Position numbers and translations under genes: made by a program. A stretch of DNA of 64,000 nt from Pelagibacterium luteolum (GTDB lineage Bacteria; Pseudomonadota; Alphaproteobacteria; Rhizobiales; Devosiaceae). Below the pieces are notes generated by a model, which was not told the DNA's origin, searched no databases, and saw only the letters and a list, made by a program, of their open reading frames with translations. Positions 1-64,000 of the stretch are shown in pieces. How positions within the stretch are numbered: position 1 is the first letter of the stretch; each line of letters opens with the position of its first letter. Location of the stretch: NCBI RefSeq assembly GCF_900100665.1, contig NZ_FNCS01000003.1, forward strand, positions 124,001 through 188,000, given 5' to 3'.

Positions 1-109
1 AAGGGCTCAAAAACTCGCCGGGGTTACGGATGGTTAACCGCCCCCGTCCCCGATCGTTCCAACAATTAACATGCCGTCATCCCGCCGCTGCAGGAACAAG
101 CGCGGCAAG

Positions 110-3774
<3,665 letters not shown>

Positions 3775-3776
3775 TT

Positions 3777-3799
3777 ACCCCAGGATTTAGTCCCGGGGT
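3777..3799. repeat. Palindromic element in glgA-pgm spacer
   Basis: Nine-base arms (ACCCCAGGA and TCCCGGGGT, with one G-T pair) flank a five-base loop, and no T-run follows on either strand. It lies in the 113-base spacer between the glgA stop and the pgm start. It could be a REP-like element, an mRNA-stabilising hairpin or a weak attenuator inside the operon. No second copy was noticed in the window. Confidence 0.5.
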
Positions 3800-3851
3800 C
3801 CAGCCTCGGTGCATCCCAACGCCCACCGGCGCAATTTTGCTCCGAGCCCCG

Positions 3852-5291
3852 TCATCGATTCAACAACGCCCCATAAAGCGCTGCATATTTCCGCGCGCTG
3901 TTGGTCCAGGACACATCGGTCTTCATGCCCTTGCGCTGCATCCGCGCCCAGATATCGGGCCGCTGATAAAGCGACACGGTGCGCGAGATCGCCTCACCGA
4001 GATTAGGGCCGTCGACCGGGGAAAACTGCACCCCTGTCGCCACGCCCGCCTCGATCGCCGCCTCATTGGCATCGATTATGGTATCGGCCAGCCCACCCAC
4101 ACGGCTGACCAGCGGGATCGCCCCGTAGCGCAGAGCATAAAGCTGGGTTAGCCCGCACGGTTCGAACCGCGACGGCACCAGAACAACGTCGGCCCCGCCC
4201 TGCACCAGATGCGAAAGCCCCTCGTCATAGCCCTTGATGAACCCCACACGCCCCGGGAACCGCGCCGCCGCTTCCTCCATGGCGATTTCGAGGTCGGGAT
4301 CGCCCGACCCCAGCACCGCCAGCCGCGCACCGAGCGACACCAGCCAATGGACGTTCTCGGCAACGATATCGATGCCCTTCTGCCACGTCAGGCGCGAGAC
4401 GATGCCAAACAGCGGACTGCCATCCTCCTCGAGCCCGAACCGATCGGCCAGCGCCACGCGATTGACCTCACGCTTGCGCGTATTCGCCGCCGCAAAATTA
4501 GCCGCCAGATCGGGATCCGACTGCGGATTCCACGCCCCGTCGTCGATGCCGTTCAAAATGCCGTAGAGATCGTGGCTCCGCTCGTTGAGCAGCCCCTCGA
4601 GTCCCATCCCGAACGCCGGGGTCCGGATTTCCCGCGCATAGGTCGGGCTGACGGTCGTGATCGCATGCGCGCACTGCAGCCCGGCTTTCAAAAACCCGAC
4701 CCCGCCATAATACTCCACCCCACTCATCGCAAACGCATCGGGCGGCAGACGCAGATGTGGAAATATATCCGCCGGATACGCACCCTGAAACGCGATGTTG
4801 TGGATGGTCACCACCACCTTGGTCGTCTCGTCGCGCCCGAACGCCACATAGGCGGCCGCCATCGCAGCCTGCCAGTCATGGGCGTGGACGATCTCGGGTC
4901 GATAGCCCGCAACCAGCCCCTTGGCCAGTTCCGCTGCCACCCAGGAGAGCGCCGCGAACCGCTGCCAATTGTCCTCCCAATCTTTTCCGGTCGCATCGAC
5001 ATAAATGCCCCCCGCCCGATCGAACAGATGCTTGGCATCGAGAACGATGAGGTCGAGATCCCCCACCCGCGCCGCGATCAGCTCGGCCGGCCCACCAAAC
5101 AGATCGGCGAACTGGGCAACACTGCGCCCCTTCTTGATCGCCCCGATCACCTGCGGATACCCGGGCACCAGCGTCCGCATCGAAACGTCCTGACTCGCCA
5201 ACGCGCCCGGCAGCGCGCCGGCCACATCGGCCAGCCCGCCCGTCTTGATCAGGGGATAGACTTCGGAAGCGACTGAGAGAACGTCCATCAT
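3852..5291 (-). CDS. glgA: Glycogen synthase (ADP-glucose dependent)
   Basis: This GT5 glycosyltransferase adds ADP-glucose to the non-reducing end of glycogen. The 479-residue protein has the N-terminal KTGGLADV signature (Lys about residue 16) that binds ADP-glucose, the VHAHDWQAA segment, and the C-terminal [17 protein letters not shown] motif with the catalytic Glu. The start is an ATG at 5291 that overlaps the glgC stop as ATGA. A second ATG follows immediately at 5288. A longer frame to 5363 exists but would run into glgC and lacks family similarity. Coupling to glgC gives balanced precursor and polymer synthesis. Confidence 0.94.
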
Positions 5292-6559
5292 CGATTGGCG
5301 AGATATCTGTTGATCATCGGCTGCGTAATCAGCGTCACCCCATTGGGCGAACGGCGGAACCACTTCTCATCGAATTCCGGGTCCTCCCCGACAACCAGCC
5401 CATCGGGAATATCCACCCGCGCATCGACCACCACCTTGTTCAGCCGCACCCCGCGACCGATCGCGCAGCGCGGCAATATCACCGCCTCATTGAGCTCCGA
5501 ATAGGAATTCACCCGCACCCCGGTAAACAGCAATGTCCGCCGCAACTGCGCGCCCGAAACGATGCAGTCGCCCGAAACCAGCGACGAAATCGCCTGCCCC
5601 CGCCGCCCGTCGATATCGTGCACGAACTTGGCCGGCGGCGTGATTTCCGCATGCGTCCAGATCGGCCACTCGCGATCATAGAGATCGAGCTGCGGCGTCA
5701 CGTCGGTCAAATCGACATTGGCCTCCCAATACGCATCGATCGTCCCCACGTCGCGCCAATAGGAGACGTCTTCGTTCTCCGACCGCACGCAGGAGCGCGG
5801 AAACCGGTGCGCCCAGGCGTTACCGTTATTGACGATATGAGGAATGATATCCTTGCCGAAATCCCGGCTCGATCCTTCCGTCGCCGCATCGCGCCGCAAC
5901 TGGTCCATCAGGAACTTGGTCTCGAAGACATAGATCCCCATCGACGCCAGCGAAATCCCCGGCTTGTCGGGGATCGAGGGCGGATCCTTGGGCTTTTCCA
6001 TGAACTCGACGATCTTGTCGCGGCCGTCCACATGCATCACACCGAATGCCGAAGCCTCCTTGCTGGGCACCTCTAGACACCCCACCGTCACATCGGCCCC
6101 GGTGTCCACATGCTGGCGCAGCATGATCTCGTAGTCCATCTTGTAGACATGGTCGCCGGCCAGCACCACGATGTACTTGGTGTTGTAATCCTCGATGATA
6201 TCGATGTTCTGATAGACCGCATCTGCGGTCCCGGCATACCACATGTCCTCCGCCACCCGCTGGCTGGCCGGCAGAATGTCGAAGCTCTCGTTCCGCTCGG
6301 TGCGCAGGAAGTTCCACCCGCGCTGCAGATGCCGAATCATCGAATGCGCTTGATATTGCGTCGCCACCGATATGCGGCGAATGCCCGAATTGAGCGCGTT
6401 CGACAGCGCAAAATCGATGATGCGAGACTTGCCGCCGAAATAGACGGCCGGCTTGGCGCGCCGATCGGTCAGCTCCATCAACCGCGTCCCGCGGCCGCCC
6501 GCCAGCACATAGGCCATGGCATCACGCGCCAGTGGCGCTGGGGTCTTGTTGTCGACCAT
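5288..6559 (-). CDS. glgC: Glucose-1-phosphate adenylyltransferase
   Basis: The enzyme makes ADP-glucose from ATP and glucose-1-phosphate, the committed step of glycogen synthesis. The 423-residue protein opens with the nucleotidyltransferase motif [20 protein letters not shown] and continues with [10 protein letters not shown] left-handed beta-helix domain forms the last third. The family is usually allosterically controlled by fructose-6-phosphate, pyruvate or AMP, and nothing here says which applies. ATG start with an AAGGAG ribosome site. It lies 80 bases downstream of glgB and overlaps glgA by four bases. Confidence 0.95.
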
Positions 6560-6639
6560 GTTCCTCTCCTTTTGACCATCGCTCCGGACGTTCTCTGGCC
6601 GGTTGCGACGCGGTTATCGTTTTTGTTTCAGTCCAGTCA

Positions 6640-8841
6640 TCAATCAGGCTCAAATTGCAGGATAAGCGTCGCTAAGGGCGGCACAACGATTTCGGCGGTG
6701 GCCGGATAGCCATATTCGTTGCCGGGCGTCGCTGTGATGACACCCTGATTGCCGGCGTTCGATCCGGCATACCAACCCGCATCGGTGTTGATCCGCTCGA
6801 TCCACCGCCCCGCCGCAGGCATTGGCAGGCGATATTTCTCGCGCGGCACCGGCGTAAGGCTCGTGATCACGACGACCGGCGACGCGTCAGGCGCCTTGCG
6901 CATCCACGCAAGGATCGAGTTCGCCTGATCGCTGGCGATGATCCACTCGAACCCTTCGGGCTCGCAATCGCGCGCGTGCAAGGCAGGCAGTTCGCGATAG
7001 ACCGTATTGAGATCGGAAATCAGCCGCCGCAGGCCTTCATGCGATGGCGCGTCGAGCAGCCACCAGTCCAGCGCACCGACCTCGCTCCATTCTTCGCGTT
7101 GCCCAAATTCCTGGCCCATGAACAACAGCTTCTTGCCCGGATACCCCCACATGAAGGCGTAATAGGCCCGCAGATTGGCGAACTTCTGCCAGTCGTCGCC
7201 CGCCATCTTGGTCAGAAGCGACCCCTTGCCATGCACAACTTCGTCATGGCTGAGCGGTAGGGTGAAATTTTCCGAAAAGGCGTAAAGCAGCCCGAACGTC
7301 AGATCGTGATGGTGATACCGGCGATGAATGGGATCGCGCTGCATATAGCGCAGCGTGTCGTTCATGAACCCCATGTTCCATTTGAACCCGAAGCCCAGCC
7401 CCTTGGCATAGGTCGGCGCTGTCACTCCGGGCCAGCTCGTCGATTCCTCGGCCACCGTAAACGTACCCGGATGCTGTCCATAGGTCTCGGCATTGACGCG
7501 CTGCAAGAACGCGATCGCCTCGATATTCTCGTTGCCGCCATGCTGGTTGGGCACCCACTGCCCCGGCTGGCGCGAATAATCGAGGTAGAGCATCGACGCG
7601 ACAGCATCGACCCGCAGCCCGTCGAGGTGGAATTTTTCCAGCCAGTAGAGCGCGTTGTTGACGAGAAAACTCGACACTTCCTTGCGCCCGAAATTGTAGA
7701 TCGCCGTGTTCCAGTCCGGATGATAGCCCTGCCGCGGATCGGCATGCTCATAAAGCGCGGTTCCGTCGAACTTGGCCAACCCATGCTCGTCGGTCGGGAA
7801 ATGCGCAGGCACCCAGTCGAGGATCACCCCAAGCCCGGCATTATGCGCAGCGTTGACGAACCGCGCAAAACCGGCCGGATCGCCAAACCGCGCCGTCGGC
7901 GCATAAAGCCCGGTCGGCTGATAGCCCCAGCTCGGATCATAGGGATGCTCGGTGATCGGCATCAGTTCGATATGGGTAAATCCCATATCGGCGGCATAGG
8001 GCACGAGCTGTTCGGCCAGCTGATCATAGGACAGGAAGCCACCATCGGGCCGGCGGCGCCATGAGCCCAGATGCACCTCGTAAACACTCATCGGCTCGCG
8101 GCGATAGTCGCGCGATTTGCGCGCCTCCATATAGGCTTGATCGGTCCAGTCGAAGGGTGTGGGATCGGCAACGATCGACGCCGTCTTGGGCCGCATTTCG
8201 GCCTGCTGCGCATAAGGATCGGCCTTGAGCGGCAGCAAATTCCCCGCCTTGCCGATGATCTCGTATTTATACTGCGCGCCGGGCTTCACATAGGGCAGGA
8301 AGATTTCCCAAATCCCGGTTTCCGATCGCCTGCGCATCGGATGGCGACGGCCGTCCCATTCGTTGAACGAGCCGATCACGCTCACGCGCTGCGCATTGGG
8401 TGCCCAAACAGCGAAATGCGTGCCTTCGACGCCCTCGAACGTCATGAAATGCGCGCCCATCTTGTCGAACAGGCGCAGATGGGAGCCTTCACCTATGTAA
8501 TAATCGTCCATCGGCCCCAGAACCGGCCCGAACGTATAGGGGTCGACCACTTCCCACCCGCCGCCCGAATTGGACGCGCGATAAAGGATCGGCTGCCGGG
8601 AGGGCAGAGCGATTTCACCTTCGAAGAACCCGGCATCGTCGCGCCGCTCCAGCGAGCCGAGGGATTTTCCATCCAGCGTCAGCGCTTCCAGCGTCTCGGC
8701 ATAGGGAATGTACGCCCGCGCAAACCACTGCTTGCCGGATTGATGGAGACCGAGAACTGAGAAGGGATCATCGTGTTGACCGCTCACGATCCTGGAAATC
8801 GTCTGCGGATCGGCCTGCCAGCCGGACTGCTTTTTCGCCAA
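6640..8841 (-). CDS. glgB: 1,4-alpha-glucan branching enzyme
   Basis: The enzyme introduces alpha-1,6 branches into glycogen. The 733-residue protein has two N-terminal beta domains (about 1-220), then the GH13 barrel with DWVPAHFP, DGLRVDAVASMLY (nucleophile Asp), VAEESTSWPG (acid/base Glu) and LSHDEVVHGK, plus a C-terminal amylase domain. The length is normal for long GlgB enzymes. The start is probably TTG at 8841, preceded by GGGGGGAG nine bases upstream. There is no ATG at the conserved N terminus. It is second in the operon after glgP, from which it is separated by 96 bases containing a GC hairpin. Confidence 0.94.
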   Translation of the reverse strand: MAKKQSGWQADPQTISRIVSGQHDDPFSVLGLHQSGKQWFARAYIPYAETLEALTLDGKSLGSLERRDDAGFFEGEIALPSRQPILYRASNSGGGWEVVDPYTFGPVLGPMDDYYIGEGSHLRLFDKMGAHFMTFEGVEGTHFAVWAPNAQRVSVIGSFNEWDGRRHPMRRRSETGIWEIFLPYVKPGAQYKYEIIGKAGNLLPLKADPYAQQAEMRPKTASIVADPTPFDWTDQAYMEARKSRDYRREPMSVYEVHLGSWRRRPDGGFLSYDQLAEQLVPYAADMGFTHIELMPITEHPYDPSWGYQPTGLYAPTARFGDPAGFARFVNAAHNAGLGVILDWVPAHFPTDEHGLAKFDGTALYEHADPRQGYHPDWNTAIYNFGRKEVSSFLVNNALYWLEKFHLDGLRVDAVASMLYLDYSRQPGQWVPNQHGGNENIEAIAFLQRVNAETYGQHPGTFTVAEESTSWPGVTAPTYAKGLGFGFKWNMGFMNDTLRYMQRDPIHRRYHHHDLTFGLLYAFSENFTLPLSHDEVVHGKGSLLTKMAGDDWQKFANLRAYYAFMWGYPGKKLLFMGQEFGQREEWSEVGALDWWLLDAPSHEGLRRLISDLNTVYRELPALHARDCEPEGFEWIIASDQANSILAWMRKAPDASPVVVITSLTPVPREKYRLPMPAAGRWIERINTDAGWYAGSNAGNQGVITATPGNEYGYPATAEIVVPPLATLILQFEPD

Positions 8842-8896
8842 AGTCTTCTACTCCCCCCTGATGTTGATCATCAGTGCCCACGATGGAACTTGCGCG

Positions 8897-8919
8897 GGGC
8901 CGCCAGGTTCCGGCGGCCC
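8897..8919. repeat. GC-rich hairpin between glgP and glgB
   Basis: Perfect eight-base arms (GGGCCGCC / GGCGGCCC) enclose a seven-base loop in the glgP-glgB spacer. No T-run follows on the minus strand, so it is not a standard terminator. It could protect the 3' end of the glgP message or lower read-through to glgB. Confidence 0.45.
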
Positions 8920-8937
8920 GCAGTCTTTCCTGTAAAA

Positions 8938-11406
8938 TCAGGTGTGACTGGCCCTCCAAATATCATCGGCATACTCACGGATCGTTCGGTCGGACGAAAA
9001 CCACGCCATGCGCGCGGTGTTGCGAACGGCCATGGCGTTCCACACCTTGCGGTCAGCCCAATAGCCATCCACGACCCGCTGCGCCTTGCAATAGGCGTCG
9101 AAATCGCGGGCCACCATGAACCAGTCGTGATCGTAAAGCCCATCCATCAATTGGCGATAACGGCTGCGATCATCAGGCGAAAAGACGCCTGAGCTGATCG
9201 CCTCGATCACTTCGCGCAATTGGTGGCTGGCCTCGATCATTTCGCGCGGCGAGCGGTGCTGGATGCGGATTTCGTTCACCTGATCAGCCGTCAGCCCGAA
9301 GATGACGATGTTTTCAGGCCCCAGTCGCTCGCGCATTTCCACATTGGCGCCATCCATGGTGCCGATGGTCACAGCGCCATTGAGCGCGAACTTCATGTTT
9401 CCAGTGCCAGACGCCTCCATCCCCGCCGTCGAAATTTGCTCGGAGAGATCGGCAGCCGGAATGATGGTTTCGGCCAGAGACACGTTATAATTGGGCAGGA
9501 ACACGATCTTGAGCAGTCCGCGCACCGCCGGGTCATTATTGACCACCTTGGCAACGTCGTTGATCAGCTTGATGATCAGTTTCGCGTTCCAATAGCTCGG
9601 TGCGGCCTTGCCGGCGAACACCTTCACCCTCGGCACCCAGCGCTTTTCCGGGTGTGCGCGGATCATATTGTACTGCGCCACCGCCTCCATGATGTTGAGA
9701 AGCTGGCGCTTGTACTCGTGGATACGCTTGATCTGGATATCGAACAGGGCGTCGGGCGAAACCGCAATCCCCATCCGCTCCTTGATCAGCGCCGCGAGCG
9801 CGACCTTGTTCTGCCGTTTGACGGCGGCAAACTGGTCCTGGAAAATCTTGTCCTCGGCATGGGCATCGAGCTTGATGATCTGCTCGATATCATCGCGGAA
9901 TTCTGGGCCGATGCGGTCCGAGATCAGCTTCGTCAGCGCGGGATTGCACTGCATCAGCCAGCGCCGCGGCGTCACACCATTGGTCTTGTTGTTGATCCTC
10001 TCGGGGTAGAGCTTGTGCAGATCGGCAAAGACGGTCTGCTTCATCAATTCGGTGTGCAGCGCCGAAACGCCATTAACCGAATGCGAGCCGACAAAGGCCA
10101 ATTGCCCCATACGCAGGCGCCGTCCGCCATTTTCATCGATGAGCGAAATCGCCGCGATACGGTCGTCCCCGATACCCTTTTCGCGCGCTTCCTCCAGCAC
10201 CATCGCGTTGATCGCGTAGGCGATCTGCATCTGGCGCGGCAGAAGGCGCTCCAGCAGCGCCACGGGCCAGGTTTCCAGCGCCTCGGGCAACAGCGTGTGG
10301 TTGGTGTAAGAGAACGTCTTGCGTGTCAGCGTCCAGGCCTGTTCCCAGGCCAGCCCCTGCACGTCCATTAGAATACGCATCATCTCGGCGATCGAAATGG
10401 CCGGATGCGTGTCGTTGAGCTGGATCGCCACCTTGTCGGGCAGCGAGCCGAGATCGCCATATTGCTGTAAGTGCCGGCGGATGATGTCCTGTAACGACGC
10501 CGAGGAGAAAAAGAACTCCTGCCGCAACCGCAATTCCTGCCCGGCCGGGGTCGAGTCCGCAGGATAGAGCACCCGCGTAATCGTCGACGCCTTACCGCTT
10601 TCTTCAAGTGCACCGAGATGGTCGCCCGAATTGAACCTGTCGAGCAAAATGGGGTCGATCGGCTGGGCGCTCCACAAGCGCAGCGTGTTCACCCTCGCAC
10701 CGCGCCATCCCACCACCGGCGTGTCATACGCCACGGCGTGAAGGTGCTCTGCCGGATGCCAAACCTGCCGCACGCTGCCATCGGGTTGCTGTATTGGTTC
10801 GACATAGCCGCCAAACCCGATTTCATACGCACTCTCGCGCCGCTCGAACTCCCAGGGATTGCCGTGGGCCAACCAGTTTTCAGGCAGCTCCACCTGCCAG
10901 CCATCGCTCATTTCCTGCCGGAACATGCCGTTGACGTAGCGGATGCCATAGCCATAGGCCGGCACCTTCACCGAGGACATCGATTCAAGGAAACATGCGG
11001 CGAGCCGACCAAGGCCGCCGTTACCCAGCGCCGCATCGGGCTCGCGCTCGATCAGGATGTCGAGATCGACATTGAAGGACGCGAGCGCTTCGCGCACCGT
11101 CTCCATCATCCCCAGATTGGAGACCGCATCGCGCATCAGCCGCCCGATCAGGAACTCGAGGCTGAGATAATAGACGCGCTTTTGCGAATTGCGCCATGTG
11201 TCGCGCGTCGACTCCATCCACTGATCGATGATGCGATCGCGGACGGTCAGGATAGTGGCCGTCAGCCAGTCCGTGTTGCGGGCAACGATAGGATCCTTGC
11301 CGACAGCATATGTCAGCTTTTCAAGGATCTCGTTGCGGAGTGTCTCCGCATCACTGGCGCGTGGCTGGGGGGTCGGAGCATCGAAAACGATTGGCTTCTG
11401 CGGCAT
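8938..11406 (-). CDS. glgP: Glycogen phosphorylase
   Basis: This PLP-dependent GT35 enzyme releases glucose-1-phosphate from glycogen chain ends. The 822-residue protein is full length, with the conserved SLEFLIGRL segment near residue 90, GNGGLGRLAACFL, and the PLP-lysine region EASGTGNMKFALNG. The ATG at 11406 has AGG seven bases upstream. It is the promoter-proximal gene of the glycogen operon. Degradation (glgP, glgX), synthesis (glgC, glgA, glgB) and the phosphoglucomutase are thus co-expressed, as in other rhizobia-related bacteria. The promoter must lie in 11407-11700, which contains an AT-rich inverted repeat near 11639-11673. Confidence 0.95.
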   Translation of the reverse strand: MPQKPIVFDAPTPQPRASDAETLRNEILEKLTYAVGKDPIVARNTDWLTATILTVRDRIIDQWMESTRDTWRNSQKRVYYLSLEFLIGRLMRDAVSNLGMMETVREALASFNVDLDILIEREPDAALGNGGLGRLAACFLESMSSVKVPAYGYGIRYVNGMFRQEMSDGWQVELPENWLAHGNPWEFERRESAYEIGFGGYVEPIQQPDGSVRQVWHPAEHLHAVAYDTPVVGWRGARVNTLRLWSAQPIDPILLDRFNSGDHLGALEESGKASTITRVLYPADSTPAGQELRLRQEFFFSSASLQDIIRRHLQQYGDLGSLPDKVAIQLNDTHPAISIAEMMRILMDVQGLAWEQAWTLTRKTFSYTNHTLLPEALETWPVALLERLLPRQMQIAYAINAMVLEEAREKGIGDDRIAAISLIDENGGRRLRMGQLAFVGSHSVNGVSALHTELMKQTVFADLHKLYPERINNKTNGVTPRRWLMQCNPALTKLISDRIGPEFRDDIEQIIKLDAHAEDKIFQDQFAAVKRQNKVALAALIKERMGIAVSPDALFDIQIKRIHEYKRQLLNIMEAVAQYNMIRAHPEKRWVPRVKVFAGKAAPSYWNAKLIIKLINDVAKVVNNDPAVRGLLKIVFLPNYNVSLAETIIPAADLSEQISTAGMEASGTGNMKFALNGAVTIGTMDGANVEMRERLGPENIVIFGLTADQVNEIRIQHRSPREMIEASHQLREVIEAISSGVFSPDDRSRYRQLMDGLYDHDWFMVARDFDAYCKAQRVVDGYWADRKVWNAMAVRNTARMAWFSSDRTIREYADDIWRASHT

Positions 11407-11746
11407 GTCGCAACCTGTGTGTCATGGCCTGTCCTCCCCTCAGAGAACATCAACTCTTGCACGAGATGATTGCGCTTTCCAACTACTTTCGTCGCATGCC
11501 CACCCCGCGTGGCGCACATCGGTGTCGCCAACTCCAGAAGGGCTCCGTCGATCACGCGCACATTCTCCGATCTCGAGCCATATGTTGACGGTTGTGCGAG
11601 ACCGCACACACCCGCCTTCGCCAAATCCGCTCGACGAACGAAATATAAGCCATTGATTTAACTTATATATTTCAGAGAACCCGCTTATCCCCGCCCCTCA
11701 AAATCGTGCTAGGATATATCCAGGCCGAAAAATCGCTCCACGAGAT

Positions 11747-11771
11747 GGAACGAACTGAATTCAACCGCGTT
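11747..11771 (+). promoter_or_regulatory. EcfG-type stress promoter of the sRNA
   Basis: GGAAC at 11747-11751 and CGTT at 11768-11771 are separated by 16 bases, matching the alphaproteobacterial EcfG (general stress sigma) promoter. No open reading frame follows. The transcript would start near 11778 and run into the strong terminator at 11826-11859. Confidence 0.75.
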
Positions 11772-11777
11772 ATTCGA

Positions 11778-11859
11778 ACAGCCGATGAAGGCGCCCCTAC
11801 CTTCATCGAGCCAAGCCCTGACCCTAAAGAGGATTGCTGCCCGGCGATCCTCTTTTTTT
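11778..11859 (+). ncRNA. Stress-regulated small RNA, GsrN-like
   Basis: A predicted RNA of about 82 nt starts about seven bases after an EcfG promoter and ends in a Rho-independent terminator. Its 5' half forms a nine-base hairpin (CGATGAAGG at 11783-11791 pairing with CCTTCATCG at 11800-11808) that exposes the C-rich loop CGCCCCTA. A single-stranded linker leads to the terminator hairpin. In Caulobacter the EcfG-controlled sRNA GsrN has the same plan: a C-rich loop that pairs with G-rich ribosome sites, then a 3' hairpin. The link to GsrN is by architecture and regulation only. The 5' end is inferred from the promoter. Confidence 0.6.
11826..11859 (+). terminator. Rho-independent terminator of the sRNA
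   Basis: AAAGAGGAT (11826-11834) pairs with ATCCTCTTT (11847-11855). Two more inner pairs follow after one mismatch, then a run of T. The polarity of the T-run fits a plus-strand transcript. Confidence 0.8.
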
Positions 11860-11949
11860 ATGAGAAATGCGTTTTTTTGCCGGAACCTTTGTTTCAGCAG
11901 CGCATTTACGGGACAAGCGAACGCGTTTCCCCCAAGCGCTTCGCCCTCA

Positions 11950-11983
11950 GAAAGGCCGGAAACCTCAGGGTTTCCGGCCTTTC
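11950..11983 (-). terminator. Terminator of the sensor kinase gene
   Basis: A perfect 15-base stem (GAAAGGCCGGAAACC and its complement) encloses a four-base loop, 22 bases after the stop of the minus-strand kinase gene. The stem ends in CTTTC, with only a weak T-run, and it could act in both directions. Confidence 0.7.
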
Positions 11984-12005
11984 CTCGTTTAGGGCATTAT
12001 CGATT

Positions 12006-13013
12006 TCAGGTGATGTGATTGCCGTCGATATTAAGGACGTACTGAACGCCAAGCGGCGTCACATCGAGCGTGCCCGACCCTTCGACGGCCAGCGGCACGA
12101 CGCTCTCGAGGAACTTGCGGGTCAACGGCTCGACCGGAGTGGAAACCGACCCAACCCCAAGCTTTTCCGACCATTTGACCACAAGCGTTCGCCCCCCATC
12201 CGGCCTCGGATCGAGGTTGAAAGCGACAATGATATCAGCACCTTGGGCCTGCAGCTGCCCGTTCCGAACAGCGTTTGCCGCCAGCTCATGGATCGCCAGC
12301 CCCACGTACAACGCCGCGCTCGGAGAGACCACGAGATCATCCCCTTTCACGCTGACCGGCAAGCTATGATCCTGATGGAACAGTGCAATCTGCCGCGAGA
12401 TCAGATCGCTCAAAAGGGCACCCTGCCAGTCGCGATCCGTCACCAGATCCTGCGCACGGGCAATAGCCTGCAAGCGCCCGGAAAACGATGCGACAAAGCT
12501 CGGAATGGAGTTAGCACTCCGCGCCGTCTGGGAGGCCAGCGACAGCACGATCGCCAGGAGATTGCGCGAGCGATGGCTGACCTCGCGCAATAGGTTTTTG
12601 AGCTGAACTTCCTTGCGTTTCTGGGCAGTTACATCGATCACCGTCGAATACACGCCCAACGCCGCTCCGTCGCCGTCGACATCGGGATCGACCCAGATAT
12701 CGAACCAACGCACCTCACCCGCCAGATTAACCGGCAGCTCAAACCGCTGCGGATCGCGGGTTTCCATGACATGAAGCTTGACCGCACGCAGCCGCTCGGC
12801 CGCCAATCGCGGGAGGAATTCGGCGTCCGTCGCGCCGAGCACATCGACCGATTCGATACCGTGGGGAAGATTTTCGACCCATTCGTAAATCAGGTCGCGA
12901 TTCTGGTAGCTGAGCGACACCGGTGTCCGGCTCAGAGCGCGCATTGCAAAAGCAAAACGCCGGGAGCTTTCAACCCCGCCCCCGCTTAATCTACCGTTTT
13001 CGTGACCCTTCAT
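12006..13013 (-). CDS. HWE/HisKA_2 sensor histidine kinase (PhyR-linked)
   Basis: This cytosolic histidine kinase probably phosphorylates PhyR, encoded just upstream. Counting from the ATG at 13013 (335 residues), a PAS-like sensor fills about 25-130. The dimerisation H-box REVSHRSRNLLA has its His near 147, the ATP-lid N-box HELAANA is near 242, and the HWE-type W-x-E is at 281-283. No transmembrane helix is seen. The usual Gly-rich GFG box after W-x-E is replaced by an LTRKFLE segment near 297, so ATP turnover may be weak or altered. The start is uncertain: a TTG at 13085 gives a longer form, and no strong ribosome site distinguishes them. An EcfG-type promoter lies at 13232-13257. Confidence 0.8.
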   Translation of the reverse strand: MKGHENGRLSGGGVESSRRFAFAMRALSRTPVSLSYQNRDLIYEWVENLPHGIESVDVLGATDAEFLPRLAAERLRAVKLHVMETRDPQRFELPVNLAGEVRWFDIWVDPDVDGDGAALGVYSTVIDVTAQKRKEVQLKNLLREVSHRSRNLLAIVLSLASQTARSANSIPSFVASFSGRLQAIARAQDLVTDRDWQGALLSDLISRQIALFHQDHSLPVSVKGDDLVVSPSAALYVGLAIHELAANAVRNGQLQAQGADIIVAFNLDPRPDGGRTLVVKWSEKLGVGSVSTPVEPLTRKFLESVVPLAVEGSGTLDVTPLGVQYVLNIDGNHIT

Positions 13014-13095
13014 AGGCGACGCATTTTTATCCGTGTTGTTCACGAGCCCCACTTGGACGGTTTCACCGCTCAACTTCCCCCACAATGGCCGGGAG

Positions 13096-13167
13096 TCAGC
13101 GTTTCAGTCTGTCCCCCGAGCCCCGTATCACGACCACTACCATGGCGATGAAAATTGCAAAGACCAT
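13096..13167 (-). CDS. Possible 23-residue single-helix membrane peptide
   Basis: Downstream of an EcfG-type promoter and upstream of the kinase gene, a short frame encodes a 23-residue peptide. It has a hydrophobic stretch (VFAIFIAMVVVVI) followed by a basic, polar tail. The frame is open upstream of the ATG for 18 codons and includes a WSAK segment, so the true start could be further upstream at a non-ATG codon. No good ribosome site is visible. It may be a genuine small stress-induced membrane peptide or chance. I do not recognise a family. Confidence 0.3.
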   Translation of the reverse strand: MVFAIFIAMVVVVIRGSGDRLKR

Positions 13168-13231
13168 AATCTTTGCGCTCCAGCGCCCCCCGGTGGGAGG
13201 CGCCCGTAGAACTAACCGACATCAAGGAGAG

Positions 13232-13257
13232 AACGGCGCCCGGACAGCGCCGGTTCC
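13232..13257 (-). promoter_or_regulatory. EcfG-type promoter upstream of kinase gene
   Basis: Read on the minus strand, GGAAC (13257-13253) and CGTT (13235-13232) are 17 bases apart. It sits between the phyR stop and the small frame and kinase gene. The kinase would therefore be part of its own stress regulon. Confidence 0.6.
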
Positions 13258-13270
13258 GAGCCAAATGAAA

Positions 13271-14068
13271 CTAAGCTGCCTGTTCCATCTGTTCGGAGAA
13301 GAACAGAACCTGGCTGACCAGCGCCTTGACCATATCCGGCTGGAAAGGCTTGGTGACGAGGAACGCAGGTTCCGGCCGCTCGCCAGTCAAAAGGCGCTCT
13401 GGAAACGCTGTGATGAAGATCACCGGCACACTCGCCGAGCGCAGCATGTCGTTCACCGCGTCGATGCCCGAACTTCCGTCAGCAAGCTGGATGTCGGCGA
13501 GCACCAATCCCGGCCGGCGCTTGTTGAACAACTCGATCGCTTCCTTATGGGTGCGCGCAACCCCGGTCACCGTGTGGCCGAGCGATTCGACCATCTGCTC
13601 GATGTCCATCGCAATCAAGGGCTCGTCCTCGATGATCAGGACACTCGTCGCAACCTGCTTGGCCATCTCGCTGGACGCAGTATCGATCAGTTCATCGAAC
13701 CCCTGCTGATCCACGCCCAGAATTTCAGCGCCTTCAGCGTGGGTAAACCGCTCGACAGCGACCAGAAGGAACGCTTGACGCGGCAGCGGTGCAATGGCCT
13801 TCAAGCTCCTGCGCGCCTGCTCTTCCCATGCATCAGCAGCGGGCGGGAGATCGGACAGGTTGATTTCGACGGACTGCCAAAGCTGAGAAAAAACCTTGTA
13901 GAGCGCCACTTTGGCGTTCAGATCGGTTGGAAATATCGACCTGTCCGCGACGAGCGCTTCCAAAGTGGCCGAAACATACGCATCGCCACTCGACTGGCTC
14001 CCTGTCAGGGAGCGCGCAAATCGCCTCAAGTAGGGAATGTGCGGCGCAATCAACTCAGCAAGATTCAT
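13271..14068 (-). CDS. phyR: PhyR, anti-anti-sigma response regulator
   Basis: PhyR is the phosphorylation-controlled partner switch of the alphaproteobacterial general stress response. When phosphorylated, its sigma-like domain captures NepR and frees EcfG. The 265-residue protein has an EcfG-like sigma domain (about 1-130) that lacks promoter-recognition function, and a receiver domain (about 141-260). The receiver has the acidic pair Glu147-Asp148, phospho-acceptor Asp192 (LADIQLADGSSG), Thr220 (FITAFPER) and Lys240 (VTKPF). The start is the ATG at 14068, with GGGAG ten bases upstream. An ORF extending to 14200 covers the promoter and is rejected. It is divergent from nepR-ecfG. Confidence 0.95.
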   Translation of the reverse strand: MNLAELIAPHIPYLRRFARSLTGSQSSGDAYVSATLEALVADRSIFPTDLNAKVALYKVFSQLWQSVEINLSDLPPAADAWEEQARRSLKAIAPLPRQAFLLVAVERFTHAEGAEILGVDQQGFDELIDTASSEMAKQVATSVLIIEDEPLIAMDIEQMVESLGHTVTGVARTHKEAIELFNKRRPGLVLADIQLADGSSGIDAVNDMLRSASVPVIFITAFPERLLTGERPEPAFLVTKPFQPDMVKALVSQVLFFSEQMEQAA

Positions 14069-14129
14069 TATAGAAAAGCTCCCTCGATATCCGCCCGCCA
14101 TTGGACGCGGCAGGCGACAATGGCCCCTT

Positions 14130-14154
14130 AACGACATTATGGATGAAAAGTTCC
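14130..14154 (-). promoter_or_regulatory. EcfG-type promoter of phyR
   Basis: On the minus strand GGAAC (14154-14150) and CGTT (14133-14130) are separated by 16 bases, about 62 bases before the phyR start. It stands back to back with the nepR-ecfG promoter, with only ten bases between the two -35 elements. Confidence 0.85.
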
Positions 14155-14164
14155 AGATACCAAT

Positions 14165-14189
14165 GGAACTTTTTTGCCGCAGCAACGTT
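14165..14189 (+). promoter_or_regulatory. EcfG-type promoter of nepR-ecfG
   Basis: GGAAC (14165-14169) and CGTT (14186-14189) are spaced by 16 bases upstream of nepR. This predicts that EcfG activates its own operon, a known feature of the system. Confidence 0.87.
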
Positions 14190-14261
14190 TTGGCCCACAA
14201 TTATAAAGACGCTATGACGCTATATGGGGAAAATACGTTGACTCAACTCAGCAGCAATAGA

Positions 14262-14450
14262 ATGGCAAAAAAGGACGATGAAGTGGAGAATTCCACCGGA
14301 AAGCCTGGCATGAGTCCTGACTCTCAGGCGTTCATCGGCCTTAAGTTGCGCGAGCTTTATGACGACGTCGTCGCCGAGCCCGTGCCCGATCGCCTCCTCG
14401 AGTTGCTTGGCAAACTCGGCGAGGACGAAAAAAAACCGAAGTCCGAGTAA
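14262..14450 (+). CDS. nepR: NepR anti-sigma factor
   Basis: NepR holds EcfG inactive in unstressed cells and is itself captured by phosphorylated PhyR. The 62-residue protein has the family core FIGLKLRELYDDVVAEPVPD followed by RLLELLGKL, which form the two helices that clamp the sigma factor. The tails are polar and disordered, as is typical. The start at 14262 gives the usual length. An in-frame ATG at 14214 would add 16 residues and also lies downstream of the predicted transcription start, so it remains possible. The stop is 11 bases before ecfG, giving co-expression of sigma and anti-sigma. Confidence 0.92.
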   Translation: MAKKDDEVENSTGKPGMSPDSQAFIGLKLRELYDDVVAEPVPDRLLELLGKLGEDEKKPKSE

Positions 14451-14461
14451 GGGGGGTCGTC

Positions 14462-15013
14462 ATGTCCAACTACGATTTCCGCGCCGAACTTCTGTCGGTC
14501 ATCCCCAACCTGCGCGCTTTCGCGATGTCGCTTGTCGGCACTGCCGACAAGGCCGACGATCTCGTCCAAGAGACGCTCGTGCGCGCTTGGGACAAGCGAT
14601 CATCGTTCACGCCTGGCACCAATCTCAAGGGCTGGCTCTTCACAATTCTTCGCAATGAATTCTACAGCCAGATGCGCAAGCGCAAACGCGAAGTATCCGA
14701 CCCGGAAGGCGCGATGGCCGAGCGCTTGTCGAGCCATCCTGAACAGGTCGGGAAGCTTGATATGGAAGACTTCAAGAAAGCTGTGAACCAGCTCCCTGAG
14801 GATCAGCGTGAAGCTCTCATCCTCGTGGGCGCCTCGGGCTTTTCCTATGAAGAAGCCGCCGATATCTGCGATTGCGCGGTCGGAACCATCAAAAGCCGGG
14901 TCAGTCGCGCACGGACGCAACTCTCCAATATCCTCAAATTGGAAGGAGATGGAGAATATGGTCCTGATGCGGTTGCTGTGGGTGTGATGAATCTGGCATC
15001 GCCAGCGGCCTGA
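14462..15013 (+). CDS. ecfG: EcfG general stress sigma factor
   Basis: This ECF-type (EcfG/ECF15) sigma factor directs RNA polymerase to GGAAC-N16/17-CGTT promoters. The 183-residue protein has region 2 at about 10-80, with DKADDLVQETLVRAWD and GWLFTILRNEFYSQ. Region 4 follows at about 105-160, with LPEDQREALILV and the helix-turn-helix EEAADICDCAVGTIKSRVSR. There is no C-terminal extra domain. The ATG follows AAGGGGGG at five bases. Nine sites that fit its consensus were found in this window, including the one in front of its own operon. Confidence 0.94.
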   Translation: MSNYDFRAELLSVIPNLRAFAMSLVGTADKADDLVQETLVRAWDKRSSFTPGTNLKGWLFTILRNEFYSQMRKRKREVSDPEGAMAERLSSHPEQVGKLDMEDFKKAVNQLPEDQREALILVGASGFSYEEAADICDCAVGTIKSRVSRARTQLSNILKLEGDGEYGPDAVAVGVMNLASPAA

Positions 15014-15058
15014 TCTCACATAAATGGCGAGAAATGTTGAGGTTTCGGGATTTACCCC

Positions 15059-15083
15059 GGAACCTCTTTTCGCTTTTTGCGTT
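15059..15083 (+). promoter_or_regulatory. EcfG-type promoter of the DUF883 operon
   Basis: GGAAC (15059-15063), 16 bases, CGTT (15080-15083). It lies about 37 bases before the ATG of the DUF883 gene and downstream of ecfG, so this two-gene unit can be transcribed separately from nepR-ecfG. Confidence 0.85.
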
Positions 15084-15119
15084 ACGAGACGGGACAACAG
15101 CCAACATGGGAGGCCGCCA

Positions 15120-15458
15120 ATGGCCCGCGCTGCTACCAGCAATCCTCGTACCAAGGACGACACCGATCCGCGCGATCCCGCCAAGGATCTCGATTCTGAA
15201 ATCGCGGCTCTTCGTGAAGACGTAGCGGCGATCACCGCGACACTCGGCGATATCGTCAAATACCGCACAGGCGAAGCCAAGACCGAAGTCCGCAAGATTC
15301 GTCGCCGCGTCGAACGCGAAGGCGAAGAAGCTTTGGAGCAGGTCCAGGACAGTTTCGAAGCGGCCGAGAGCGAACTGAAGGCATCGATCCGCGAAAAGCC
15401 GATCACCTCGGTCCTCATCGCCGCCGGCATCGGGTACGTCATCTCGAAAATCCTTTAA
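15120..15458 (+). CDS. DUF883 (ElaB/YqjD-like) membrane-anchored protein
   Basis: The 112-residue protein has a charged N-terminal part, a long amphipathic helix (about 25-90) rich in Glu, Arg and Lys, and a short C-terminal hydrophobic segment SVLIAAGIGYVISKIL. This is the DUF883/YqjD plan, whose E. coli members tether to the inner membrane by the C terminus and bind ribosomes in stationary phase. The start at 15120 is fixed by GGGAGG six bases upstream; the longer frame from 15024 runs through the promoter. It is followed after 11 bases by a membrane protein gene. Such genes are frequent stress regulon members. Confidence 0.85.
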   Translation: MARAATSNPRTKDDTDPRDPAKDLDSEIAALREDVAAITATLGDIVKYRTGEAKTEVRKIRRRVEREGEEALEQVQDSFEAAESELKASIREKPITSVLIAAGIGYVISKIL

Positions 15459-15469
15459 GAGCTGCCAAG

Positions 15470-15898
15470 ATGGCGCTCATCGCACCATTTGCGGCGGTAA
15501 CCGGCCGTGCCAGTTCCGCCGTCCGCTCCGCTGGACAGACTGTCGTCGCTTACGTGCTGATCGGCCTTTTGGGCTTGGGCGGCACAGCATTTCTGCTGGC
15601 GGCACTCTTCATATGGCTGGCTGCCGCCACCGACCCGCTTGCCGCGTCACTGATATTGGGCACGGCTATGCTGGCGATTGCGGGTATCACGCTAGCGGTT
15701 ATCTCCGCTGGCGCCAGTCGCCGGAAGCGCGAACGCCGTCGCTCTTCGACGGACGCAGCGATGATGGCATCCACCCTGTCCCTTGCGACCACAGGCTTGA
15801 AATTGGCTAGCAGGGTCCGCGGACCACTTCTTATTCCTGCCCTGGCAGCTATCGCCGCCGGCTGGTACCTAAGCCGCTCAGGCGGAGACGACGACTAA
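15470..15898 (+). CDS. Small membrane protein, phage-holin/DUF1469-like
   Basis: The 142-residue protein has two adjacent transmembrane helices (about 25-50 and 58-80), a basic patch (RRKRERRR, about 85-92), and a last hydrophobic stretch near 117-133 ending in an acidic tail. This resembles the holin-III/DUF1469 (YqjE) proteins that often follow DUF883 genes, as in the yqjD-yqjE pair. The family assignment rests on layout and neighbour, not on a motif. It lies 11 bases after the DUF883 gene, shares its EcfG-type promoter, and is followed by a strong terminator. Confidence 0.7.
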   Translation: MALIAPFAAVTGRASSAVRSAGQTVVAYVLIGLLGLGGTAFLLAALFIWLAAATDPLAASLILGTAMLAIAGITLAVISAGASRRKRERRRSSTDAAMMASTLSLATTGLKLASRVRGPLLIPALAAIAAGWYLSRSGGDDD

Positions 15899-15925
15899 TT
15901 CGCCTGACATGACTAAGTTGAACAA

Positions 15926-15954
15926 AGGGTCGGACACATTGTCCGGCCCTTTTT
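15926..15954 (+). terminator. Terminator of the DUF883 operon
   Basis: A ten-base stem (AGGGTCGGAC / GTCCGGCCCT, one G-T pair) with a five-base loop, followed by TTTT, begins 28 bases after the stop codon. Confidence 0.85.
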
Positions 15955-16360
15955 CGTGCTCTAATGGATTGCCGACCGCGCCTGTGAGCCCGTCTTACAT
16001 GTCCGACAGGGAAGCCCACAACTTGTGGTGAATTGCCTTGGTGTGGGACTGTCGCCAAATCCGCTCGCGACCCTGTAGCCCTGCCCTCACATAGGGTACT
16101 CAGCATGCGCCTCGCTTAGTGCGAAATCACTGGCCATGCTTTCGCATTCCCAGCCCCGTGCGTTTCGCTAGCGGCCCCCACACCACCCGAGCTGCCTCTT
16201 CAACGAGATCTCCATAATGCGCGGCGGGTGGTAGCAACAAAAGGCGAGTTGCCTAAGGCCCGTCGCACATCGTTACGGGCGCACCTTCATGTATCTCGAT
16301 GCCCTGGGCCGGAGCCGGCAGGTCTCTGCAACCAGCAATGACAACCAACCGCGCATACAA
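15955..16360. other. Intergenic stretch without recognised content
   Basis: About 400 bases between two convergent terminators. No reading frame has a plausible start, ribosome site and codon use. No tRNA fold, EcfG site or obvious repeat was seen. An unrecognised small RNA cannot be excluded. Confidence 0.5.
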
Positions 16361-16384
16361 AGGCCGGCTGTTTCCAGCCGGCCT
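16361..16384 (-). terminator. Terminator of the PRC-barrel gene
   Basis: A perfect ten-base stem (AGGCCGGCTG / CAGCCGGCCT) with a four-base loop lies 24 bases after the stop of the minus-strand gene. It is followed by TTTG on that strand. Confidence 0.75.
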
Positions 16385-16407
16385 CTCTTATCCGATATGT
16401 TATCGAA

Positions 16408-17478
16408 TTATTCGACGATGTAGGTGTTGTCGGCAGGCGAAGCTGTATAGGCGTCTTCGTCATACTCCGGAGCAGCTTCAAGCTGTTCCGCACTCAGCGA
16501 CGTGCGCAGAATGAGGTCACCATCTTCGTCGCGCAGGAATTCGAGGTTATCGAAGCCTACTGCAACTTCCTTGGTGCCGATGCCCAGGAAACCGCCGAAG
16601 TCGATGATCACTGCGTCAACCGAGCCGTCTTCCGACAGAAGGATGTCGCCGATCGAACCAATGTCCTCGTCGCCAGCACCGTAAACCGTAGTGCCAGTCA
16701 ACTCGTCAGCCGTAATGTCAGCAACGGCTACGGTTTCATAGCTGTCCCAAGCGGGTGCAGTTACGACAGCAGCGTCGTCAGCCATGGGCTCATCTGTCGC
16801 CATAGCGTCATCAGCGGGGACTGCGGCAGCGTCGTCACCGGCAGGTGCCATTGCATCGTCTGCAGGCACTACTGCGTCGTCTGCGGGCTCCACTGTGTCA
16901 TCAGCAGGGGCCATTGCATCATTGGTGACGGGCGCAGGTGCGGCAGGTGCCATTGCGTCACCGCCAGCCGGAGCCATCGCGTCCATTTCGGCAGCCGCGT
17001 TGGCTTCGCTCTGCAGCCATTCTTCGCGGTTGAATTCAGCAGCATTTTCAAGCTGCTCGCGGGTCATGCCTGCAACCAGACGGTTGTTGCCATCTGCATC
17101 TGTTGCCAGTTCAAGGTCTTCCCAGTTGATGGCCACGTTCTTCTGGCCAATTCCAAGGAAACCGCCGACGCCGACGACAACGGCACCAATTTCACCATTC
17201 TGGTCGAGAACGAAATCGTTCACATCGCCGATGGCTTCAGCGTCGTCACCAGTCGAGTTATAAATGGTTTCGCCGAGAATTTCGGTTGCAAGCCAACCGT
17301 CGGCATTGATGCCGGTTTCTTCAGCGCTAACGAGAGGCACTTCCGGCGTTTCAACCGGTGCTTCCATAGCAGGGTCAGCAGGGGCCATTGCAGGATCGGC
17401 CGGAGCCATGTCCTGGGCATAAGCGCCGCCAGCAAGAACCAGCGAGAGGGCAGTAGTAGCAAGAAGCTTGCGATACAT
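16408..17478 (-). CDS. Secreted protein with two PRC-barrel domains
   Basis: The 356-residue protein has a Sec signal peptide (about 1-21, ending AYAQ). A first PRC-barrel follows at about 55-135, with AIGDVNDFVLDQNGEIGAVV and a VGGFLGIGQKNVAI signature. An acidic linker (about 165-245) repeats the motif APADDAM. A second PRC-barrel (about 250-340) carries the matching IDFGGFLGIGTKEVAV. Similar tandem PRC-barrel proteins are common in rhizobial periplasms, but their biochemical role is unknown. The linker is Asp/Ala-rich and probably extended. AGGAG ribosome site. An EcfG-type promoter at 17576-17600 predicts induction by stress. Confidence 0.85.
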   Translation of the reverse strand: MYRKLLATTALSLVLAGGAYAQDMAPADPAMAPADPAMEAPVETPEVPLVSAEETGINADGWLATEILGETIYNSTGDDAEAIGDVNDFVLDQNGEIGAVVVGVGGFLGIGQKNVAINWEDLELATDADGNNRLVAGMTREQLENAAEFNREEWLQSEANAAAEMDAMAPAGGDAMAPAAPAPVTNDAMAPADDTVEPADDAVVPADDAMAPAGDDAAAVPADDAMATDEPMADDAAVVTAPAWDSYETVAVADITADELTGTTVYGAGDEDIGSIGDILLSEDGSVDAVIIDFGGFLGIGTKEVAVGFDNLEFLRDEDGDLILRTSLSAEQLEAAPEYDEDAYTASPADNTYIVE

Positions 17479-17575
17479 AAGTTTTCTCCTGAAATCGCTT
17501 GTTTCAAGTTCTCAGGCAGGGGCCGCGGATCCAATTGCATCCATCCGGTCGACGATCCAGCCATCATGCCCCATC

Positions 17576-17600
17576 AACGCGGGGTCTATGGCTTGGTTCC
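17576..17600 (-). promoter_or_regulatory. EcfG-type promoter of the PRC-barrel gene
   Basis: On the minus strand GGAAC (17600-17596), 16 bases, CGTT (17579-17576). The predicted leader to the ATG at 17478 is about 90 bases. Confidence 0.8.
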
Positions 17601-17637
17601 CCCGGGAAACGTAATTCAAACAAGGTCGTAAAAACGT

Positions 17638-17663
17638 GGAACGGAGAGCGGAGACACCACGTT
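17638..17663 (+). promoter_or_regulatory. EcfG-type promoter of a small membrane protein gene
   Basis: GGAAC (17638-17642), 17 bases, CGTT (17660-17663) on the plus strand, facing away from the PRC-barrel promoter. The next gene is the small membrane protein starting at 17797. Confidence 0.6.
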
Positions 17664-17796
17664 TCCTAAGGTTAAGGAGGTGCCACGAGGGCGTAGCCTA
17701 TGTCGAAAATGCCTTGTTCCCGGCACGTTTGCGTCACCATGCCAGCACACTAAACAGTCATAACCCCACGACCTTTCAAACGATCGTAGGTTTGTG

Positions 17797-18012
17797 ATGA
17801 AGCTCGTAGAACCGTTCGCCCGCCGCTCGCTGAATGTCATGTCCGCGGCGCCAATCAAAGGCTACAACCGCAGGAGTTTTGTCGTTGGCTGGGTGGCAAT
17901 CGTCTTGGTGGTCGCTGCTGGGTTCTCGGTCGCTGCAGGCCCTCTGTCCTATTCGACCGCCGAAACGCGGGTCGCTAGCGTCGGCTCCATCATCACGCCC
18001 TCAGGCAGCTGA
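17797..18012 (+). CDS. Small single-pass membrane protein, unknown
   Basis: The 71-residue product has a basic N-terminal part (about 1-28), one hydrophobic helix (about 29-50, FVVGWVAIVLVVAAGFSVAA), and a polar tail. No family is recognised. The ATG at 17797 has AGG six bases upstream; a GTG one codon earlier is an alternative. A plus-strand EcfG-type promoter lies about 130 bases upstream. The gene ends four bases before the convergent flavoprotein gene. It is short, so coding status rests on the ribosome site, the hydrophobic segment and the promoter. Confidence 0.5.
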   Translation: MKLVEPFARRSLNVMSAAPIKGYNRRSFVVGWVAIVLVVAAGFSVAAGPLSYSTAETRVASVGSIITPSGS

Positions 18013-18015
18013 TCC

Positions 18016-19194
18016 TCAGACGGCTTGCCCCGCGCACCAGCCCGATGACCATGCCCACTGAAAATTATACCCTCCCAGCCAGCCGGTGACATCGACGGCT
18101 TCGCCTATAAAATATAGGCCAGGGACGGATTTCGCTTCCATCGTTGATGAATTCAAATCCGACGTTGATACGCCCCCTAGCGTCACTTCGGCCGTACGGA
18201 AGCCTTCGGAGCCTACAGGTTTCGTCGTCCATCGCGTGACATGACCTTTAAGCGCTTCGATATGCGCCTTGGTGAGATCGGCCACCCTTCCCGAGACTCC
18301 CGAACCTGTGACGATGAATTCGGCGAAGCGCCGTGGGAGCAGCGCCGAGAGAGCGGAGATCACACTGTCGGACCCTGAATTGGCACGCAGGCGGGCAATC
18401 CACTCGTCAAATACGATATCGGGCAGAAAATTGACCTCTATAGCCTGCCCTTCGCGCCAATAAGATGAGATCTGGAGTATAGACGGACCGCTCAGGCCGC
18501 GATGCGTGAAGAGAAACCCTTCCCGAAATCTTGTCTTTCCCTGCGCGACGATCGCATCGATCCCAATCCCCGAGAGCGGCTTGGTTTTCTCAAGCAATCC
18601 AGGTTCGAATGTGAGCGGGACCAGAGCCGGCCGCGTTTCGGTCACTGACAGCCCGAACTGTTCGGCCAGCCGATATGCAAGTCCCGTCGCACCCATCTTG
18701 GGGATCGACTTGCCACCACTCGCAACGACAACGGCTGAGGCCAAAATAGGGCCCGATGAGGTGGTGATACGAAAACGGCCATCGACCCTCTCTAGGGATT
18801 TTATGGTCTGGCCGAGTTCGAGTGTCGCTCCAACCGCCGTCATCTCGCTGACGAGCATGTCTATGACCTGCTGCGCCGAGCCGTCGCAAAACAGCTGGCC
18901 CAGCGTTTTCTCGTGATAGGCAATGCCATGCTTTTCGATGAGCGCGACAAAATCATGTGGCCGATAACGCTTAAGCGCCGAGATTGCGAACCGAGGGTTT
19001 GCTGAGAGAAACGCGCCCGGCTCTGTATGAATATTCGTAAAGTTGCATCGCCCGCCGCCCGATATGCGAATCTTCTTGCCCGGCGCGTCGGCATGATCGA
19101 GCACAATGACGGAGCGCCCCCGCCGACCCGCGACCGCTGCGCACATCATGCCCGCCGCCCCTGCCCCGATTATCGCAACATCGACCTGACGCAT
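18016..19194 (-). CDS. NAD(P)/FAD-dependent oxidoreductase, HI0933/YhiN family
   Basis: This soluble flavoprotein belongs to the HI0933-like (YhiN/BaiN) family. The 392-residue protein opens with the FAD dinucleotide motif VAIIGAGAAGMMCA and the family signature KKIRISGGGRCNFTN near residue 47. The C-terminal FIGEAVDVTGWLGGYNFQWAW closes the FAD site. Substrates of most members are unknown; some reduce steroid or unsaturated compounds. The ATG at 19194 has GGGG nine bases upstream. A TTG seven codons earlier lies in the upstream terminator and is unlikely. Confidence 0.88.
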   Translation of the reverse strand: MRQVDVAIIGAGAAGMMCAAVAGRRGRSVIVLDHADAPGKKIRISGGGRCNFTNIHTEPGAFLSANPRFAISALKRYRPHDFVALIEKHGIAYHEKTLGQLFCDGSAQQVIDMLVSEMTAVGATLELGQTIKSLERVDGRFRITTSSGPILASAVVVASGGKSIPKMGATGLAYRLAEQFGLSVTETRPALVPLTFEPGLLEKTKPLSGIGIDAIVAQGKTRFREGFLFTHRGLSGPSILQISSYWREGQAIEVNFLPDIVFDEWIARLRANSGSDSVISALSALLPRRFAEFIVTGSGVSGRVADLTKAHIEALKGHVTRWTTKPVGSEGFRTAEVTLGGVSTSDLNSSTMEAKSVPGLYFIGEAVDVTGWLGGYNFQWAWSSGWCAGQAV

Positions 19195-19204
19195 TTGAAC
19201 ATCC

Positions 19205-19239
19205 CCAAAAAACAAACCCGCCCGGCGAACCGGACGGGT
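19205..19239 (-). terminator. Terminator of the L,D-transpeptidase gene
   Basis: A ten-base stem (ACCCGTCCGG / CCGGGCGGGT on the minus strand, one mismatch) with a TTCG loop is followed by a T-rich run (TTTGTTTTTT). A smaller hairpin, ACCCAAACTTGGGT, precedes it at 19248-19261. Confidence 0.88.
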
Positions 19240-19265
19240 GCTTGTAACCCAAACTTGGGTAACGG

Positions 19266-19937
19266 TCAGGCTACGATCAGCGTCGCCCCGGTTGCCACGC
19301 GGCTATAGAGATCGATGATGTCCTGATTCATGAGCCGCACGCACCCGGACGAGACGTTGGACCCAATTGTCCAGGGCTCAGGCGTGCCGTGAATGCGATA
19401 AAGCGTGTCGCGGCCATTCTGGAAAATATAAAGCGCGCGTGCCCCAAGCGGGTTATCGATACCGCCCGGCTGACCATTGCGCCATTCTTCCAGCTCAGGC
19501 TCGCGCTCGATCATCGCGGCAGGCGGTGTCCATGTCGGCCACTCGCGCTTGAACTGAATGTTTCCCCGTCCCGACCAGCCGAAGCCTTCGCGCCCAAGGC
19601 CCACGCCATAGCGAACCGCCTGGCGATCTTCACGGACAAGATAGAGGTAGTAGGCACTTGTGTCGACATAGATGGTGCCCGGCCGCTCCCCTGTGGGATC
19701 GGGAACGACGCGGCGATAGTAGGCCGGGTCGACAAAGCGCAGATCGACTGCCGGTACGTGGTGCTTCTCGTTGGGAAGCGCTCCGTACATATTGACGTAG
19801 AACGGGTCGAGCTGCGGAGCCGGCGGTTGCGTCGGTGCTGGCTGGGTGGACGTGCAACCAGCTAGCGCAAGCGCCGAAAGGCTGGCAGCGCCCGCAATGA
19901 AGTGGCGTCGGGAGAGAAGGCGGTTTTCTGAAATCAT
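19266..19937 (-). CDS. L,D-transpeptidase (YkuD), Tat/lipoprotein-type signal
   Basis: The enzyme forms 3-3 cross-links in peptidoglycan or links proteins to it, in the periplasm. The 223-residue protein starts with a twin-arginine-like signal (LSRRHFIAGAA) ending in a lipobox-like LAGC. The YkuD domain (about 95-220) has the catalytic motif HGTPEPWTIGSNVSSGCVRL, with Cys in SSGC. The ATG at 19937 puts the signal peptide at the N terminus, and the longer frame to 20090 is not supported. The arrangement matches the many short rhizobial ErfK/YbiS proteins. It has its own strong terminator. Confidence 0.9.
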   Translation of the reverse strand: MISENRLLSRRHFIAGAASLSALALAGCTSTQPAPTQPPAPQLDPFYVNMYGALPNEKHHVPAVDLRFVDPAYYRRVVPDPTGERPGTIYVDTSAYYLYLVREDRQAVRYGVGLGREGFGWSGRGNIQFKREWPTWTPPAAMIEREPELEEWRNGQPGGIDNPLGARALYIFQNGRDTLYRIHGTPEPWTIGSNVSSGCVRLMNQDIIDLYSRVATGATLIVA

Positions 19938-20235
19938 TTTGGCGTCTTCGTGGGTTAAAGGCATGCGCGTGGGAGGCGCGTGCAAGGAGAATATGGCAGC
20001 GTCAACATTGTTCCGCCTCCTACATGCCACAGTGGCGGCGTGTTGCTCGCGCACCACACTACCCCTGGCGTGCCCGCCCCCGCGCATCATGCATGCCGTC
20101 TGCCGAACTGTTTCATATCGCCCGGTTTTGCGGCCCTCAAGCTGCTCGCCGACGAACTCGCCATATGAAACGACAATGGTTTACAATGCAGAAAGGATAA
20201 TTCCGCCTCGCGACAACGTGACTAACTGGATCACA

Positions 20236-22041
20236 CTAGGCCTCCAGGTCCTCGCGCAGCATTTCGAGTTCCAGCCACCGATCTTCCATATCCGCGAGCT
20301 TGCCCTGCTGAGCGACAAAGTCCGCCGTGGCCGTCTCGAACGCCTTGGAATCCCGCGCATAAAGCGACGCGTCGTCGAGAGTGGATTGAAGCTCGGCCAT
20401 GCGCGCACGCACTTTGTCCATGTCACGCGGCAGGGTCTCGAGCGCATGCTTGTCCTTGAAGGTCATCTTGCGCTTGGCGATCGCCGGCGCGCCAGACTGC
20501 GCCTTGTCCTTGGACATCGCGGCCTGCTTTTCCAATTTGCGCGCCGCCACGCCCGCGCCGCGTTGGCTGACCATGTCGGAGTATCCGCCGGCGTATTCGT
20601 TCCAGCGACCATCACCTTCGGCTACGATTACCGATGTGGCCGCCTTGTCGAGAAAATCGCGATCATGGCTGACGACGATAACCGTGCCAGCATAATCGGC
20701 GATCATCTCTTGCAAAAGATCCAGCGTCTCAAGATCGAGATCGTTGGTTGGCTCATCGAGAACCAGAACGTTCGAGGGCAACGCAAGGGCGCGCGCCAGC
20801 GTCACGCGATTGCGCTCACCACCGGACAATTTTCCGACCGGCGTCCGCGCTTGCTCGGGAGTGAAGAGAAACTCCTTCATGTATCCGATGACGTGCTTGG
20901 GCTCTCCATTGATGGTCAGCGTATCGCTGCCACCGCCCGTCAACACCTCTTTGAGCGGGGCTTCCGGGTCGAGTGACGCGCGCCGTTGGTCAAGCATGGC
21001 CAGTTCGATGCGGGTCCCCACCGTCACCTTGCCGCTGTCGGGCTCGATTTCCCCTGTAAGCATGCGAATAAGCGTCGTCTTCCCCGCTCCATTGGGCCCG
21101 ACAATACCCACGCGCGCGCCGCGCATGATGCGCGTCGAGAAATCGTCGACCACGGTGCGGTCACCGAATGCCTTGGAGATGGCCTCAGCCTCAACCACGA
21201 GGGCACCCGACGATCGACCCTCTGAAACCGAAAGCTTCACATTGCCCTGTGGGCCGCGATAGTCTCGGACCTGCTGGCGCAATCCAGAGAGCAAATCCAT
21301 CCGCCTGACATTGCGTTTGCGGCGCGCCGTGACCCCGTAGCGCACCCAATGTTCTTCGGCCACGATTTTCCGGGCCAGCTTGTGCTGGTCCTTCTCTTCC
21401 TGCTCGAGCAGATCGTCGCGCCAGGCTTCGAACGCGGAAAATCCCTGTTCCAATCGGCGCGTTTCCCCCCGGTCGATCCAGACAGTCGTCCGCGTCAAAT
21501 CCGAGAGGAAGCGACGGTCGTGACTTATAAGGACGAGCGCAGACTTCAAGGACTTGAGTTCACCTTCCAGCCACTCGATCGCGGGCAAGTCGAGATGGTT
21601 GGTCGGTTCGTCCAAAAGCAGGATATCGGGCTCTGGTGCCAGAACACGCGCCAGCGCCGCGCGACGCGCTTCGCCGCCGGAAAGGGACCGAGGGTCCTCG
21701 TTTCCCGTCAGTCCCAGCATCTCGATCAGATATCGCGCGCGGAACGGATCGTCGGCGCCCTCCAATCCAGCCTCGACATAGGCCATGACCGTGTCAAAGC
21801 CGGTCAGGTCGGGCTCTTGCGGCAAATAGCGCATCGTTGCGCCAGGCTGGACAAACCGCTCGCCGCCATCCGCTTCGATACTGCCCGCCGCGATCTTTAG
21901 GAGCGTCGATTTCCCTGAACCGTTACGACCCACCAAAGCGATCTTTTCGCCCGGAGCAACCGAAAGGTCGGCACCTTCAAGCAGAGGTTTGCTGCCGATG
22001 ATAAGTCGGATCGATTGCAGCGCAAGAATGGGAGCAGGCAT
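20236..22041 (-). CDS. uup: ABC-F family ATPase, Uup-like
   Basis: This cytosolic ABC-F protein probably acts on ribosomes or on recombination intermediates, as E. coli Uup does. The 601-residue protein has two ATPase domains. The first has Walker A GRNGSGKST and signature LSGGEARRAAL. The second has GPNGAGKTT and LSGGERNRVTL. Both Walker B motifs read LLLDEPTNHLDL or VLDEPTNDLDL. A linker (about 230-290) joins them, and a C-terminal coiled coil (about 530-601) favours Uup over EttA or YheS. There are no membrane helices. Confidence 0.9.
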   Translation of the reverse strand: MPAPILALQSIRLIIGSKPLLEGADLSVAPGEKIALVGRNGSGKSTLLKIAAGSIEADGGERFVQPGATMRYLPQEPDLTGFDTVMAYVEAGLEGADDPFRARYLIEMLGLTGNEDPRSLSGGEARRAALARVLAPEPDILLLDEPTNHLDLPAIEWLEGELKSLKSALVLISHDRRFLSDLTRTTVWIDRGETRRLEQGFSAFEAWRDDLLEQEEKDQHKLARKIVAEEHWVRYGVTARRKRNVRRMDLLSGLRQQVRDYRGPQGNVKLSVSEGRSSGALVVEAEAISKAFGDRTVVDDFSTRIMRGARVGIVGPNGAGKTTLIRMLTGEIEPDSGKVTVGTRIELAMLDQRRASLDPEAPLKEVLTGGGSDTLTINGEPKHVIGYMKEFLFTPEQARTPVGKLSGGERNRVTLARALALPSNVLVLDEPTNDLDLETLDLLQEMIADYAGTVIVVSHDRDFLDKAATSVIVAEGDGRWNEYAGGYSDMVSQRGAGVAARKLEKQAAMSKDKAQSGAPAIAKRKMTFKDKHALETLPRDMDKVRARMAELQSTLDDASLYARDSKAFETATADFVAQQGKLADMEDRWLELEMLREDLEA

Positions 22042-22116
22042 GGATGTCCTTGGAAAAATGCCCCGATAGGGTGACCGCCGCGACAGATGGCGAAAAACAT
22101 CGTCCCTGGCAAGGGC

Positions 22117-22842
22117 TCAGGCTGATTGAGCCATCCCTGCGGCGACGGCATTGATCTTAAGCCGTGCCCAAACGGGCAGATGATCCGAGCCGCGACGGGC
22201 AAGATCGGACTTGTGAACCCCGGACGCGGTCACCTCGATATCGAGGGTTGTGATAATTCGGTCAAAATTTAAAACCGGGCGGGAGGAATGAAAGCTTGGG
22301 CCCGGTGCAATCACTTGGTGGTTCTCGGCAAAATGCGCAAGGCACCCGCCTTCCGTTGTCCACTGGTTGAGATCGCCCATGATCACAGTGGGCAGCGCCT
22401 CATCAAGCACGTCGAGCTGGTTGAGGACGGATTGAGCCTGACGGCGACGCCACAAATCCACCAGTCCCAGGTGCAAACCGATAACCCTGATCTTGTCATC
22501 CCCGCGCTGCAGATCGGCCAGAACCGCGCCGCGCGGTTCGAGCGCCGGAAGCGTGAGGGTCATCGTATCGAGAACCGTCATCCCCTTGCGGTAAAGGATG
22601 GTGTTCCCATGCCATCCCAGACTCTGCTCACGGACACCGAAACTTATGGCAAAATAGTCGGTACGCTCGGCGATCATCTCCGGCGACAGCGATGTCGACC
22701 GGCTACCAAATCGGCGATCGACCTCCTGAAGCGCGATAACATCGGCATCGACCTCTGAAATGATGTCGAGAATACGGGCCGGATCGCGGCGCCAGTCGGT
22801 GCCGACGCTCTTGCGGATATTGTAGGATGCGACGCAAATCAT
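22117..22842 (-). CDS. Endonuclease/exonuclease/phosphatase (EEP) family protein
   Basis: This metal-dependent phosphohydrolase of the EEP fold has 241 residues from the ATG at 22842. Conserved motifs are VASYNIRKSVG, VIALQEVD with the metal-ligand Glu, GLHLG, MGDLNQW with the catalytic Asp-x-Asn, and SDHLPVWA with the C-terminal His. The substrate could be a nucleic acid, a phospholipid or another phosphodiester. No signal peptide is seen. A longer TTG start at 22893 would overlap the VWA gene; the ATG has GGGAC four bases upstream. It follows the 1381-residue VWA gene closely and may be co-transcribed with it. Confidence 0.85.
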   Translation of the reverse strand: MICVASYNIRKSVGTDWRRDPARILDIISEVDADVIALQEVDRRFGSRSTSLSPEMIAERTDYFAISFGVREQSLGWHGNTILYRKGMTVLDTMTLTLPALEPRGAVLADLQRGDDKIRVIGLHLGLVDLWRRRQAQSVLNQLDVLDEALPTVIMGDLNQWTTEGGCLAHFAENHQVIAPGPSFHSSRPVLNFDRIITTLDIEVTASGVHKSDLARRGSDHLPVWARLKINAVAAGMAQSA

Positions 22843-22873
22843 GCCAGTCCCATTGTCGGTCGGTCGGTGGACG

Positions 22874-25800
22874 TCAATGACGCCGATACCCAATTGGTTG
22901 CGATGTCCAGCGTCGGCGAAGTACGAAGATGTCGATCAAAAACACCCCCAGCGCAACAACCAACCAGGGCCAGGCCAACGAACGCAGCACCCAATGCCGG
23001 TCTATCGCCGGTAGAGCTGCATCGCGGGCGAGAACCACGCCGCCCGATGCCTGTGCCAGCAGCTCTGGCTCACGGGGATCTCCAAACTGATGCCGAAGAT
23101 GGGCTGGGTAGGCTTTAAACACCGTCACCTGTGATTCGATATCCCCACCGCGCGCCAAAAGTGTGGTCGGCCCGATGGGGGCCTGATCGATGCGACCGAA
23201 GTAACGTCCTGATCCAAATTCAACCATCTCGACCGGCACCCCCGTCTCGGCAACCGAGACTTCCAGCTTGTCGAGCGCCACCGCCTCGCCTTCGACACCC
23301 GTAATCTCCGACCAAATGTCAAAACCCTCTCCCTGCCGGTTCGCACGAATATCGATGCCCGGCCCGACAATGTCCGGGCCGATATCCCTCACGCTTTGCG
23401 ACCAGAGCCTTGCAAAACCATCCAGCGCGGACCATGGCCCTGCGACTTCCGATACGGGATTCATGGCAAATGCGGTGACCGAGCCAGCACCGTAGCGCCA
23501 GTTGGCGGCCAGCGGCTGGGTCTCACCCTCGGCGTCGACAAGGGTCAGCATGAGCTGCGCATCGGGCTTGGCGGTTGTCTTCACGTGACGATCGAGGAGC
23601 GGCAAATCCACGAGATTGAGCCCGAGGCGACGCCCGTCAACGGCGACCGCCACCTCGGTGGGCTCGTCGACCACCACGGGATCGTCCAGCGTCATGATAT
23701 CCTGCATCATGATGGCCGGAAGCGTCTGGAAATCCCGCGTTGCATAATAGACCCCGCCGCCATCCTCGGCGATCCGTTCAAGGCGGTCGGTCACAGCCGA
23801 ACTCCCGGCGGCGACAGTCGATATCGTGATCTCCGAAGCTCGCGCGCGGTCCAGCAGCACCGAAAAATCCAATGGCTCCACCAGACCGTCGGTGATGACG
23901 ACGATGTGGCTCAAGCTGGCATCGGCGGCTTCGAGAACACCAATCGCTTCACCAAGCGCTTCGAAAAGAGCCGTCCCGCCTCCAGGGATCACGTTCTCCA
24001 AAAGAGGCCCGATATCATCTTCGCCTCGCTCTTGAAGACTGACGATGGTCTGGGGCAGGTCATCAAAGCCGATGATGCCGATAAGGTCGTCAGGCTCCAT
24101 CAGATCGGCAGCGTTGGCCAGTGCGGCCTTGGCGATATCGAGGCGCGTTACGGGACCGACTGGCGCTTCCATGCTGCCTGAGCGGTCCATGACAAAAATG
24201 ATCGCGGTCTGCGGCCGGTCATGAGGCACGCGGCTCGAGAGCGGCGAAAGCGCCTCGAGAGGCGTACCATAATAGCCCCCTGCCCCGAACGCATTTTCAT
24301 CTCCTGCGATCATCAAGCCTTTGCCGAACGTCCCCACCGCGGTTTGCAGCTGCTCGAGTTGATCGAACCGCAGATCGCGTGCGCCGACATCGAGCAGAAC
24401 GATCTGATCATAGGCGAGCCACCCTTCCATCGCGCGCGGAGCAGCGTTCGGCGCAACGGTTTCGACCTCGAGCCCTTGATTGGCTACGATAGCCCTGAAT
24501 GCCCCCCCCTGATCGCCGTCTCTGGCCACAACCAGCGTCCGGGGCGACGGCCCGACCGTAACCAGTGTCGCCTCGATATTGTTGGCCGTAATATCGTCAT
24601 CGCTCGATTCCAGAACCATCTCGACAAGCTCGGCACCAACTGAGCCGGGCGTGAGCACGACGTCGGCCCGCGTAAGTCCGGCAACAAGCTCCAGCTGCCT
24701 CGAATCCACCGGGAGGCCGTTGCGGAGCGTGATCAGGCGCACCTCTCCGGGTCGGTCCGAATGAACGAGCCCGGTCACCCGAAACGTCTCGCCCATGGCA
24801 ACGCCGGCTGGAGCGTCAATCGACACCATCGATACGTCCGAGCCCGCGGACGGCGCTACAGGAAGAATGTCGATGATTGGACCAGCTTGAGCAAATAGAC
24901 GTTCTGCCAACGCCCCGTCATCTGTGACATCTCCCCCAAGAGCAACCCGCGGAGGTAAGGGCGCAAGCGCGAGCCCCAACTCGACCGCGCGCGCCCAGGA
25001 GAGTGGCAGAACACCTTCATTGTATGGAGCGTTTGCGGAAACTAGAACGCCGTCACGGTCGGCTCGCGGCGCCGCATTTGCCGCATCCACCACGATCACG
25101 CGCGTCGCCGTCGGCGCAAGGATGGGGACGGCAAGTGGTGGCAACGCAGCCCCCAGCGTCAGGATGGTCAAACCGCGCGCGGCAATCGTAAATCGGTGAC
25201 GGGACATGAGATCAAGCACGCCACGCCCCACCAATCGTCGGCCAGCGAGATAAATTGCGAGTTCAGCGACCAGAAGTGCGATGGCCAGCCCGATCAGCCA
25301 TACCCTGAGTTCGATCGAAGCATCTGGCCACCATTGCTCGATATCTTCACCGGGGTTCTCGCCTGGAAGAGATACAGCCGCGTTGACCGCGATCGGCGCG
25401 TCACCGGCCAAATAAAACCCAGCCTGGCGCGGGCGAAAAACGGCGTCCAAAACCGCGCCATTGCCTGAAAGACGCGAGCCGTCATAGACGATTTCGCCTG
25501 ACGGAGATGTAATCTGTGCCGTGCGCTGCTCGCGATCTAGAGGACAGGCCAAGCCGGAAATGCACGTGGTGGCTGACCCTATTTGCATCCACTCGACAAT
25601 ATTGGCCACCAAAAGCGGAAAGGCAGGGTCCTGAACCCAGCTTTCTCCGGCGAAACGCGCGCTAAGATAGACCTCCCTGCCTATGGCCGTGGTGCGGGTA
25701 GCCAGGAGCGGATTGCCTGCCACCTGCGCCACGATCACAAGCCCCGGTGGCAATCCGCCCTCGACATACGCCAGACTGGGAATTGACGCCCAATCTATGT

Positions 25801-27019
25801 CCCACGACAACGGATGATCAGCATTCCAGCCCGACAGCACATCATCGGCAATTTGCCCCGGCTGCTGATTGCGGTCGATCGCCGACGCGCCCAGATACAA
25901 TACGTTCGTATTCGGAGGCGTCTGCGGTCGCGGGCCGTCCAAAACAACGAGGTCGTAGGCGCTGGCGTCCTCTGGAAGGCTCTCGCTCTCTGAAATATCC
26001 ACTTCTGTTGCGGCGCGAAGAGCACGCGCAATCTCAGGCACCGGCTCTCCAACAACAAGAACCTGGGCGCGAGCGGTTTCAATGACGGCATGGTGTCGAT
26101 GCGAGGCGTTTTCGCTTCCCGGCGCTGCGTCGATTACCAGCCGTCCCTCACCTGGCAGATCGAGGCTCGCGGCAAAGCGTGCCGTTTGAATACCGTCGAT
26201 CGTTTCCGAACCAACCGGCGCCACCGCACCCCAATCAAGAAAGTCGGCGTCACCCGCGCGGGCGTAATAGAAAGATACAGAATCGGGCATGGTGTCTGCC
26301 GAGCGGGCACGCAGATGGCCCTGAACCCGCCAGCGCTGGGTCGATCGATCAAAGCTGAGATCGTCAACGCGCAGCCCAAGGCCCCGCTCATCGGCGGGGT
26401 ATGCGGTCGCGGAAACCGAAACGAGATCGCCCGGCTGGTAATGATCAAGCAAGCGCCAGCTTTCTGACGAGAGAATGTGAACACGCGTGCGCTCATCGTC
26501 TTCGACGATTGTATCCAACCAACGCGCAACGCCCGCCCAATCGGCGCGCTGATCGGTTGCGGACAGATCGGAGAGGTCACGCAAAGCCGTCATTGCATCG
26601 TCACGTCGAGCCGACACCAGACGCGCCCTGCCCTCCACACTGATGACTGAAAGCAGTCCCGTACCGGCGCCTTCGAGAACGGAGATGATCTCTCCGGCGT
26701 CGCTTTGCGCAATGCCATCTCCGACCGACATGGACCCCGAATTGTCGATCACCAGAACGGTATGGTCCGGAAAGTCGTCGGGTACGATCCGCAAATTGGC
26801 CGCCGCTAGGGTAATTGCTGCCAATGCCGCGAGCTGCAACAGCAAGGATGGCGTTAGGCGCGGCCATGCGATGTTTCGCGGTGCCGCTGATGTGGAGGTC
26901 AGCGTTCTCCAGATCGCAAGACTGGGCACCACCTGTCGACGCGGACGCTGGGCGTGCAAAAGCAAGATGGGAATGGCAGCCAAACCGAGCAGCAGCCAGA
27001 TCGGATTTAATAGGATCAT
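22874..27019 (-). CDS. Large membrane protein with two VWA domains (BatA-like fusion)
   Basis: The 1381-residue protein is probably a membrane-anchored periplasmic factor for maturation of the neighbouring quinoprotein. It starts like BatA/MxaC proteins, with two helices (about 1-22 and 55-76) and then a VWA domain with the metal motif DNSGS at 92-96. Helix pairs follow at about 572-593 and 612-635. A glutamine-amidotransferase-like segment (about 820-925) precedes a second VWA domain with DRSGS at 945-949 and a VITDG strand. A last helix lies near 1350-1370. I read it as a fusion of two VWA proteins that are normally separate (compare MxaC and MxaL). The ATG is three bases after the preceding stop. 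The function is inferred from neighbours. Confidence 0.8.
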   Translation of the reverse strand: MILLNPIWLLLGLAAIPILLLHAQRPRRQVVPSLAIWRTLTSTSAAPRNIAWPRLTPSLLLQLAALAAITLAAANLRIVPDDFPDHTVLVIDNSGSMSVGDGIAQSDAGEIISVLEGAGTGLLSVISVEGRARLVSARRDDAMTALRDLSDLSATDQRADWAGVARWLDTIVEDDERTRVHILSSESWRLLDHYQPGDLVSVSATAYPADERGLGLRVDDLSFDRSTQRWRVQGHLRARSADTMPDSVSFYYARAGDADFLDWGAVAPVGSETIDGIQTARFAASLDLPGEGRLVIDAAPGSENASHRHHAVIETARAQVLVVGEPVPEIARALRAATEVDISESESLPEDASAYDLVVLDGPRPQTPPNTNVLYLGASAIDRNQQPGQIADDVLSGWNADHPLSWDIDWASIPSLAYVEGGLPPGLVIVAQVAGNPLLATRTTAIGREVYLSARFAGESWVQDPAFPLLVANIVEWMQIGSATTCISGLACPLDREQRTAQITSPSGEIVYDGSRLSGNGAVLDAVFRPRQAGFYLAGDAPIAVNAAVSLPGENPGEDIEQWWPDASIELRVWLIGLAIALLVAELAIYLAGRRLVGRGVLDLMSRHRFTIAARGLTILTLGAALPPLAVPILAPTATRVIVVDAANAAPRADRDGVLVSANAPYNEGVLPLSWARAVELGLALAPLPPRVALGGDVTDDGALAERLFAQAGPIIDILPVAPSAGSDVSMVSIDAPAGVAMGETFRVTGLVHSDRPGEVRLITLRNGLPVDSRQLELVAGLTRADVVLTPGSVGAELVEMVLESSDDDITANNIEATLVTVGPSPRTLVVARDGDQGGAFRAIVANQGLEVETVAPNAAPRAMEGWLAYDQIVLLDVGARDLRFDQLEQLQTAVGTFGKGLMIAGDENAFGAGGYYGTPLEALSPLSSRVPHDRPQTAIIFVMDRSGSMEAPVGPVTRLDIAKAALANAADLMEPDDLIGIIGFDDLPQTIVSLQERGEDDIGPLLENVIPGGGTALFEALGEAIGVLEAADASLSHIVVITDGLVEPLDFSVLLDRARASEITISTVAAGSSAVTDRLERIAEDGGGVYYATRDFQTLPAIMMQDIMTLDDPVVVDEPTEVAVAVDGRRLGLNLVDLPLLDRHVKTTAKPDAQLMLTLVDAEGETQPLAANWRYGAGSVTAFAMNPVSEVAGPWSALDGFARLWSQSVRDIGPDIVGPGIDIRANRQGEGFDIWSEITGVEGEAVALDKLEVSVAETGVPVEMVEFGSGRYFGRIDQAPIGPTTLLARGGDIESQVTVFKAYPAHLRHQFGDPREPELLAQASGGVVLARDAALPAIDRHWVLRSLAWPWLVVALGVFLIDIFVLRRRWTSQPIGYRRH

Positions 27020-27022
27020 GCC

Positions 27023-28510
27023 CTATTCCTCGACCGGGCGGTCGAAATACTGAACGAGCACGTCGCGCCGACTGGCCGATATCGCGCCATGACGGCCGGG
27101 TTGCTCCGGCAATTTCCGCCATTGACCGCTGGCTGCGTCCAGACTGCCGCCGGGACCGAGCGTCGTCACGGTCTCGGGCGCCTGATTCTGCGCCATCGAC
27201 CGATCGCCCTCGGCGACGCGGTCAGTCGCGACGGTAAGAAACGTCCTGAGGGCATCGAGCGATTGCGATGCGTTGGGGCCAAGCAAATCCTCGGTACCTT
27301 GGCCAGCGAGAGCGCTGTCCCCGCGGCCCGACTGCGAAGCCGCACCAATCAACATGCCCTCACGCCCAGCGACATCGGCGTCGGAACGCGCGGTTGAGCC
27401 CAGAGCCTGCGCCGCATCACCAGTCGGGGTCGACCGGTCAGCACTGTAATTGGTGTCGGCGGGTCCCATGCAACTCTCTTCGCCGTCGATCTGACACGGC
27501 CCCTCGACCGGACCGGTCGGCAAATCATCCGGAACGATGTCGGACCGTTGTGCCCCAGGTGCTGTTGATGTCGCGATGCCACCCTCGGCCGGGATATCTG
27601 TCGCCGGCCCCTCCTCGGGTCCCTGAGGCGTCGGTGCTTGAGCGGTCGGTTCCGCGCCATTGGCCGCATCAATACCGGAGCGCAACGCGATGGCGCCCTG
27701 CTCGACTCGCTGCTGCAACTGCGCAAGCTGATCGATTAGTGTCCGCCCGGACTCGCCGCCTCGCGCCGCTTGCAGCGCCGGACCGGCATGCGAACCGATA
27801 GCATCCAGATCGTCAGCCAGTTGGCGCCGCGTGACCGAATGTTGGTTGGCACTTTCACGCGACATCTCAGCCAAGGATCGGGAAATGGCCATGAGGTACT
27901 GCTCACCCTGCGCCACACCCTCGTTTTCCAGCCTTATTGCAATGTCGTCGAGCGCCGCGACGATCGCTTGCAATTCCACTCCTTCGATCATTGTCGAAGG
28001 CGTTAGGGAAGCCGAAGACTGCGGCGCGATGAAAGCGCTGACCAGAACCGATGCGGACAGCAGAAGGGTCGCCACGATCAATGTCCGACTGACTCCCGGC
28101 ACAAGGTCAGCGGGAACGATCTGCCTTGCCAGTTGCTCAGCCTGCAGGATTAGTCGTTGAGCGAAAACGTTTTTGTCGCTCCGCCGCGTTTCCAGAACGG
28201 TTCTGAATATCTCTCGTCCGCTCAAGATGCGGTCGGCCGCTATCGCCAGGGCGCGATCGGACGGTTGGTGTAAAAACCCTCTGACCGCCATGCCGAAAAA
28301 TACCGCCGCGCTGGAGACGGCGATGATGGCCGCAGGCAAATCCATGCCAAAATACGCAGTCACCCGAAGCGTCAGAACAGCAGCCATCGCAGCGCACAAG
28401 GTCACAAGCAGCGTCAGGACGATTTCGCGGAGAATATAGTGGCGTCGGGCACTTTGCAGGCGCGACTGCAGCAAATCGAGTTCAGGGTGTGAATAAGCGA
28501 AATCGGTCAT
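27023..28510 (-). CDS. Membrane protein of unknown function in quinoprotein cluster
   Basis: The 495-residue protein has three helices near the N terminus (about 28-52, 56-80 and 143-163). A long helical, probably extracytoplasmic part (about 175-285) follows. The low-complexity stretch (about 285-440) is rich in Pro, Gly, Ala, Asp and Ser. It has no motif I can name; the overall shape recalls DUF4175-type partners of BatA-like proteins. It is directly upstream of the two-VWA gene, with a three-base spacer, and downstream of the MoxJ-like gene. It probably works with the VWA protein as one membrane assembly. Confidence 0.6.
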   Translation of the reverse strand: MTDFAYSHPELDLLQSRLQSARRHYILREIVLTLLVTLCAAMAAVLTLRVTAYFGMDLPAAIIAVSSAAVFFGMAVRGFLHQPSDRALAIAADRILSGREIFRTVLETRRSDKNVFAQRLILQAEQLARQIVPADLVPGVSRTLIVATLLLSASVLVSAFIAPQSSASLTPSTMIEGVELQAIVAALDDIAIRLENEGVAQGEQYLMAISRSLAEMSRESANQHSVTRRQLADDLDAIGSHAGPALQAARGGESGRTLIDQLAQLQQRVEQGAIALRSGIDAANGAEPTAQAPTPQGPEEGPATDIPAEGGIATSTAPGAQRSDIVPDDLPTGPVEGPCQIDGEESCMGPADTNYSADRSTPTGDAAQALGSTARSDADVAGREGMLIGAASQSGRGDSALAGQGTEDLLGPNASQSLDALRTFLTVATDRVAEGDRSMAQNQAPETVTTLGPGGSLDAASGQWRKLPEQPGRHGAISASRRDVLVQYFDRPVEE

Positions 28511-28541
28511 CAGCAGGATCTCGCTCCAGCATTAGGCGCCC

Positions 28542-29420
28542 TCAGAAACCGCCCACGCTGTAAGGCACGCTATCCAGTCCCGCCTCGACAATGAGACTTT
28601 CGATCGTGCCATCCTCAATCATTGAGGCAATCGCGTCATCCACGAGGGTGCGGAGATAGGTATTGCTCGTGAGCATGATACCACCGGTCTCAATTTCCGC
28701 GGCCGTATCGGGCGTTATGGAAAACTGCGTCAGATCGAGGTCTGGCTGTTCTGCCAACACGGTGGCCAGTGTAGGCCCATAGATGACCATGCCGCCGAGC
28801 GTACCATCGACCAATCGCGTCACCATGAGGTCGATGTCGCCATAGGGCAGGATTTGCCAGCGCTGGTCCTGCGGCAATGTCGCTGCATAGCGCATGGCGG
28901 TCGTGTAGCCAAAGGATGCCACCCGCGCGCCGAGTCGCTGATCGGAAGGGATATCGGCAAGCCGCTGCACCTGGGGATCGGTCGTGACCCCGACATAGCT
29001 GAATCCGGCATAAGGACGCGTCGGCGAAAATTCTTCAGGATAAAGGTTTGGCCCCAGGCCCATGCCGAGGATGATGTCGCAGTCGTTCACCAGGCTCACA
29101 TAGAGATCCTGTCCGGCAAACTCGCCGCCAATGCCATACCCGGCCCCAAGCTCGGTGTACTCGCTCTCGAGCAACAGCCGATCGGCAATGGCCTCGCCGA
29201 CACTACGATCGAATTCCGCAGTAGGGACACCGCTGAACTGGCACAGGCGGACTGTGCTGCCGGTATTGAGGCGCCACGTCTCGAGCATTGAACGATCGAT
29301 GCTCTCCGATACCTGCGCATTGGCCGAAGTCGAAATGAGCAGCGCGAGGCTCATCGCGATAAACGAGCCGGTAACGCGCGAAGCACTGACGCTGGAAATG
29401 ACCATGAGACGAATCAACAT
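28542..29420 (-). CDS. MoxJ-like periplasmic solute-binding protein
   Basis: This family-3 type periplasmic binding protein has about 292 residues and a signal peptide (ending near residue 36, SANAQ). Core motifs are VRLCQFSGVPTAEF at the N-lobe, CDIILGMGLGPN, and a second lobe with GARVASFGYTTAM. Proteins of this type accompany quinoprotein dehydrogenases (MoxJ/XoxJ, TIGR03870/71 families) and are thought to help dehydrogenase activation rather than transport. It sits just downstream of the PQQ dehydrogenase gene, separated by a strong hairpin, so read-through is partial or it has its own promoter. ATG 29420 and ATG 29405 are both possible starts. Confidence 0.72.
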   Translation of the reverse strand: MLIRLMVISSVSASRVTGSFIAMSLALLISTSANAQVSESIDRSMLETWRLNTGSTVRLCQFSGVPTAEFDRSVGEAIADRLLLESEYTELGAGYGIGGEFAGQDLYVSLVNDCDIILGMGLGPNLYPEEFSPTRPYAGFSYVGVTTDPQVQRLADIPSDQRLGARVASFGYTTAMRYAATLPQDQRWQILPYGDIDLMVTRLVDGTLGGMVIYGPTLATVLAEQPDLDLTQFSITPDTAAEIETGGIMLTSNTYLRTLVDDAIASMIEDGTIESLIVEAGLDSVPYSVGGF

Positions 29421-29444
29421 TCGGCTGGGAGATTAAAGACAAAT

Positions 29445-29471
29445 CCCCCGGGGCCAGATTGGCCCCGGGGG
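29445..29471 (-). terminator. Hairpin after the PQQ dehydrogenase gene
   Basis: A perfect 12-base GC stem (CCCCCGGGGCCA and its complement) with a three-base loop is followed by ATTTGTCTTT on the minus strand. It may terminate, or attenuate so that the dehydrogenase is made in excess over the downstream genes. Confidence 0.8.
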
Positions 29472-29489
29472 TCAAACACGTCGTACCGC

Positions 29490-31691
29490 TTATTCGCCCT
29501 GGTTAGGGAGACGGAATACGTGGATCGAGTTACCGCCGAGACGCGGGGTCGCAAGGCCACCAGGGGTCAGAGCCGCATGGGTCTGGTTGCTCTGGCCGGC
29601 TGCAATCACGAGATACTGGACGCCATCGACTTCATAAGTCGCAGGTGTACCACCAACGGGAGCCTGCAGGCGATGCTGCCACAGGGTTTCGCCGGTCTCG
29701 TCATCGAGTGCCTTGATATAGCGGTCAGCGTCGCCGACAAACAGCAGGCGGCCGGCAGTCGGCAGGATCGAGCTGGTGAAGCGCGGGCCCTGCTGAACGT
29801 CGAACGCATGCTCGCCGTCGATTGCGTTAAGCGCATGAAGCGAACCGACACCGGTCGCGTCTGGAGCCAGCGATTCGCCAAAGCCCTGGATCATGCCCAT
29901 TGCCGTACCGGGAGCAGCTTCGCTCATTTCGGTCGCAGCCATGGTCTGGCAGGTATTGGCAGCCTGGACATAGAACAGGCCGGTATCGGGGCTGTATGCG
30001 CTGGCCTGCCACAGACGGCCGCCAGGAATGGCGGGGCAGAATGTGACGGCTTCGCCGAACTCTGTCGGGATGATCTCGACATTGGCCGTTGCGCGGCCGG
30101 TTTCGGGATCGATGTCGCTAACGACGTTCTGGTAGACGGTTTCTTCTGCCCAGATGAATTCGCCGGTTTCGGCATCAAGACCGAACGTAATGCCGTTCTT
30201 GCCCGGTGTCGTGACGATCATCTTGCGCATTTCGCCGTCGACTTCAGCATCGATAATCAGACGTTCGAACGGGGAATCGAGATCCCAGTTGTCGCGCGGC
30301 AGGTGCTGGAAGTACCACTTCAGCTCGCCCGTATCGGCATCGAATGCCAGGGTCGAGTTGGTGTAGAGAACGTCGTTGTCACCGGTACCACGGGTGATTT
30401 CCATGTACGGAATAGGCATGCCCGTACCGAAATACACCATGTTGAGGTCAGGATCGTAGGAAGCCGTTGCCCAGGGCGTTGCGCCCCAGCGGTTTTCCTG
30501 CGGCACGCCACCCCAGCTGTCTTCGAAGTCAGGGTTGTTCGGATCTTCGAGCGTATTGAAGCGCCAGAGTTCTTCACCGGTTTCAGCATCGTGAGCGGTG
30601 ATCCAGCAAGCGCCGGCCGTTCCCACAATCGAACACCCGGACGTACCGGCAAAGATCTTGCCGTCAGCGATCAGCGGGCCGGCAGTGTAGCTATACCCGG
30701 CTTCCCAATCGTTGACCTGGACTTCCCAGTTGATCTGGCCAGTCAGCGCGTCGAGCGAAATCAGCTTCGCATCGACAGTGGTCAGGATGACGTCATCGCC
30801 GTAAAGGGCGATTGAGTTCTTCTGACGCATGGCCTGGTTGTTGTGATAGCCACCCTGGAATTCCGGGCGGGTATGCGTATAGGACCACAGAAGGTCACCA
30901 GTCTCGGCGTCGAGCGCTTCGACATAGTTGTTGTTGGTCGCAAGGAACATGATGCCGTCATGGATGATCGGCATGACTTCCTGCTGACCGGCTTCGCCCA
31001 GAGCCCAGCTCCACGCCAGCTCGAGATCGCCGACAGTGTCCTGGTTGATCTGATCGAGCGGGCTGTAACCCCAGCTGTTGACCGTACGACGCCAGCTCAG
31101 CCAATCGGCCGGATCGGGATCGAGGATCATCTCGTCAGTGACGGGCGAGTATTCGCGGCCCGAGGTATCGTCTGCCACTTCGGTGACCGGCTCGGCGACT
31201 TCGGCAGCAGGAGCTGCTGCGGCAGCATCGGCTTCCGGCGCTGCATCTTCTTCCTCGGCGGCGGCGTCATCGGGCGCTTCGGCGCCGGCACCCGGCGTCA
31301 ACTGCGCCAGAATGGTCGGCTCGGGCGGCAGTTCTTCGCTACCTGTCGGCATGCCGTTCGCAGTCAGGAGATAGCCCACGATGTCCGCATACTGCTGCGC
31401 GGGAAGGCTACCAGGTGCGTCGGCCGGCATTGCGGTCGACACGTAATTGAAAAACAGCTCAGCGTTGGGATAATTCGCAAAGCTGGAAATGATGTCGCTG
31501 CCATGGCAGGTCGCGCATCGCTGCTCATAGGTCGACTGACCACGCGCGGCTTGCTCTTCGGTAACGTAGTCCTGCGCGTAAAGTGCGCCGGCGCTGCCGA
31601 GTCCCCATATCGCCGCGAGGCCGAAAATGCTCACGCCGCGATGCAGATATTTGCGAGACCCGAATTCGCGATTACGGGAAATGCTGCTCAC
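29490..31691 (-). CDS. PQQ-dependent dehydrogenase with N-terminal cytochrome c domain
   Basis: This periplasmic quinohemoprotein would oxidise an alcohol or polyol and pass electrons to its own haem. The 733-residue protein has a signal peptide (about 1-40). A cytochrome c domain (about 45-125) has haem motif CATCH at 59-63 and a likely axial Met88. An Ala/Glu-rich linker (about 130-180) leads to the eight-bladed PQQ propeller (about 185-733). Two Cys (353 and 362) lie in the region of the MDH disulfide. The putative catalytic Asp470 is in DNWDLD, with Asp472 two positions on, as in lanthanide enzymes. Most quinohemoproteins carry the haem domain at the C terminus. The start is GTG with AGAGGAG six bases upstream. 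No pqq genes are in the window. Confidence 0.88.
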   Translation of the reverse strand: MSSISRNREFGSRKYLHRGVSIFGLAAIWGLGSAGALYAQDYVTEEQAARGQSTYEQRCATCHGSDIISSFANYPNAELFFNYVSTAMPADAPGSLPAQQYADIVGYLLTANGMPTGSEELPPEPTILAQLTPGAGAEAPDDAAAEEEDAAPEADAAAAAPAAEVAEPVTEVADDTSGREYSPVTDEMILDPDPADWLSWRRTVNSWGYSPLDQINQDTVGDLELAWSWALGEAGQQEVMPIIHDGIMFLATNNNYVEALDAETGDLLWSYTHTRPEFQGGYHNNQAMRQKNSIALYGDDVILTTVDAKLISLDALTGQINWEVQVNDWEAGYSYTAGPLIADGKIFAGTSGCSIVGTAGACWITAHDAETGEELWRFNTLEDPNNPDFEDSWGGVPQENRWGATPWATASYDPDLNMVYFGTGMPIPYMEITRGTGDNDVLYTNSTLAFDADTGELKWYFQHLPRDNWDLDSPFERLIIDAEVDGEMRKMIVTTPGKNGITFGLDAETGEFIWAEETVYQNVVSDIDPETGRATANVEIIPTEFGEAVTFCPAIPGGRLWQASAYSPDTGLFYVQAANTCQTMAATEMSEAAPGTAMGMIQGFGESLAPDATGVGSLHALNAIDGEHAFDVQQGPRFTSSILPTAGRLLFVGDADRYIKALDDETGETLWQHRLQAPVGGTPATYEVDGVQYLVIAAGQSNQTHAALTPGGLATPRLGGNSIHVFRLPNQGE

Positions 31692-31878
31692 ACTCGTCTC
31701 CTCTTACGTCGTATGAAATTGCAGCGCCAACGGGCTGGATTAATCGGCTTTCGATTTGCAATCCTGCGCGCAGTACTGAATTTTATACTCTATTTTACGG
31801 TATGAATTGAGTACATTGCGCCCAATTCAATTTGGTTTAATTCGATTGCACAGATGATGCGGTACACCATTGCGCTAC

Positions 31879-31890
31879 ATCGCAAGCGAT
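31879..31890. promoter_or_regulatory. Possible operator in divergent spacer (ATCGC-AA-GCGAT)
   Basis: A 12-base perfect palindrome, framed by outer TGCG and CGCA, lies midway between the divergent dehydrogenase and MoxR-side operons. It may be a regulator site. No regulator gene is adjacent. Confidence 0.4.
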
Positions 31891-31929
31891 TGTACGCATT
31901 GCCTTGCGCACAGACAAGTAGCGAAACGC

Positions 31930-31948
31930 AATTCCGAATAGCGGAATT
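31930..31948. promoter_or_regulatory. Possible operator in divergent spacer (AATTCCG-N5-CGGAATT)
   Basis: Perfect seven-base arms with a five-base spacer lie about 40 bases before the start of the rightward operon. The symmetry and position suit a dimeric regulator controlling that operon, and possibly both. Confidence 0.5.
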
Positions 31949-31989
31949 AATCCTACTAATGATCTGGCGCGAGAGGAGGATTCCAAGCC

Positions 31990-32610
31990 GTGCCATGGAC
32001 CGTAGATTTATCGGCCCAACAGATTTTCTATCGCGTCTTCGCTGCCGTGATAGCAGTGGCGCTGCATGGATTTGTGACGGCTGGACTCGCGCGCCTTTTG
32101 GGGGATCGCGGTCCCCAATATGATGGCCGACTGACACTCAATCCGTTCCGGCACATCGACCCGATAGGAATGCTCTGTGCGGTTCTGGTCCTGTTTGGAT
32201 GGAGCCGTCCACCAAAGATCGATCCAGCGGAACTCAGATTCGGTCGCTTGGCGCTACCGATCATTGTTTTTGCGTCGATTCTGACACTTATCGCCTTTGC
32301 GGCAGGTCTCTGGGCGCTCCGACCGCTGGCGTTTTCACTTATGCCATCGAGTTCTGTCAGCTACGTCGCCGTCGGCCTGCTCGAAACCATCGCGCAGATG
32401 TCTGTCTATATGGCCGTGATCAACGTGCTTCCATTGCCACCGCTCGGTGCAGGATTTCTCGTTTTAGCGCTCGCGCCGGCCGCCTATCGTTGGATCGAAA
32501 AGCGGATGGTGTTTTTTTCGATCGCAGTCGGCGCATTGTGCCTGTTCTGGGCCCCCACGGCGCTTTCGGGCTTAGCACGCTCAATCCTCAGACTGGTCAC
32601 GGGCGGGTAG
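31990..32610 (+). CDS. S2P (M50)-like membrane protein without catalytic residues
   Basis: The 206-residue protein with about five membrane helices has the site-2 protease framework: GRLTLNPFRHIDPIG at 46-60, GWSRPPKID at 70-78, and NVLPLPPLGAG at 145-155. The zinc motif HExxH is HGFVT here (26-30), losing the Glu and second His. The usual Asp of PPLDG is Gly. I read it as an inactive family member, possibly a binding or scaffold protein. The start is GTG at 31990, with AGGAGG ten bases upstream. It is the first gene of the rightward operon, 12 bases before the MoxR gene, and this position implies a role in the quinoprotein system. Confidence 0.72.
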   Translation: MPWTVDLSAQQIFYRVFAAVIAVALHGFVTAGLARLLGDRGPQYDGRLTLNPFRHIDPIGMLCAVLVLFGWSRPPKIDPAELRFGRLALPIIVFASILTLIAFAAGLWALRPLAFSLMPSSSVSYVAVGLLETIAQMSVYMAVINVLPLPPLGAGFLVLALAPAAYRWIEKRMVFFSIAVGALCLFWAPTALSGLARSILRLVTGG

Positions 32611-32622
32611 GATGTTGACGTC

Positions 32623-33624
32623 ATGAATTCAGCTTCAGTCGATCCCGGCGCCCAACTCGACCGCCTTCGTGCCGTCGTCGGCGACATCCGCGCATCGCTG
32701 CGCGATACGGTGATCGGTCAACACGAGACGACCGATCTGATGCTCATCGCTTTATTGGCAGGCGGTCACGTTCTGCTTGAGGGCCCTCCAGGTGTCGGGA
32801 AGACCCTTATGGTTCGCGCCCTCGCCACCGCCACCGGCCTCGATTTCGCACGCGTTCAGTTCACCCCTGATCTTATGCCAGCTGACATTACCGGCACATC
32901 CGTGCTCACCCCCGATGACGAGGGACGCACGCATCTCGAATTCCGAAAAGGTCCGGTATTTTCCCAACTCCTTCTCGCCGACGAAATCAACCGTGCAACA
33001 CCTCGCACCCAGTCGGCACTGCTTGAGGCGATGCAGGAAGGCACCGTGTCCGCTGCAGGCACCACGCGCCGCCTGCCACGACCATTTTTCGTCCTTGCGA
33101 CCCAGAACCCAATCGAGATGGACGGAACCTACGTTCTTCCCGAAGCCCAGATCGATCGTTTCCTGTTCCGGATCGATGTCGGCTATCCCGACGAGGCCGT
33201 TCTCACGCGCATTCTCGAAACCACTACCGGCGAGACCCAGCCGCAGCCCGAGCCCGTAGCCCGTGACCGGGACGTCATCGACATGCAGCATCTGGTGCGG
33301 CGGATGCCCATCGCCCCGTCGCTGCACCAGGCCATCGCGAAGTTTTGTATCGCCACGCAACCGCACGGCCCGCATTCCGATGATAAGGTAAACCGCTACG
33401 TCCGGTTCGGTGTCAGTCCACGCGGCGCGCAAGCGCTCGTGGTCGCTGCAAAAGCCCGCGCCTTCGCCCATGGCCGCAATCACGTGTCGATCGACGACCT
33501 GCGTCATGTCCTTTTGCCCGTGACGCGCCACCGGGTTCAGGCCAATTTCGAGGGACGCGCCGCCGGCATCGACATCGAAAGTTTGATCATGAACCTCTTT
33601 GATCGCACGATGGAACACGCCTGA
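32623..33624 (+). CDS. MoxR-family AAA+ ATPase
   Basis: This cytosolic AAA+ chaperone-like ATPase has 333 residues. It carries Walker A EGPPGVGKT, the MoxR signature HLEFRKGPVF, Walker B LLLADEINRA, sensor 1 LATQNPIEMDGTYVLPEAQ, and sensor 2 SPRGAQAL. MoxR ATPases work with DUF58 and VWA proteins to mature or insert metal into partner enzymes. The classic case is MxaR with MxaS, C and L for methanol dehydrogenase. Its stop overlaps the DUF58 start by one base (TGATG). Placement opposite the two-VWA gene across a shared promoter region fits this role. Confidence 0.93.
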   Translation: MNSASVDPGAQLDRLRAVVGDIRASLRDTVIGQHETTDLMLIALLAGGHVLLEGPPGVGKTLMVRALATATGLDFARVQFTPDLMPADITGTSVLTPDDEGRTHLEFRKGPVFSQLLLADEINRATPRTQSALLEAMQEGTVSAAGTTRRLPRPFFVLATQNPIEMDGTYVLPEAQIDRFLFRIDVGYPDEAVLTRILETTTGETQPQPEPVARDRDVIDMQHLVRRMPIAPSLHQAIAKFCIATQPHGPHSDDKVNRYVRFGVSPRGAQALVVAAKARAFAHGRNHVSIDDLRHVLLPVTRHRVQANFEGRAAGIDIESLIMNLFDRTMEHA

Positions 33625-34499
33625 TGCGACCGCCCGCCGCCCTGCTTGATCAACTGGGCCGAACCCGCCTCATGCCTGCGACGATGGCAGGAAGCGCATC
33701 GATCGGCGAGCGCCGGTCCAGGCGCAAGGGCCAGGGTCTGGAGTTTATCGACCACCGCCCGTATCGCGAAGGCGACGATACACGTCATCTCGATCCCCAC
33801 CTTTATGCGCGCACGGGCGAATACTATTTGCGGGAGTTCGCGCGCGATCAGCAATTGCCCGTTGTCGTCCTTCTCGACACCAGTCCCTCGATGGGCGCTG
33901 CCGGCACCGCAAAACTCCACCTTTCGCAGCAGCTTGCGCAGATTTTAGGGTTTATCGCGCTAGCCGGTGGCGACAGTGTGCGGATTGCCACCATCGACCG
34001 CCAAGGCCTTGCCGTCTCCGATCGCTGGCAGGGCGTCGCGCGCAGCGAAAACCTGTTCGCTTGGATATCGGAACGCTCAGCCAGTGTCGGCACTCCGCTC
34101 GCAGCGAGTGCGGAAAGGCTCGTGAAGTCACTCACTGAACACGCGCTCATCATCACGCTCAGTGACTGGTGGGATGAGGATTTACCGGCAGCGATCGCCG
34201 TTCTTGCGCAAGCCGGCCATACCGTCCTGGGCATCCAGATATTATCCGCGACTGAGCAGGATCCCGCCAAACTTGGCGACGGGCTGATGACAATCGTCGA
34301 CAGCGAAAGCGGAGAGGAGCGCGCTATCGTCATTGACGAGCATATCGTTGAGCAATACCGCGAGGCGCTTGAAACGCACCGCAATCATCTGCTGACCGCG
34401 TTTCGTTCGCGCGGCTGGTCGTTTGTGTCATTGACCGACGAGGACGATTTGGCGGACATCTGCCTGACGAAATTCCGGAGCTTGGGAGTGGTGTCATGA
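33624..34499 (+). CDS. DUF58 protein with VWA-like fold (MxaS type)
   Basis: The 291-residue protein has the DUF58 signature GQGLEFIDHRPYREGDDTRH (about 38-57), followed by a VWA-like half with VVVLLDTSPSMG (metal motif DTSPS) near 85-97. No membrane helix is evident, so it is probably cytosolic or membrane-associated. DUF58 proteins are the direct partners of MoxR ATPases. It overlaps both neighbours (TGATG at its start, ATGA with the next ABC gene), so tight co-translation is expected. Confidence 0.88.
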   Translation: MRPPAALLDQLGRTRLMPATMAGSASIGERRSRRKGQGLEFIDHRPYREGDDTRHLDPHLYARTGEYYLREFARDQQLPVVVLLDTSPSMGAAGTAKLHLSQQLAQILGFIALAGGDSVRIATIDRQGLAVSDRWQGVARSENLFAWISERSASVGTPLAASAERLVKSLTEHALIITLSDWWDEDLPAAIAVLAQAGHTVLGIQILSATEQDPAKLGDGLMTIVDSESGEERAIVIDEHIVEQYREALETHRNHLLTAFRSRGWSFVSLTDEDDLADICLTKFRSLGVVS

Positions 34500-35470
34500 G
34501 CAGCGTAGAGACCTACCCCGAAGGCTTGGCGATAACCGTCGAGGGCGTTTCCAAGCGCTTCGGACGCACCCTCGCGCTCGACGATGTCAGTCTCGCCGTG
34601 CCCCACGGCACCGTTTTCGCGCTATTGGGCCCGAACGGTGCCGGAAAATCGACACTCATCGACATCCTCTGCACGATCGGCCGTCCTGATAGCGGCCGAG
34701 CGCTCATCGCCGGGATCGACGTGGTCAAACAGCCCCTCGCGGCGCGCCGACAGCTCGGCGTCGTCTTTCAGGAAACCACGCTCGATACGCGCCTTACGGT
34801 GCGCGAGAACCTCTCCTTCCACGGCATGGTCTACCAGATGGGCCGCAGGGAACGGCTGACCCGTACGGACGAAATGCTCGAACTGGTGGATCTGACCGAC
34901 TGGGCGGACTCAGAGGTCAAAACCCTGTCGTCAGGCATGCGTCGCCGCCTCGAAATTGCGCGCGCCCTCATGCACCGGCCGCAAATCCTGTTCCTTGATG
35001 AGCCGACGGTCGGGCTGGACGCTCAGGCACGCGCCCGCATCTGGGACTATATCGCAGCCCTCCGCGCGCAACAGGACCTGACCGTAATCGTCACCACTCA
35101 CTATATCGAAGAGGTCGATGCCTGCGACGACATCTGCATCATCGACCGCGGCAAGATCCTCGCAAAGGGCAGCCCGGACGCGCTGAAATCGCAGCATGGA
35201 TCGACTTTGCTTAAGGTGACCCCAAGGTCGGACGAAGCTCGCGCCGCAATTCTCGCGCGCTACCCGGATGCGGTAGCGGGCGCCGAGAGCCAACTGCTTA
35301 TCCAGATGACGGCGACCGATAGCGCCGATGCAATTCTTGCAGAATTCGGCAATCAGTTGCGCCAGATTTCCATAGACCAGCCAAGCTTGGAGAGCGTTTT
35401 TCTCTCGCTCACCGGCCGCGATCTCCGCGAAGCCCCGCCGGTATCCAGGAAGGCGAGGCGCAATGGCTAG
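34496..35470 (+). CDS. ABC transporter ATP-binding protein (DrrA/ABC-2 type)
   Basis: The 324-residue ATPase has Walker A GPNGAGKST, Q-loop VFQETTLD, signature LSSGMRRRLEIARAL and Walker B ILFLDEPTVGLD. A C-terminal extension of about 90 residues is typical of DrrA-like export ATPases. The matching ABC-2 permease is the gene at 38171, four genes further on. Such pairs (PedA/PedC type) are found with PQQ alcohol dehydrogenases, with unknown cargo. It overlaps the DUF58 gene by four bases and the next permease gene by eight. Confidence 0.88.
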   Translation: MSSVETYPEGLAITVEGVSKRFGRTLALDDVSLAVPHGTVFALLGPNGAGKSTLIDILCTIGRPDSGRALIAGIDVVKQPLAARRQLGVVFQETTLDTRLTVRENLSFHGMVYQMGRRERLTRTDEMLELVDLTDWADSEVKTLSSGMRRRLEIARALMHRPQILFLDEPTVGLDAQARARIWDYIAALRAQQDLTVIVTTHYIEEVDACDDICIIDRGKILAKGSPDALKSQHGSTLLKVTPRSDEARAAILARYPDAVAGAESQLLIQMTATDSADAILAEFGNQLRQISIDQPSLESVFLSLTGRDLREAPPVSRKARRNG

Positions 35471-36239
35471 CGCGTCCCGCACCAACCAGGAATACTCAGC
35501 GCTCACCATAGCTGCGACGCGCATCGGATTTCTGATCCTGTTGCTGGCGCTGTGGTGGCTGGCGTCGATCAACGTCGCCCGCAATATCATCCCCTCGCCC
35601 TTGGCAACTTACCATGCGGCGGGACGACTGTTTTCCGAGGGGCGGCTGCAGCAAGGTCTGCTGGACAGCGTCACTGTCTATCTCAGCGGCTATGGCATCG
35701 CGATCCTCATCGCCATCCCGCTTGGCGTTGCCATGGGCGCGTTCAATCTGTTCGGCCGCACGCTCGAGATCTATGTCTATGCCCTGTCCGCGACGCCGCG
35801 GGTTGCCTTCATTCCGCTGATCATCGTCCTGCTCGGTCTGGGCATCGAGGCCAAGGTGTTCATCGTCATGCTAGGCGCCGTAATGCCGATCCTAATCAAC
35901 ACCTATGCCGGGGTCCGGCAGGCCGATCCCGAACTCATCGAAATGGCGCGCTCGGTCGGTGCCGGGCGCCTGCGCATTTTCTCGCGCATCGTCATTCCCG
36001 GTGCGATACCCTACGTCATCGTCGGACTGCGCCTGGGCGCAACGATCGGACTGATCAACACCGTCGTGGCCGAACTTTACACGGCCGTGTCCGGGCTCGG
36101 CGGTCTTCTGGCGATCTATGGCAACACCTTTCGCATGGCCGAATACTTCGTCATCGTCCTTTGCCTTGCGGCGATCGGTGTTGTCGTCACTGAGAGCCTT
36201 CGCATTATCGAAAACCGCCTCGGCCGTTGGCGCGACTGA
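35463..36239 (+). CDS. ABC transporter permease, NitT/TauT (SsuC) type
   Basis: The 258-residue protein has about six helices and the binding-protein-dependent permease motif EMARSVGAGRLRIFSRIVIPGA (about 160-181, the EAA loop). It would form the channel for the adjacent binding protein (36268) and ATPase (37296). This family imports sulfonates, nitrate, taurine, thiamine precursors and similar small molecules; the substrate here is unknown. The start overlaps the preceding ATPase gene by eight bases. Confidence 0.88.
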   Translation: MASASRTNQEYSALTIAATRIGFLILLLALWWLASINVARNIIPSPLATYHAAGRLFSEGRLQQGLLDSVTVYLSGYGIAILIAIPLGVAMGAFNLFGRTLEIYVYALSATPRVAFIPLIIVLLGLGIEAKVFIVMLGAVMPILINTYAGVRQADPELIEMARSVGAGRLRIFSRIVIPGAIPYVIVGLRLGATIGLINTVVAELYTAVSGLGGLLAIYGNTFRMAEYFVIVLCLAAIGVVVTESLRIIENRLGRWRD

Positions 36240-36267
36240 CGCCAAGGCGCAAACTCTGGAGAGAAAA

Positions 36268-37299
36268 ATGATCATCAAACGCGTTCTCACACTGCTCGCT
36301 GCAGGCACGGCGATCGTTGCCTTCTCCGGCACGGCAAACGCCCAGTCCGATGAACCCTTCCGCCTCATCGTAACGCATCTCGAAGTGCCGCTCGTTCCCA
36401 ACTCCGTCATGGATCTTGCCGTCGAGCTCGGCTATTTCGAACGCGAAGGGGTCGATGTCGAACTCGTGCGGGTACAGCAGACACCCTCTGCACTGGCCGC
36501 CCTTCAATCGGGCGAGGGCGACATGGCCAACGTGGGCATTGACGCCCTGCTTCAGGTCATCAATTCCGGTGCGACCGATTTCCGCGCCGTCACCTCACCA
36601 AACAAATCGCTGCCCTTCCTGATCGCATCGCGTGAAGAGATCGCGACGCCGCAGGATCTCGTCGGCGCAAGTTTTGGCGTGGGCCGCGTCGGCAGCCTCG
36701 ATCATTCGCTCTCCACGCTCGTCCTGGCCAGCATGGATGTCGATATCGAGGATACCGAACTGGTCAATCTCGGCCAGCCGAACGTGCGCGCTCAGGCCCT
36801 TGCCGCCGGTCAGATCGATGCAACCACCATGTCGATCGGCACTTGGGCCGAGCTGCCCGACACGACGGGCCTTCATGTCCTTATCGATCAGGACGCCTAC
36901 TATGAGGCGGCGCCCGTCGTAAACAAGGTCAATGCCGTACCCGGAAATGTGCTCGAGGATCGGCCGGAGGATGTTGAAGCGGTGATCCGCGCGCTGGTCA
37001 AGATCAGCCGCGATTTCGCAGCCGATCCGCAGCTCTGGGTCGATGCGATGTCGGACGCCCTGCCCCAGACCGACGTCGCAGTCCTGGAAATGCTGGCCGA
37101 TGCCTTCGCCGAGAGTTGGAGCGTCAATGGCGGCATGAGCGCCGCCGAACTGAGCTACACTTCGGACTGGCTGTATGCCACACCCGACTTTTCCGAAATC
37201 GCGCCGCTGGAATTGCAGGACTGGGTGGATTTCGGTCCCCTCGATGCCGTCCTCGCCGAACTGGGCACCGAAGACGCGATGGATCCTGCGGATAGATGA
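36268..37299 (+). CDS. ABC transporter substrate-binding protein, NMT1/SsuA type
   Basis: The 343-residue periplasmic protein has a signal peptide (about 1-26, ending ANAQ) and the NMT1/SsuA-like fold: ELGYFEREGVDVELVRV, ALQSGEGDMANVGIDALLQ, LVGASFGVGRVGSLDHS. The ligand is not predictable; a short organic or sulfonated compound is usual. The ATG at 36268 follows GGAGAGAAAA, and a longer frame inside the permease gene is rejected. It overlaps the next ATPase gene by four bases. Its presence inside a quinoprotein cluster suggests import of a cofactor, metal chelate or substrate. Confidence 0.87.
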   Translation: MIIKRVLTLLAAGTAIVAFSGTANAQSDEPFRLIVTHLEVPLVPNSVMDLAVELGYFEREGVDVELVRVQQTPSALAALQSGEGDMANVGIDALLQVINSGATDFRAVTSPNKSLPFLIASREEIATPQDLVGASFGVGRVGSLDHSLSTLVLASMDVDIEDTELVNLGQPNVRAQALAAGQIDATTMSIGTWAELPDTTGLHVLIDQDAYYEAAPVVNKVNAVPGNVLEDRPEDVEAVIRALVKISRDFAADPQLWVDAMSDALPQTDVAVLEMLADAFAESWSVNGGMSAAELSYTSDWLYATPDFSEIAPLELQDWVDFGPLDAVLAELGTEDAMDPADR

Positions 37300-38159
37300 C
37301 ACCTCTCGCCGCCGGAACGCCGATCGAACATGCTGGAACCGCGAATACCGCGGCTCGAGCACCGCAACTTGTGTTCGATCACGTCAATAAGGCGTTCGGA
37401 CGGTCCGATGGGTCCTCGGCGCTGGCATTGGCCGATGTGTCCTTGTCGATCGATGACCACAAGTTTGTTGCGGTCATCGGGCCTTCCGGCTGCGGCAAGA
37501 CCACCCTGCTCCGGATTGCCAACGGCCTGATCGCGCCGGACTCGGGGACCGTCTCCGTCAAGGGGCGGCCCCCGGTACCCGGCCCGGATACTGGATTCGT
37601 CTTCCAGGGGTTCCGATTGATCCCGTGGGCAACGGTGCTTGGGAATGTGGAATTCGCTCTCGAAACGCTGGACCTGTCCGCGTCCGAACGCCGCGACCGC
37701 GCGAATACATATCTCGAACTCGTTGGCCTCACCCGCTGGGCCACGAGCTACCCCGGCCAGCTCTCGGGCGGGATGAAACAACGCGTTGCATTGGCTCGCG
37801 CATTGGCCGGCGAGCCACAGATGTTGCTCATGGACGAACCGTTCGCGAGTCTCGACGCCCAAACGCGCGAACTTATGCAGATCGAACTGCTTCACATCTG
37901 GAACCGCCGCAAGCCCACTGTTCTGTTTGTCACCCACAGCGTCGATGAAGCGCTACTGCTCGCGGACACAGTAGTCCTGATGTCGACCGGCCGTATTCTC
38001 GAAGTGATCGATGTGCCCCTCGCCCGTCCCCGCCAGCTCGATGCTGCCCGGTCGGACCAGGACTTCATAACCCTCCGCAATCATCTGTGGAACCGGATCA
38101 GGGACCTCGTGCTCACCGATCCCGCGTCGGCCTTTTTCGGCCGCGAGCTGAACCAATAG
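37296..38159 (+). CDS. ABC transporter ATP-binding protein, NitT/TauT type
   Basis: The 287-residue ATPase has Walker A GPSGCGKTT, Q-loop VFQGFRLIPW, signature LSGGMKQRVALARAL, Walker B MLLMDEPFASLD and switch His in FVTHSVDEA. This is the standard SsuB/TauB layout and completes the importer with genes 35463 and 36268. An N-terminal extension of about 25 residues precedes the ABC fold. ATGA overlap with the binding protein gene gives coupled translation. Confidence 0.9.
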   Translation: MTPLAAGTPIEHAGTANTAARAPQLVFDHVNKAFGRSDGSSALALADVSLSIDDHKFVAVIGPSGCGKTTLLRIANGLIAPDSGTVSVKGRPPVPGPDTGFVFQGFRLIPWATVLGNVEFALETLDLSASERRDRANTYLELVGLTRWATSYPGQLSGGMKQRVALARALAGEPQMLLMDEPFASLDAQTRELMQIELLHIWNRRKPTVLFVTHSVDEALLLADTVVLMSTGRILEVIDVPLARPRQLDAARSDQDFITLRNHLWNRIRDLVLTDPASAFFGRELNQ

Positions 38160-38170
38160 GAGATCCGGGC

Positions 38171-38995
38171 ATGTCGACAGCCTTGTCACGAGGATTTGGG
38201 CAGGCGCGCGGCGTTTATGCCATCTGGCTGCGCGAGGTGAAACGCTCGCTTCGGGACAAGGGGCAATTGGTAGGTGGGGTCAGCCGCCCACTCCTTTGGG
38301 TCCTTATCCTCGGCATAGGCCTCAATCCATATTTCCGCGGCGAGGTCTATGGCGAGGTCCGGTTTGTCGTTCCCTACACCTATCTGCAGTTCATTTTCCC
38401 AGCCGTCATCGTCCTCAACATTCTCTACACCTCGATCCAATCCGCGGTATCTCTGATCTGGGATCGCGAATTCGGCTTTCTGCGCGAAGTTTTGGTCTCG
38501 CCCATGCCGCGCAATTTGATCTTGCTCGGGAAAGTTTTGGGTGGCGCCACCACAGCGGTCATTCATGGATGCATGGTGCTGGTCGTCGCGCGCTTCGTAG
38601 GCGTTGCGCCATCGTGGAGCGACATCGCTCAAGCGATCGGCCTCATGTTTGTTCTCTCTTTTGGCCTCACAGCCTTCGGGATCGTCATCGCGAACTACAT
38701 TCGGGGCTTTGAGAGCTTCGGCGTCTTTTCCAATGCTGTGATCCTGCCCCTCTATTTCACCGCAAGTTCGGTCTTCCCCCTAGACCCCGCACTCACCCGC
38801 GCCCAGACGCTTGTCACCTACCCCGAGTGGCTCGTCTATATGGTCGAGTTCAATCCCCTCACCTACGCCATCGATGCGATGCGCGGCATCCTGATCGACT
38901 TCAACCAGTTCGATCCGGCCTTCAACTTCCAGGTTGTGGGCGTCTTGGCTGTGGGGCTTTTCCTGTTGGCGATGTGGGAGTTCAGGAAAGTCTGA
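38171..38995 (+). CDS. ABC-2 type permease (PedC-like)
   Basis: The 274-residue protein has six predicted helices and the ABC-2 signature (IWDREFGFLREVLVSPMPR, about 97-115) plus FNPLTYAIDAMRGIL near the C terminus. Its likely ATPase is the DrrA-type gene at 34496. Alcohol-dehydrogenase-linked exporters of this type are known from ped-type clusters, where the cargo is not known. The start at 38171 has AGGAG eight bases upstream. Its stop overlaps the next start (TGATG). Confidence 0.87.
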   Translation: MSTALSRGFGQARGVYAIWLREVKRSLRDKGQLVGGVSRPLLWVLILGIGLNPYFRGEVYGEVRFVVPYTYLQFIFPAVIVLNILYTSIQSAVSLIWDREFGFLREVLVSPMPRNLILLGKVLGGATTAVIHGCMVLVVARFVGVAPSWSDIAQAIGLMFVLSFGLTAFGIVIANYIRGFESFGVFSNAVILPLYFTASSVFPLDPALTRAQTLVTYPEWLVYMVEFNPLTYAIDAMRGILIDFNQFDPAFNFQVVGVLAVGLFLLAMWEFRKV

Positions 38996-39819
38996 TGGTC
39001 GAGCGTCCGTCGCGGTTCAGATCGGTTCTCAACGATTTCGGTCCCCTGGCCGTCGTCTTTGCGCTGCTGTTCGCGGTGAGCTTCCTGCCGCCCGACACCT
39101 CCCGAGCCGAGATCGATACCCGAGGACGCTTGAGCGTCTGCATGCCGACATCCTATCCCCCGCTCGTTACAGGCGACGCGGACGTTCCCGGATTCGAGGT
39201 CGAACTGCTCCAGGCCATTGCCGACCGTCTGGGCTGGCGCCTCAACGTCGTCAGCAACTCGCTCATGGGCCGCGACTACAACCCGCGCAGCTGGCGGATT
39301 AACCGCGCGCAATGCCAATTGCTGGCCGGCGGTGTGGCGCTGAGCGCGCAGACGCGCTCATTCCTCGACACGTCCGCCCCGCATCTGCGAACCGGCTGGG
39401 CGGTCGTTTCCCCGCTTGGCGACACCGCAGGCATCGCGGACCGAACCGTTGGCGTATATGTCGGACTCACGGGCCTGGATCGGATCGCGCTGTCGCAATA
39501 TCTCCGGTCCCAGCAGGTAAGCACGGCCATTCTGCGCGATCCGGCCGCCATGGCGCGGGCCCTTGAGGACGGTGAGGTCGATGTCGTTGTGACCGAGGCT
39601 TTGCTGGCCACGCAGACCTTCGATCCCGACGCATACGAGATCGCTCTACTGCCGGCACCTCTGGAACAAATCCCGCTCGGCTATGGCTTCTGGAAGGGCG
39701 ACATGACCCTGCGCCGCGCCGTGGAATCGACCCTCCACGACCTCACAGACGAAGGCGTCGTCGCCAGTTTGGCCGAGCGCTACGAGATAGACCCGGATCT
39801 ACTCACGCTCGGACACTAA
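38995..39819 (+). CDS. Second MoxJ-like periplasmic binding protein
   Basis: The 274-residue protein has a signal-anchor-like N terminus (about 14-38) and a family-3 binding-protein fold, with LSVCMPTSYPPLVTG, GFEVELLQAIADRLGW and a C-lobe GYGFWKGDMTLRRAVEST. It belongs with quinoprotein-dehydrogenase-associated binding proteins. XoxJ of this group binds partly folded XoxF. The cluster thus has two such proteins, one per operon. The start ATG overlaps the preceding stop (TGATG), with AGGAAAG upstream. It is the last gene of the rightward operon and ends five bases before the convergent sulfurtransferase gene. Confidence 0.78.
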   Translation: MVERPSRFRSVLNDFGPLAVVFALLFAVSFLPPDTSRAEIDTRGRLSVCMPTSYPPLVTGDADVPGFEVELLQAIADRLGWRLNVVSNSLMGRDYNPRSWRINRAQCQLLAGGVALSAQTRSFLDTSAPHLRTGWAVVSPLGDTAGIADRTVGVYVGLTGLDRIALSQYLRSQQVSTAILRDPAAMARALEDGEVDVVVTEALLATQTFDPDAYEIALLPAPLEQIPLGYGFWKGDMTLRRAVESTLHDLTDEGVVASLAERYEIDPDLLTLGH

Positions 39820-39824
39820 GGCCG

Positions 39825-40688
39825 TTATCGACCCGTTGCGATGGGAAGGTCGTCTCGCGCGCCCCACTCTGCCCATGAACCATCATAGACCGATGCCCTG
39901 CCGAGCCCGGAACTTTCCATGGCAAGGGCGAGCACCGACGCGGTTACGCCCGAACCACAGGTCGCGATCACGTTGTCGCCTTGCTTGATCCCCCGCGCGG
40001 CAAACAGCTCTGCAAGCTCGTGCACTGATCTAAAATGTCCATCGGCAACCACATCGCTATACGGCAGATTCTGCGCGCCCGGCATGTGACCCGATCGCAG
40101 CCCGGGACGAGGCTCCGGTGCTTCTCCTGCAAACCGGGCAGCGCCGCGCGCATCGACGATACGACGATCGCCGCTTTCCACCGCCGAGATCACATCGGGA
40201 AGCTGGGCAAGCCGATCGGGCACGACCTCAGCTTCGAAATTTCCCGGCACAGGCGTGGAGGCCGTGCCCGTCTCCAGCGCACATGAAGCCGCTACCCAGG
40301 CGGGCAGGCCGCCATCGAGAACGGCCACTTGATCATGCCCGAAAACCTTGAGCATCCACCACGCCCGCGGGGCTGAAAAAATACCCGCGCCGTCGTAACA
40401 GACCACAACACTGTCGCGATTGATCCCAAGCTTGCGCGCCTCGGCCTCGAATACGTCCGGCGACGGCAGCATGTGCGGCAGATCGCTTTCGGTATCGGCA
40501 ATCGTCTTGTCGAAATCAAAAAATTGCGCGCCGGGGATACGGCGTTCGCCAAACTCGGCCCGCCCGTCACGATTGGCGTCCGGAAGATACCAGCTGGCGT
40601 CGAGCACAACCAGGCGAGGATGCCCCAAAGCGGATTTGAGCCATTGGACATCGACGAGCGGAGCGGAAACTTGGAGCGGCTGGGACAT
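39825..40688 (-). CDS. sseA: 3-mercaptopyruvate sulfurtransferase
   Basis: This cytosolic two-domain rhodanese-like enzyme transfers sulfur from 3-mercaptopyruvate. The 287-residue protein has an inactive N-terminal rhodanese domain (about 10-140) and a catalytic C-terminal domain with the loop CGSGVTAS. Here the CGSGVT form marks mercaptopyruvate rather than thiosulfate specificity. The ATG at 40688 follows GAGGTGAGA. An upstream extension would translate the tRNA gene and is rejected. It lies 24 bases downstream of the CAU tRNA on the same strand and may share its transcript. Confidence 0.91.
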   Translation of the reverse strand: MSQPLQVSAPLVDVQWLKSALGHPRLVVLDASWYLPDANRDGRAEFGERRIPGAQFFDFDKTIADTESDLPHMLPSPDVFEAEARKLGINRDSVVVCYDGAGIFSAPRAWWMLKVFGHDQVAVLDGGLPAWVAASCALETGTASTPVPGNFEAEVVPDRLAQLPDVISAVESGDRRIVDARGAARFAGEAPEPRPGLRSGHMPGAQNLPYSDVVADGHFRSVHELAELFAARGIKQGDNVIATCGSGVTASVLALAMESSGLGRASVYDGSWAEWGARDDLPIATGR

Positions 40689-40712
40689 TCTCACCTCGCC
40701 TTGAATGGACAG

Positions 40713-40788
40713 TGGTGGGCCCGGAGGGACTCGAACCCCCAACCAGACCGTTATGAGCGGTCGGCTCTAACCATTGAGCTACAGGCCC
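40713..40788 (-). tRNA. tRNA with CAU anticodon, probably tRNA-Ile2
   Basis: A 76-base cloverleaf including the encoded CCA. The acceptor pairs GGGCCTG with CGGGCCC, the anticodon loop is CTCATAA, and the T-loop is GGTTCGAGTCC. The D-loop (AATGGTTAGAGC) and the CTGGTTG variable region resemble the Ile2 tRNA of E. coli, whose C34 is modified to lysidine, more than elongator or initiator Met tRNA. A73 fits Ile. The elongator Met tRNA is the alternative. The gene precedes sseA on the minus strand. Confidence 0.88.
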
Positions 40789-40953
40789 ACGCCGAGGCTT
40801 TCCTAGCGGGTTCGAGCGGCGAGGTCCATGGGGTAGTCATCGGGCACCACAATTTTGAGTGACGGGGCAAATTGCCGCAAAACTGACGCATTGGATTCTC
40901 ATGTCTTGGAGCGACAGCGGGGGGCGTCCTGTATCGCGTTTAAGGAGATTTCA

Positions 40954-41673
40954 ATGTTGCCTTTTTCCAAGATCATTCCAGCGACAATGCTCGCCCTGAT
41001 GGTGTCACCGGCTTTAGCCGAGACCATTACATTGACTGGCACCGGCGTCGTACGTGCCGTTCCAGACATGGCGACGATCAACACCGGCGTCACCACCCAG
41101 GCTGAAACCGCGCTCGAAGCGCTGGACGCAAACAGCGAAGCGATGGCCGATCTGGTTTCTGCACTTCGTGAGGCAGGACTTGAGGATCGCGACATTCAGA
41201 CGTCAGACTTCACCGTGACGCCCCAATATGTCTACTCGGACCAACGCGATGACAGCGGCTACACGCTGCCTCCAGAAATCCAGGGCTACCAGGTCTCCAA
41301 CTCCGTCACCATCATCGTGCGCGATCTCGAGGGGCTGGGCAGCGTCCTCGATCGCGCCGTGACAGTTGGCGCCAATACGATCAACGGCATTTCCTTTGAC
41401 GTCGAAGATGCCTCCGAGCTTGAAACCAAGGCACGCGAGCTTGCCGTGGCTGACGCCATTGCCAAGGCAGAAACCTACGCGGTCGCCGCCGATTTCACCC
41501 TTGGCTCCATCGAATCGATCCGTGAGGCCGACCAGCAGATGCCGCCGCAGCCGATGTACCGCGCTGCGATGGCAGAGATGGCAGCTGATTCTTCGGTACC
41601 AGTCGAAGCTGGCGAACTGGCATTCTCCGTGACCACGACAATCTCATGGTCCATCGAGAACGATCAGGAATAA
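40954..41673 (+). CDS. SIMPL-domain (DUF541) periplasmic protein
   Basis: The 239-residue protein has a signal peptide (about 1-23, SPALAE) and a DUF541 domain: ITLTGTGVVRAVPDMATINTGV near the start, then IQGYQVSNSVTIIVRDLEGL and a long helical segment LETKARELAVADAIAKAETYA. SIMPL proteins form oligomeric rings in the periplasm, and several are linked to oxidative stress tolerance. ATG at 40954 with AAGGAG seven bases upstream; the longer frame is not supported. A terminator follows at 41691. Confidence 0.88.
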   Translation: MLPFSKIIPATMLALMVSPALAETITLTGTGVVRAVPDMATINTGVTTQAETALEALDANSEAMADLVSALREAGLEDRDIQTSDFTVTPQYVYSDQRDDSGYTLPPEIQGYQVSNSVTIIVRDLEGLGSVLDRAVTVGANTINGISFDVEDASELETKARELAVADAIAKAETYAVAADFTLGSIESIREADQQMPPQPMYRAAMAEMAADSSVPVEAGELAFSVTTTISWSIENDQE

Positions 41674-41690
41674 CTGAGAAGTTTGTGACG

Positions 41691-41714
41691 AAGGCCGGGT
41701 AAATGCCCGGCCTT
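41691..41714. terminator. Shared terminator between convergent genes
   Basis: AAGGCCGGG and CCCGGCCTT form a nine-base stem with a six-base loop. It ends with TTT on the plus strand and begins with AA, so it can serve both the SIMPL gene and the TauE-like gene, whose stop overlaps it. Confidence 0.75.
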
Positions 41715-42542
41715 TCAACCTACGACCGCTTGGATAATCATCCGCCCGCCGACCACAATCAGGAAAATCGCGAAAACGATCCGCAGCAGCCTGGCATCGA
41801 GCCGGTGCGCCAGAGCAACGCCCAACGGAGCGGTAAGCGTCGCAAGCCCGCCAATCAGGACCAGCGACGGCAGGTTGATAAATCCGAGACTGAAGGGCGG
41901 AGCCCCCACGGCTGCCCAGCCCGAAATGACAAATCCGATCGCTGCCGGGATGGCGAGCAGCACGCCAAGCGCCGAACTCGTCCCAACCGCCGTATGCATA
42001 CTGGTACCGAACGCCACGAGGGTGGGTACGGTCAGCGAGCCTCCCCCAATTCCCATGAGCGCCGATATATACCCGATAATGGCTGCCGAAATGCGGTTCA
42101 CCATTGGGACATGCGCAACAGCCTCCATCATGCGCCGCTGTACGGGCAACGCCATGTTGAGCGCAATAAATAGCGCCATCACACCAAAAATCATCTTGAG
42201 CGCAGCAGCCGAATAGAAGACCGCCGTCAGCCCACCAATCAATGATGCGGCAACGATCCAGGGCGCCCAGCGCTTGACAATGCCCCTGTCGACCGCCTCA
42301 CGCTTTTCATGCGACTTCGCACTGCGCAATCCGGTTGGAATGATCACCGCCAGCGATGTCCCGACGGCAACATGCATGATCACGTCCGGATTATATCCCA
42401 GCAGTTGAAAGGCCAGTGCCATCGCCGGCACCATGATGATGCCGCCACCGATCCCCAACAATCCAGCCATCACGCCAGACACGGCCCCGGTCAAGGCAAG
42501 GCCCAGAGCAAAAGGAAGATAGAGCGCTAGAACAGCGGACAC
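41715..42542 (-). CDS. TauE/SafE-family membrane permease
   Basis: The 275-residue protein has about eight hydrophobic helices and the duplicated TauE signature, GLLGIGGGIIMVPAM near residue 27 and ALMGIGGGSLTVPTL near 160. Members export sulfite, sulfoacetate or related organosulfur anions, or take up sulfate. Proximity to a mercaptopyruvate sulfurtransferase gene hints at sulfur metabolism but is weak evidence. The start is GTG at 42542 with GAGG six bases upstream. The downstream yjbQ-like gene is on the same strand, 79 bases before this start. Confidence 0.88.
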   Translation of the reverse strand: MSAVLALYLPFALGLALTGAVSGVMAGLLGIGGGIIMVPAMALAFQLLGYNPDVIMHVAVGTSLAVIIPTGLRSAKSHEKREAVDRGIVKRWAPWIVAASLIGGLTAVFYSAAALKMIFGVMALFIALNMALPVQRRMMEAVAHVPMVNRISAAIIGYISALMGIGGGSLTVPTLVAFGTSMHTAVGTSSALGVLLAIPAAIGFVISGWAAVGAPPFSLGFINLPSLVLIGGLATLTAPLGVALAHRLDARLLRIVFAIFLIVVGGRMIIQAVVG

Positions 42543-42621
42543 GGGAAACCTCGGAGATTGTTATCGAAAAGCGCTCTAGGCGAGTTCTCATAAACCCTCA
42601 CCATCTAGCCGATGTCGAGCG

Positions 42622-43044
42622 CTACGCCTCGCCTATGACATGAAAAATCACAGATCGTTCGTGCGGAGCGGCGCGGTGTTCAAAAAGGTAAAGCCCCTGC
42701 CATGTGCCAAGAGCAGCGAGGGTATTTAGAATGGGGATCGAGATGGAGGTCTGGGTCAACGCCGCCCTGATGTGGGCCGGCATGTCATCCGGCCCCTCGG
42801 TGGTGTGTGTCACCCACGCCATACCGTGCGGCGCGAGCCTTGAAAAGAATTCCTGCAGATCAGCGCGGACGTCCGGGTCGGCATTTTCCTGGATAAGCAG
42901 TGAGCACGAGGTATGGCGGCAAAAGACCGTCACCAATCCCGATTGAACACCGCTCGCCGAGATAGTGTCTTTAAGTTCGCGCGTAATTTCGTATAGGCCC
43001 GCGCCCCGGGTCCGAACCGTCACCGCTCTGGTCGTCTGAACCAT
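42622..43044 (-). CDS. YjbQ family (UPF0047) protein
   Basis: The 140-residue protein is full length for the UPF0047/YjbQ family, with the signature VTVFCRHTSCSLLIQENADPDV and the C-terminal LYLFEHRAAPHERSVIFHVIG. E. coli YjbQ has weak thiamine-phosphate synthase activity, and the true role is unresolved. No signal peptide. ATG with AAGGAG 11 bases upstream. Confidence 0.92.
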   Translation of the reverse strand: MVQTTRAVTVRTRGAGLYEITRELKDTISASGVQSGLVTVFCRHTSCSLLIQENADPDVRADLQEFFSRLAPHGMAWVTHTTEGPDDMPAHIRAALTQTSISIPILNTLAALGTWQGLYLFEHRAAPHERSVIFHVIGEA

Positions 43045-43086
43045 GATAAATTTGCTCCTTTCCTGACGTTAGCGGATTTTGGGCAG

Positions 43087-43111
43087 GGAACCCAATCAAG
43101 CTGATCGCGTT
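43087..43111 (+). promoter_or_regulatory. EcfG-type promoter of Ala/Pro-rich membrane protein gene
   Basis: GGAAC (43087-43091), 16 bases, CGTT (43108-43111). It lies between the divergent yjbQ-like gene and the gene at 43250, giving a leader of about 130 bases. Confidence 0.78.
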
Positions 43112-43249
43112 TTTGTGACATCTCGAATGTGTACCCGCTACGCCGGGGCCCTCGGCCCTTATATTCAAGCGACTTGGCGCATGTTCGATCCCGACACCGA
43201 GTGGCAGAACAGTTTGCTCGCTGTCCAGAGATGGAAATGGAGACTCAAA

Positions 43250-43618
43250 ATGGCTGATATTGATCGCGACTACACGGATCGCAATCGCACCGAGCGCGAG
43301 CGCGTCTATGCAGTCAACTCCGGCGGAAGCGCCGGCTGGTGGATCGGCGGCGTTCTCGTGCTGGCCGTCCTTATTATTGGTTTCATCGCTCTGAGCGGCG
43401 GCGAGCCCGCACCGGTCGACACCGCCCCTGCTGCTGTTGAAACCACCACACCGCCCGTAACTGAGCCCGCTCCTGCCGCCGAGCCCGCTCCGATGACTGA
43501 TGCAGCGCCTGCTGTCGAACCTGCTCCCGCAGTTGAAGCAGCTCCTGAGGCCGCAGCTCCCGCTGCGGAAGCTGCACCTGCCGAGGCTGCCCCTGTAGAG
43601 GCTGCTCCGGCTCAGTAA
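43250..43618 (+). CDS. Single-pass membrane protein with Ala/Pro/Glu-rich tail
   Basis: The 122-residue protein has a charged N-terminal part (about 1-30), one transmembrane helix (about 31-50, WWIGGVLVLAVLIIGFIAL), and a tail of about 70 residues built from repeats of the type APAVEPAPA and AAPAE. Alternating Pro and Ala suggests an extended arm into the periplasm. No enzyme motif is seen. The ATG at 43250 has GGAGACTCAAA before it. An EcfG-type promoter lies upstream, and a strong terminator separates it from the OmpA-like gene. Confidence 0.72.
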   Translation: MADIDRDYTDRNRTERERVYAVNSGGSAGWWIGGVLVLAVLIIGFIALSGGEPAPVDTAPAAVETTTPPVTEPAPAAEPAPMTDAAPAVEPAPAVEAAPEAAAPAAEAAPAEAAPVEAAPAQ

Positions 43619-43626
43619 TTATTTTC

Positions 43627-43655
43627 AAGGCGTATGGCCAAGTGCCATACGCCTT
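43627..43655 (+). terminator. Terminator after the Ala/Pro-rich gene
   Basis: A perfect 12-base stem (AAGGCGTATGGC / GCCATACGCCTT) with a five-base loop, followed by TTCC. It lies nine bases after the stop. Confidence 0.85.
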
Positions 43656-43756
43656 TTCCGTTCAGACTGGCGTCATTTTGACCCTGATAGTGTGTTCCTG
43701 TCGTGGCTGCATTTCGTGGCCATGTTCGCTTGCCGGGGGGCAGAGGAGATACTCCA

Positions 43757-46036
43757 ATGAAATTCAAACAAGTGCTCTTGACCAGTACCGCCATGCTCAT
43801 GCTTGGCACGCCAGTGGCTCCGCTCTTTGCGCAGTCCCAGGATGCGACCATCCAGGTCGCCCAGGCAGCGCCGCCCGCTCTCGCGGGCGCCATCCAGACC
43901 TACCTCGAAGCGCAGGCCGCTGTTTCCGCCGCCCAGAGCAGTGGCGGAGATGTGGCCGCAGCAGAATCCGCCTTCGCGGCTGCTGAAGCCGAATTGGGCG
44001 CTCTGTGTTCTGCAATCGGACAGCCCGATATCGCGTCTTGCATTGCGACATTTGAGGCCGGTGGACTGACCGCGGCGCCCGAGCCCGAAGCGGCCCCAGC
44101 TGTGGAAGCCGAGGCTGAAGCGACTGTTGAGGCAGAAGAGGCTCCCTTCGAGGAACCTGTTGCGGCCGAAGAACCCGCTCCTGCGCCAGAACCTGCCCCG
44201 GTTGAAGAACCTGCGCCAGTGGAAGAACCCGTCGCAGCCGAAGAGCCTGCTCCCGCGGAGCCCGCCCCGGTTGAAGAACCCGCGCCCGTCGAAGCAGAAG
44301 CGCCTGCCGAGGAACCCGCTGCTGAACCGGCTCCCGCTCAAGAGGAAATGCAGGCTGAAGAACCAGCCGCGCCCGCTGAGCAGCCCGCTGTTGAGGCAGA
44401 AACCGACGCTCAGGTACAGACGGAAGCTCCTGCGCCATCCGACAGTGCCGCGCCCGCAGCACTTCTTGATGCCGTCGCAGCTTATGAAGCTGCCGTTGCG
44501 AACTTCGACGCCGCGCTTGCCGCAGGTGGCGACGTTCAGGCATCCGCCGATGCCGTTGTAGCCGCCGAGGCCGAACTGGCCGCGATCTGCGGTGCGCTCG
44601 GTCAGGCCGATGTTGCTGCATGCCTGTCCGGCTTCCAGATCGATACGCAGATCATCGACGTGCAGGCCGCTCTCGATGCCGGCGTATCGCCGGTAACTGA
44701 GCTCCCTGCCGAACCGGTCGCGCCTGTCGAAGGCGAAGCTGCAGCGCCCGTCGAACTCGACGACGACATCATGCTCGAAGGTGACGTCCAGGGCGAAATC
44801 GTTCCTGAAGGCACCGACGCCAGCGAAGTTGCGCCGCTGCTCGACAGCGCCAAGGATGCAGCATCCGGTGTCCTTGACGAAGAGGCCCCAGTTGCTGCCG
44901 AAGGTGAAGTCGAAGCCGAGACACAGGTCGAAGCCGAAACGCCCGCTCCTGCTGCAGAACCCGCTGCGCCCGTCGCGTTCGATGTAAACAACATCCCGTC
45001 GATCGATGAGGAACAGGCCCAGAATCGCCAGCAGGTCTCCATTCAGGACATCGAGCAGGCTGCGACTGCAGCTGAATCGGCAACCCTGAACCAGGCCACG
45101 GGCCAGCAGCAGGCCACTCAGCAGGGCGGCGTGCTTGTCGGTCCCGTTCGCGAAGGTCCGTCCAATGCCGAGATCATTGCGACCATCGGCTTGGCCACGA
45201 TTTTTGCAATCGGTGCCAACCAGTTCATCGATACCCCCGATACCCCGCGTATCGTCTACCCCGATGACCGCGAATACTATTACGAAGAGCTCTCGGATGG
45301 CCGTACGCGCGAAGTGATCCTGCGTAACGACGGCAGCCGCATCGTAACCGTTCGCGACCGGTATGGTGATATCGTCCGTCGCTCGCGTATCGAACCCGAT
45401 GGACGTGAAATCCTGCTGGTCTATGTCGACCCCAGCTATACCCGCTATGACGAGCAGGGCCGCTGGATCGATCCGGGCCGTCAGTTGCCGCCGCTGGTTC
45501 TCAACATCCCGGCACGCGAATATGTGCTTGATGCCTCGGCAGCCAACCAGCAGCAGGTCGTGCAATTCCTCGACCAGCCCCCCGTGGAGACCATTCAGCG
45601 CTACTACACGATTGACGAAGTCAAACGCTCGGCCCGTCTGCGTGACATGGTCCGTCGCCTCGAGATCGGCGATCTGACGTTCGACACGGCAAGTGCCAAC
45701 ATCTCGCAGAGTGAAATCAATACGCTCTCGGCAGTTGCCAACGCCATGCTGGCGCTGATCGAACAGAACCCGGCCGAAACCTTCCTGATCGAAGGCCACA
45801 CCGATGCGGTAGGCTCGGACCTGTCCAACCTTTCGCTGTCGGACCGTCGCGCCGAAGCTGTCGCTTACGCTTTGACCCGCGTTTACGGCATCCCTGCCGA
45901 AAACCTGGCAACGCAGGGCTATGGCGAGCGGTATCTGAAGGTCAATACACAGGCCGACGAGCGCACCAACCGTCGCGTCACCGTGCGTCGGATCACCCCG
46001 CTCGTCACCCCGATGACGACAGCAAATGCTGGCTAA
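43757..46036 (+). CDS. Large OmpA-family protein with acidic Pro/Ala/Glu region
   Basis: The 759-residue envelope protein has a signal peptide (about 1-25). A helical repeat (about 40-100) is followed by a Glu/Pro/Ala-rich region (about 105-235) with the repeat VEEPAPVEEP. A second copy of the helical repeat (about 235-300) and another acidic region come next. One likely helix (about 470-490) and a Tyr/Arg-rich segment of YR-type motifs precede the C-terminal OmpA domain (about 645-750, IEGHTDAVGSDLSNLSLSDRRA), which binds peptidoglycan. Similar long OmpA-like proteins occur in rhizobia. ATG with AGAGGAG eight bases upstream. An 790-codon frame on the other strand is a mirror artefact. Confidence 0.85.
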   Translation: MKFKQVLLTSTAMLMLGTPVAPLFAQSQDATIQVAQAAPPALAGAIQTYLEAQAAVSAAQSSGGDVAAAESAFAAAEAELGALCSAIGQPDIASCIATFEAGGLTAAPEPEAAPAVEAEAEATVEAEEAPFEEPVAAEEPAPAPEPAPVEEPAPVEEPVAAEEPAPAEPAPVEEPAPVEAEAPAEEPAAEPAPAQEEMQAEEPAAPAEQPAVEAETDAQVQTEAPAPSDSAAPAALLDAVAAYEAAVANFDAALAAGGDVQASADAVVAAEAELAAICGALGQADVAACLSGFQIDTQIIDVQAALDAGVSPVTELPAEPVAPVEGEAAAPVELDDDIMLEGDVQGEIVPEGTDASEVAPLLDSAKDAASGVLDEEAPVAAEGEVEAETQVEAETPAPAAEPAAPVAFDVNNIPSIDEEQAQNRQQVSIQDIEQAATAAESATLNQATGQQQATQQGGVLVGPVREGPSNAEIIATIGLATIFAIGANQFIDTPDTPRIVYPDDREYYYEELSDGRTREVILRNDGSRIVTVRDRYGDIVRRSRIEPDGREILLVYVDPSYTRYDEQGRWIDPGRQLPPLVLNIPAREYVLDASAANQQQVVQFLDQPPVETIQRYYTIDEVKRSARLRDMVRRLEIGDLTFDTASANISQSEINTLSAVANAMLALIEQNPAETFLIEGHTDAVGSDLSNLSLSDRRAEAVAYALTRVYGIPAENLATQGYGERYLKVNTQADERTNRRVTVRRITPLVTPMTTANAG

Positions 46037-46058
46037 TTCAGCCACATACGCATGAAAG

Positions 46059-46087
46059 AAGGGCCGGGGTCTATGACCTCGGCCTTT
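46059..46087. terminator. Bidirectional terminator, shared
   Basis: A nine-base core stem (GGCCGGGGT / ACCTCGGCC, one G-T pair) with a five-base loop, flanked by A-rich and T-rich sides. The minus-strand GyrI-like gene ends inside the loop. Confidence 0.75.
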
Positions 46088-46703
46088 CCTTTATAGGCTG
46101 CCTCAATATTGTCTTGAGCTTTTCAGCCGGAACCCTGCGCGGGTCTGACAGATAAATCTCGTGATGTTTGCCGGTGGGGACTGCATTGATTCCAGGGAGA
46201 TAGTCCTCGTGCAGTTTCGCAAGCGCCGGGCCCTCGTCATCATAGCTCCCGATATGGAGCACCTGCGCTGCACGCCCCTCTTCCAGCACATCCACCCTTA
46301 TGCGATCCATCGCCGGTGGATTCTTCTTGCTCACGATGAGTTCGATGGTTCTTGCGATCAGGGCCGGCCCGATCCAGTCGGGTACCATGATCATCATCGT
46401 CCAGTGCCACCGATTTTTCGCCCGTGAAACGAAATCATTCATGTCGTCCGCCCACCACAAGCCCTCAAGCGGTGGCACGACGTAATCGCGCTTCAATTGC
46501 GTCTTGGACGCTGCCCTAATCCCATAAGCCACGCTGTAGAGGGCTGCGACCACGTCCGCGTAGTCGCCACTCGTGTTCGGATCGCCGAAGCCGTCTGCCA
46601 TGAGAAAGCGCATCGTCGGAACATTGACAATGTGGATCCCCTTGGACCTCGTCGGACCATAAAGCGTTTTGAGACGTTTCTTGAAGTCGATCTTATCTGT
46701 CAT
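46071..46703 (-). CDS. GyrI-like small-molecule-binding protein
   Basis: The 210-residue protein belongs to the stand-alone GyrI-like group, with RFLMADGFGDPN near residue 32, LEGLWW near 79, AQVLHIGSYDDEGPALAKLH (about 145-164), and the C-terminal KHHEIYLSDPRRVPAEKLKTI. This fold binds hydrophobic or amphipathic ligands. No DNA-binding domain is fused. ATG with GAGGGACGGC upstream. Its stop codon lies in the loop of the shared terminator. Confidence 0.85.
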   Translation of the reverse strand: MTDKIDFKKRLKTLYGPTRSKGIHIVNVPTMRFLMADGFGDPNTSGDYADVVAALYSVAYGIRAASKTQLKRDYVVPPLEGLWWADDMNDFVSRAKNRWHWTMMIMVPDWIGPALIARTIELIVSKKNPPAMDRIRVDVLEEGRAAQVLHIGSYDDEGPALAKLHEDYLPGINAVPTGKHHEIYLSDPRRVPAEKLKTILRQPIKERPRS

Positions 46704-46816
46704 GCCGTCCCTCGCCTGCCTGCAAGATACGGAAAACGCTTAAAATTTGGAAAGATTTCTTGCGCACTACCCCCGCAATCCCCATGTGGGTTCGGATAGA
46801 TTTTCCGGAGATGGCT

Positions 46817-47428
46817 ATGTTTGATATCGACAAGATCGTGACTGCTCTCAAGACCGATCAGAACGTGCAGCGGACGGCGGGGGCCGGTGCTGCAGGGCTG
46901 GCGGCGGGCATGTTGCTAGGCGGTGGCGGTGTGAAAAAGATCGCCCAGTACGGTGCTTTGGCCGCCATCGGCGGATTGGCCTACAATGCATGGCAAAAGA
47001 GCCGCCAAGGATCCACGCAAGCAGACGTCCAGGTGCCGCCAGAAGGCCCATTCATGCCCGCGCGAACCGATGAGGTGGCTCAGGACAATCTTGGGAAGGC
47101 TTTGGTGCGCGCCATGATCGCTGCCGCGAAAGCCGACGGTCGCATCGATAGCGACGAAAAGGAGCGCATTTTCAAGCGCCTCGAAGACATGAACCTCTCG
47201 GCACAGGAAAAGGCATTCGTATTCGACGAGCTCTCCACGCCCCTCGACATGGAAGCGGTCGTGCGTGGCGCCAATACGCCAGAGCATGCAGCGGAAATCT
47301 ACGCCGCATCTCTCGTCGCGATCGAAGCCGATACGGCGACTGAACGCGCCTATCTGTCGGCCTTGGCCAACCGCCTAAACCTGCCCGATCCGCTGGTGGA
47401 GGAAATTCATAAGGCCGCAGCCAGCTAG
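46817..47428 (+). CDS. DUF533/TerB-like membrane-associated protein
   Basis: The 203-residue protein has a Gly-rich hydrophobic N-terminal segment (about 20-60, GLAAGMLLGGGGVKK and YGALAAIGGLAYNAWQK), then a TerB-like helical domain (about 85-200) with RAMIAAAKADGRIDSDEKERI. The Asp-rich IDSDEK loop is typical of TerB/DUF533, and function is unknown. I choose the ATG at 46817, because GGAG lies six bases upstream. The ATG at 46811 would leave no spacing. Confidence 0.88.
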   Translation: MFDIDKIVTALKTDQNVQRTAGAGAAGLAAGMLLGGGGVKKIAQYGALAAIGGLAYNAWQKSRQGSTQADVQVPPEGPFMPARTDEVAQDNLGKALVRAMIAAAKADGRIDSDEKERIFKRLEDMNLSAQEKAFVFDELSTPLDMEAVVRGANTPEHAAEIYAASLVAIEADTATERAYLSALANRLNLPDPLVEEIHKAAAS

Positions 47429-47495
47429 CTCCAAAAGGAACCAACGCTCCCGGCTAATCATTAACCTGTTCGAAACCAGACCTGGGAGGTTTGTG

Positions 47496-47687
47496 ATGAC
47501 CTATCTCGACCCAGAAGCAACACGAACGACGATCAACTGGCAGCAATGGGCGACGTGGCTGGCCACCGCCGCTGCAATAATCGCCATTGGATGGTTTGCG
47601 TTCGTGGCAGGCACCGAGGATGGAACCGTGCAACCTCAAGTGGTTCCCGAACCGGTCTTAAGCGATCCGGCCACACCCGCCATGTAA
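47496..47687 (+). CDS. Small single-pass membrane protein, unknown
   Basis: The 63-residue product has a polar N terminus, one helix (about 19-40, WATWLATAAAIIAIGWFAFVAG), and a Pro/Val-rich tail. The ATG at 47496 has GGAGG six bases upstream, an excellent ribosome site, and a strong terminator follows three bases after the stop, so the gene is very likely real. No family is recognised. It lies 67 bases after the DUF533 gene. Confidence 0.7.
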   Translation: MTYLDPEATRTTINWQQWATWLATAAAIIAIGWFAFVAGTEDGTVQPQVVPEPVLSDPATPAM

Positions 47688-47690
47688 TGA

Positions 47691-47717
47691 AAAGCCCGGC
47701 CTAGTGCCGGGCTTTTT
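47691..47717 (+). terminator. Terminator after the small membrane protein gene
   Basis: AAAGCCCGGC / GCCGGGCTTT form a ten-base stem with a five-base loop and a run of seven T. It also overlaps the end of the convergent HlyU-like gene. Confidence 0.92.
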
Positions 47718-48002
47718 TTAGTCGAACAGATGCTTGCCCTGCTCCCGTACGATCTGCCGGCCCTTCGCAAGCGTTGCCGCTGTGCAATCGTCTTTGCTCG
47801 CGAACTTGTCGGCGCGGATAAAGGCGTAGGACTTGGTTTCACCCGCCACGTCCTTCTCGATCGTTCCCGCGATCTGGAATTCTCCGCCTGATTTCATCAG
47901 GGTCGCCTTGATCAGATGACCCTCAAACTCTTCCTGGGCATCAACGCTGGGTTCCGCCGTCTTGGCTTCGCCGCCACCGAACAGCCTTTTGAGGAACGAC
48001 AT
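47718..48002 (-). CDS. HlyU-family protein
   Basis: The 94-residue protein starts with SFLKRLFGGGE and has the HlyU-family core EFEGHLIKATLMKSGGEFQIAGTI and KSYAFIRADKF, covering almost the full length. The family is named after a Vibrio hemolysin regulator, but this group lacks the winged-helix motif, so a transcription role is unproven. ATG with GGAGG nearby. Confidence 0.85.
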   Translation of the reverse strand: MSFLKRLFGGGEAKTAEPSVDAQEEFEGHLIKATLMKSGGEFQIAGTIEKDVAGETKSYAFIRADKFASKDDCTAATLAKGRQIVREQGKHLFD

Positions 48003-48074
48003 TTTCCACCTCCATATGCAAGGGGCGGCTCTCGGCCGCCCCAGTTTCGTTGATCTGTTTTAGCGCCACTCGGC

Positions 48075-50141
48075 CTAATTGTCCAAGAAGCTCCGCAGCT
48101 TGCGGCTACGGCTCGGGTGCTTGAGTTTGCGCAAAGCCTTTGCCTCGATCTGACGAATACGCTCACGCGTCACCGAAAACTGCTGCCCCACTTCTTCGAG
48201 CGTGTGGTCGGTGTTCATCCCGATGCCGAAGCGCATGCGCAGCACGCGCTCCTCGCGAGGCGTGAGCGATGCGAGCACACGGGTTGTGGTCTCGCGCAGA
48301 TTGCTCTGGATCGCGGCATCGATAGGCTGGATCGCATTGGTGTCCGGAATGAAGTCACCAAGGTTCGAATCTTCCTCGTCACCGATTGGAGTTTCGAGTG
48401 AAATCGGCTCCTTGGCGATCTTAAGAACCTTGCGCACCTTGTCGAGCGGCATCTGCAGCTTTTCGCTGAGCTCTTCCGGCGTCGGCTCGCGTCCGATCTC
48501 ATGCAGCATCTGGCGCGAGGTCCGGACAATCTTGTTGATCGTCTCGATCATGTGCACCGGAATACGGATGGTGCGGGCCTGATCGGCGATAGAACGGGTG
48601 ATCGCCTGACGAATCCACCAAGTGGCATAGGTCGAGAACTTGTAGCCGCGACGATACTCGAATTTGTCCACGGCCTTCATCAAGCCGATATTGCCTTCCT
48701 GGATCAGATCGAGGAATTGCAGGCCGCGGTTCGTGTACTTTTTGGCAATCGAGATCACCAGCCGGAGATTGGCTTCAACCATCTCCTTCTTGGCGATCGC
48801 AGCTTCGCGCTCACCCTTCTGGACCTTGGAAACGATCCGGCGATACTCGGCGATGTCGAGCCCGGTTTCGGTGGCCAGTGTCTGGATTTCGCTGCGCAGC
48901 TCGTCGATGGTCGCGCGCTCGCGGCCGACGAAATCATTCCAGCCCTTTTCCGAACGTCCGGAAACCTTGTCGCCCCAATCGGGATCAAGCTCGGAGCCGT
49001 AATAGGCATTCAGGAAATCATCGCGCTTGATCTTGTAGCTCTCTGCAAGTCGCAGCAGGCGACCTTCGTTACGAACGAGGCGCTTATTGATGTCATAGAG
49101 CTGTTCGACAAGGCTCTCGATACGCGAGGCGTTGAGCGACAGGGACTTCACGTCCACAATCACCTGATTGCGCCAGCCTTCGATTTCCTTGATCTTGCCG
49201 GCATCGAGCGACTTGGCGGCAAGCTGATCCTCGACGTTCTGGTCTTGCAGCTTACGCATGCGACCATAGATGTCGGCGATGCGGTCAAACGTTTCCACGA
49301 CCTGAGGCTTGAGCTCGGCTTCCATGGCTGAGAGCGAGAGATTATTCTCGTACTCGTCGTCATCATCGTCATCGTCGGGCGCGGCGCCGCCTTCGCTCGC
49401 CTCACCGTCTTCATTTCCCGGCTTGCCAGCCCGCTCGCTGCGATCCGCAGTTCCGGACGATGCCCCCGTGGAGGACGTGGAATCGTCGTCCTCGTCCTCG
49501 TCATCACCCGCGGTCGCGTCTGCCATCTTGGCATCCGGACCGGCATAAGTGGCTTCGAGATCGATGATGTCGCGCAGCAGAATTTCGCCTTCGGCGAGCT
49601 GATCGCGCCAGATGATAATGGCCTGGAACGTGAGCGGACTTTCGCACAGCCCGGCGATCATCGTCTCGCGGCCGGCTTCGATCCGCTTGGCGATAGCAAT
49701 TTCGCCCTCACGTGAAAGCAGTTCGACCGAACCCATTTCGCGAAGATACATGCGCACCGGATCGTCCGTACGATCGGATCCAGACTTCGCATTGGATGTG
49801 TTGGCAACGGCGGTGCTGCCCGTGGTGGCGAGTTCGCTGCTCTCCTCCTCGGCGCTATTGTCCGCCTCGGCCTCCTCGACCTCGTCCTCATCGACCACAT
49901 TGATGCCCATGTCCGAGAACATGGCCATGATGTCTTCGATCTGCTCGGAGGTCACCTCTTCCGACGGGAGAACGGCGTTGATCTCTTCGTAGGTGACGTA
50001 ACCACGCTTCTTGGCGGTCTTGATAAGCTTCTTGACCGCGGCATCGGAAAGATCGAGAAGCGGTCCATCTGGACCCTCTGTCTGCGATTCCGGCTTGCTG
50101 TCGGTCTCGGTTTTCGTCTGATTGGCTGCCTTGGTGGCCAT
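48075..50141 (-). CDS. rpoD: RNA polymerase primary sigma factor RpoD (sigma-70)
   Basis: The housekeeping sigma factor. The 688-residue protein has region 1.1 (about 35-95, [18 protein letters not shown]) and an acidic low-complexity spacer. Region 1.2 contains [21 protein letters not shown] long non-conserved insert is rich in Asp/Glu. Region 2 contains [20 protein letters not shown] and [17 protein letters not shown]. Region 3 follows, and region 4 has the helix-turn-helix [17 protein letters not shown]. The length fits alphaproteobacterial RpoD. The ATG at 50141 follows AGGAGAGC. It is downstream of dnaG, as in the macromolecular synthesis operon. Confidence 0.96.
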
Positions 50142-50344
50142 ATAGTTCGCTCTCCTGAGCCGCACCGTCATTTGCGGCACTGGTGTCATCGCCCGATGAT
50201 CGCACTGGGACCGGGATTGAAAGACAGGTCAGGGTTAATAATTTGCTTCTCCCTGCGGAAAAGCACCCCTGTAGCGGTTCGAATCCTTGTCGTGTCGGAA
50301 GCGCTCCTTACACGCAAAAATGCGCGGACACGAATCATCTTTTT

Positions 50345-52270
50345 TCAAAGACTACGCGTCGCACGCCCGGATAGCGAACCAAATCCTTCGATCAATGCCT
50401 CTGTACCGTCGACACTGGAAATTTGATTCTGAATGTCCCGCAGCCGTTCGAATGCGTTTTCGCTAAGGTCTTGGCCTAGCGCCATTTCAGCTGCTTTGAG
50501 TTCCCTATTTAGGCGAACCGATTTGGAATGCAAGGCCAGGACGTGATTCAATCCGGTTTCTGCATCGACCTGGGCGCTCTCCGCCTCGGCCTGCCAAAGC
50601 CCATGCCGCGCCAGCAATGTGCGCATCCTGTCCATTGCCGGACCGTGCCCACGGGCGATCAGAGCCTCGGCGACAGCATTGGGTCCCAAGTCGGGCTGAA
50701 CCGCGACGAGATCGAGGAAAACCGCGAGCACCTGGCGAGCCGTCACGGATTGTAACTCAAGCTGCGCCAACGCCTCCAGCCGCGATTGGGCCAACTCAGG
50801 GTGATTGAGCAGGCTCATGATGATCACCGCCTCGCGGGGGATCAGATCGGGATGGCTGCCGCCCTTGAGTAGTCGTGAGTTCCGAAGCGTGTCCGACACC
50901 AGCATTTTCGGGTTTCCGCGTCCGCCGGTCGGCCGTCTGCTGTCGTAACCACCGCCCTTGCCGCGCCCCTGGTATTGGCCACGGGTCGATATGAACAACG
51001 ACGAAATTTTCTCATCGAACGCCTGGCTGTAGTGACGGCGCACCGAAACATCGGCAATGCGCCCTGCCCGCTCCCTCAGCCGCGCTTCGAGCGCCGCACG
51101 CTGTTCGGGCGCTTCGGGAATACCGCCCGCAGTCTCCATCGACCAAACTGCATCGGCCAGCGATTGACCGCCCGCGACCAGATCTGCAAAAGCCTGCCGC
51201 CCCTGCTGCTTGATCAGATCGTCGGGATCCAGCCCGCCCGGCAGCGTCACGATTCTGATCGACTTGCCCGGCTTGAGCATGGGCATGGCGATATCGATCG
51301 ACCGTTCGGCCGCCCGCATGCCGGCACTGTCGCCGTCAAAGCACAACACCGGTATGTCGGTCATGCGCCACAAGAGATTGAGGTGGTCTTCGGTCAGCGC
51401 TGTCCCAAGCGGCGCAACGGCGCCCTCAAATCCCCCCGCGACGGCCGCAATCACGTCGAGATAGCCTTCGACCACGATCAGCGGCTTGCCGTCATATCCC
51501 GCCTGCCGCGCGGCCTGGCCGTTATAGAGCGTCTGGCGCTTATGAAAGAGTTCGGTTTCCGGCGAATTGAGATACTTGGCGGCAACATCCGCAGTCAGCG
51601 CACGTCCGCCGAAGGCGATCACCCGACCACGAAAATCGGTAATCGGAAACATCAAGCGGTTGCGAAACCGGTCATAGGGCACAGCGATATCCTCGCCATG
51701 CACGACAAGCCCAGTGTCGGCCATTTCCTTGGCCGAAACACCATTGGCAGCCAGAAATTCCTTCAGCCCATTACGACTGTCCGGCGCAAAGCCGATCTTG
51801 AAGCGCTGCTGCATGGCCCCGGATACGCCACGCTCAAGCAGATAGCCTCGCGCCCTCGCCCCGACATTATGGGCCAGCGCCTCGATAAAATAGGTCGTGG
51901 CCAATTCCATGACGTCGTAAAGGGATCGCCGCGCCTCCGCCTTGCGCTCGGCCTTCTCGTCGCGCTCCGGCATCGGAACGCCTGCCCGGCCGGCCAGCAA
52001 TTCGACAGCCTCGGGAAAGCTCATCCCGGTCTTTTCGGTCAGGAACCGGAAATGATCGCCACTCGCGCCGCAACCAAAGCAGTGATATCGCCCGCGCCGG
52101 TCATCGGCATGAAAGCTCGGGCTTTTCTCCCCATGAAACGGGCAGCAGGCCCACATGTCGCCCTTGCCCGGCTGCGATTTCCGCTTGTCCCAAAGCACGT
52201 GCTCTCCCACCACCTGCGTGATGGAGAGCCGGTTTCGGATCTCATCGAGAAAAGCATCGGAAAAGCGCAT
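50345..52270 (-). CDS. dnaG: DNA primase DnaG
   Basis: The enzyme synthesises RNA primers for replication. The 641-residue protein has a CHC2 zinc-binding domain (about 40-95, with CCPFHGEKSPSFH and YHCFGCGASGDHF). The TOPRIM catalytic domain (about 260-345) has VVEGYLDVIA, with the Glu, and CFDGDSAGMRAAERS, with the Asp-x-Asp. A C-terminal helicase-binding part ends near 641. The ribosome site is weak. It lies upstream of rpoD with a 203-base spacer that could hold an rpoD promoter. Confidence 0.95.
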   Translation of the reverse strand: MRFSDAFLDEIRNRLSITQVVGEHVLWDKRKSQPGKGDMWACCPFHGEKSPSFHADDRRGRYHCFGCGASGDHFRFLTEKTGMSFPEAVELLAGRAGVPMPERDEKAERKAEARRSLYDVMELATTYFIEALAHNVGARARGYLLERGVSGAMQQRFKIGFAPDSRNGLKEFLAANGVSAKEMADTGLVVHGEDIAVPYDRFRNRLMFPITDFRGRVIAFGGRALTADVAAKYLNSPETELFHKRQTLYNGQAARQAGYDGKPLIVVEGYLDVIAAVAGGFEGAVAPLGTALTEDHLNLLWRMTDIPVLCFDGDSAGMRAAERSIDIAMPMLKPGKSIRIVTLPGGLDPDDLIKQQGRQAFADLVAGGQSLADAVWSMETAGGIPEAPEQRAALEARLRERAGRIADVSVRRHYSQAFDEKISSLFISTRGQYQGRGKGGGYDSRRPTGGRGNPKMLVSDTLRNSRLLKGGSHPDLIPREAVIIMSLLNHPELAQSRLEALAQLELQSVTARQVLAVFLDLVAVQPDLGPNAVAEALIARGHGPAMDRMRTLLARHGLWQAEAESAQVDAETGLNHVLALHSKSVRLNRELKAAEMALGQDLSENAFERLRDIQNQISSVDGTEALIEGFGSLSGRATRSL

Positions 52271-52330
52271 GAGAGATAGGTAAGCGCTGCTTGGTCAAAT
52301 GTCACGCAGCGCCCGATTTTCCACAGGCGT

Positions 52331-52783
52331 TTACGCGCCCAGTTGCGCTTTCACTTGCTTGGACGCCTGGCCGAAATCGATCTGGCCCGGGTATTTTGCC
52401 TTGAGAACGCTGACGACCTTACCCATGTCGCGCAGCCCCTCGGCGCCGGTTTCGGCGATGGCCGACTTGATCGCCGCATCGACCTCAGCTTCGCTCAGCG
52501 GCTTGGGGAGGAACTCCTTAATGATCTCGATTTCCTCGCGCTCTTGCGCCTCGAGCTCGGGACGTCCGTTCTGTCCGTAAATGATCGCGGACTCTTCGCG
52601 CTGCTTGACCATTTTTTGCAGGATCGCGAGGATGTCTTCGTCGCCGATCCCGTCCTTGCCCTCGCCGCGCAGCGCGATCTCGCGATCCTTGATGGCCGCA
52701 TTGACGAGCCGTAGGGTCGTGGTGCGGCGCCCGTCGCGCGCCTTGATGGAATCTTTCATCGCCGCGTTGATCCGGTCGCGCAT
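52331..52783 (-). CDS. GatB/YqeY domain protein
   Basis: The 150-residue protein is the stand-alone YqeY type: all-helical, with RTTTLRLVNAAIKDREI near 20, AEEEIEIIKEFLPK-like QEREEIEIIKEFLPKPLSEAEV near 80, and the C-terminal MGKVVSVLKAKYPGQIDFGQ. It resembles the tRNA-binding tail of GatB amidotransferases. Its role is unknown. It is frequently beside dnaG and rpoD in this order, and here lies 60 bases upstream of dnaG. Confidence 0.92.
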   Translation of the reverse strand: MRDRINAAMKDSIKARDGRRTTTLRLVNAAIKDREIALRGEGKDGIGDEDILAILQKMVKQREESAIIYGQNGRPELEAQEREEIEIIKEFLPKPLSEAEVDAAIKSAIAETGAEGLRDMGKVVSVLKAKYPGQIDFGQASKQVKAQLGA

Positions 52784-53072
52784 GATCAGTGTCCTTGGTG
52801 CTGAATTTCGAGCGCTCGATATAGCGCAACCGGGCCATTAAAGCCAAGCGAGCATCATCGTCGCGACACCCCAACGGCTATCATGCTGATTTTTATGCCC
52901 TTTTGAAAGACAACATCCAGTTGACCATGTGCGCCCCTTCAAATAGGTTCGCGCAAATTCAATATAGGGCGGAACGACAACCACCAACGGCACGCGCGAC
53001 CGGTGGTTTGGCACGCCTGAACTTGCGATTATCTCGAACAAGCGCACATCCGAAAAGCAATGGAGAAGCCCC

Positions 53073-54260
53073 ATGACCGGCTGGCACGAAACACCCCCTA
53101 CGGCAGTTCTGATCCTTCGTGACGGTACGCGCCTTGAGGGCCGTGGGATCGGCGCGGTCGGCGTGGCCGCCGGTGAAGTGTGCTTCAACACCGCCATGAC
53201 GGGCTACCAGGAAATCCTGACCGACCCCTCCTATGCCGGCCAGATCATCACCTTCACATTTCCGCACATCGGAAATGTCGGTGCCAACGACGAAGATATC
53301 GAGACAGTCAACATGGCTGGCTCCTCGGGCGTCCGGGGCGCCGTGATCAAGGCCGATATCACCACGCCCTCAAACTACCGTTCCGCCGAACGCCTCGATG
53401 CCTGGCTGAAGAAGCGCGGCATCATCGGCATCGCCGGGCTCGACACCCGCGCGCTGACCGCGCTCATCCGCGACAAGGGCATGGCCGATGCTGTCATCGC
53501 CCATGCGCCCGATGGAAATTTCGATGACGCGGCACTCGATGCCGAACTTGCCGCATTCCCCGGCCTTGAAGGGCTGGATCTCGCCAAGGACGTCTCCACG
53601 ACCCAGACCTACCGGTGGGACGAAACCCGCTGGCGCTGGGGCGAAGGCTACGGGCGGGTTGAAAACCCCGACTTCCACATCGTGGCCATCGATTACGGTG
53701 CCAAGCGTAACATCCTGCGCTGCATCTCCGATCAGGGCGCCCGCATCACCGTCGTTCCTGCGACCTCGACGGTCGACGACGTCATGGCCCACAATCCCGA
53801 TGGCGTGTTCCTCACCAACGGCCCCGGCGATCCCGCCGCGACCGGTGTCTATGCTGTGCCGACCATCCAGAAAATCATTGAAACCGGCAAGCCGGTCTTC
53901 GGCATTTGCCTCGGTCACCAGCTGCTGGGCCTAGCGCTTGGCGGCAAAACCGAAAAGATGCACCAGGGCCACCATGGCGCAAACCATCCGGTCAAGGACC
54001 TCACCACCGGCAAGGTTGAAATCACCTCGATGAACCATGGATTCGCCGTCGATCGCGACAGCCTGCCCGCCGGTGTTACCGAAACCCACGTTTCGCTCTT
54101 TGACGGATCGAACGCCGGCCTTGCTGTCGATGGCAAACCGATCTTCTCGGTCCAGTACCACCCTGAAGCCTCTCCCGGGCCCCATGACGCGCACTATCTC
54201 TTCAAGCGCTTCATGAACCTCGTGCGCGAGCAGAAGGGCGTTCCGCAACTGGCTGAATAG
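53073..54260 (+). CDS. carA: Carbamoyl-phosphate synthase, small (glutaminase) subunit
   Basis: The subunit hydrolyses glutamine and sends ammonia to CarB for arginine and pyrimidine synthesis. The 395-residue protein has the CarA N-terminal domain (about 1-180, GEVCFNTAMTGYQEILTDPSY) and a class I amidotransferase domain. The nucleophile motif is FGICLGHQLLGLALGG, and the catalytic His/Glu lie in QYHPEASPGP. ATG with GGAGAAGCCCC upstream. It is 6 kb from carB rather than in the same operon, and it is divergent from yqeY. Confidence 0.96.
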   Translation: MTGWHETPPTAVLILRDGTRLEGRGIGAVGVAAGEVCFNTAMTGYQEILTDPSYAGQIITFTFPHIGNVGANDEDIETVNMAGSSGVRGAVIKADITTPSNYRSAERLDAWLKKRGIIGIAGLDTRALTALIRDKGMADAVIAHAPDGNFDDAALDAELAAFPGLEGLDLAKDVSTTQTYRWDETRWRWGEGYGRVENPDFHIVAIDYGAKRNILRCISDQGARITVVPATSTVDDVMAHNPDGVFLTNGPGDPAATGVYAVPTIQKIIETGKPVFGICLGHQLLGLALGGKTEKMHQGHHGANHPVKDLTTGKVEITSMNHGFAVDRDSLPAGVTETHVSLFDGSNAGLAVDGKPIFSVQYHPEASPGPHDAHYLFKRFMNLVREQKGVPQLAE

Positions 54261-54270
54261 ACTCAGCGAT

Positions 54271-54666
54271 TTAGAGGTGCCGGACTTCCTCCGGCGCCTC
54301 CCACCAATTGTCGTGCAGCCCGTCCATATATTGCACCGGCGCGGCCACCAGCTCCTCGACCGTTGCATCGTCCAGACACACGACATTGATCGAAACGCTC
54401 TCACCGTCATTCCATTCCGCTGCCGCCACGCGTCCATAGGGCGTGATGCCGCAATGCGGGCAAAATGACCGCCCCGCCGCCGTCGGCTCCAGTAGCGCCT
54501 CCCCTTTGATCGCCCGAAACGCCTCCGGCTTGACCGAAACGCTCCACCAACGGCGCTTCAGGCAGCTCGTGCAATTGCATTTCCCGGTCCCAAGCGACAG
54601 ATCGATATCGGCCTCAAACGCGACGGCGCCACACAGGCACGCGCCGTGATAGGTTTTGAGCGTCAT
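54271..54666 (-). CDS. GFA family protein (Mss4-like zinc fold)
   Basis: The 131-residue protein has the glutathione-dependent formaldehyde-activating enzyme fold, with Cys pairs CLCG (about 10-13), CNCTSC (about 30-35) and FCPHCG (about 68-73), all expected zinc ligands. Most members have no proven enzyme activity. ATG with GGAG ribosome site. Convergent with carA, 10 bases apart. Confidence 0.9.
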   Translation of the reverse strand: MTLKTYHGACLCGAVAFEADIDLSLGTGKCNCTSCLKRRWWSVSVKPEAFRAIKGEALLEPTAAGRSFCPHCGITPYGRVAAAEWNDGESVSINVVCLDDATVEELVAAPVQYMDGLHDNWWEAPEEVRHL

Positions 54667-54900
54667 TTTTGATCTCCAATTTCGATGCCGTCACCCTCGC
54701 CAATCCATGCGACACAAGCTGTCAGCAGCCGGCGAAATCCACAGCCCACGATCAAATATTTGACCAAACGATAAAAAGGCGCGACCTTACGCACACTCGC
54801 GTCATCGGGCCGTCAGAAAACTGCGGCAAAGGGGGAACGCGATCGTGCTCGTCGCATAGCGGCGGGATTTCAAGAACCCCATCGTCCTTGGAGGGACATC

Positions 54901-56889
54901 ATGCACCACAAGCTCTCAATCAGCCGGCGCGCCTTTCTCGCCGGGACCGCGTCGGTCGGTGCGGCGGCGGTCGTCATGCACCCCTTCGCGGTGCTGGCCC
55001 AGGCCAATCAGGCTCACCTCCGCATCCTCGAAACCACCGACATCCACGTCAATATCCTGCCCTATGACTATTATGCCGATGGCGAGGACAATACGCTCGG
55101 CCTCGCCCGCACGGCCTCGATCATCGAAGACATTCGCGCCGAAGCCGGCAACGCCATCCTTCTCGACAACGGCGATTCCATCCAGGGCAGCCCTATGGGT
55201 GACTATGTTGCCTATGAGCGCGGTGTGGATGAAGATGACGTCCACCCCACCATCGCGGCCATGAATGCGTTGGGCTACGATGCCGGCACCATCGGCAATC
55301 ACGAATTCAACTACGGCCTGCCCTTCCTCGAAGCGGCCATGGCCGGCGCGCAATTCCCGGTCGTCCTGGCCAATGTCGTCCGCGGCGCCGAACTCCCCGC
55401 CTCCCCTGCCGATGACGACACGCTGTTCGAACCCTATACGATCATCGAGAAGGAGCTGACCGACGGCGCCGGCGAGACCCACACAATCCGCATCGGCCTG
55501 ATCGGTTTCGTACCGCCCCAGATCATGACTTGGGACTCGGCACATTTGACAGGCGAAGTCGCCCCGCGCGACATCATCGAGACCGCCGAATATTACGTCC
55601 CCATTATGCGTGAGGAAGGCGCCGACATCATCATCGCCATGAACCATGGCGGCATCGAAGGCGGCGACGCTTTCCCGATGATGGAAAATGCCTCGCTCCA
55701 GCTCGGCGCGGTCGAAGGCATCGACGTTGTTCTCGCCGGACATCAGCATCTCGTTTTCCCCGGCCCCGATTTCGAAGGCATTGAGGGCGTCGATGTCGAA
55801 GCCGGCACGCTGAACGGAAAACCTGGCGTCATGGCCGGCTTCTGGGGCAGCCACATGGGCCTCGTCGACCTGCTGCTCGAAACCGACGCCGACGGCAACT
55901 GGTCGATCCTCTCCCACACCGTCGAAGCCCGCCCCATCTACGAGCGCGTCGACGGCCAGGTGACGCCCACCGTCGAGACCGACGATGCGGTCCTCGCTGC
56001 CGTCGAAACCGAACATCAGGCGACGCTGGAATATGTGCGGACGGCTGTCGGCGAAACCGCGGCGCCGCTGCATTCCTATTTCGCTCTGGTGGCCGACGAT
56101 CCTTCCGTCCAGATCGTCAACATCGCCCAGACCGCCTATCTCGAACAGATGATGGCCGGCACCGAATGGGAAGGCATCCCGATTCTCTCGGCTGCCGCCC
56201 CGTTCAAGGCCGGCGGTCGCGGCGGGCCTGAGTATTACACCGATGTGCCCGTCGGCCCCGTGGCCATCCGCAACGTGGCCGATCTCTACCTCTACCCCAA
56301 CACCATCCAGGCTGTGTTGTTGACCGGTGCCGACATCAAGGAATGGCTGGAGCGTTCCGCCGGCATCTTCAATCAAGTGACCCCTGGCGAAGCCGATCAG
56401 CCTCTGATCAACCCGGCCTTCCCATCCTACAATTTCGACGTCATCGACGGCGTCACGTACAAGATCGACATCACCCAGCCCTCCAAATACGCCGCCGATG
56501 GTGGGGCGCTGGAAAACGAGGATGCGGAACGCATCGTCAATCTGATGTATGATGGGGCGCCCATCGACCCGGCGGCTGAGTTCATCGTCGCGACCAACAA
56601 CTATCGCGCCGGTGGCGGTGGTGGCTTCCCGGGCATCGGGCCGGACAAGATCATCTTCATGGGTCCCGACACCAACCGCGACCTGATCGTTCGCTATATC
56701 GTTGAGGAAGGCACGATCGATCCGGCTGCCGACAGCAACTGGTCGTTGGCCGAAATCGGCGACACATCGGTCCTCTTCGAAACAGGACCCGCTGCCGAGC
56801 AACATCTGGCCGATGTCACGGCCATATCGATAGAGCCCACAGGCGACACCAGCGAAGCCGGTTTCGGCGTGTATCGCATCACGCTCTGA
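54901..56889 (+). CDS. Periplasmic 2',3'-cyclic-nucleotide phosphodiesterase/5'-nucleotidase family enzyme
   Basis: This exported nucleotide phosphohydrolase resembles CpdB/YfkN. The 662-residue protein has a twin-arginine signal ([11 protein letters not shown], ending near AVLAQ at 35). The metallophosphatase domain (about 38-335) has [25 protein letters not shown] (the Asn-His-Glu) and AGHQHL. The 5'-nucleotidase C-terminal domain (about 370-620) has [15 protein letters not shown]. The Tat signal fits folding in the cytoplasm with metal loaded. ATG with GGAGGGACATC upstream. It could scavenge nucleotides, phosphate or both. Two hairpins follow the stop. Confidence 0.9.
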
Positions 56890-56900
56890 AGATAAAAATC

Positions 56901-56937
56901 GATTCCGGAACAAGCAACTAACGCTTGTTCCGGAATC
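56901..56937 (+). terminator. Hairpin after the nucleotidase gene
   Basis: A perfect 15-base stem (GATTCCGGAACAAGC and its complement) encloses a seven-base loop, 11 bases after the stop. No T-run follows, so it may act with the next hairpin. Confidence 0.6.
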
Positions 56938-56950
56938 GGCTACAGAGATC

Positions 56951-56981
56951 GGGCCTCAAGTTGAATCAGAACTTGAGGCCC
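56951..56981. terminator. Second hairpin in convergent spacer
   Basis: GGGCCTCAAGTT / AACTTGAGGCCC form a perfect 12-base stem with a seven-base loop, followed by GAGTTTT on the plus strand. It is probably the terminator of the nucleotidase gene. On the minus strand it lies 15 bases after the metallopeptidase stop and may serve that operon as well. Confidence 0.7.
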
Positions 56982-56995
56982 GAGTTTTGAAAGTC

Positions 56996-57904
56996 TCAGA
57001 TCGGGCCGGAGAACGTGTCACAGGCTCCCGCATCGCCAGACTGATAGCCGCGGTCGAACCACTCGCTGCGCTGCGCTGACGTGCCATGCGTGAAGGTCTT
57101 GGGAATCACCACGCCCTGCGTGCGCTCCTGGATCGCATCGTCGCCGATCTGCTCGGCGGCATTGATCGCTTCTGCGACATCGCCATCCTCCAGCAGATTT
57201 TCCTCGCCGATATAATTGGCCCACACCCCGGCATAACAATCGGCCTGCAATTCGATACGGACGGAATAGGCATTCGCCTCCTCCTCGCTCATCGACTGAA
57301 TGGCCTGAGCATACTCCGGCAAGACCCCCGTCAAATTCTGGACGTGATGCCCCACTTCGTGCGCGATCACGTAGGCCTGCGCGAAGTCGCCCGGCGCGCC
57401 GAACTGCTGGCGCAGCGTGTCATAAAACGTAAGATCGATATAAACGCTCTGGTCCGCCGGGCAATAAAATGGACCGGTCCGCGCATCGGCCAGCCCGCAC
57501 GCCGATTGATCGCTGCCGGAAAACAGCACTACCGTCGCGGGTACGTAGGTCATGCCGTTCTCGATGAACACTTCCGTCCAGAGATCCTCGGTGTCCTGAA
57601 CGACAACAGCGACGAAATCGGCGAGATCGTCTTCGCCCGCTTCGGGCAGCGGCCGCGAGACCGATCCCCTATCGCCCGTTCCCGTACCGAGTGAGCCATC
57701 AAGCAATGAAAGTGGATTGATGCCCAATACCGCGCCGACGATCAGGATAATGACGATGGCGCCGATACCCAGCCCACCGCCGCCGGGTCCGGTGGGAATG
57801 CGAATGCCCGATCCGCCGACGCCTGCCGATCGACCGAACATGCCACCACCCGAACCGCGACGGTCCTGGACGTTGCTAGACCGCTTGCGCCCGCGCCACT
57901 TCAT
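56996..57904 (-). CDS. Neutral zinc metallopeptidase, YpfJ family
   Basis: The 302-residue membrane-anchored protein has a basic, Gly-rich N-terminal part, one helix (about 47-67, IGAIVIILIVGAVLGINPL), then the protease domain. The zinc motif is HEVGHH (near 181-186), and downstream is ELQADCYAGVWAN with the third-ligand Glu/Asp region. It would face the periplasm. The family includes YpfJ of E. coli, with no firm substrate. It follows the cupin gene by nine bases, in an operon with an EcfG-type promoter. Confidence 0.88.
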   Translation of the reverse strand: MKWRGRKRSSNVQDRRGSGGGMFGRSAGVGGSGIRIPTGPGGGGLGIGAIVIILIVGAVLGINPLSLLDGSLGTGTGDRGSVSRPLPEAGEDDLADFVAVVVQDTEDLWTEVFIENGMTYVPATVVLFSGSDQSACGLADARTGPFYCPADQSVYIDLTFYDTLRQQFGAPGDFAQAYVIAHEVGHHVQNLTGVLPEYAQAIQSMSEEEANAYSVRIELQADCYAGVWANYIGEENLLEDGDVAEAINAAEQIGDDAIQERTQGVVIPKTFTHGTSAQRSEWFDRGYQSGDAGACDTFSGPI

Positions 57905-57913
57905 TGCAATCCC

Positions 57914-58423
57914 TCAATGCCAGACTTCGACCAAAGGCCCCGATGCACCACACACCGGATCCGATTTTGGCAACGGAACATGAGCGAGATTGTCATTGGC
58001 AATCACCCGCTCACGCTCCTCGCCCACCAAGACATCCCAATCCTGGCCGGGCGGATAGGCGCCAACGACAGCAAAATCGTCGGATGCACTTTCCAGCTTG
58101 TGCGCCACACCAGCCGGTATGACGACGACATCGCCGACAGCAAGGTCAACGACCTCACCGTTCGGACCGCCAAGCGCAACCCTTGCCGAGCCAGCGCAGA
58201 CCCCGAGCACCTCATGGGCCGTCGAATGATAATGATGATAATCGTAGATCGAAGCGACCCATTGAGCTGGCCAGTTATTGGCCGCAAACATCGCTTCGAT
58301 CCGGCTGCTGGTCACCTCCCCCTCCAGAGCCCGCCGGTAGATGAGCACCGGCATGAAACTGTTGGGGAAGGTTCCGTCGTCAGCGAAAACCCTGCTTTCG
58401 ACGCGTGAGCAGTCACCCTGCAT
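57914..58423 (-). CDS. Cupin family protein (YjlB-like)
   Basis: The 169-residue protein has a single cupin barrel, with YHHYHSTAHEVLGVCAGSARVALGG as motif 1 (His, His, Glu ligands) and GDVVVIPAGVAHKLE as motif 2 with the last His. This suggests a metal-binding barrel, enzymatic or regulatory. No signal peptide. Its ATG overlaps the stop of the preceding small membrane protein (TAATG). It is flanked by the metallopeptidase gene. Confidence 0.85.
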   Translation of the reverse strand: MQGDCSRVESRVFADDGTFPNSFMPVLIYRRALEGEVTSSRIEAMFAANNWPAQWVASIYDYHHYHSTAHEVLGVCAGSARVALGGPNGEVVDLAVGDVVVIPAGVAHKLESASDDFAVVGAYPPGQDWDVLVGEERERVIANDNLAHVPLPKSDPVCGASGPLVEVWH

Positions 58424-58611
58424 TACTGGGTGACTTCAACCGCAGGCACATCGACCGAAACGGTGCCGCCGGCGCCACCGGAATTGACATTGACGAAATA
58501 AATGATGCCGACGATGACGATCAGGGCGACGATAACCGCCGCAATCAATCCACCGCTGCCACCGCCACCATTGCCGTTGACGATAACCGTTTCACGTTCG
58601 CGCTCAACCAT
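58423..58611 (-). CDS. Small single-pass membrane protein, Gly-rich
   Basis: The 62-residue protein has a charged N terminus (MVERERETVIV), a Gly stretch, one helix (about 22-41, LIAAVIVALIVIVGIIYFV) and a short polar tail. It resembles the gene at 43250 in layout (charged N terminus, single helix, Val/Ala/Pro end), although that one has a long tail. ATG at 58611 with GAGGG upstream. It has an EcfG-type promoter and is translationally coupled to the cupin gene. Confidence 0.68.
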   Translation of the reverse strand: MVERERETVIVNGNGGGGSGGLIAAVIVALIVIVGIIYFVNVNSGGAGGTVSVDVPAVEVTQ

Positions 58612-58651
58612 CTTGATATCCCTCGTTCGGTTGGGTTGTAATGGCTGGAGA

Positions 58652-58676
58652 AACGGCGATTGCCCCCCTTTGTTCC
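58652..58676 (-). promoter_or_regulatory. EcfG-type promoter of the small membrane protein/cupin/peptidase operon
   Basis: On the minus strand GGAAC (58676-58672), 16 bases, CGTT (58655-58652), about 41 bases before the ATG at 58611. It would drive three co-directional genes. Confidence 0.78.
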
Positions 58677-58755
58677 GCCGCTCCTGATAACCCCGCATTA
58701 TTTGTCGCCTTGCCGCAACACCGCGCCGACAACCCTCAGAATAAGTGACTTTCAC

Positions 58756-59214
58756 ATGATCGAGACGACCATTCGCGCCGCCACACGGGACGACCTTGCA
58801 TTCATCATCGCTCTGATCGAAGAAGATAGCGTCTATGGTTCGACCGAAGATGCCGCAAACCCGCAAGCCCCTGGCTATCTCGCAGCCTTGGCTGCCATTG
58901 ATGCAGACCCCAACCAGATGCTCTTGATCGCGACCTTGGATGGTGAGCCCGTCGGCACATTCCAGCTCACGTTCACGCCCGGCATTTCCCGTCGCGGTGC
59001 TTGGCGCTGCACGGTCGAAAACGTCCATGTATCGGCCACGCACCGCAACAAACGCATCGGCGAGCAGATGATGGCCTGGGCCGCCGACCAGGCCAGAGCG
59101 CGCGGCTGTGCCTTCGTGCAGCTGACCTCCAATAAACAAAGAACCGACGCGCATCGATTTTACGAGCGCATCGGTTTTTCCAAGAGCCACGAAGGCTTTA
59201 AGCTAAAGCTCTGA
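58756..59214 (+). CDS. GNAT family acetyltransferase
   Basis: The 152-residue protein fills the GNAT fold: TIRAATRDDLAFIIALI at the start, VENVHVSATHRNKRIGEQMM with the acetyl-CoA pyrophosphate loop (HRNKRIG), and a C-terminal DAHRFYERIGFSKSHEGFK. Substrate unknown. The ATG at 58756 gives the family start; the longer frame overlaps the EcfG promoter. No clear ribosome site. Its stop lies in a hairpin that serves the convergent aldo/keto reductase gene. Confidence 0.88.
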   Translation: MIETTIRAATRDDLAFIIALIEEDSVYGSTEDAANPQAPGYLAALAAIDADPNQMLLIATLDGEPVGTFQLTFTPGISRRGAWRCTVENVHVSATHRNKRIGEQMMAWAADQARARGCAFVQLTSNKQRTDAHRFYERIGFSKSHEGFKLKL

Positions 59215-59228
59215 ATCGGATTCAGAGC
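59208..59228 (-). terminator. Terminator of the aldo/keto reductase gene
   Basis: GCTCTGAAT / ATTCAGAGC form a nine-base stem with a three-base loop, followed on the minus strand by TTTAGC. The plus-strand GNAT gene stops inside it. Confidence 0.65.
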
Positions 59229-59237
59229 CTTAACGTC

Positions 59238-60077
59238 TTAAACCTGAGAAAACTCAGCCTCGTCGGGATTGGCCCCTGTCCGGCCATCCGCGCTGTCGAG
59301 CGTGTCGATCCGCGCCATATCATCAGCATCGAGTTCGAAGTCGAACACCTGGAAATTCTGCTTGATGCGCTCCGGGTTCGACGACTTCGGAATGACGATC
59401 AGCCCGTTCTGGATGTGCCAGCGGATCGTAACCTGAGCTGCCGTCTTTCCATGCTTCTCGCCGATTGATTTCAGCTCCGCATTGTCGAGCACGTCGCCGG
59501 TCCCGAGCGGGCTCCAGCTCTCGGTCTTGATACCGTGCTTTTCATGGAACGCCCGTAGTGGCTTCTGCTGGAAAGCTGGAGACAGCTCGATCTGATCGAC
59601 CACGGGCGTCACACCCGTTTCTGCAATCAGCTTTTCCAGATGCGCCTCATGAAAATTGGACACCCCGATCGATTTGATCCGGCCATCCTCCTTGAGCTTG
59701 ATAAATGCCTTGAACGTATCAACGAAATTGCCGGTGCGCGGGAGCGGCCAGTGGATCAGGTAGAGATCGAGAACATCCACCCCGAGATTGGTCATCGTCT
59801 CGTCGAATGTGCTGAGCGTCGAGTCATACCCATGCCGACCACTCGGAAGCTTGCTGGTGATATAAAGCTCGTCACGCGCCACGCCTGAAGCCTTGAGCGC
59901 ATCCCCCAGCGCGGCCTCGTTCCGATACGCATAAGCTGTGTCGAAATGCCGATAGCCCGCTTCGAGCGCCGCCTCGACGACGATGGGCATATTGGTCGCG
60001 TCTAGCTTCCAGGTACCCAGGCCCAATTGCGGAATCGAATGCCCATCGGCAAGCGTTATGGATGTCTGCTGAGGCAT
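59238..60077 (-). CDS. Aldo/keto reductase
   Basis: This NADPH-dependent cytosolic reductase of the 2,5-diketo-gluconate/aldose reductase group has 279 residues. The motifs are GYRHFDTAYAYRNEAALG with catalytic Asp/Tyr, ITSKLPSG with Lys, LIHWPLP with His, and the cofactor end VIPKSSNPERIKQNF. The substrate is not predictable. ATG with AAAGGAG six bases upstream. Divergent from the carB leader. Confidence 0.92.
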   Translation of the reverse strand: MPQQTSITLADGHSIPQLGLGTWKLDATNMPIVVEAALEAGYRHFDTAYAYRNEAALGDALKASGVARDELYITSKLPSGRHGYDSTLSTFDETMTNLGVDVLDLYLIHWPLPRTGNFVDTFKAFIKLKEDGRIKSIGVSNFHEAHLEKLIAETGVTPVVDQIELSPAFQQKPLRAFHEKHGIKTESWSPLGTGDVLDNAELKSIGEKHGKTAAQVTIRWHIQNGLIVIPKSSNPERIKQNFQVFDFELDADDMARIDTLDSADGRTGANPDEAEFSQV

Positions 60078-60191
60078 GAGGGCGCTCCTTTAAACGGTGA
60101 GACGAAAGATCGCGATAGACGGCAAACCGCCGGTTGGCGCAGTCCAGTCTATGCGCTGGCGCAGAAAACGCCAGATTGGGGAAAAGAATCC

Positions 60192-60242
60192 ATGCCTAAA
60201 CGCTGGAAATCCCTATTCGGTTGCTCTAAGGAGACCGCCTAG
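60192..60242 (+). CDS. Possible 16-codon upstream frame before carB
   Basis: A short frame encodes MPKRWKSLFGCSKETA. Its first 14 bases (starting two bases before the ATG) are identical to those of carB, so carB's start region looks duplicated 122 bases upstream in another frame. A GGGA-type site lies upstream. The frame ends 71 bases before carB. It could be a regulatory leader or a relic duplication. No attenuator hairpin was found between them. Confidence 0.35.
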   Translation: MPKRWKSLFGCSKETA

Positions 60243-60313
60243 CCAAGTGAATCCGAAGCCTGTCCGACGCGCGTCGCCTCCCTGCCGCGCGCTCGCTGCA
60301 CGAGAAGCACCCC

Positions 60314-63300
60314 ATGCCTAAACGCACAGACATCAAATCCATCCTCATCATCGGGGCTGGACCGATTATTATCGGCCAGGCCTGCGAATTCGATTACTCG
60401 GGGACCCAGGCCTGCAAGGCCCTGCGCGAAGAGGGCTACCGTATTATTCTGGTGAACTCCAATCCCGCAACGATCATGACCGACCCGGACGTGGCCGATG
60501 CGACCTACATGGAGCCCATCACTCCCGAAGTCGTCGCCAAGATCATCGAAAAGGAGCGCCCCGACGCTCTCCTCCCCACCATGGGCGGCCAGACGGCACT
60601 CAACTGCGCGCTGTCGCTCAACAAGATGGGCGTGCTCGAAAAATTCGGCGTCGAAATGATCGGCGCCAACGCCGAGGCCATCGATAAGGCAGAAGACCGC
60701 GAGCTTTTCCGCGACGCCATGACCAAGATCGGGCTCGCGACGCCAACCTCGCGCCTCGCCCACAACACCATTGAAGCCCTGCAGGCGCTCGAAGTGATCG
60801 GCCTGCCCGCCATCATTCGCCCCAGCTTCACGCTTGGCGGCACCGGCGGCGGCATCGCCTACAACCGCGAAGAATACCTCGCGATCTGCGAATCGGGCAT
60901 CGACGCCTCGCCCACCAATGAAGTCCTGATCGAGGAATCCGTCCTCGGCTGGAAAGAGTATGAGATGGAAGTTGTCCGCGACAAGAAGGACAACTGCATC
61001 ATCGTCTGCTCGATCGAAAACATCGATCCAATGGGCGTCCATACAGGCGATTCGATCACCGTCGCCCCAGCCCTGACGCTGACCGACAAGGAATACCAGA
61101 TCATGCGCGACGCCTCGCTGGCGGTCCTGCGCGAGATCGGTGTCGAAACCGGCGGCTCCAACGTCCAGTTCGCGATCAATCCCGAAGATGGTCGCATGAT
61201 CGTCATCGAAATGAACCCGCGTGTGTCGCGCTCATCCGCGCTTGCCTCGAAAGCCACGGGCTTTCCCATCGCCAAGGTCGCCGCGCGTCTGGCCGTCGGC
61301 TACACCCTCGACGAACTCGAAAACGACATCACGGGCGGCGCCACGCCAGCCTCGTTCGAGCCGACCATCGACTACGTCGTCACCAAGATCCCGCGCTTCG
61401 CCTTCGAGAAATTCCCCGGCGCAGACAATCGCCTGACCACATCGATGAAGTCGGTCGGCGAAGCCATGGCCATCGGACGCTCCTTCCCCGAATCGCTGCA
61501 AAAAGCCCTGCGCTCGCTCGAAACCGGCCTGACCGGCCTCAACGAAATCGGCATTCCTGGCCTTGGCGAAGGCGATGACAAGAACGCCGTCCGCGCTGCC
61601 CTCGGCACGCCCACGCCCGACCGCCTGCTCTGGGTCGCCGAAGCCATGCGGCTTGGTTACGATCACGAGATGATCCACGAGGCCTGCCGCATCGATCCTT
61701 GGTTCCTCGAACAGATACAGGCCATCGTCGACACCGAAAAGAAAGTGCGCGAGCACGGACTGCCCGAAAGCGAAAGCCAGATGCGCATGCTCAAGGCGAT
61801 GGGCTTTTCCGACCCGCGCCTCGCTGAGCTCTCCGGCAAGACGCCAAAGCAGGTGCTCAACCACCGTCACGCCCTCGGCGTGCGCCCGGTCTATAAGCGC
61901 ATCGACACCTCGGCGGCCGAATTCGCCTCGCCGACCGCTTACATGTATTCGACATACGAAATGCCGTTCGCCGGTGCGGTTGCCGACGAAGCGCGTCCGT
62001 CCGATCGGAAAAAGGTCGTGATCCTCGGCGGCGGCCCGAACCGCATCGGACAAGGCATCGAGTTCGATTACTGCTGCTGCCACGCTGCATTCGCCCTGTC
62101 GGATGCCGGCTACGAAACCATCATGGTCAACTGCAACCCAGAGACCGTGTCGACCGACTACGATACGTCCGACCGCCTTTATTTCGAGCCGCTAACCGAA
62201 GAAGACGTCATCGAAATCCTTACCACCGAAAAGCAGAACGGCACGCTGCACGGCGTCATCGTCCAGTTCGGTGGCCAGACCCCGCTCAAGCTTGCCGCAG
62301 CTGTCGAACGCGCCGGCGTGCCGATCCTTGGCACGCAGCCCGACAAGATCGACCTCGCCGAAGATCGCGACCAGTTCATGAAGCTCTTAAACCGGCTCGA
62401 TCTGACCCAACCCAAGAATGGCATCGCCTATTCGCTCGAGCAGTCGCGCATCGTTGCGGAAGGCTTGGGCTATCCGCTCGTCATCCGCCCGTCCAACGTT
62501 CTGGGCGGCCGCGCCATGATGATCTGTCATTCGGCAGAGGATTTTGAGCGCTACGTCCAGTCGACCCTGACCGAACTGGTCCCGCCCGATATCCGCCAGC
62601 GCTACCCCAACGACAAGACCGGCCAGATCAATTCGGTCCTCGCCAACAACCCGCTATTGTTCGATAGCTATCTTCAGGGCGCCGTCGAAATCGACGTCGA
62701 CTGCCTCTCGGACGGGACTGACGTCTTTGTGGCGGGCATCATGGAGCATATCGAAGAAGCCGGCATCCACTCCGGCGACAGCGCATGCTCGCTCCCCCCG
62801 CACTCGCTCAGCCCGGAAATCATCGCCGAACTCAAGCGCCAGGCCGGCGAGATGGCTCGCGCCCTCAGCGTTGGCGGCCTCATGAACGTCCAGTTTGCCC
62901 TTAAGGACAACACCCTCTTCGTTCTTGAAGTGAACCCGCGCGCATCGCGCACGGTGCCCTTCGTGGCAAAGGTCATCGGCTACCCGATCGCCAAGATCGC
63001 GGCCCGCATCATGGCTGGCGAAAAGCTCGCATCCTTTGGCCTGGAAGAACGCGTCCTCGAACATATCGCCATCAAGGAAGCCGTCTTCCCCTTCGCACGC
63101 TTCCCGGGCGTCGATACGGTTCTCGGCCCGGAAATGAAGTCGACGGGCGAAGTCATCGGCCTTGATACCGATTACGCCATGGCCTTCGCGAAATCGCAGC
63201 TTGGAGCCAGCGTCAAAGTACCCCGCGAGGGCACAGTGTTCGTCTCGGTCCGCGACGACGACAAAGCCGCCATCGTCGACTCGATCCGCAATCTTTCCGC

Positions 63301-63625
63301 CGCGGGCTTCAAGATCATCGCGACCGGTGGAACGCAGCGGTTCTTTGCAGAACAGGGCATCGCCTGCGCCAAGATCAACAAGGTGCTGGAAGGCCGTCCG
63401 CACATCGTGGACGCCATCAAGAACGGCGACGTGCAATTGGTCATCAACACCACCGATGGCGCCAAGGCCGTGTCCGACAGCCGCGACATCCGCCGCGCCG
63501 CTCTGATGAGCAAAGTGCCCTACTACACGACAATCCCGGGCGCTGTCGCTGCAGCCGAAGGCATCATCGCCTACCGCAGCGGCAATTTGACGGTGCGACC
63601 GCTGCAGGATTACTTCGCAGCATGA
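60314..63625 (+). CDS. carB: Carbamoyl-phosphate synthase, large subunit
   Basis: The subunit makes carbamoyl phosphate from bicarbonate, ammonia and two ATP. The 1103-residue protein has two ATP-grasp halves, the first opening [22 protein letters not shown] and the second [19 protein letters not shown] near residue 565. The oligomerisation region lies between them. A C-terminal MGS-like allosteric domain follows (about 950-1080), with [16 protein letters not shown]. The length is normal. The ribosome site is weak (GAGAAG six bases before the ATG). A terminator follows. Confidence 0.96.
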
Positions 63626-63630
63626 TCTTG

Positions 63631-63657
63631 AGGGGCGCCACGGCGCCCCTTTCTTTT
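63631..63657 (+). terminator. Terminator of carB
   Basis: AGGGGCGC and GCGCCCCT form an eight-base stem with a four-base loop, followed by TTCTTTT. It begins five bases after the stop. Confidence 0.85.
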
Positions 63658-63876
63658 CGGGCCACAGCGCCGCTCCATCCGCACGACCGACATTCCCGCT
63701 CGCTTGACCCGATCGCGTCAGAGCGTATATTCGGCCGCATGTTCATGACGTCCAAAAATTTCGCCGTCTTCCTGAGCGCCTGATCCGGCGCTTTCCTCAT
63801 GGGAAGCTTGTTTGAGCCGGGCCCGCGCCCGACCAGCCGCTATACGCGGCAACGCGAACTCATGGACTATCCAACA

Positions 63877-64000
63877 ATGCCCAATACACCGAACGCGCTT
63901 ACGCAGGCGCAGATCGACTCCTTTATTGCCGACGGTTTCGTCCGGATCGACAACGCCTTCCCGCGCGAATACGCCGACGAAGGCCGCGCCATTCTCTGGC
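63877..64000 (+). CDS. Phytanoyl-CoA dioxygenase-like protein, N-terminal fragment
   Basis: The last frame opens MPNTPNALTQAQIDSFIADG and continues with FVRIDNAFPREYADEGRAILW before the window ends. The LTQAQIDSFIADGFV opening is that of PhyH-family 2-oxoglutarate/Fe(II) oxygenases, whose His-Asp-His iron site would lie beyond the edge. Starts at 63799 and 63862 are in the same frame and possible. No strong ribosome site separates them. Confidence 0.6.
   Translation, partial: MPNTPNALTQAQIDSFIADGFVRIDNAFPREYADEGRAILW

What the first reader, a model, noticed from the sequence alone, without database searches (positions are those of the whole stretch)
22874..39819. Divergent quinoprotein supercluster with its own chaperone and two transporters
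Two operons meet at one spacer. Together they encode a PQQ dehydrogenase, two MoxJ-like binding proteins, a two-VWA membrane protein, a MoxR ATPase, DUF58, an inactive S2P-like protein, a DrrA/ABC-2 exporter and a NitT/TauT importer. MoxR, DUF58 and VWA genes are the mxaR, S, C, L maturation module of methanol dehydrogenase, and ABC exporters and MoxJ occur in ped/xox clusters. The combination, the gene fusion and the split across a shared promoter are unusual. I propose a self-contained system that imports a cofactor or substrate, matures the enzyme and exports a product or chelator. This is the best candidate for an undescribed system in the window.
Basis: partly seen in the sequence, partly recalled or inferred. 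Interest (0 to 1): 0.82.

Follow-up and report, generated by a model that had tools for sequence, protein, structure and literature searches.

The report
Alcohol-oxidising enzyme with cofactor-supply gene cluster
A bacterium keeps the gene for an alcohol- or sugar-oxidising enzyme together with genes that probably capture its vitamin-like cofactor PQQ and put the finished enzyme together, and related gene sets occur in distantly related bacteria, in an enzyme group that includes oxidisers of a grain toxin.

Summary
Window 22874-39819 holds two divergent operons: a PQQ dehydrogenase fused to an N-terminal cytochrome c, a MoxJ-family binding protein, a 495-aa membrane protein, a 1381-aa double-VWA protein; and an inactive S2P homologue, MoxR, DUF58, a DrrAB exporter, a NitT/TauT-class importer and an anchored binding protein. 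The set recurs, modular, in Alphaproteobacteria and Deinococcota. Its core (dehydrogenase, MoxJ-like protein, DrrAB, second binding protein, pseudo-S2P) carries two optional modules. MoxR-DUF58-VWA-p495 clusters on the dehydrogenase tree: 3 changes against 20 in shuffles; it is laid out like the mxa maturation genes but is distant from them. The importer moves more freely; in other lineages the same slot holds homologues of PqqT, the crystallised PQQ-binding protein (E 3e-66 and 2e-29), so the window importer most likely handles PQQ. The enzyme belongs with alcohol/sorbose/DON dehydrogenases, not methanol dehydrogenases. The shared spacer is not a constant feature, and the exporter's cargo remains unknown. 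I found no description of the set in the searched library. A new variant of a known kind.

The parts
29490..31691 (-). PQQ-dependent dehydrogenase (733 aa) with N-terminal cytochrome c domain joined by an Ala/Pro/Glu-rich linker
   Evidence: PF01011 1.7e-68, PF13442 5.6e-7; TIGR03075 408.6 bits, under its cut-off 480; nearest PDB 9m2c, 4cvb, 7wmd, 4mh1; the only one of 56 with CxxCH
28542..29420 (-). MoxJ/XoxJ-family periplasmic binding protein, partner of the dehydrogenase
   Evidence: family profile finds MxaJ 9ism 3.9e-11 and XoxJ 6onp 1.5e-9; TIGR03871 matched by 18 of 22 members, far below its cut-off; same-strand neighbour of the dehydrogenase in 40 of 42 loci that hold both; model pLDDT 85 with amino-acid binding-protein fold
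27023..28510 (-). p495: membrane protein with hydrophobic N-terminal segments and a long low-complexity region, member of the maturation module
   Evidence: no Pfam family over cut-off; same-strand neighbour of VWA in 11 of 12 loci that hold both; hydrophobic segments
22874..27019 (-). 1381-aa BatA-type membrane protein with two VWA domains (MIDAS-like DNSGS at residue 92 and DRSGS at residue 945)
   Evidence: PF13519 and PF00092 on residues 940-1104; PF07584 BatA 25.5 bits, just under its cut-off 25.9; family alignment; motifs and hydrophobic segments; the first VWA rests on the motif and alignment, no Pfam hit
31692..31989 (.). spacer between the two operons (298 bp); no convincing promoter match
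   Evidence: one sigma-70-like match against 0.8 expected
31990..32610 (+). pseudo-S2P: M50/site-2-protease-like membrane protein without the HExxH motif
   Evidence: PF02163 weakly in 19 of 22 members (window 0.03, under cut-off); profile finds S2P proteases at 0.001-0.1; 0 of 53 with HExxH
32623..33624 (+). MoxR AAA+ ATPase (Walker A GPPGVGKT)
   Evidence: PF07726 1e-59; Walker A
33624..34499 (+). DUF58 protein
   Evidence: PF01882 4.3e-27; beside MoxR in 16 of 16 loci that hold both
34496..35470 (+). DrrA-type ABC ATPase of the exporter
   Evidence: TIGR01188 308.4 bits (cut-off 312), TIGR03864 247.9 (cut-off 302)
35463..36239 (+). NitT/TauT-class importer permease
   Evidence: PF00528 7.3e-23
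36268..37299 (+). NMT1/SsuA-type substrate-binding protein of the importer (the frame opens at 36118; start taken at the signal peptide)
   Evidence: PF09084 8.8e-17; model hits include PqqT 9b1u/9b1v/9ooz among thiamin-, taurine- and sulfonate-binding proteins
37296..38159 (+). NitT/TauT-class importer ATPase
   Evidence: PF00005 5.3e-29; NF040729 and TIGR01184, both under cut-off
38171..38995 (+). DrrB-type ABC-2 permease of the exporter
   Evidence: PF01061 4.6e-24; TIGR01247 153 bits and TIGR03861 (PedC) 116.8 bits, both under cut-off
38995..39819 (+). membrane-anchored SBP_bac_3 binding protein, gene next to DrrB
   Evidence: PF00497 2.2e-9; beside DrrB in 54 of 54 loci that hold both

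Best explanation
The locus is a portable quinoprotein assembly and cofactor-supply cluster. The periplasmic dehydrogenase (an alcohol/polyol/sugar oxidase of the DepA, sorbose-dehydrogenase, ADH-IIG group) passes electrons to its own fused cytochrome c. The MoxJ-type protein holds or loads the apo-enzyme. For this and some related enzyme lineages a membrane machine of MoxR ATPase, DUF58, double-VWA protein and p495 does an extra maturation step, most likely setting the metal ion and PQQ. The NitT/TauT-class importer captures PQQ. The DrrAB exporter with its anchored binding protein and the pseudo-S2P belong to the common core; my best guess is that they hand PQQ or metal back to the periplasmic side. 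Shown: gene content, recurrence, linkage, clustering of the module on the enzyme tree, and PqqT homologues in the importer slot of other lineages. Inferred: every biochemical step, above all the importer's substrate in the window and the exporter's cargo.
For: Recurrence in Devosia, Pelagibacterium, Rhodobacteraceae, Beijerinckiaceae, Bauldia, Acetobacteraceae and Deinococcota; all six core genes in 33 of 60 loci. In Meiothermus hypogaeus a PqqT-like importer, DrrAB, binding protein, cytochrome c, two dehydrogenases, MoxJ-like, p495, MoxR, DUF58 and VWA lie on one strand. The module label needs 3 changes on a 60-row dehydrogenase tree against 20.3 in shuffles, and 3 v 19.5 on the MoxJ-like tree. 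In genomes sampled without regard to PQQ enzymes, 9 of 11 strong VWA homologues (over 100 bits) have a PQQ propeller in the stretch read around them. Module and non-module dehydrogenases occur in one genome (2 and 3 examined in the window genome). Importer slot: A5 type in 22 and PqqT type in 6 of 60 loci, never both; PqqT match 3e-66 for L077 and 2.3e-29 for the Meiothermus protein. PqqT binds PQQ with Kd 50 nM and aids its capture (PMC12124388, passage). pqqC was not found in 37 of 48 cluster-bearing genomes, some of them incomplete.
Against: The window importer's binding protein is only a distant relative of PqqT (hhalign 97%, 19% identity; in the PDB profile search 3qsl, 3e4r and two TAXI proteins score above PqqT). 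Importer presence does not correlate with lack of pqqC (Fisher p 0.50), and the window genome has pqqC. Four importer homologues of 409-440 bits from the class sample have no PQQ enzyme in the stretch read, one has a cytochrome c. Recombinant KvADHs, reported 55-58% like DepA, work in vitro with added PQQ and Ca2+ (PMC10301637, passages), so maturation genes are not strictly needed for activity in this enzyme group. 2 of 11 sampled VWA homologues, and 8 of 22 VWA loci found through DrrB (five of them under 14 kb), show no PQQ enzyme. The module-labelled enzymes are not one clade: L062 and L065 group with module-free enzymes. The module label also clusters on the S2P and DrrB trees (2 v 14.3, 6 v 21.1), so it may follow the whole cluster rather than the enzyme.
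Confidence: 0.58

Rival explanations
1. Substrate import and product export: the NitT/TauT importer brings in a substrate or unrelated nutrient (sulfonate, thiamin precursor, carboxylate) and DrrAB pumps out a toxic oxidation product, with MoxR/VWA maturing the enzyme as in mxa. This is.
For: Model neighbours include thiamin-, taurine- and sulfonate-binding proteins, several above PqqT; DrrA/DrrB families named for drug export score best.
Against: A quinoprotein works in the periplasm and needs no substrate import (general knowledge); in seven related loci the importer slot holds a PqqT-like protein (two of the seven, L077 and L093, were compared with PqqT directly, the rest by alignment with them).
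Confidence: 0.22
2. Lanthanide system like PedA1A2BC: the transporters move rare-earth ions or a chelate, and the enzyme with its Asp two places after the catalytic Asp is lanthanide-dependent.
For: Catalytic stretch RDNWDLDS with +2 Asp; PedA1A2BC is described as essential for PedH-dependent growth (PMC12997753, passages).
Against: The usual metal-ligand Glu is absent in the rows of this group that I displayed, so a +2 Asp/Glu may simply replace it; solved relatives such as 4mh1 and 22vi have Glu at +2 and KvADHs were assayed with Ca2+; by eye no PedA1- or PedA2-like protein is among the 22 recurrent families listed; DrrA/B are below the TIGR03864/TIGR03861 cut-offs.
Confidence: 0.1
3. The MoxR/DUF58/VWA trio is a general envelope-stress module that sits beside the enzyme by hitchhiking; only the core genes belong to the quinoprotein.
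For: Such trios are widespread in bacteria (recalled); 37 of 60 related loci show neither VWA nor MoxR.
Against: 9 of 11 sampled strong VWA homologues have a PQQ propeller in the stretch read; the module label clusters on the dehydrogenase tree; same kind of layout in mxa operons.
Confidence: 0.1

Closest known systems
mxaFJGIRSACKLD methanol dehydrogenase operon
   Same: PQQ dehydrogenase, MoxJ protein, cytochrome c, MoxR, DUF58 and VWA genes in one run; the cluster's profiles find J (24-34 bits) and MoxR (155-178) in 6 of 6 mxa regions, DUF58 (40-63) in 4 of 6, VWA weakly (11-23) in 6 of 6
   Different: Enzyme of another group; window MoxR is 32-35% identical to the six MxaR but 47-70% to the cluster MoxR proteins; one 1381-aa double-VWA protein where mxa has two short ones; no MxaI found; extra exporter, importer and pseudo-S2P
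ped cluster with PedA1A2BC (Pseudomonas putida)
   Same: PQQ alcohol dehydrogenase with an ABC transporter, a MoxJ-like protein (PedG) and a cytochrome c (PMC12997753, passages)
   Different: DrrA/B fall below the Ped family cut-offs; PedA1 and the PedA2 propeller not seen; MoxR/DUF58/VWA, pseudo-S2P and a NitT/TauT importer are added
PqqT (Methylorubrum extorquens)
   Same: NMT1-superfamily binding protein of a PQQ system; close homologues in the same slot of related clusters
   Different: The window protein is a distant relative (19% in the profile alignment)
DepA / ADH-IIG / sorbose dehydrogenase group
   Same: Best PDB matches of the window enzyme; the module-linked Devosia enzyme L072 matches ADH-IIG 22vi with 1178 bits
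   Different: The window enzyme has a fused N-terminal cytochrome c and Asp at +2 where five Devosia module-linked enzymes (L068, L069, L071, L072, L102) have Glu

Membership tests
PQQ alcohol dehydrogenase (eight-bladed quinoprotein) | PF01011 propeller with catalytic Asp and Asn | tested here: met
   (RDNWD and TNST present)
PQQ alcohol dehydrogenase (eight-bladed quinoprotein) | usual metal-ligand Glu (in GGEFG of the standard type) | tested here: not met
   replaced in the 18 rows of this group displayed; crystallised 4cvb and 7wmd align the same way, so the feature does not define this group
Lanthanide-dependent quinoprotein (XoxF/PedH type) | Glu, Asn, Asp plus an extra Asp at +2 | tested here: not met
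   +2 Asp present but Glu missing
MoxJ/XoxJ binding proteins | family profile match and place beside the dehydrogenase | tested here: inconclusive
   profile E 3.9e-11 to MxaJ and 40 of 42 adjacent, but the TIGR03871 cut-off is not reached by the window protein (18 of 212 bits) and the fold search ranks other binding proteins first
mxaRSACKL maturation module | MoxR, DUF58 and VWA genes linked to a quinoprotein | tested here: met
mxaRSACKL maturation module | same subfamilies as MxaR and MxaC/MxaL | tested here: not met
   MoxR 32-35% to MxaR against 47-70% within the cluster family; VWA 11-23 bits, no p495 match (profiles were built from the cluster family)
mxaRSACKL maturation module | needed for metal insertion into the enzyme | not testable with these tools
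   needs deletion and metal analysis
PedA1A2BC transporter | TIGR03864/TIGR03861 cut-offs and PedA1/PedA2 genes | tested here: not met
   PedA1/PedA2 judged by eye
PqqT-type PQQ importer | sequence of the PqqT family | tested here: not met
   window protein distant; met by L077 and L093 of the same slot
PqqT-type PQQ importer | PQQ binding | not testable with these tools
   needs a binding assay
Active site-2 protease (M50) | HExxH zinc motif | tested here: not met
   0 of 53 labelled homologues; window reads VALHGF

The most novel reading that the evidence does not exclude
A horizontally mobile PQQ shuttle and assembly line: a dedicated importer takes PQQ in so that it is not lost through the outer membrane, the DrrAB exporter with its anchored binding protein hands it back to a MoxJ-type loader, and a MoxR/DUF58/double-VWA/p495 machine, supplied only for certain dehydrogenase lineages, inserts cofactor and metal. 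Two distantly related importer families have taken the same slot.
Probability: 0.25. Interest if true: 0.78.

Novelty: new variant of a known kind. Interest (0 to 1): 0.62.

Why it matters
How PQQ enzymes receive cofactor and metal in the periplasm is poorly understood, and what MoxR/DUF58/VWA genes do there is an old open question (recalled). This cluster offers natural with-and-without comparisons inside single genomes and an enzyme group that includes oxidisers of the grain toxin deoxynivalenol (PMC10301637, passages) and sorbose dehydrogenase. If the importer binds PQQ, it helps explain how carriers without pqqC (37 of 48 genomes, some incomplete) run PQQ enzymes, and it gives engineers missing parts for whole-cell use of these enzymes.

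Tried and rejected
Lanthanide reading of the +2 Asp: set aside. Correlation of the importer with lack of pqqC: none (Fisher p 0.50); VWA against pqqC also none (p 0.30). Search of L080's dehydrogenase against the PDB at 1e-100 gave nothing. Foldseek of the MoxJ-like model ranks general amino-acid binding proteins, not MxaJ, in the 50 rows listed, so the MoxJ link rests on sequence profiles. Pfam gave no name for p495. Promoter scan of the spacer is at chance level. Paper searches aimed at the set listed the ped review, mxa/MoxR papers and unrelated ones, none that I recognise as describing it; I saw listings only for most. The library lacks most subscription papers, so absence there is weak evidence. 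The endonuclease/phosphatase gene 22117-22893 overlaps the VWA gene end but gave only 2 related frames in the loci and I left it out. Exporter cargo and pseudo-S2P function could not be tested; the pseudo-S2P lies on the same strand beside a cytochrome c gene in 27 of 39 loci that hold both.

Limits of the counts. The 60/12 split of the 72 loci is mine (54% identity or more, plus L110). Profiles used for labels were built from the close loci, so they favour these; of the 12 distant loci 10 are archaeal and several are short. The VWA searches scored at most two candidates per genome. Trees are quick searches with SH-aLRT only; labels depend on about 10 kb either side, and loci cut by contig ends may be mislabelled. 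Of 71 frames labelled PQQ, 59 (plus the window's) entered the tree and 12 were left out: duplicate loci L081, L141, L147 (two), L148 (two), short frames L040_1, L131, L140_19057, and three module-linked enzymes scoring under 400 bits, L132, L133, L142; one of the L147 frames (L147_14922) was not a copy of a kept row as far as I know. The same duplicate loci were dropped. My DrrB query carried one, and the second binding protein query two, extra codons at the start. The match of loci to genomes covers 59 of 60 loci (L107 missing), 48 genomes; for twelve loci I read it from shared record prefixes or contig lengths.
Full report
Observation. A named relative of the same genus is Pelagibacterium lacus: G242 is 'same genus' and its contig length 205991 is that of L062. 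Two divergent operons cover 22874-39819. GC in 1-kb steps is 0.545-0.648, lowest around the spacer.

The enzyme. The 733-aa protein joins a cytochrome c (CATCH at residue 59) to a PQQ propeller. Its nearest solved structures are 9m2c, 4cvb, 7wmd and 4mh1. 7WMD is DepA, the deoxynivalenol dehydrogenase, according to a passage of PMC10301637. The catalytic Asp and Asn are present; the usual Glu ligand of the metal is absent in the 18 rows of the group displayed, and an acid two places after the catalytic Asp may take its role. Only the window enzyme among 56 carries the heme motif.

Recurrence. The order-wide search with the VWA protein covered 297 genomes. Beyond the own genome it gave strong homologues (over 100 bits) at six places in five genomes (G182 twice, G202, G242, G158, G154); the class-wide profile search of 385 genomes added five places in four genomes. 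Of these 11, nine have a PQQ propeller in the stretch read around them (L040, L043, L044, L045, L062, L132, L133, L135, L136; in L132 and L133 a distant one of about 300 bits) and two do not (L041 with its flanks L137 and L138, and L134). The window genome has a second copy on C12 on one strand: cytochrome c, dehydrogenase, MoxJ-like, S2P, p495, VWA, MoxR, DUF58, DrrA, DrrB, binding protein, without the importer. A DrrB scan of named genomes gave 72 loci, which I split into 60 close and 12 distant relatives. Close: PQQ 43, MoxJ-like 46, S2P 44, second binding protein 54, cytochrome c 42, VWA 22, MoxR 17, DUF58 16, importer binding protein 22, p495 13. Distant: 0 of 12 for each of these; 10 of the 12 are archaeal, so this control is weak. 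Thirty-three of 60 have all six core genes and five (L065, L068, L069, L071, L072) have core, VWA, MoxR, DUF58 and importer together. Several loci come from one genome, so loci are not independent. Annotated plasmids show the set too: Paracoccus aminophilus pAMI5 has dehydrogenase, cytochrome c, binding proteins, exporter and importer without MoxR/VWA in the 26 kb read; Deinococcus aetherius pDAETH-2 has dehydrogenase, exporter and binding proteins and, about 7 kb on, importer, MoxR and VWA; Ketogulonicigenium robustum has VWA, an AAA ATPase and DUF58 together.

Modules. On a tree of 60 dehydrogenases the label 'VWA or MoxR in the locus' needs 3 changes against 20.3 in 500 shuffles; the importer label needs 9. 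Most module-linked enzymes form one group of 23; L062 and L065 group with module-free enzymes, and L080, L135 and L136 lie apart. The one module-labelled enzyme inside the large module-free group (L040_1247) shares its locus with a module-type enzyme. On other trees the module label needs 3 (MoxJ-like, shuffled 19.5), 2 (S2P, 14.3) and 6 (DrrB, 21.1) changes. The module therefore goes closely with the enzyme and its MoxJ-like partner, though I cannot exclude that it follows the whole cluster. Module and non-module clusters coexist in one genome, so taxonomy alone does not explain the split: the window genome has two enzymes with module (window, C12) and three without (C31, C24, C37), each of the five paired with a MoxJ-like gene; the VWA profile finds only those two copies in it.

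Maturation module. Six mxa regions fetched through TIGR03870 show the same kinds of genes (dehydrogenase, J, cytochrome, MoxR, DUF58 in four of six by profile, VWA). The window MoxR is 32-35% identical to the six MxaR and 47-70% to the 38 cluster MoxR frames, so this is a separate branch. That mxaRSACKL is needed for calcium insertion is recalled; a MoxR-type ATPase, CoxD, is reported in CO dehydrogenase metal-cluster synthesis (PMC3471820, title and start of abstract in a search listing). Against a strict need: recombinant KvADHs are active with PQQ and CaCl2 added (PMC10301637, passages).

Binding proteins. The 292-aa family finds MxaJ and XoxJ by profile, and TIGR03871 is its most frequent family (18 of 22). 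The ped review says such proteins may bind partly folded apo-enzyme and aid PQQ and metal insertion (PMC12997753, passages). The second binding protein follows DrrB in all 54 loci that hold both.

Importer. The window binding protein (A5 family) is found in 22 of 60 loci, either between DrrA and DrrB or apart. Its model resembles thiamin-, taurine- and sulfonate-binding proteins and PqqT. In L077, L079, L093, L099, L105, L106 and the Deinococcus plasmid L155 the slot holds another binding protein; the L077 protein matches PqqT at 3e-66 (next unrelated PDB match 3e-9) and the Meiothermus protein L093 at 2.3e-29 (next 9e-4). No close locus has both importers. PqqT binds PQQ with Kd 50 nM and helps its capture (PMC12124388, passage). 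The window family itself is only distantly related to PqqT, and its presence does not follow lack of pqqC. I therefore hold PQQ import as the most likely, not as shown.

Mosaic. The left operon's enzyme is closest to Bauldia (L144 72%, L040 70%) and Roseitranquillus (L091 62%), the MoxJ-like protein to the same three (39-43%), while MoxR, DrrA, permease and DrrB are closest to Pelagibacterium sp. L049 (70, 72, 84, 90%). The VWA protein has no such near relative (best 45% over part). The window cluster looks like a recombined pair of operons, which weakens any meaning of its shared spacer; head-to-head layouts of cytochrome c and DrrA recur in L055, L081, L091 and L094.

Verdict. A real, recurring gene set with known parts, not described in the papers I could find; a new variant of the quinoprotein cluster kind. 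Function is inferred from linkage and homology only.

Noticed in passing
L093 (Meiothermus hypogaeus) 1173-15601 and L148: Importer, exporter, binding proteins, two dehydrogenases and the whole maturation module lie on one strand in a different phylum; no pseudo-S2P was labelled there.
   Followed up: yes
G714 (Bauldia MAG, L094), L139-L144: The VWA profile matches at seven places in this genome, two of which lie next to each other and look like one gene in two frames; PQQ frames are labelled in five of the six stretches read.
   Followed up: partly
window genome contigs C31, C24, C37 (L046-L048): Three further PQQ dehydrogenases each beside a MoxJ-like gene without the module; a further PQQ_2 match on C40 was not examined.
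   Followed up: partly
L156 (Ketogulonicigenium robustum plasmid) 7846-14523: VWA, AAA ATPase and DUF58 genes on a plasmid, with a PQQ-dependent sugar dehydrogenase gene about 5 kb away.
   Followed up: no
pseudo-S2P beside cytochrome c genes, 27 of 39 loci that hold both: The inactive S2P homologue pairs with the cytochrome c gene, which suggests a role in electron transfer or cytochrome handling.
   Followed up: no
window 40713-40788: tRNA-Met gene just outside the cluster end, a possible integration site.
   Followed up: no
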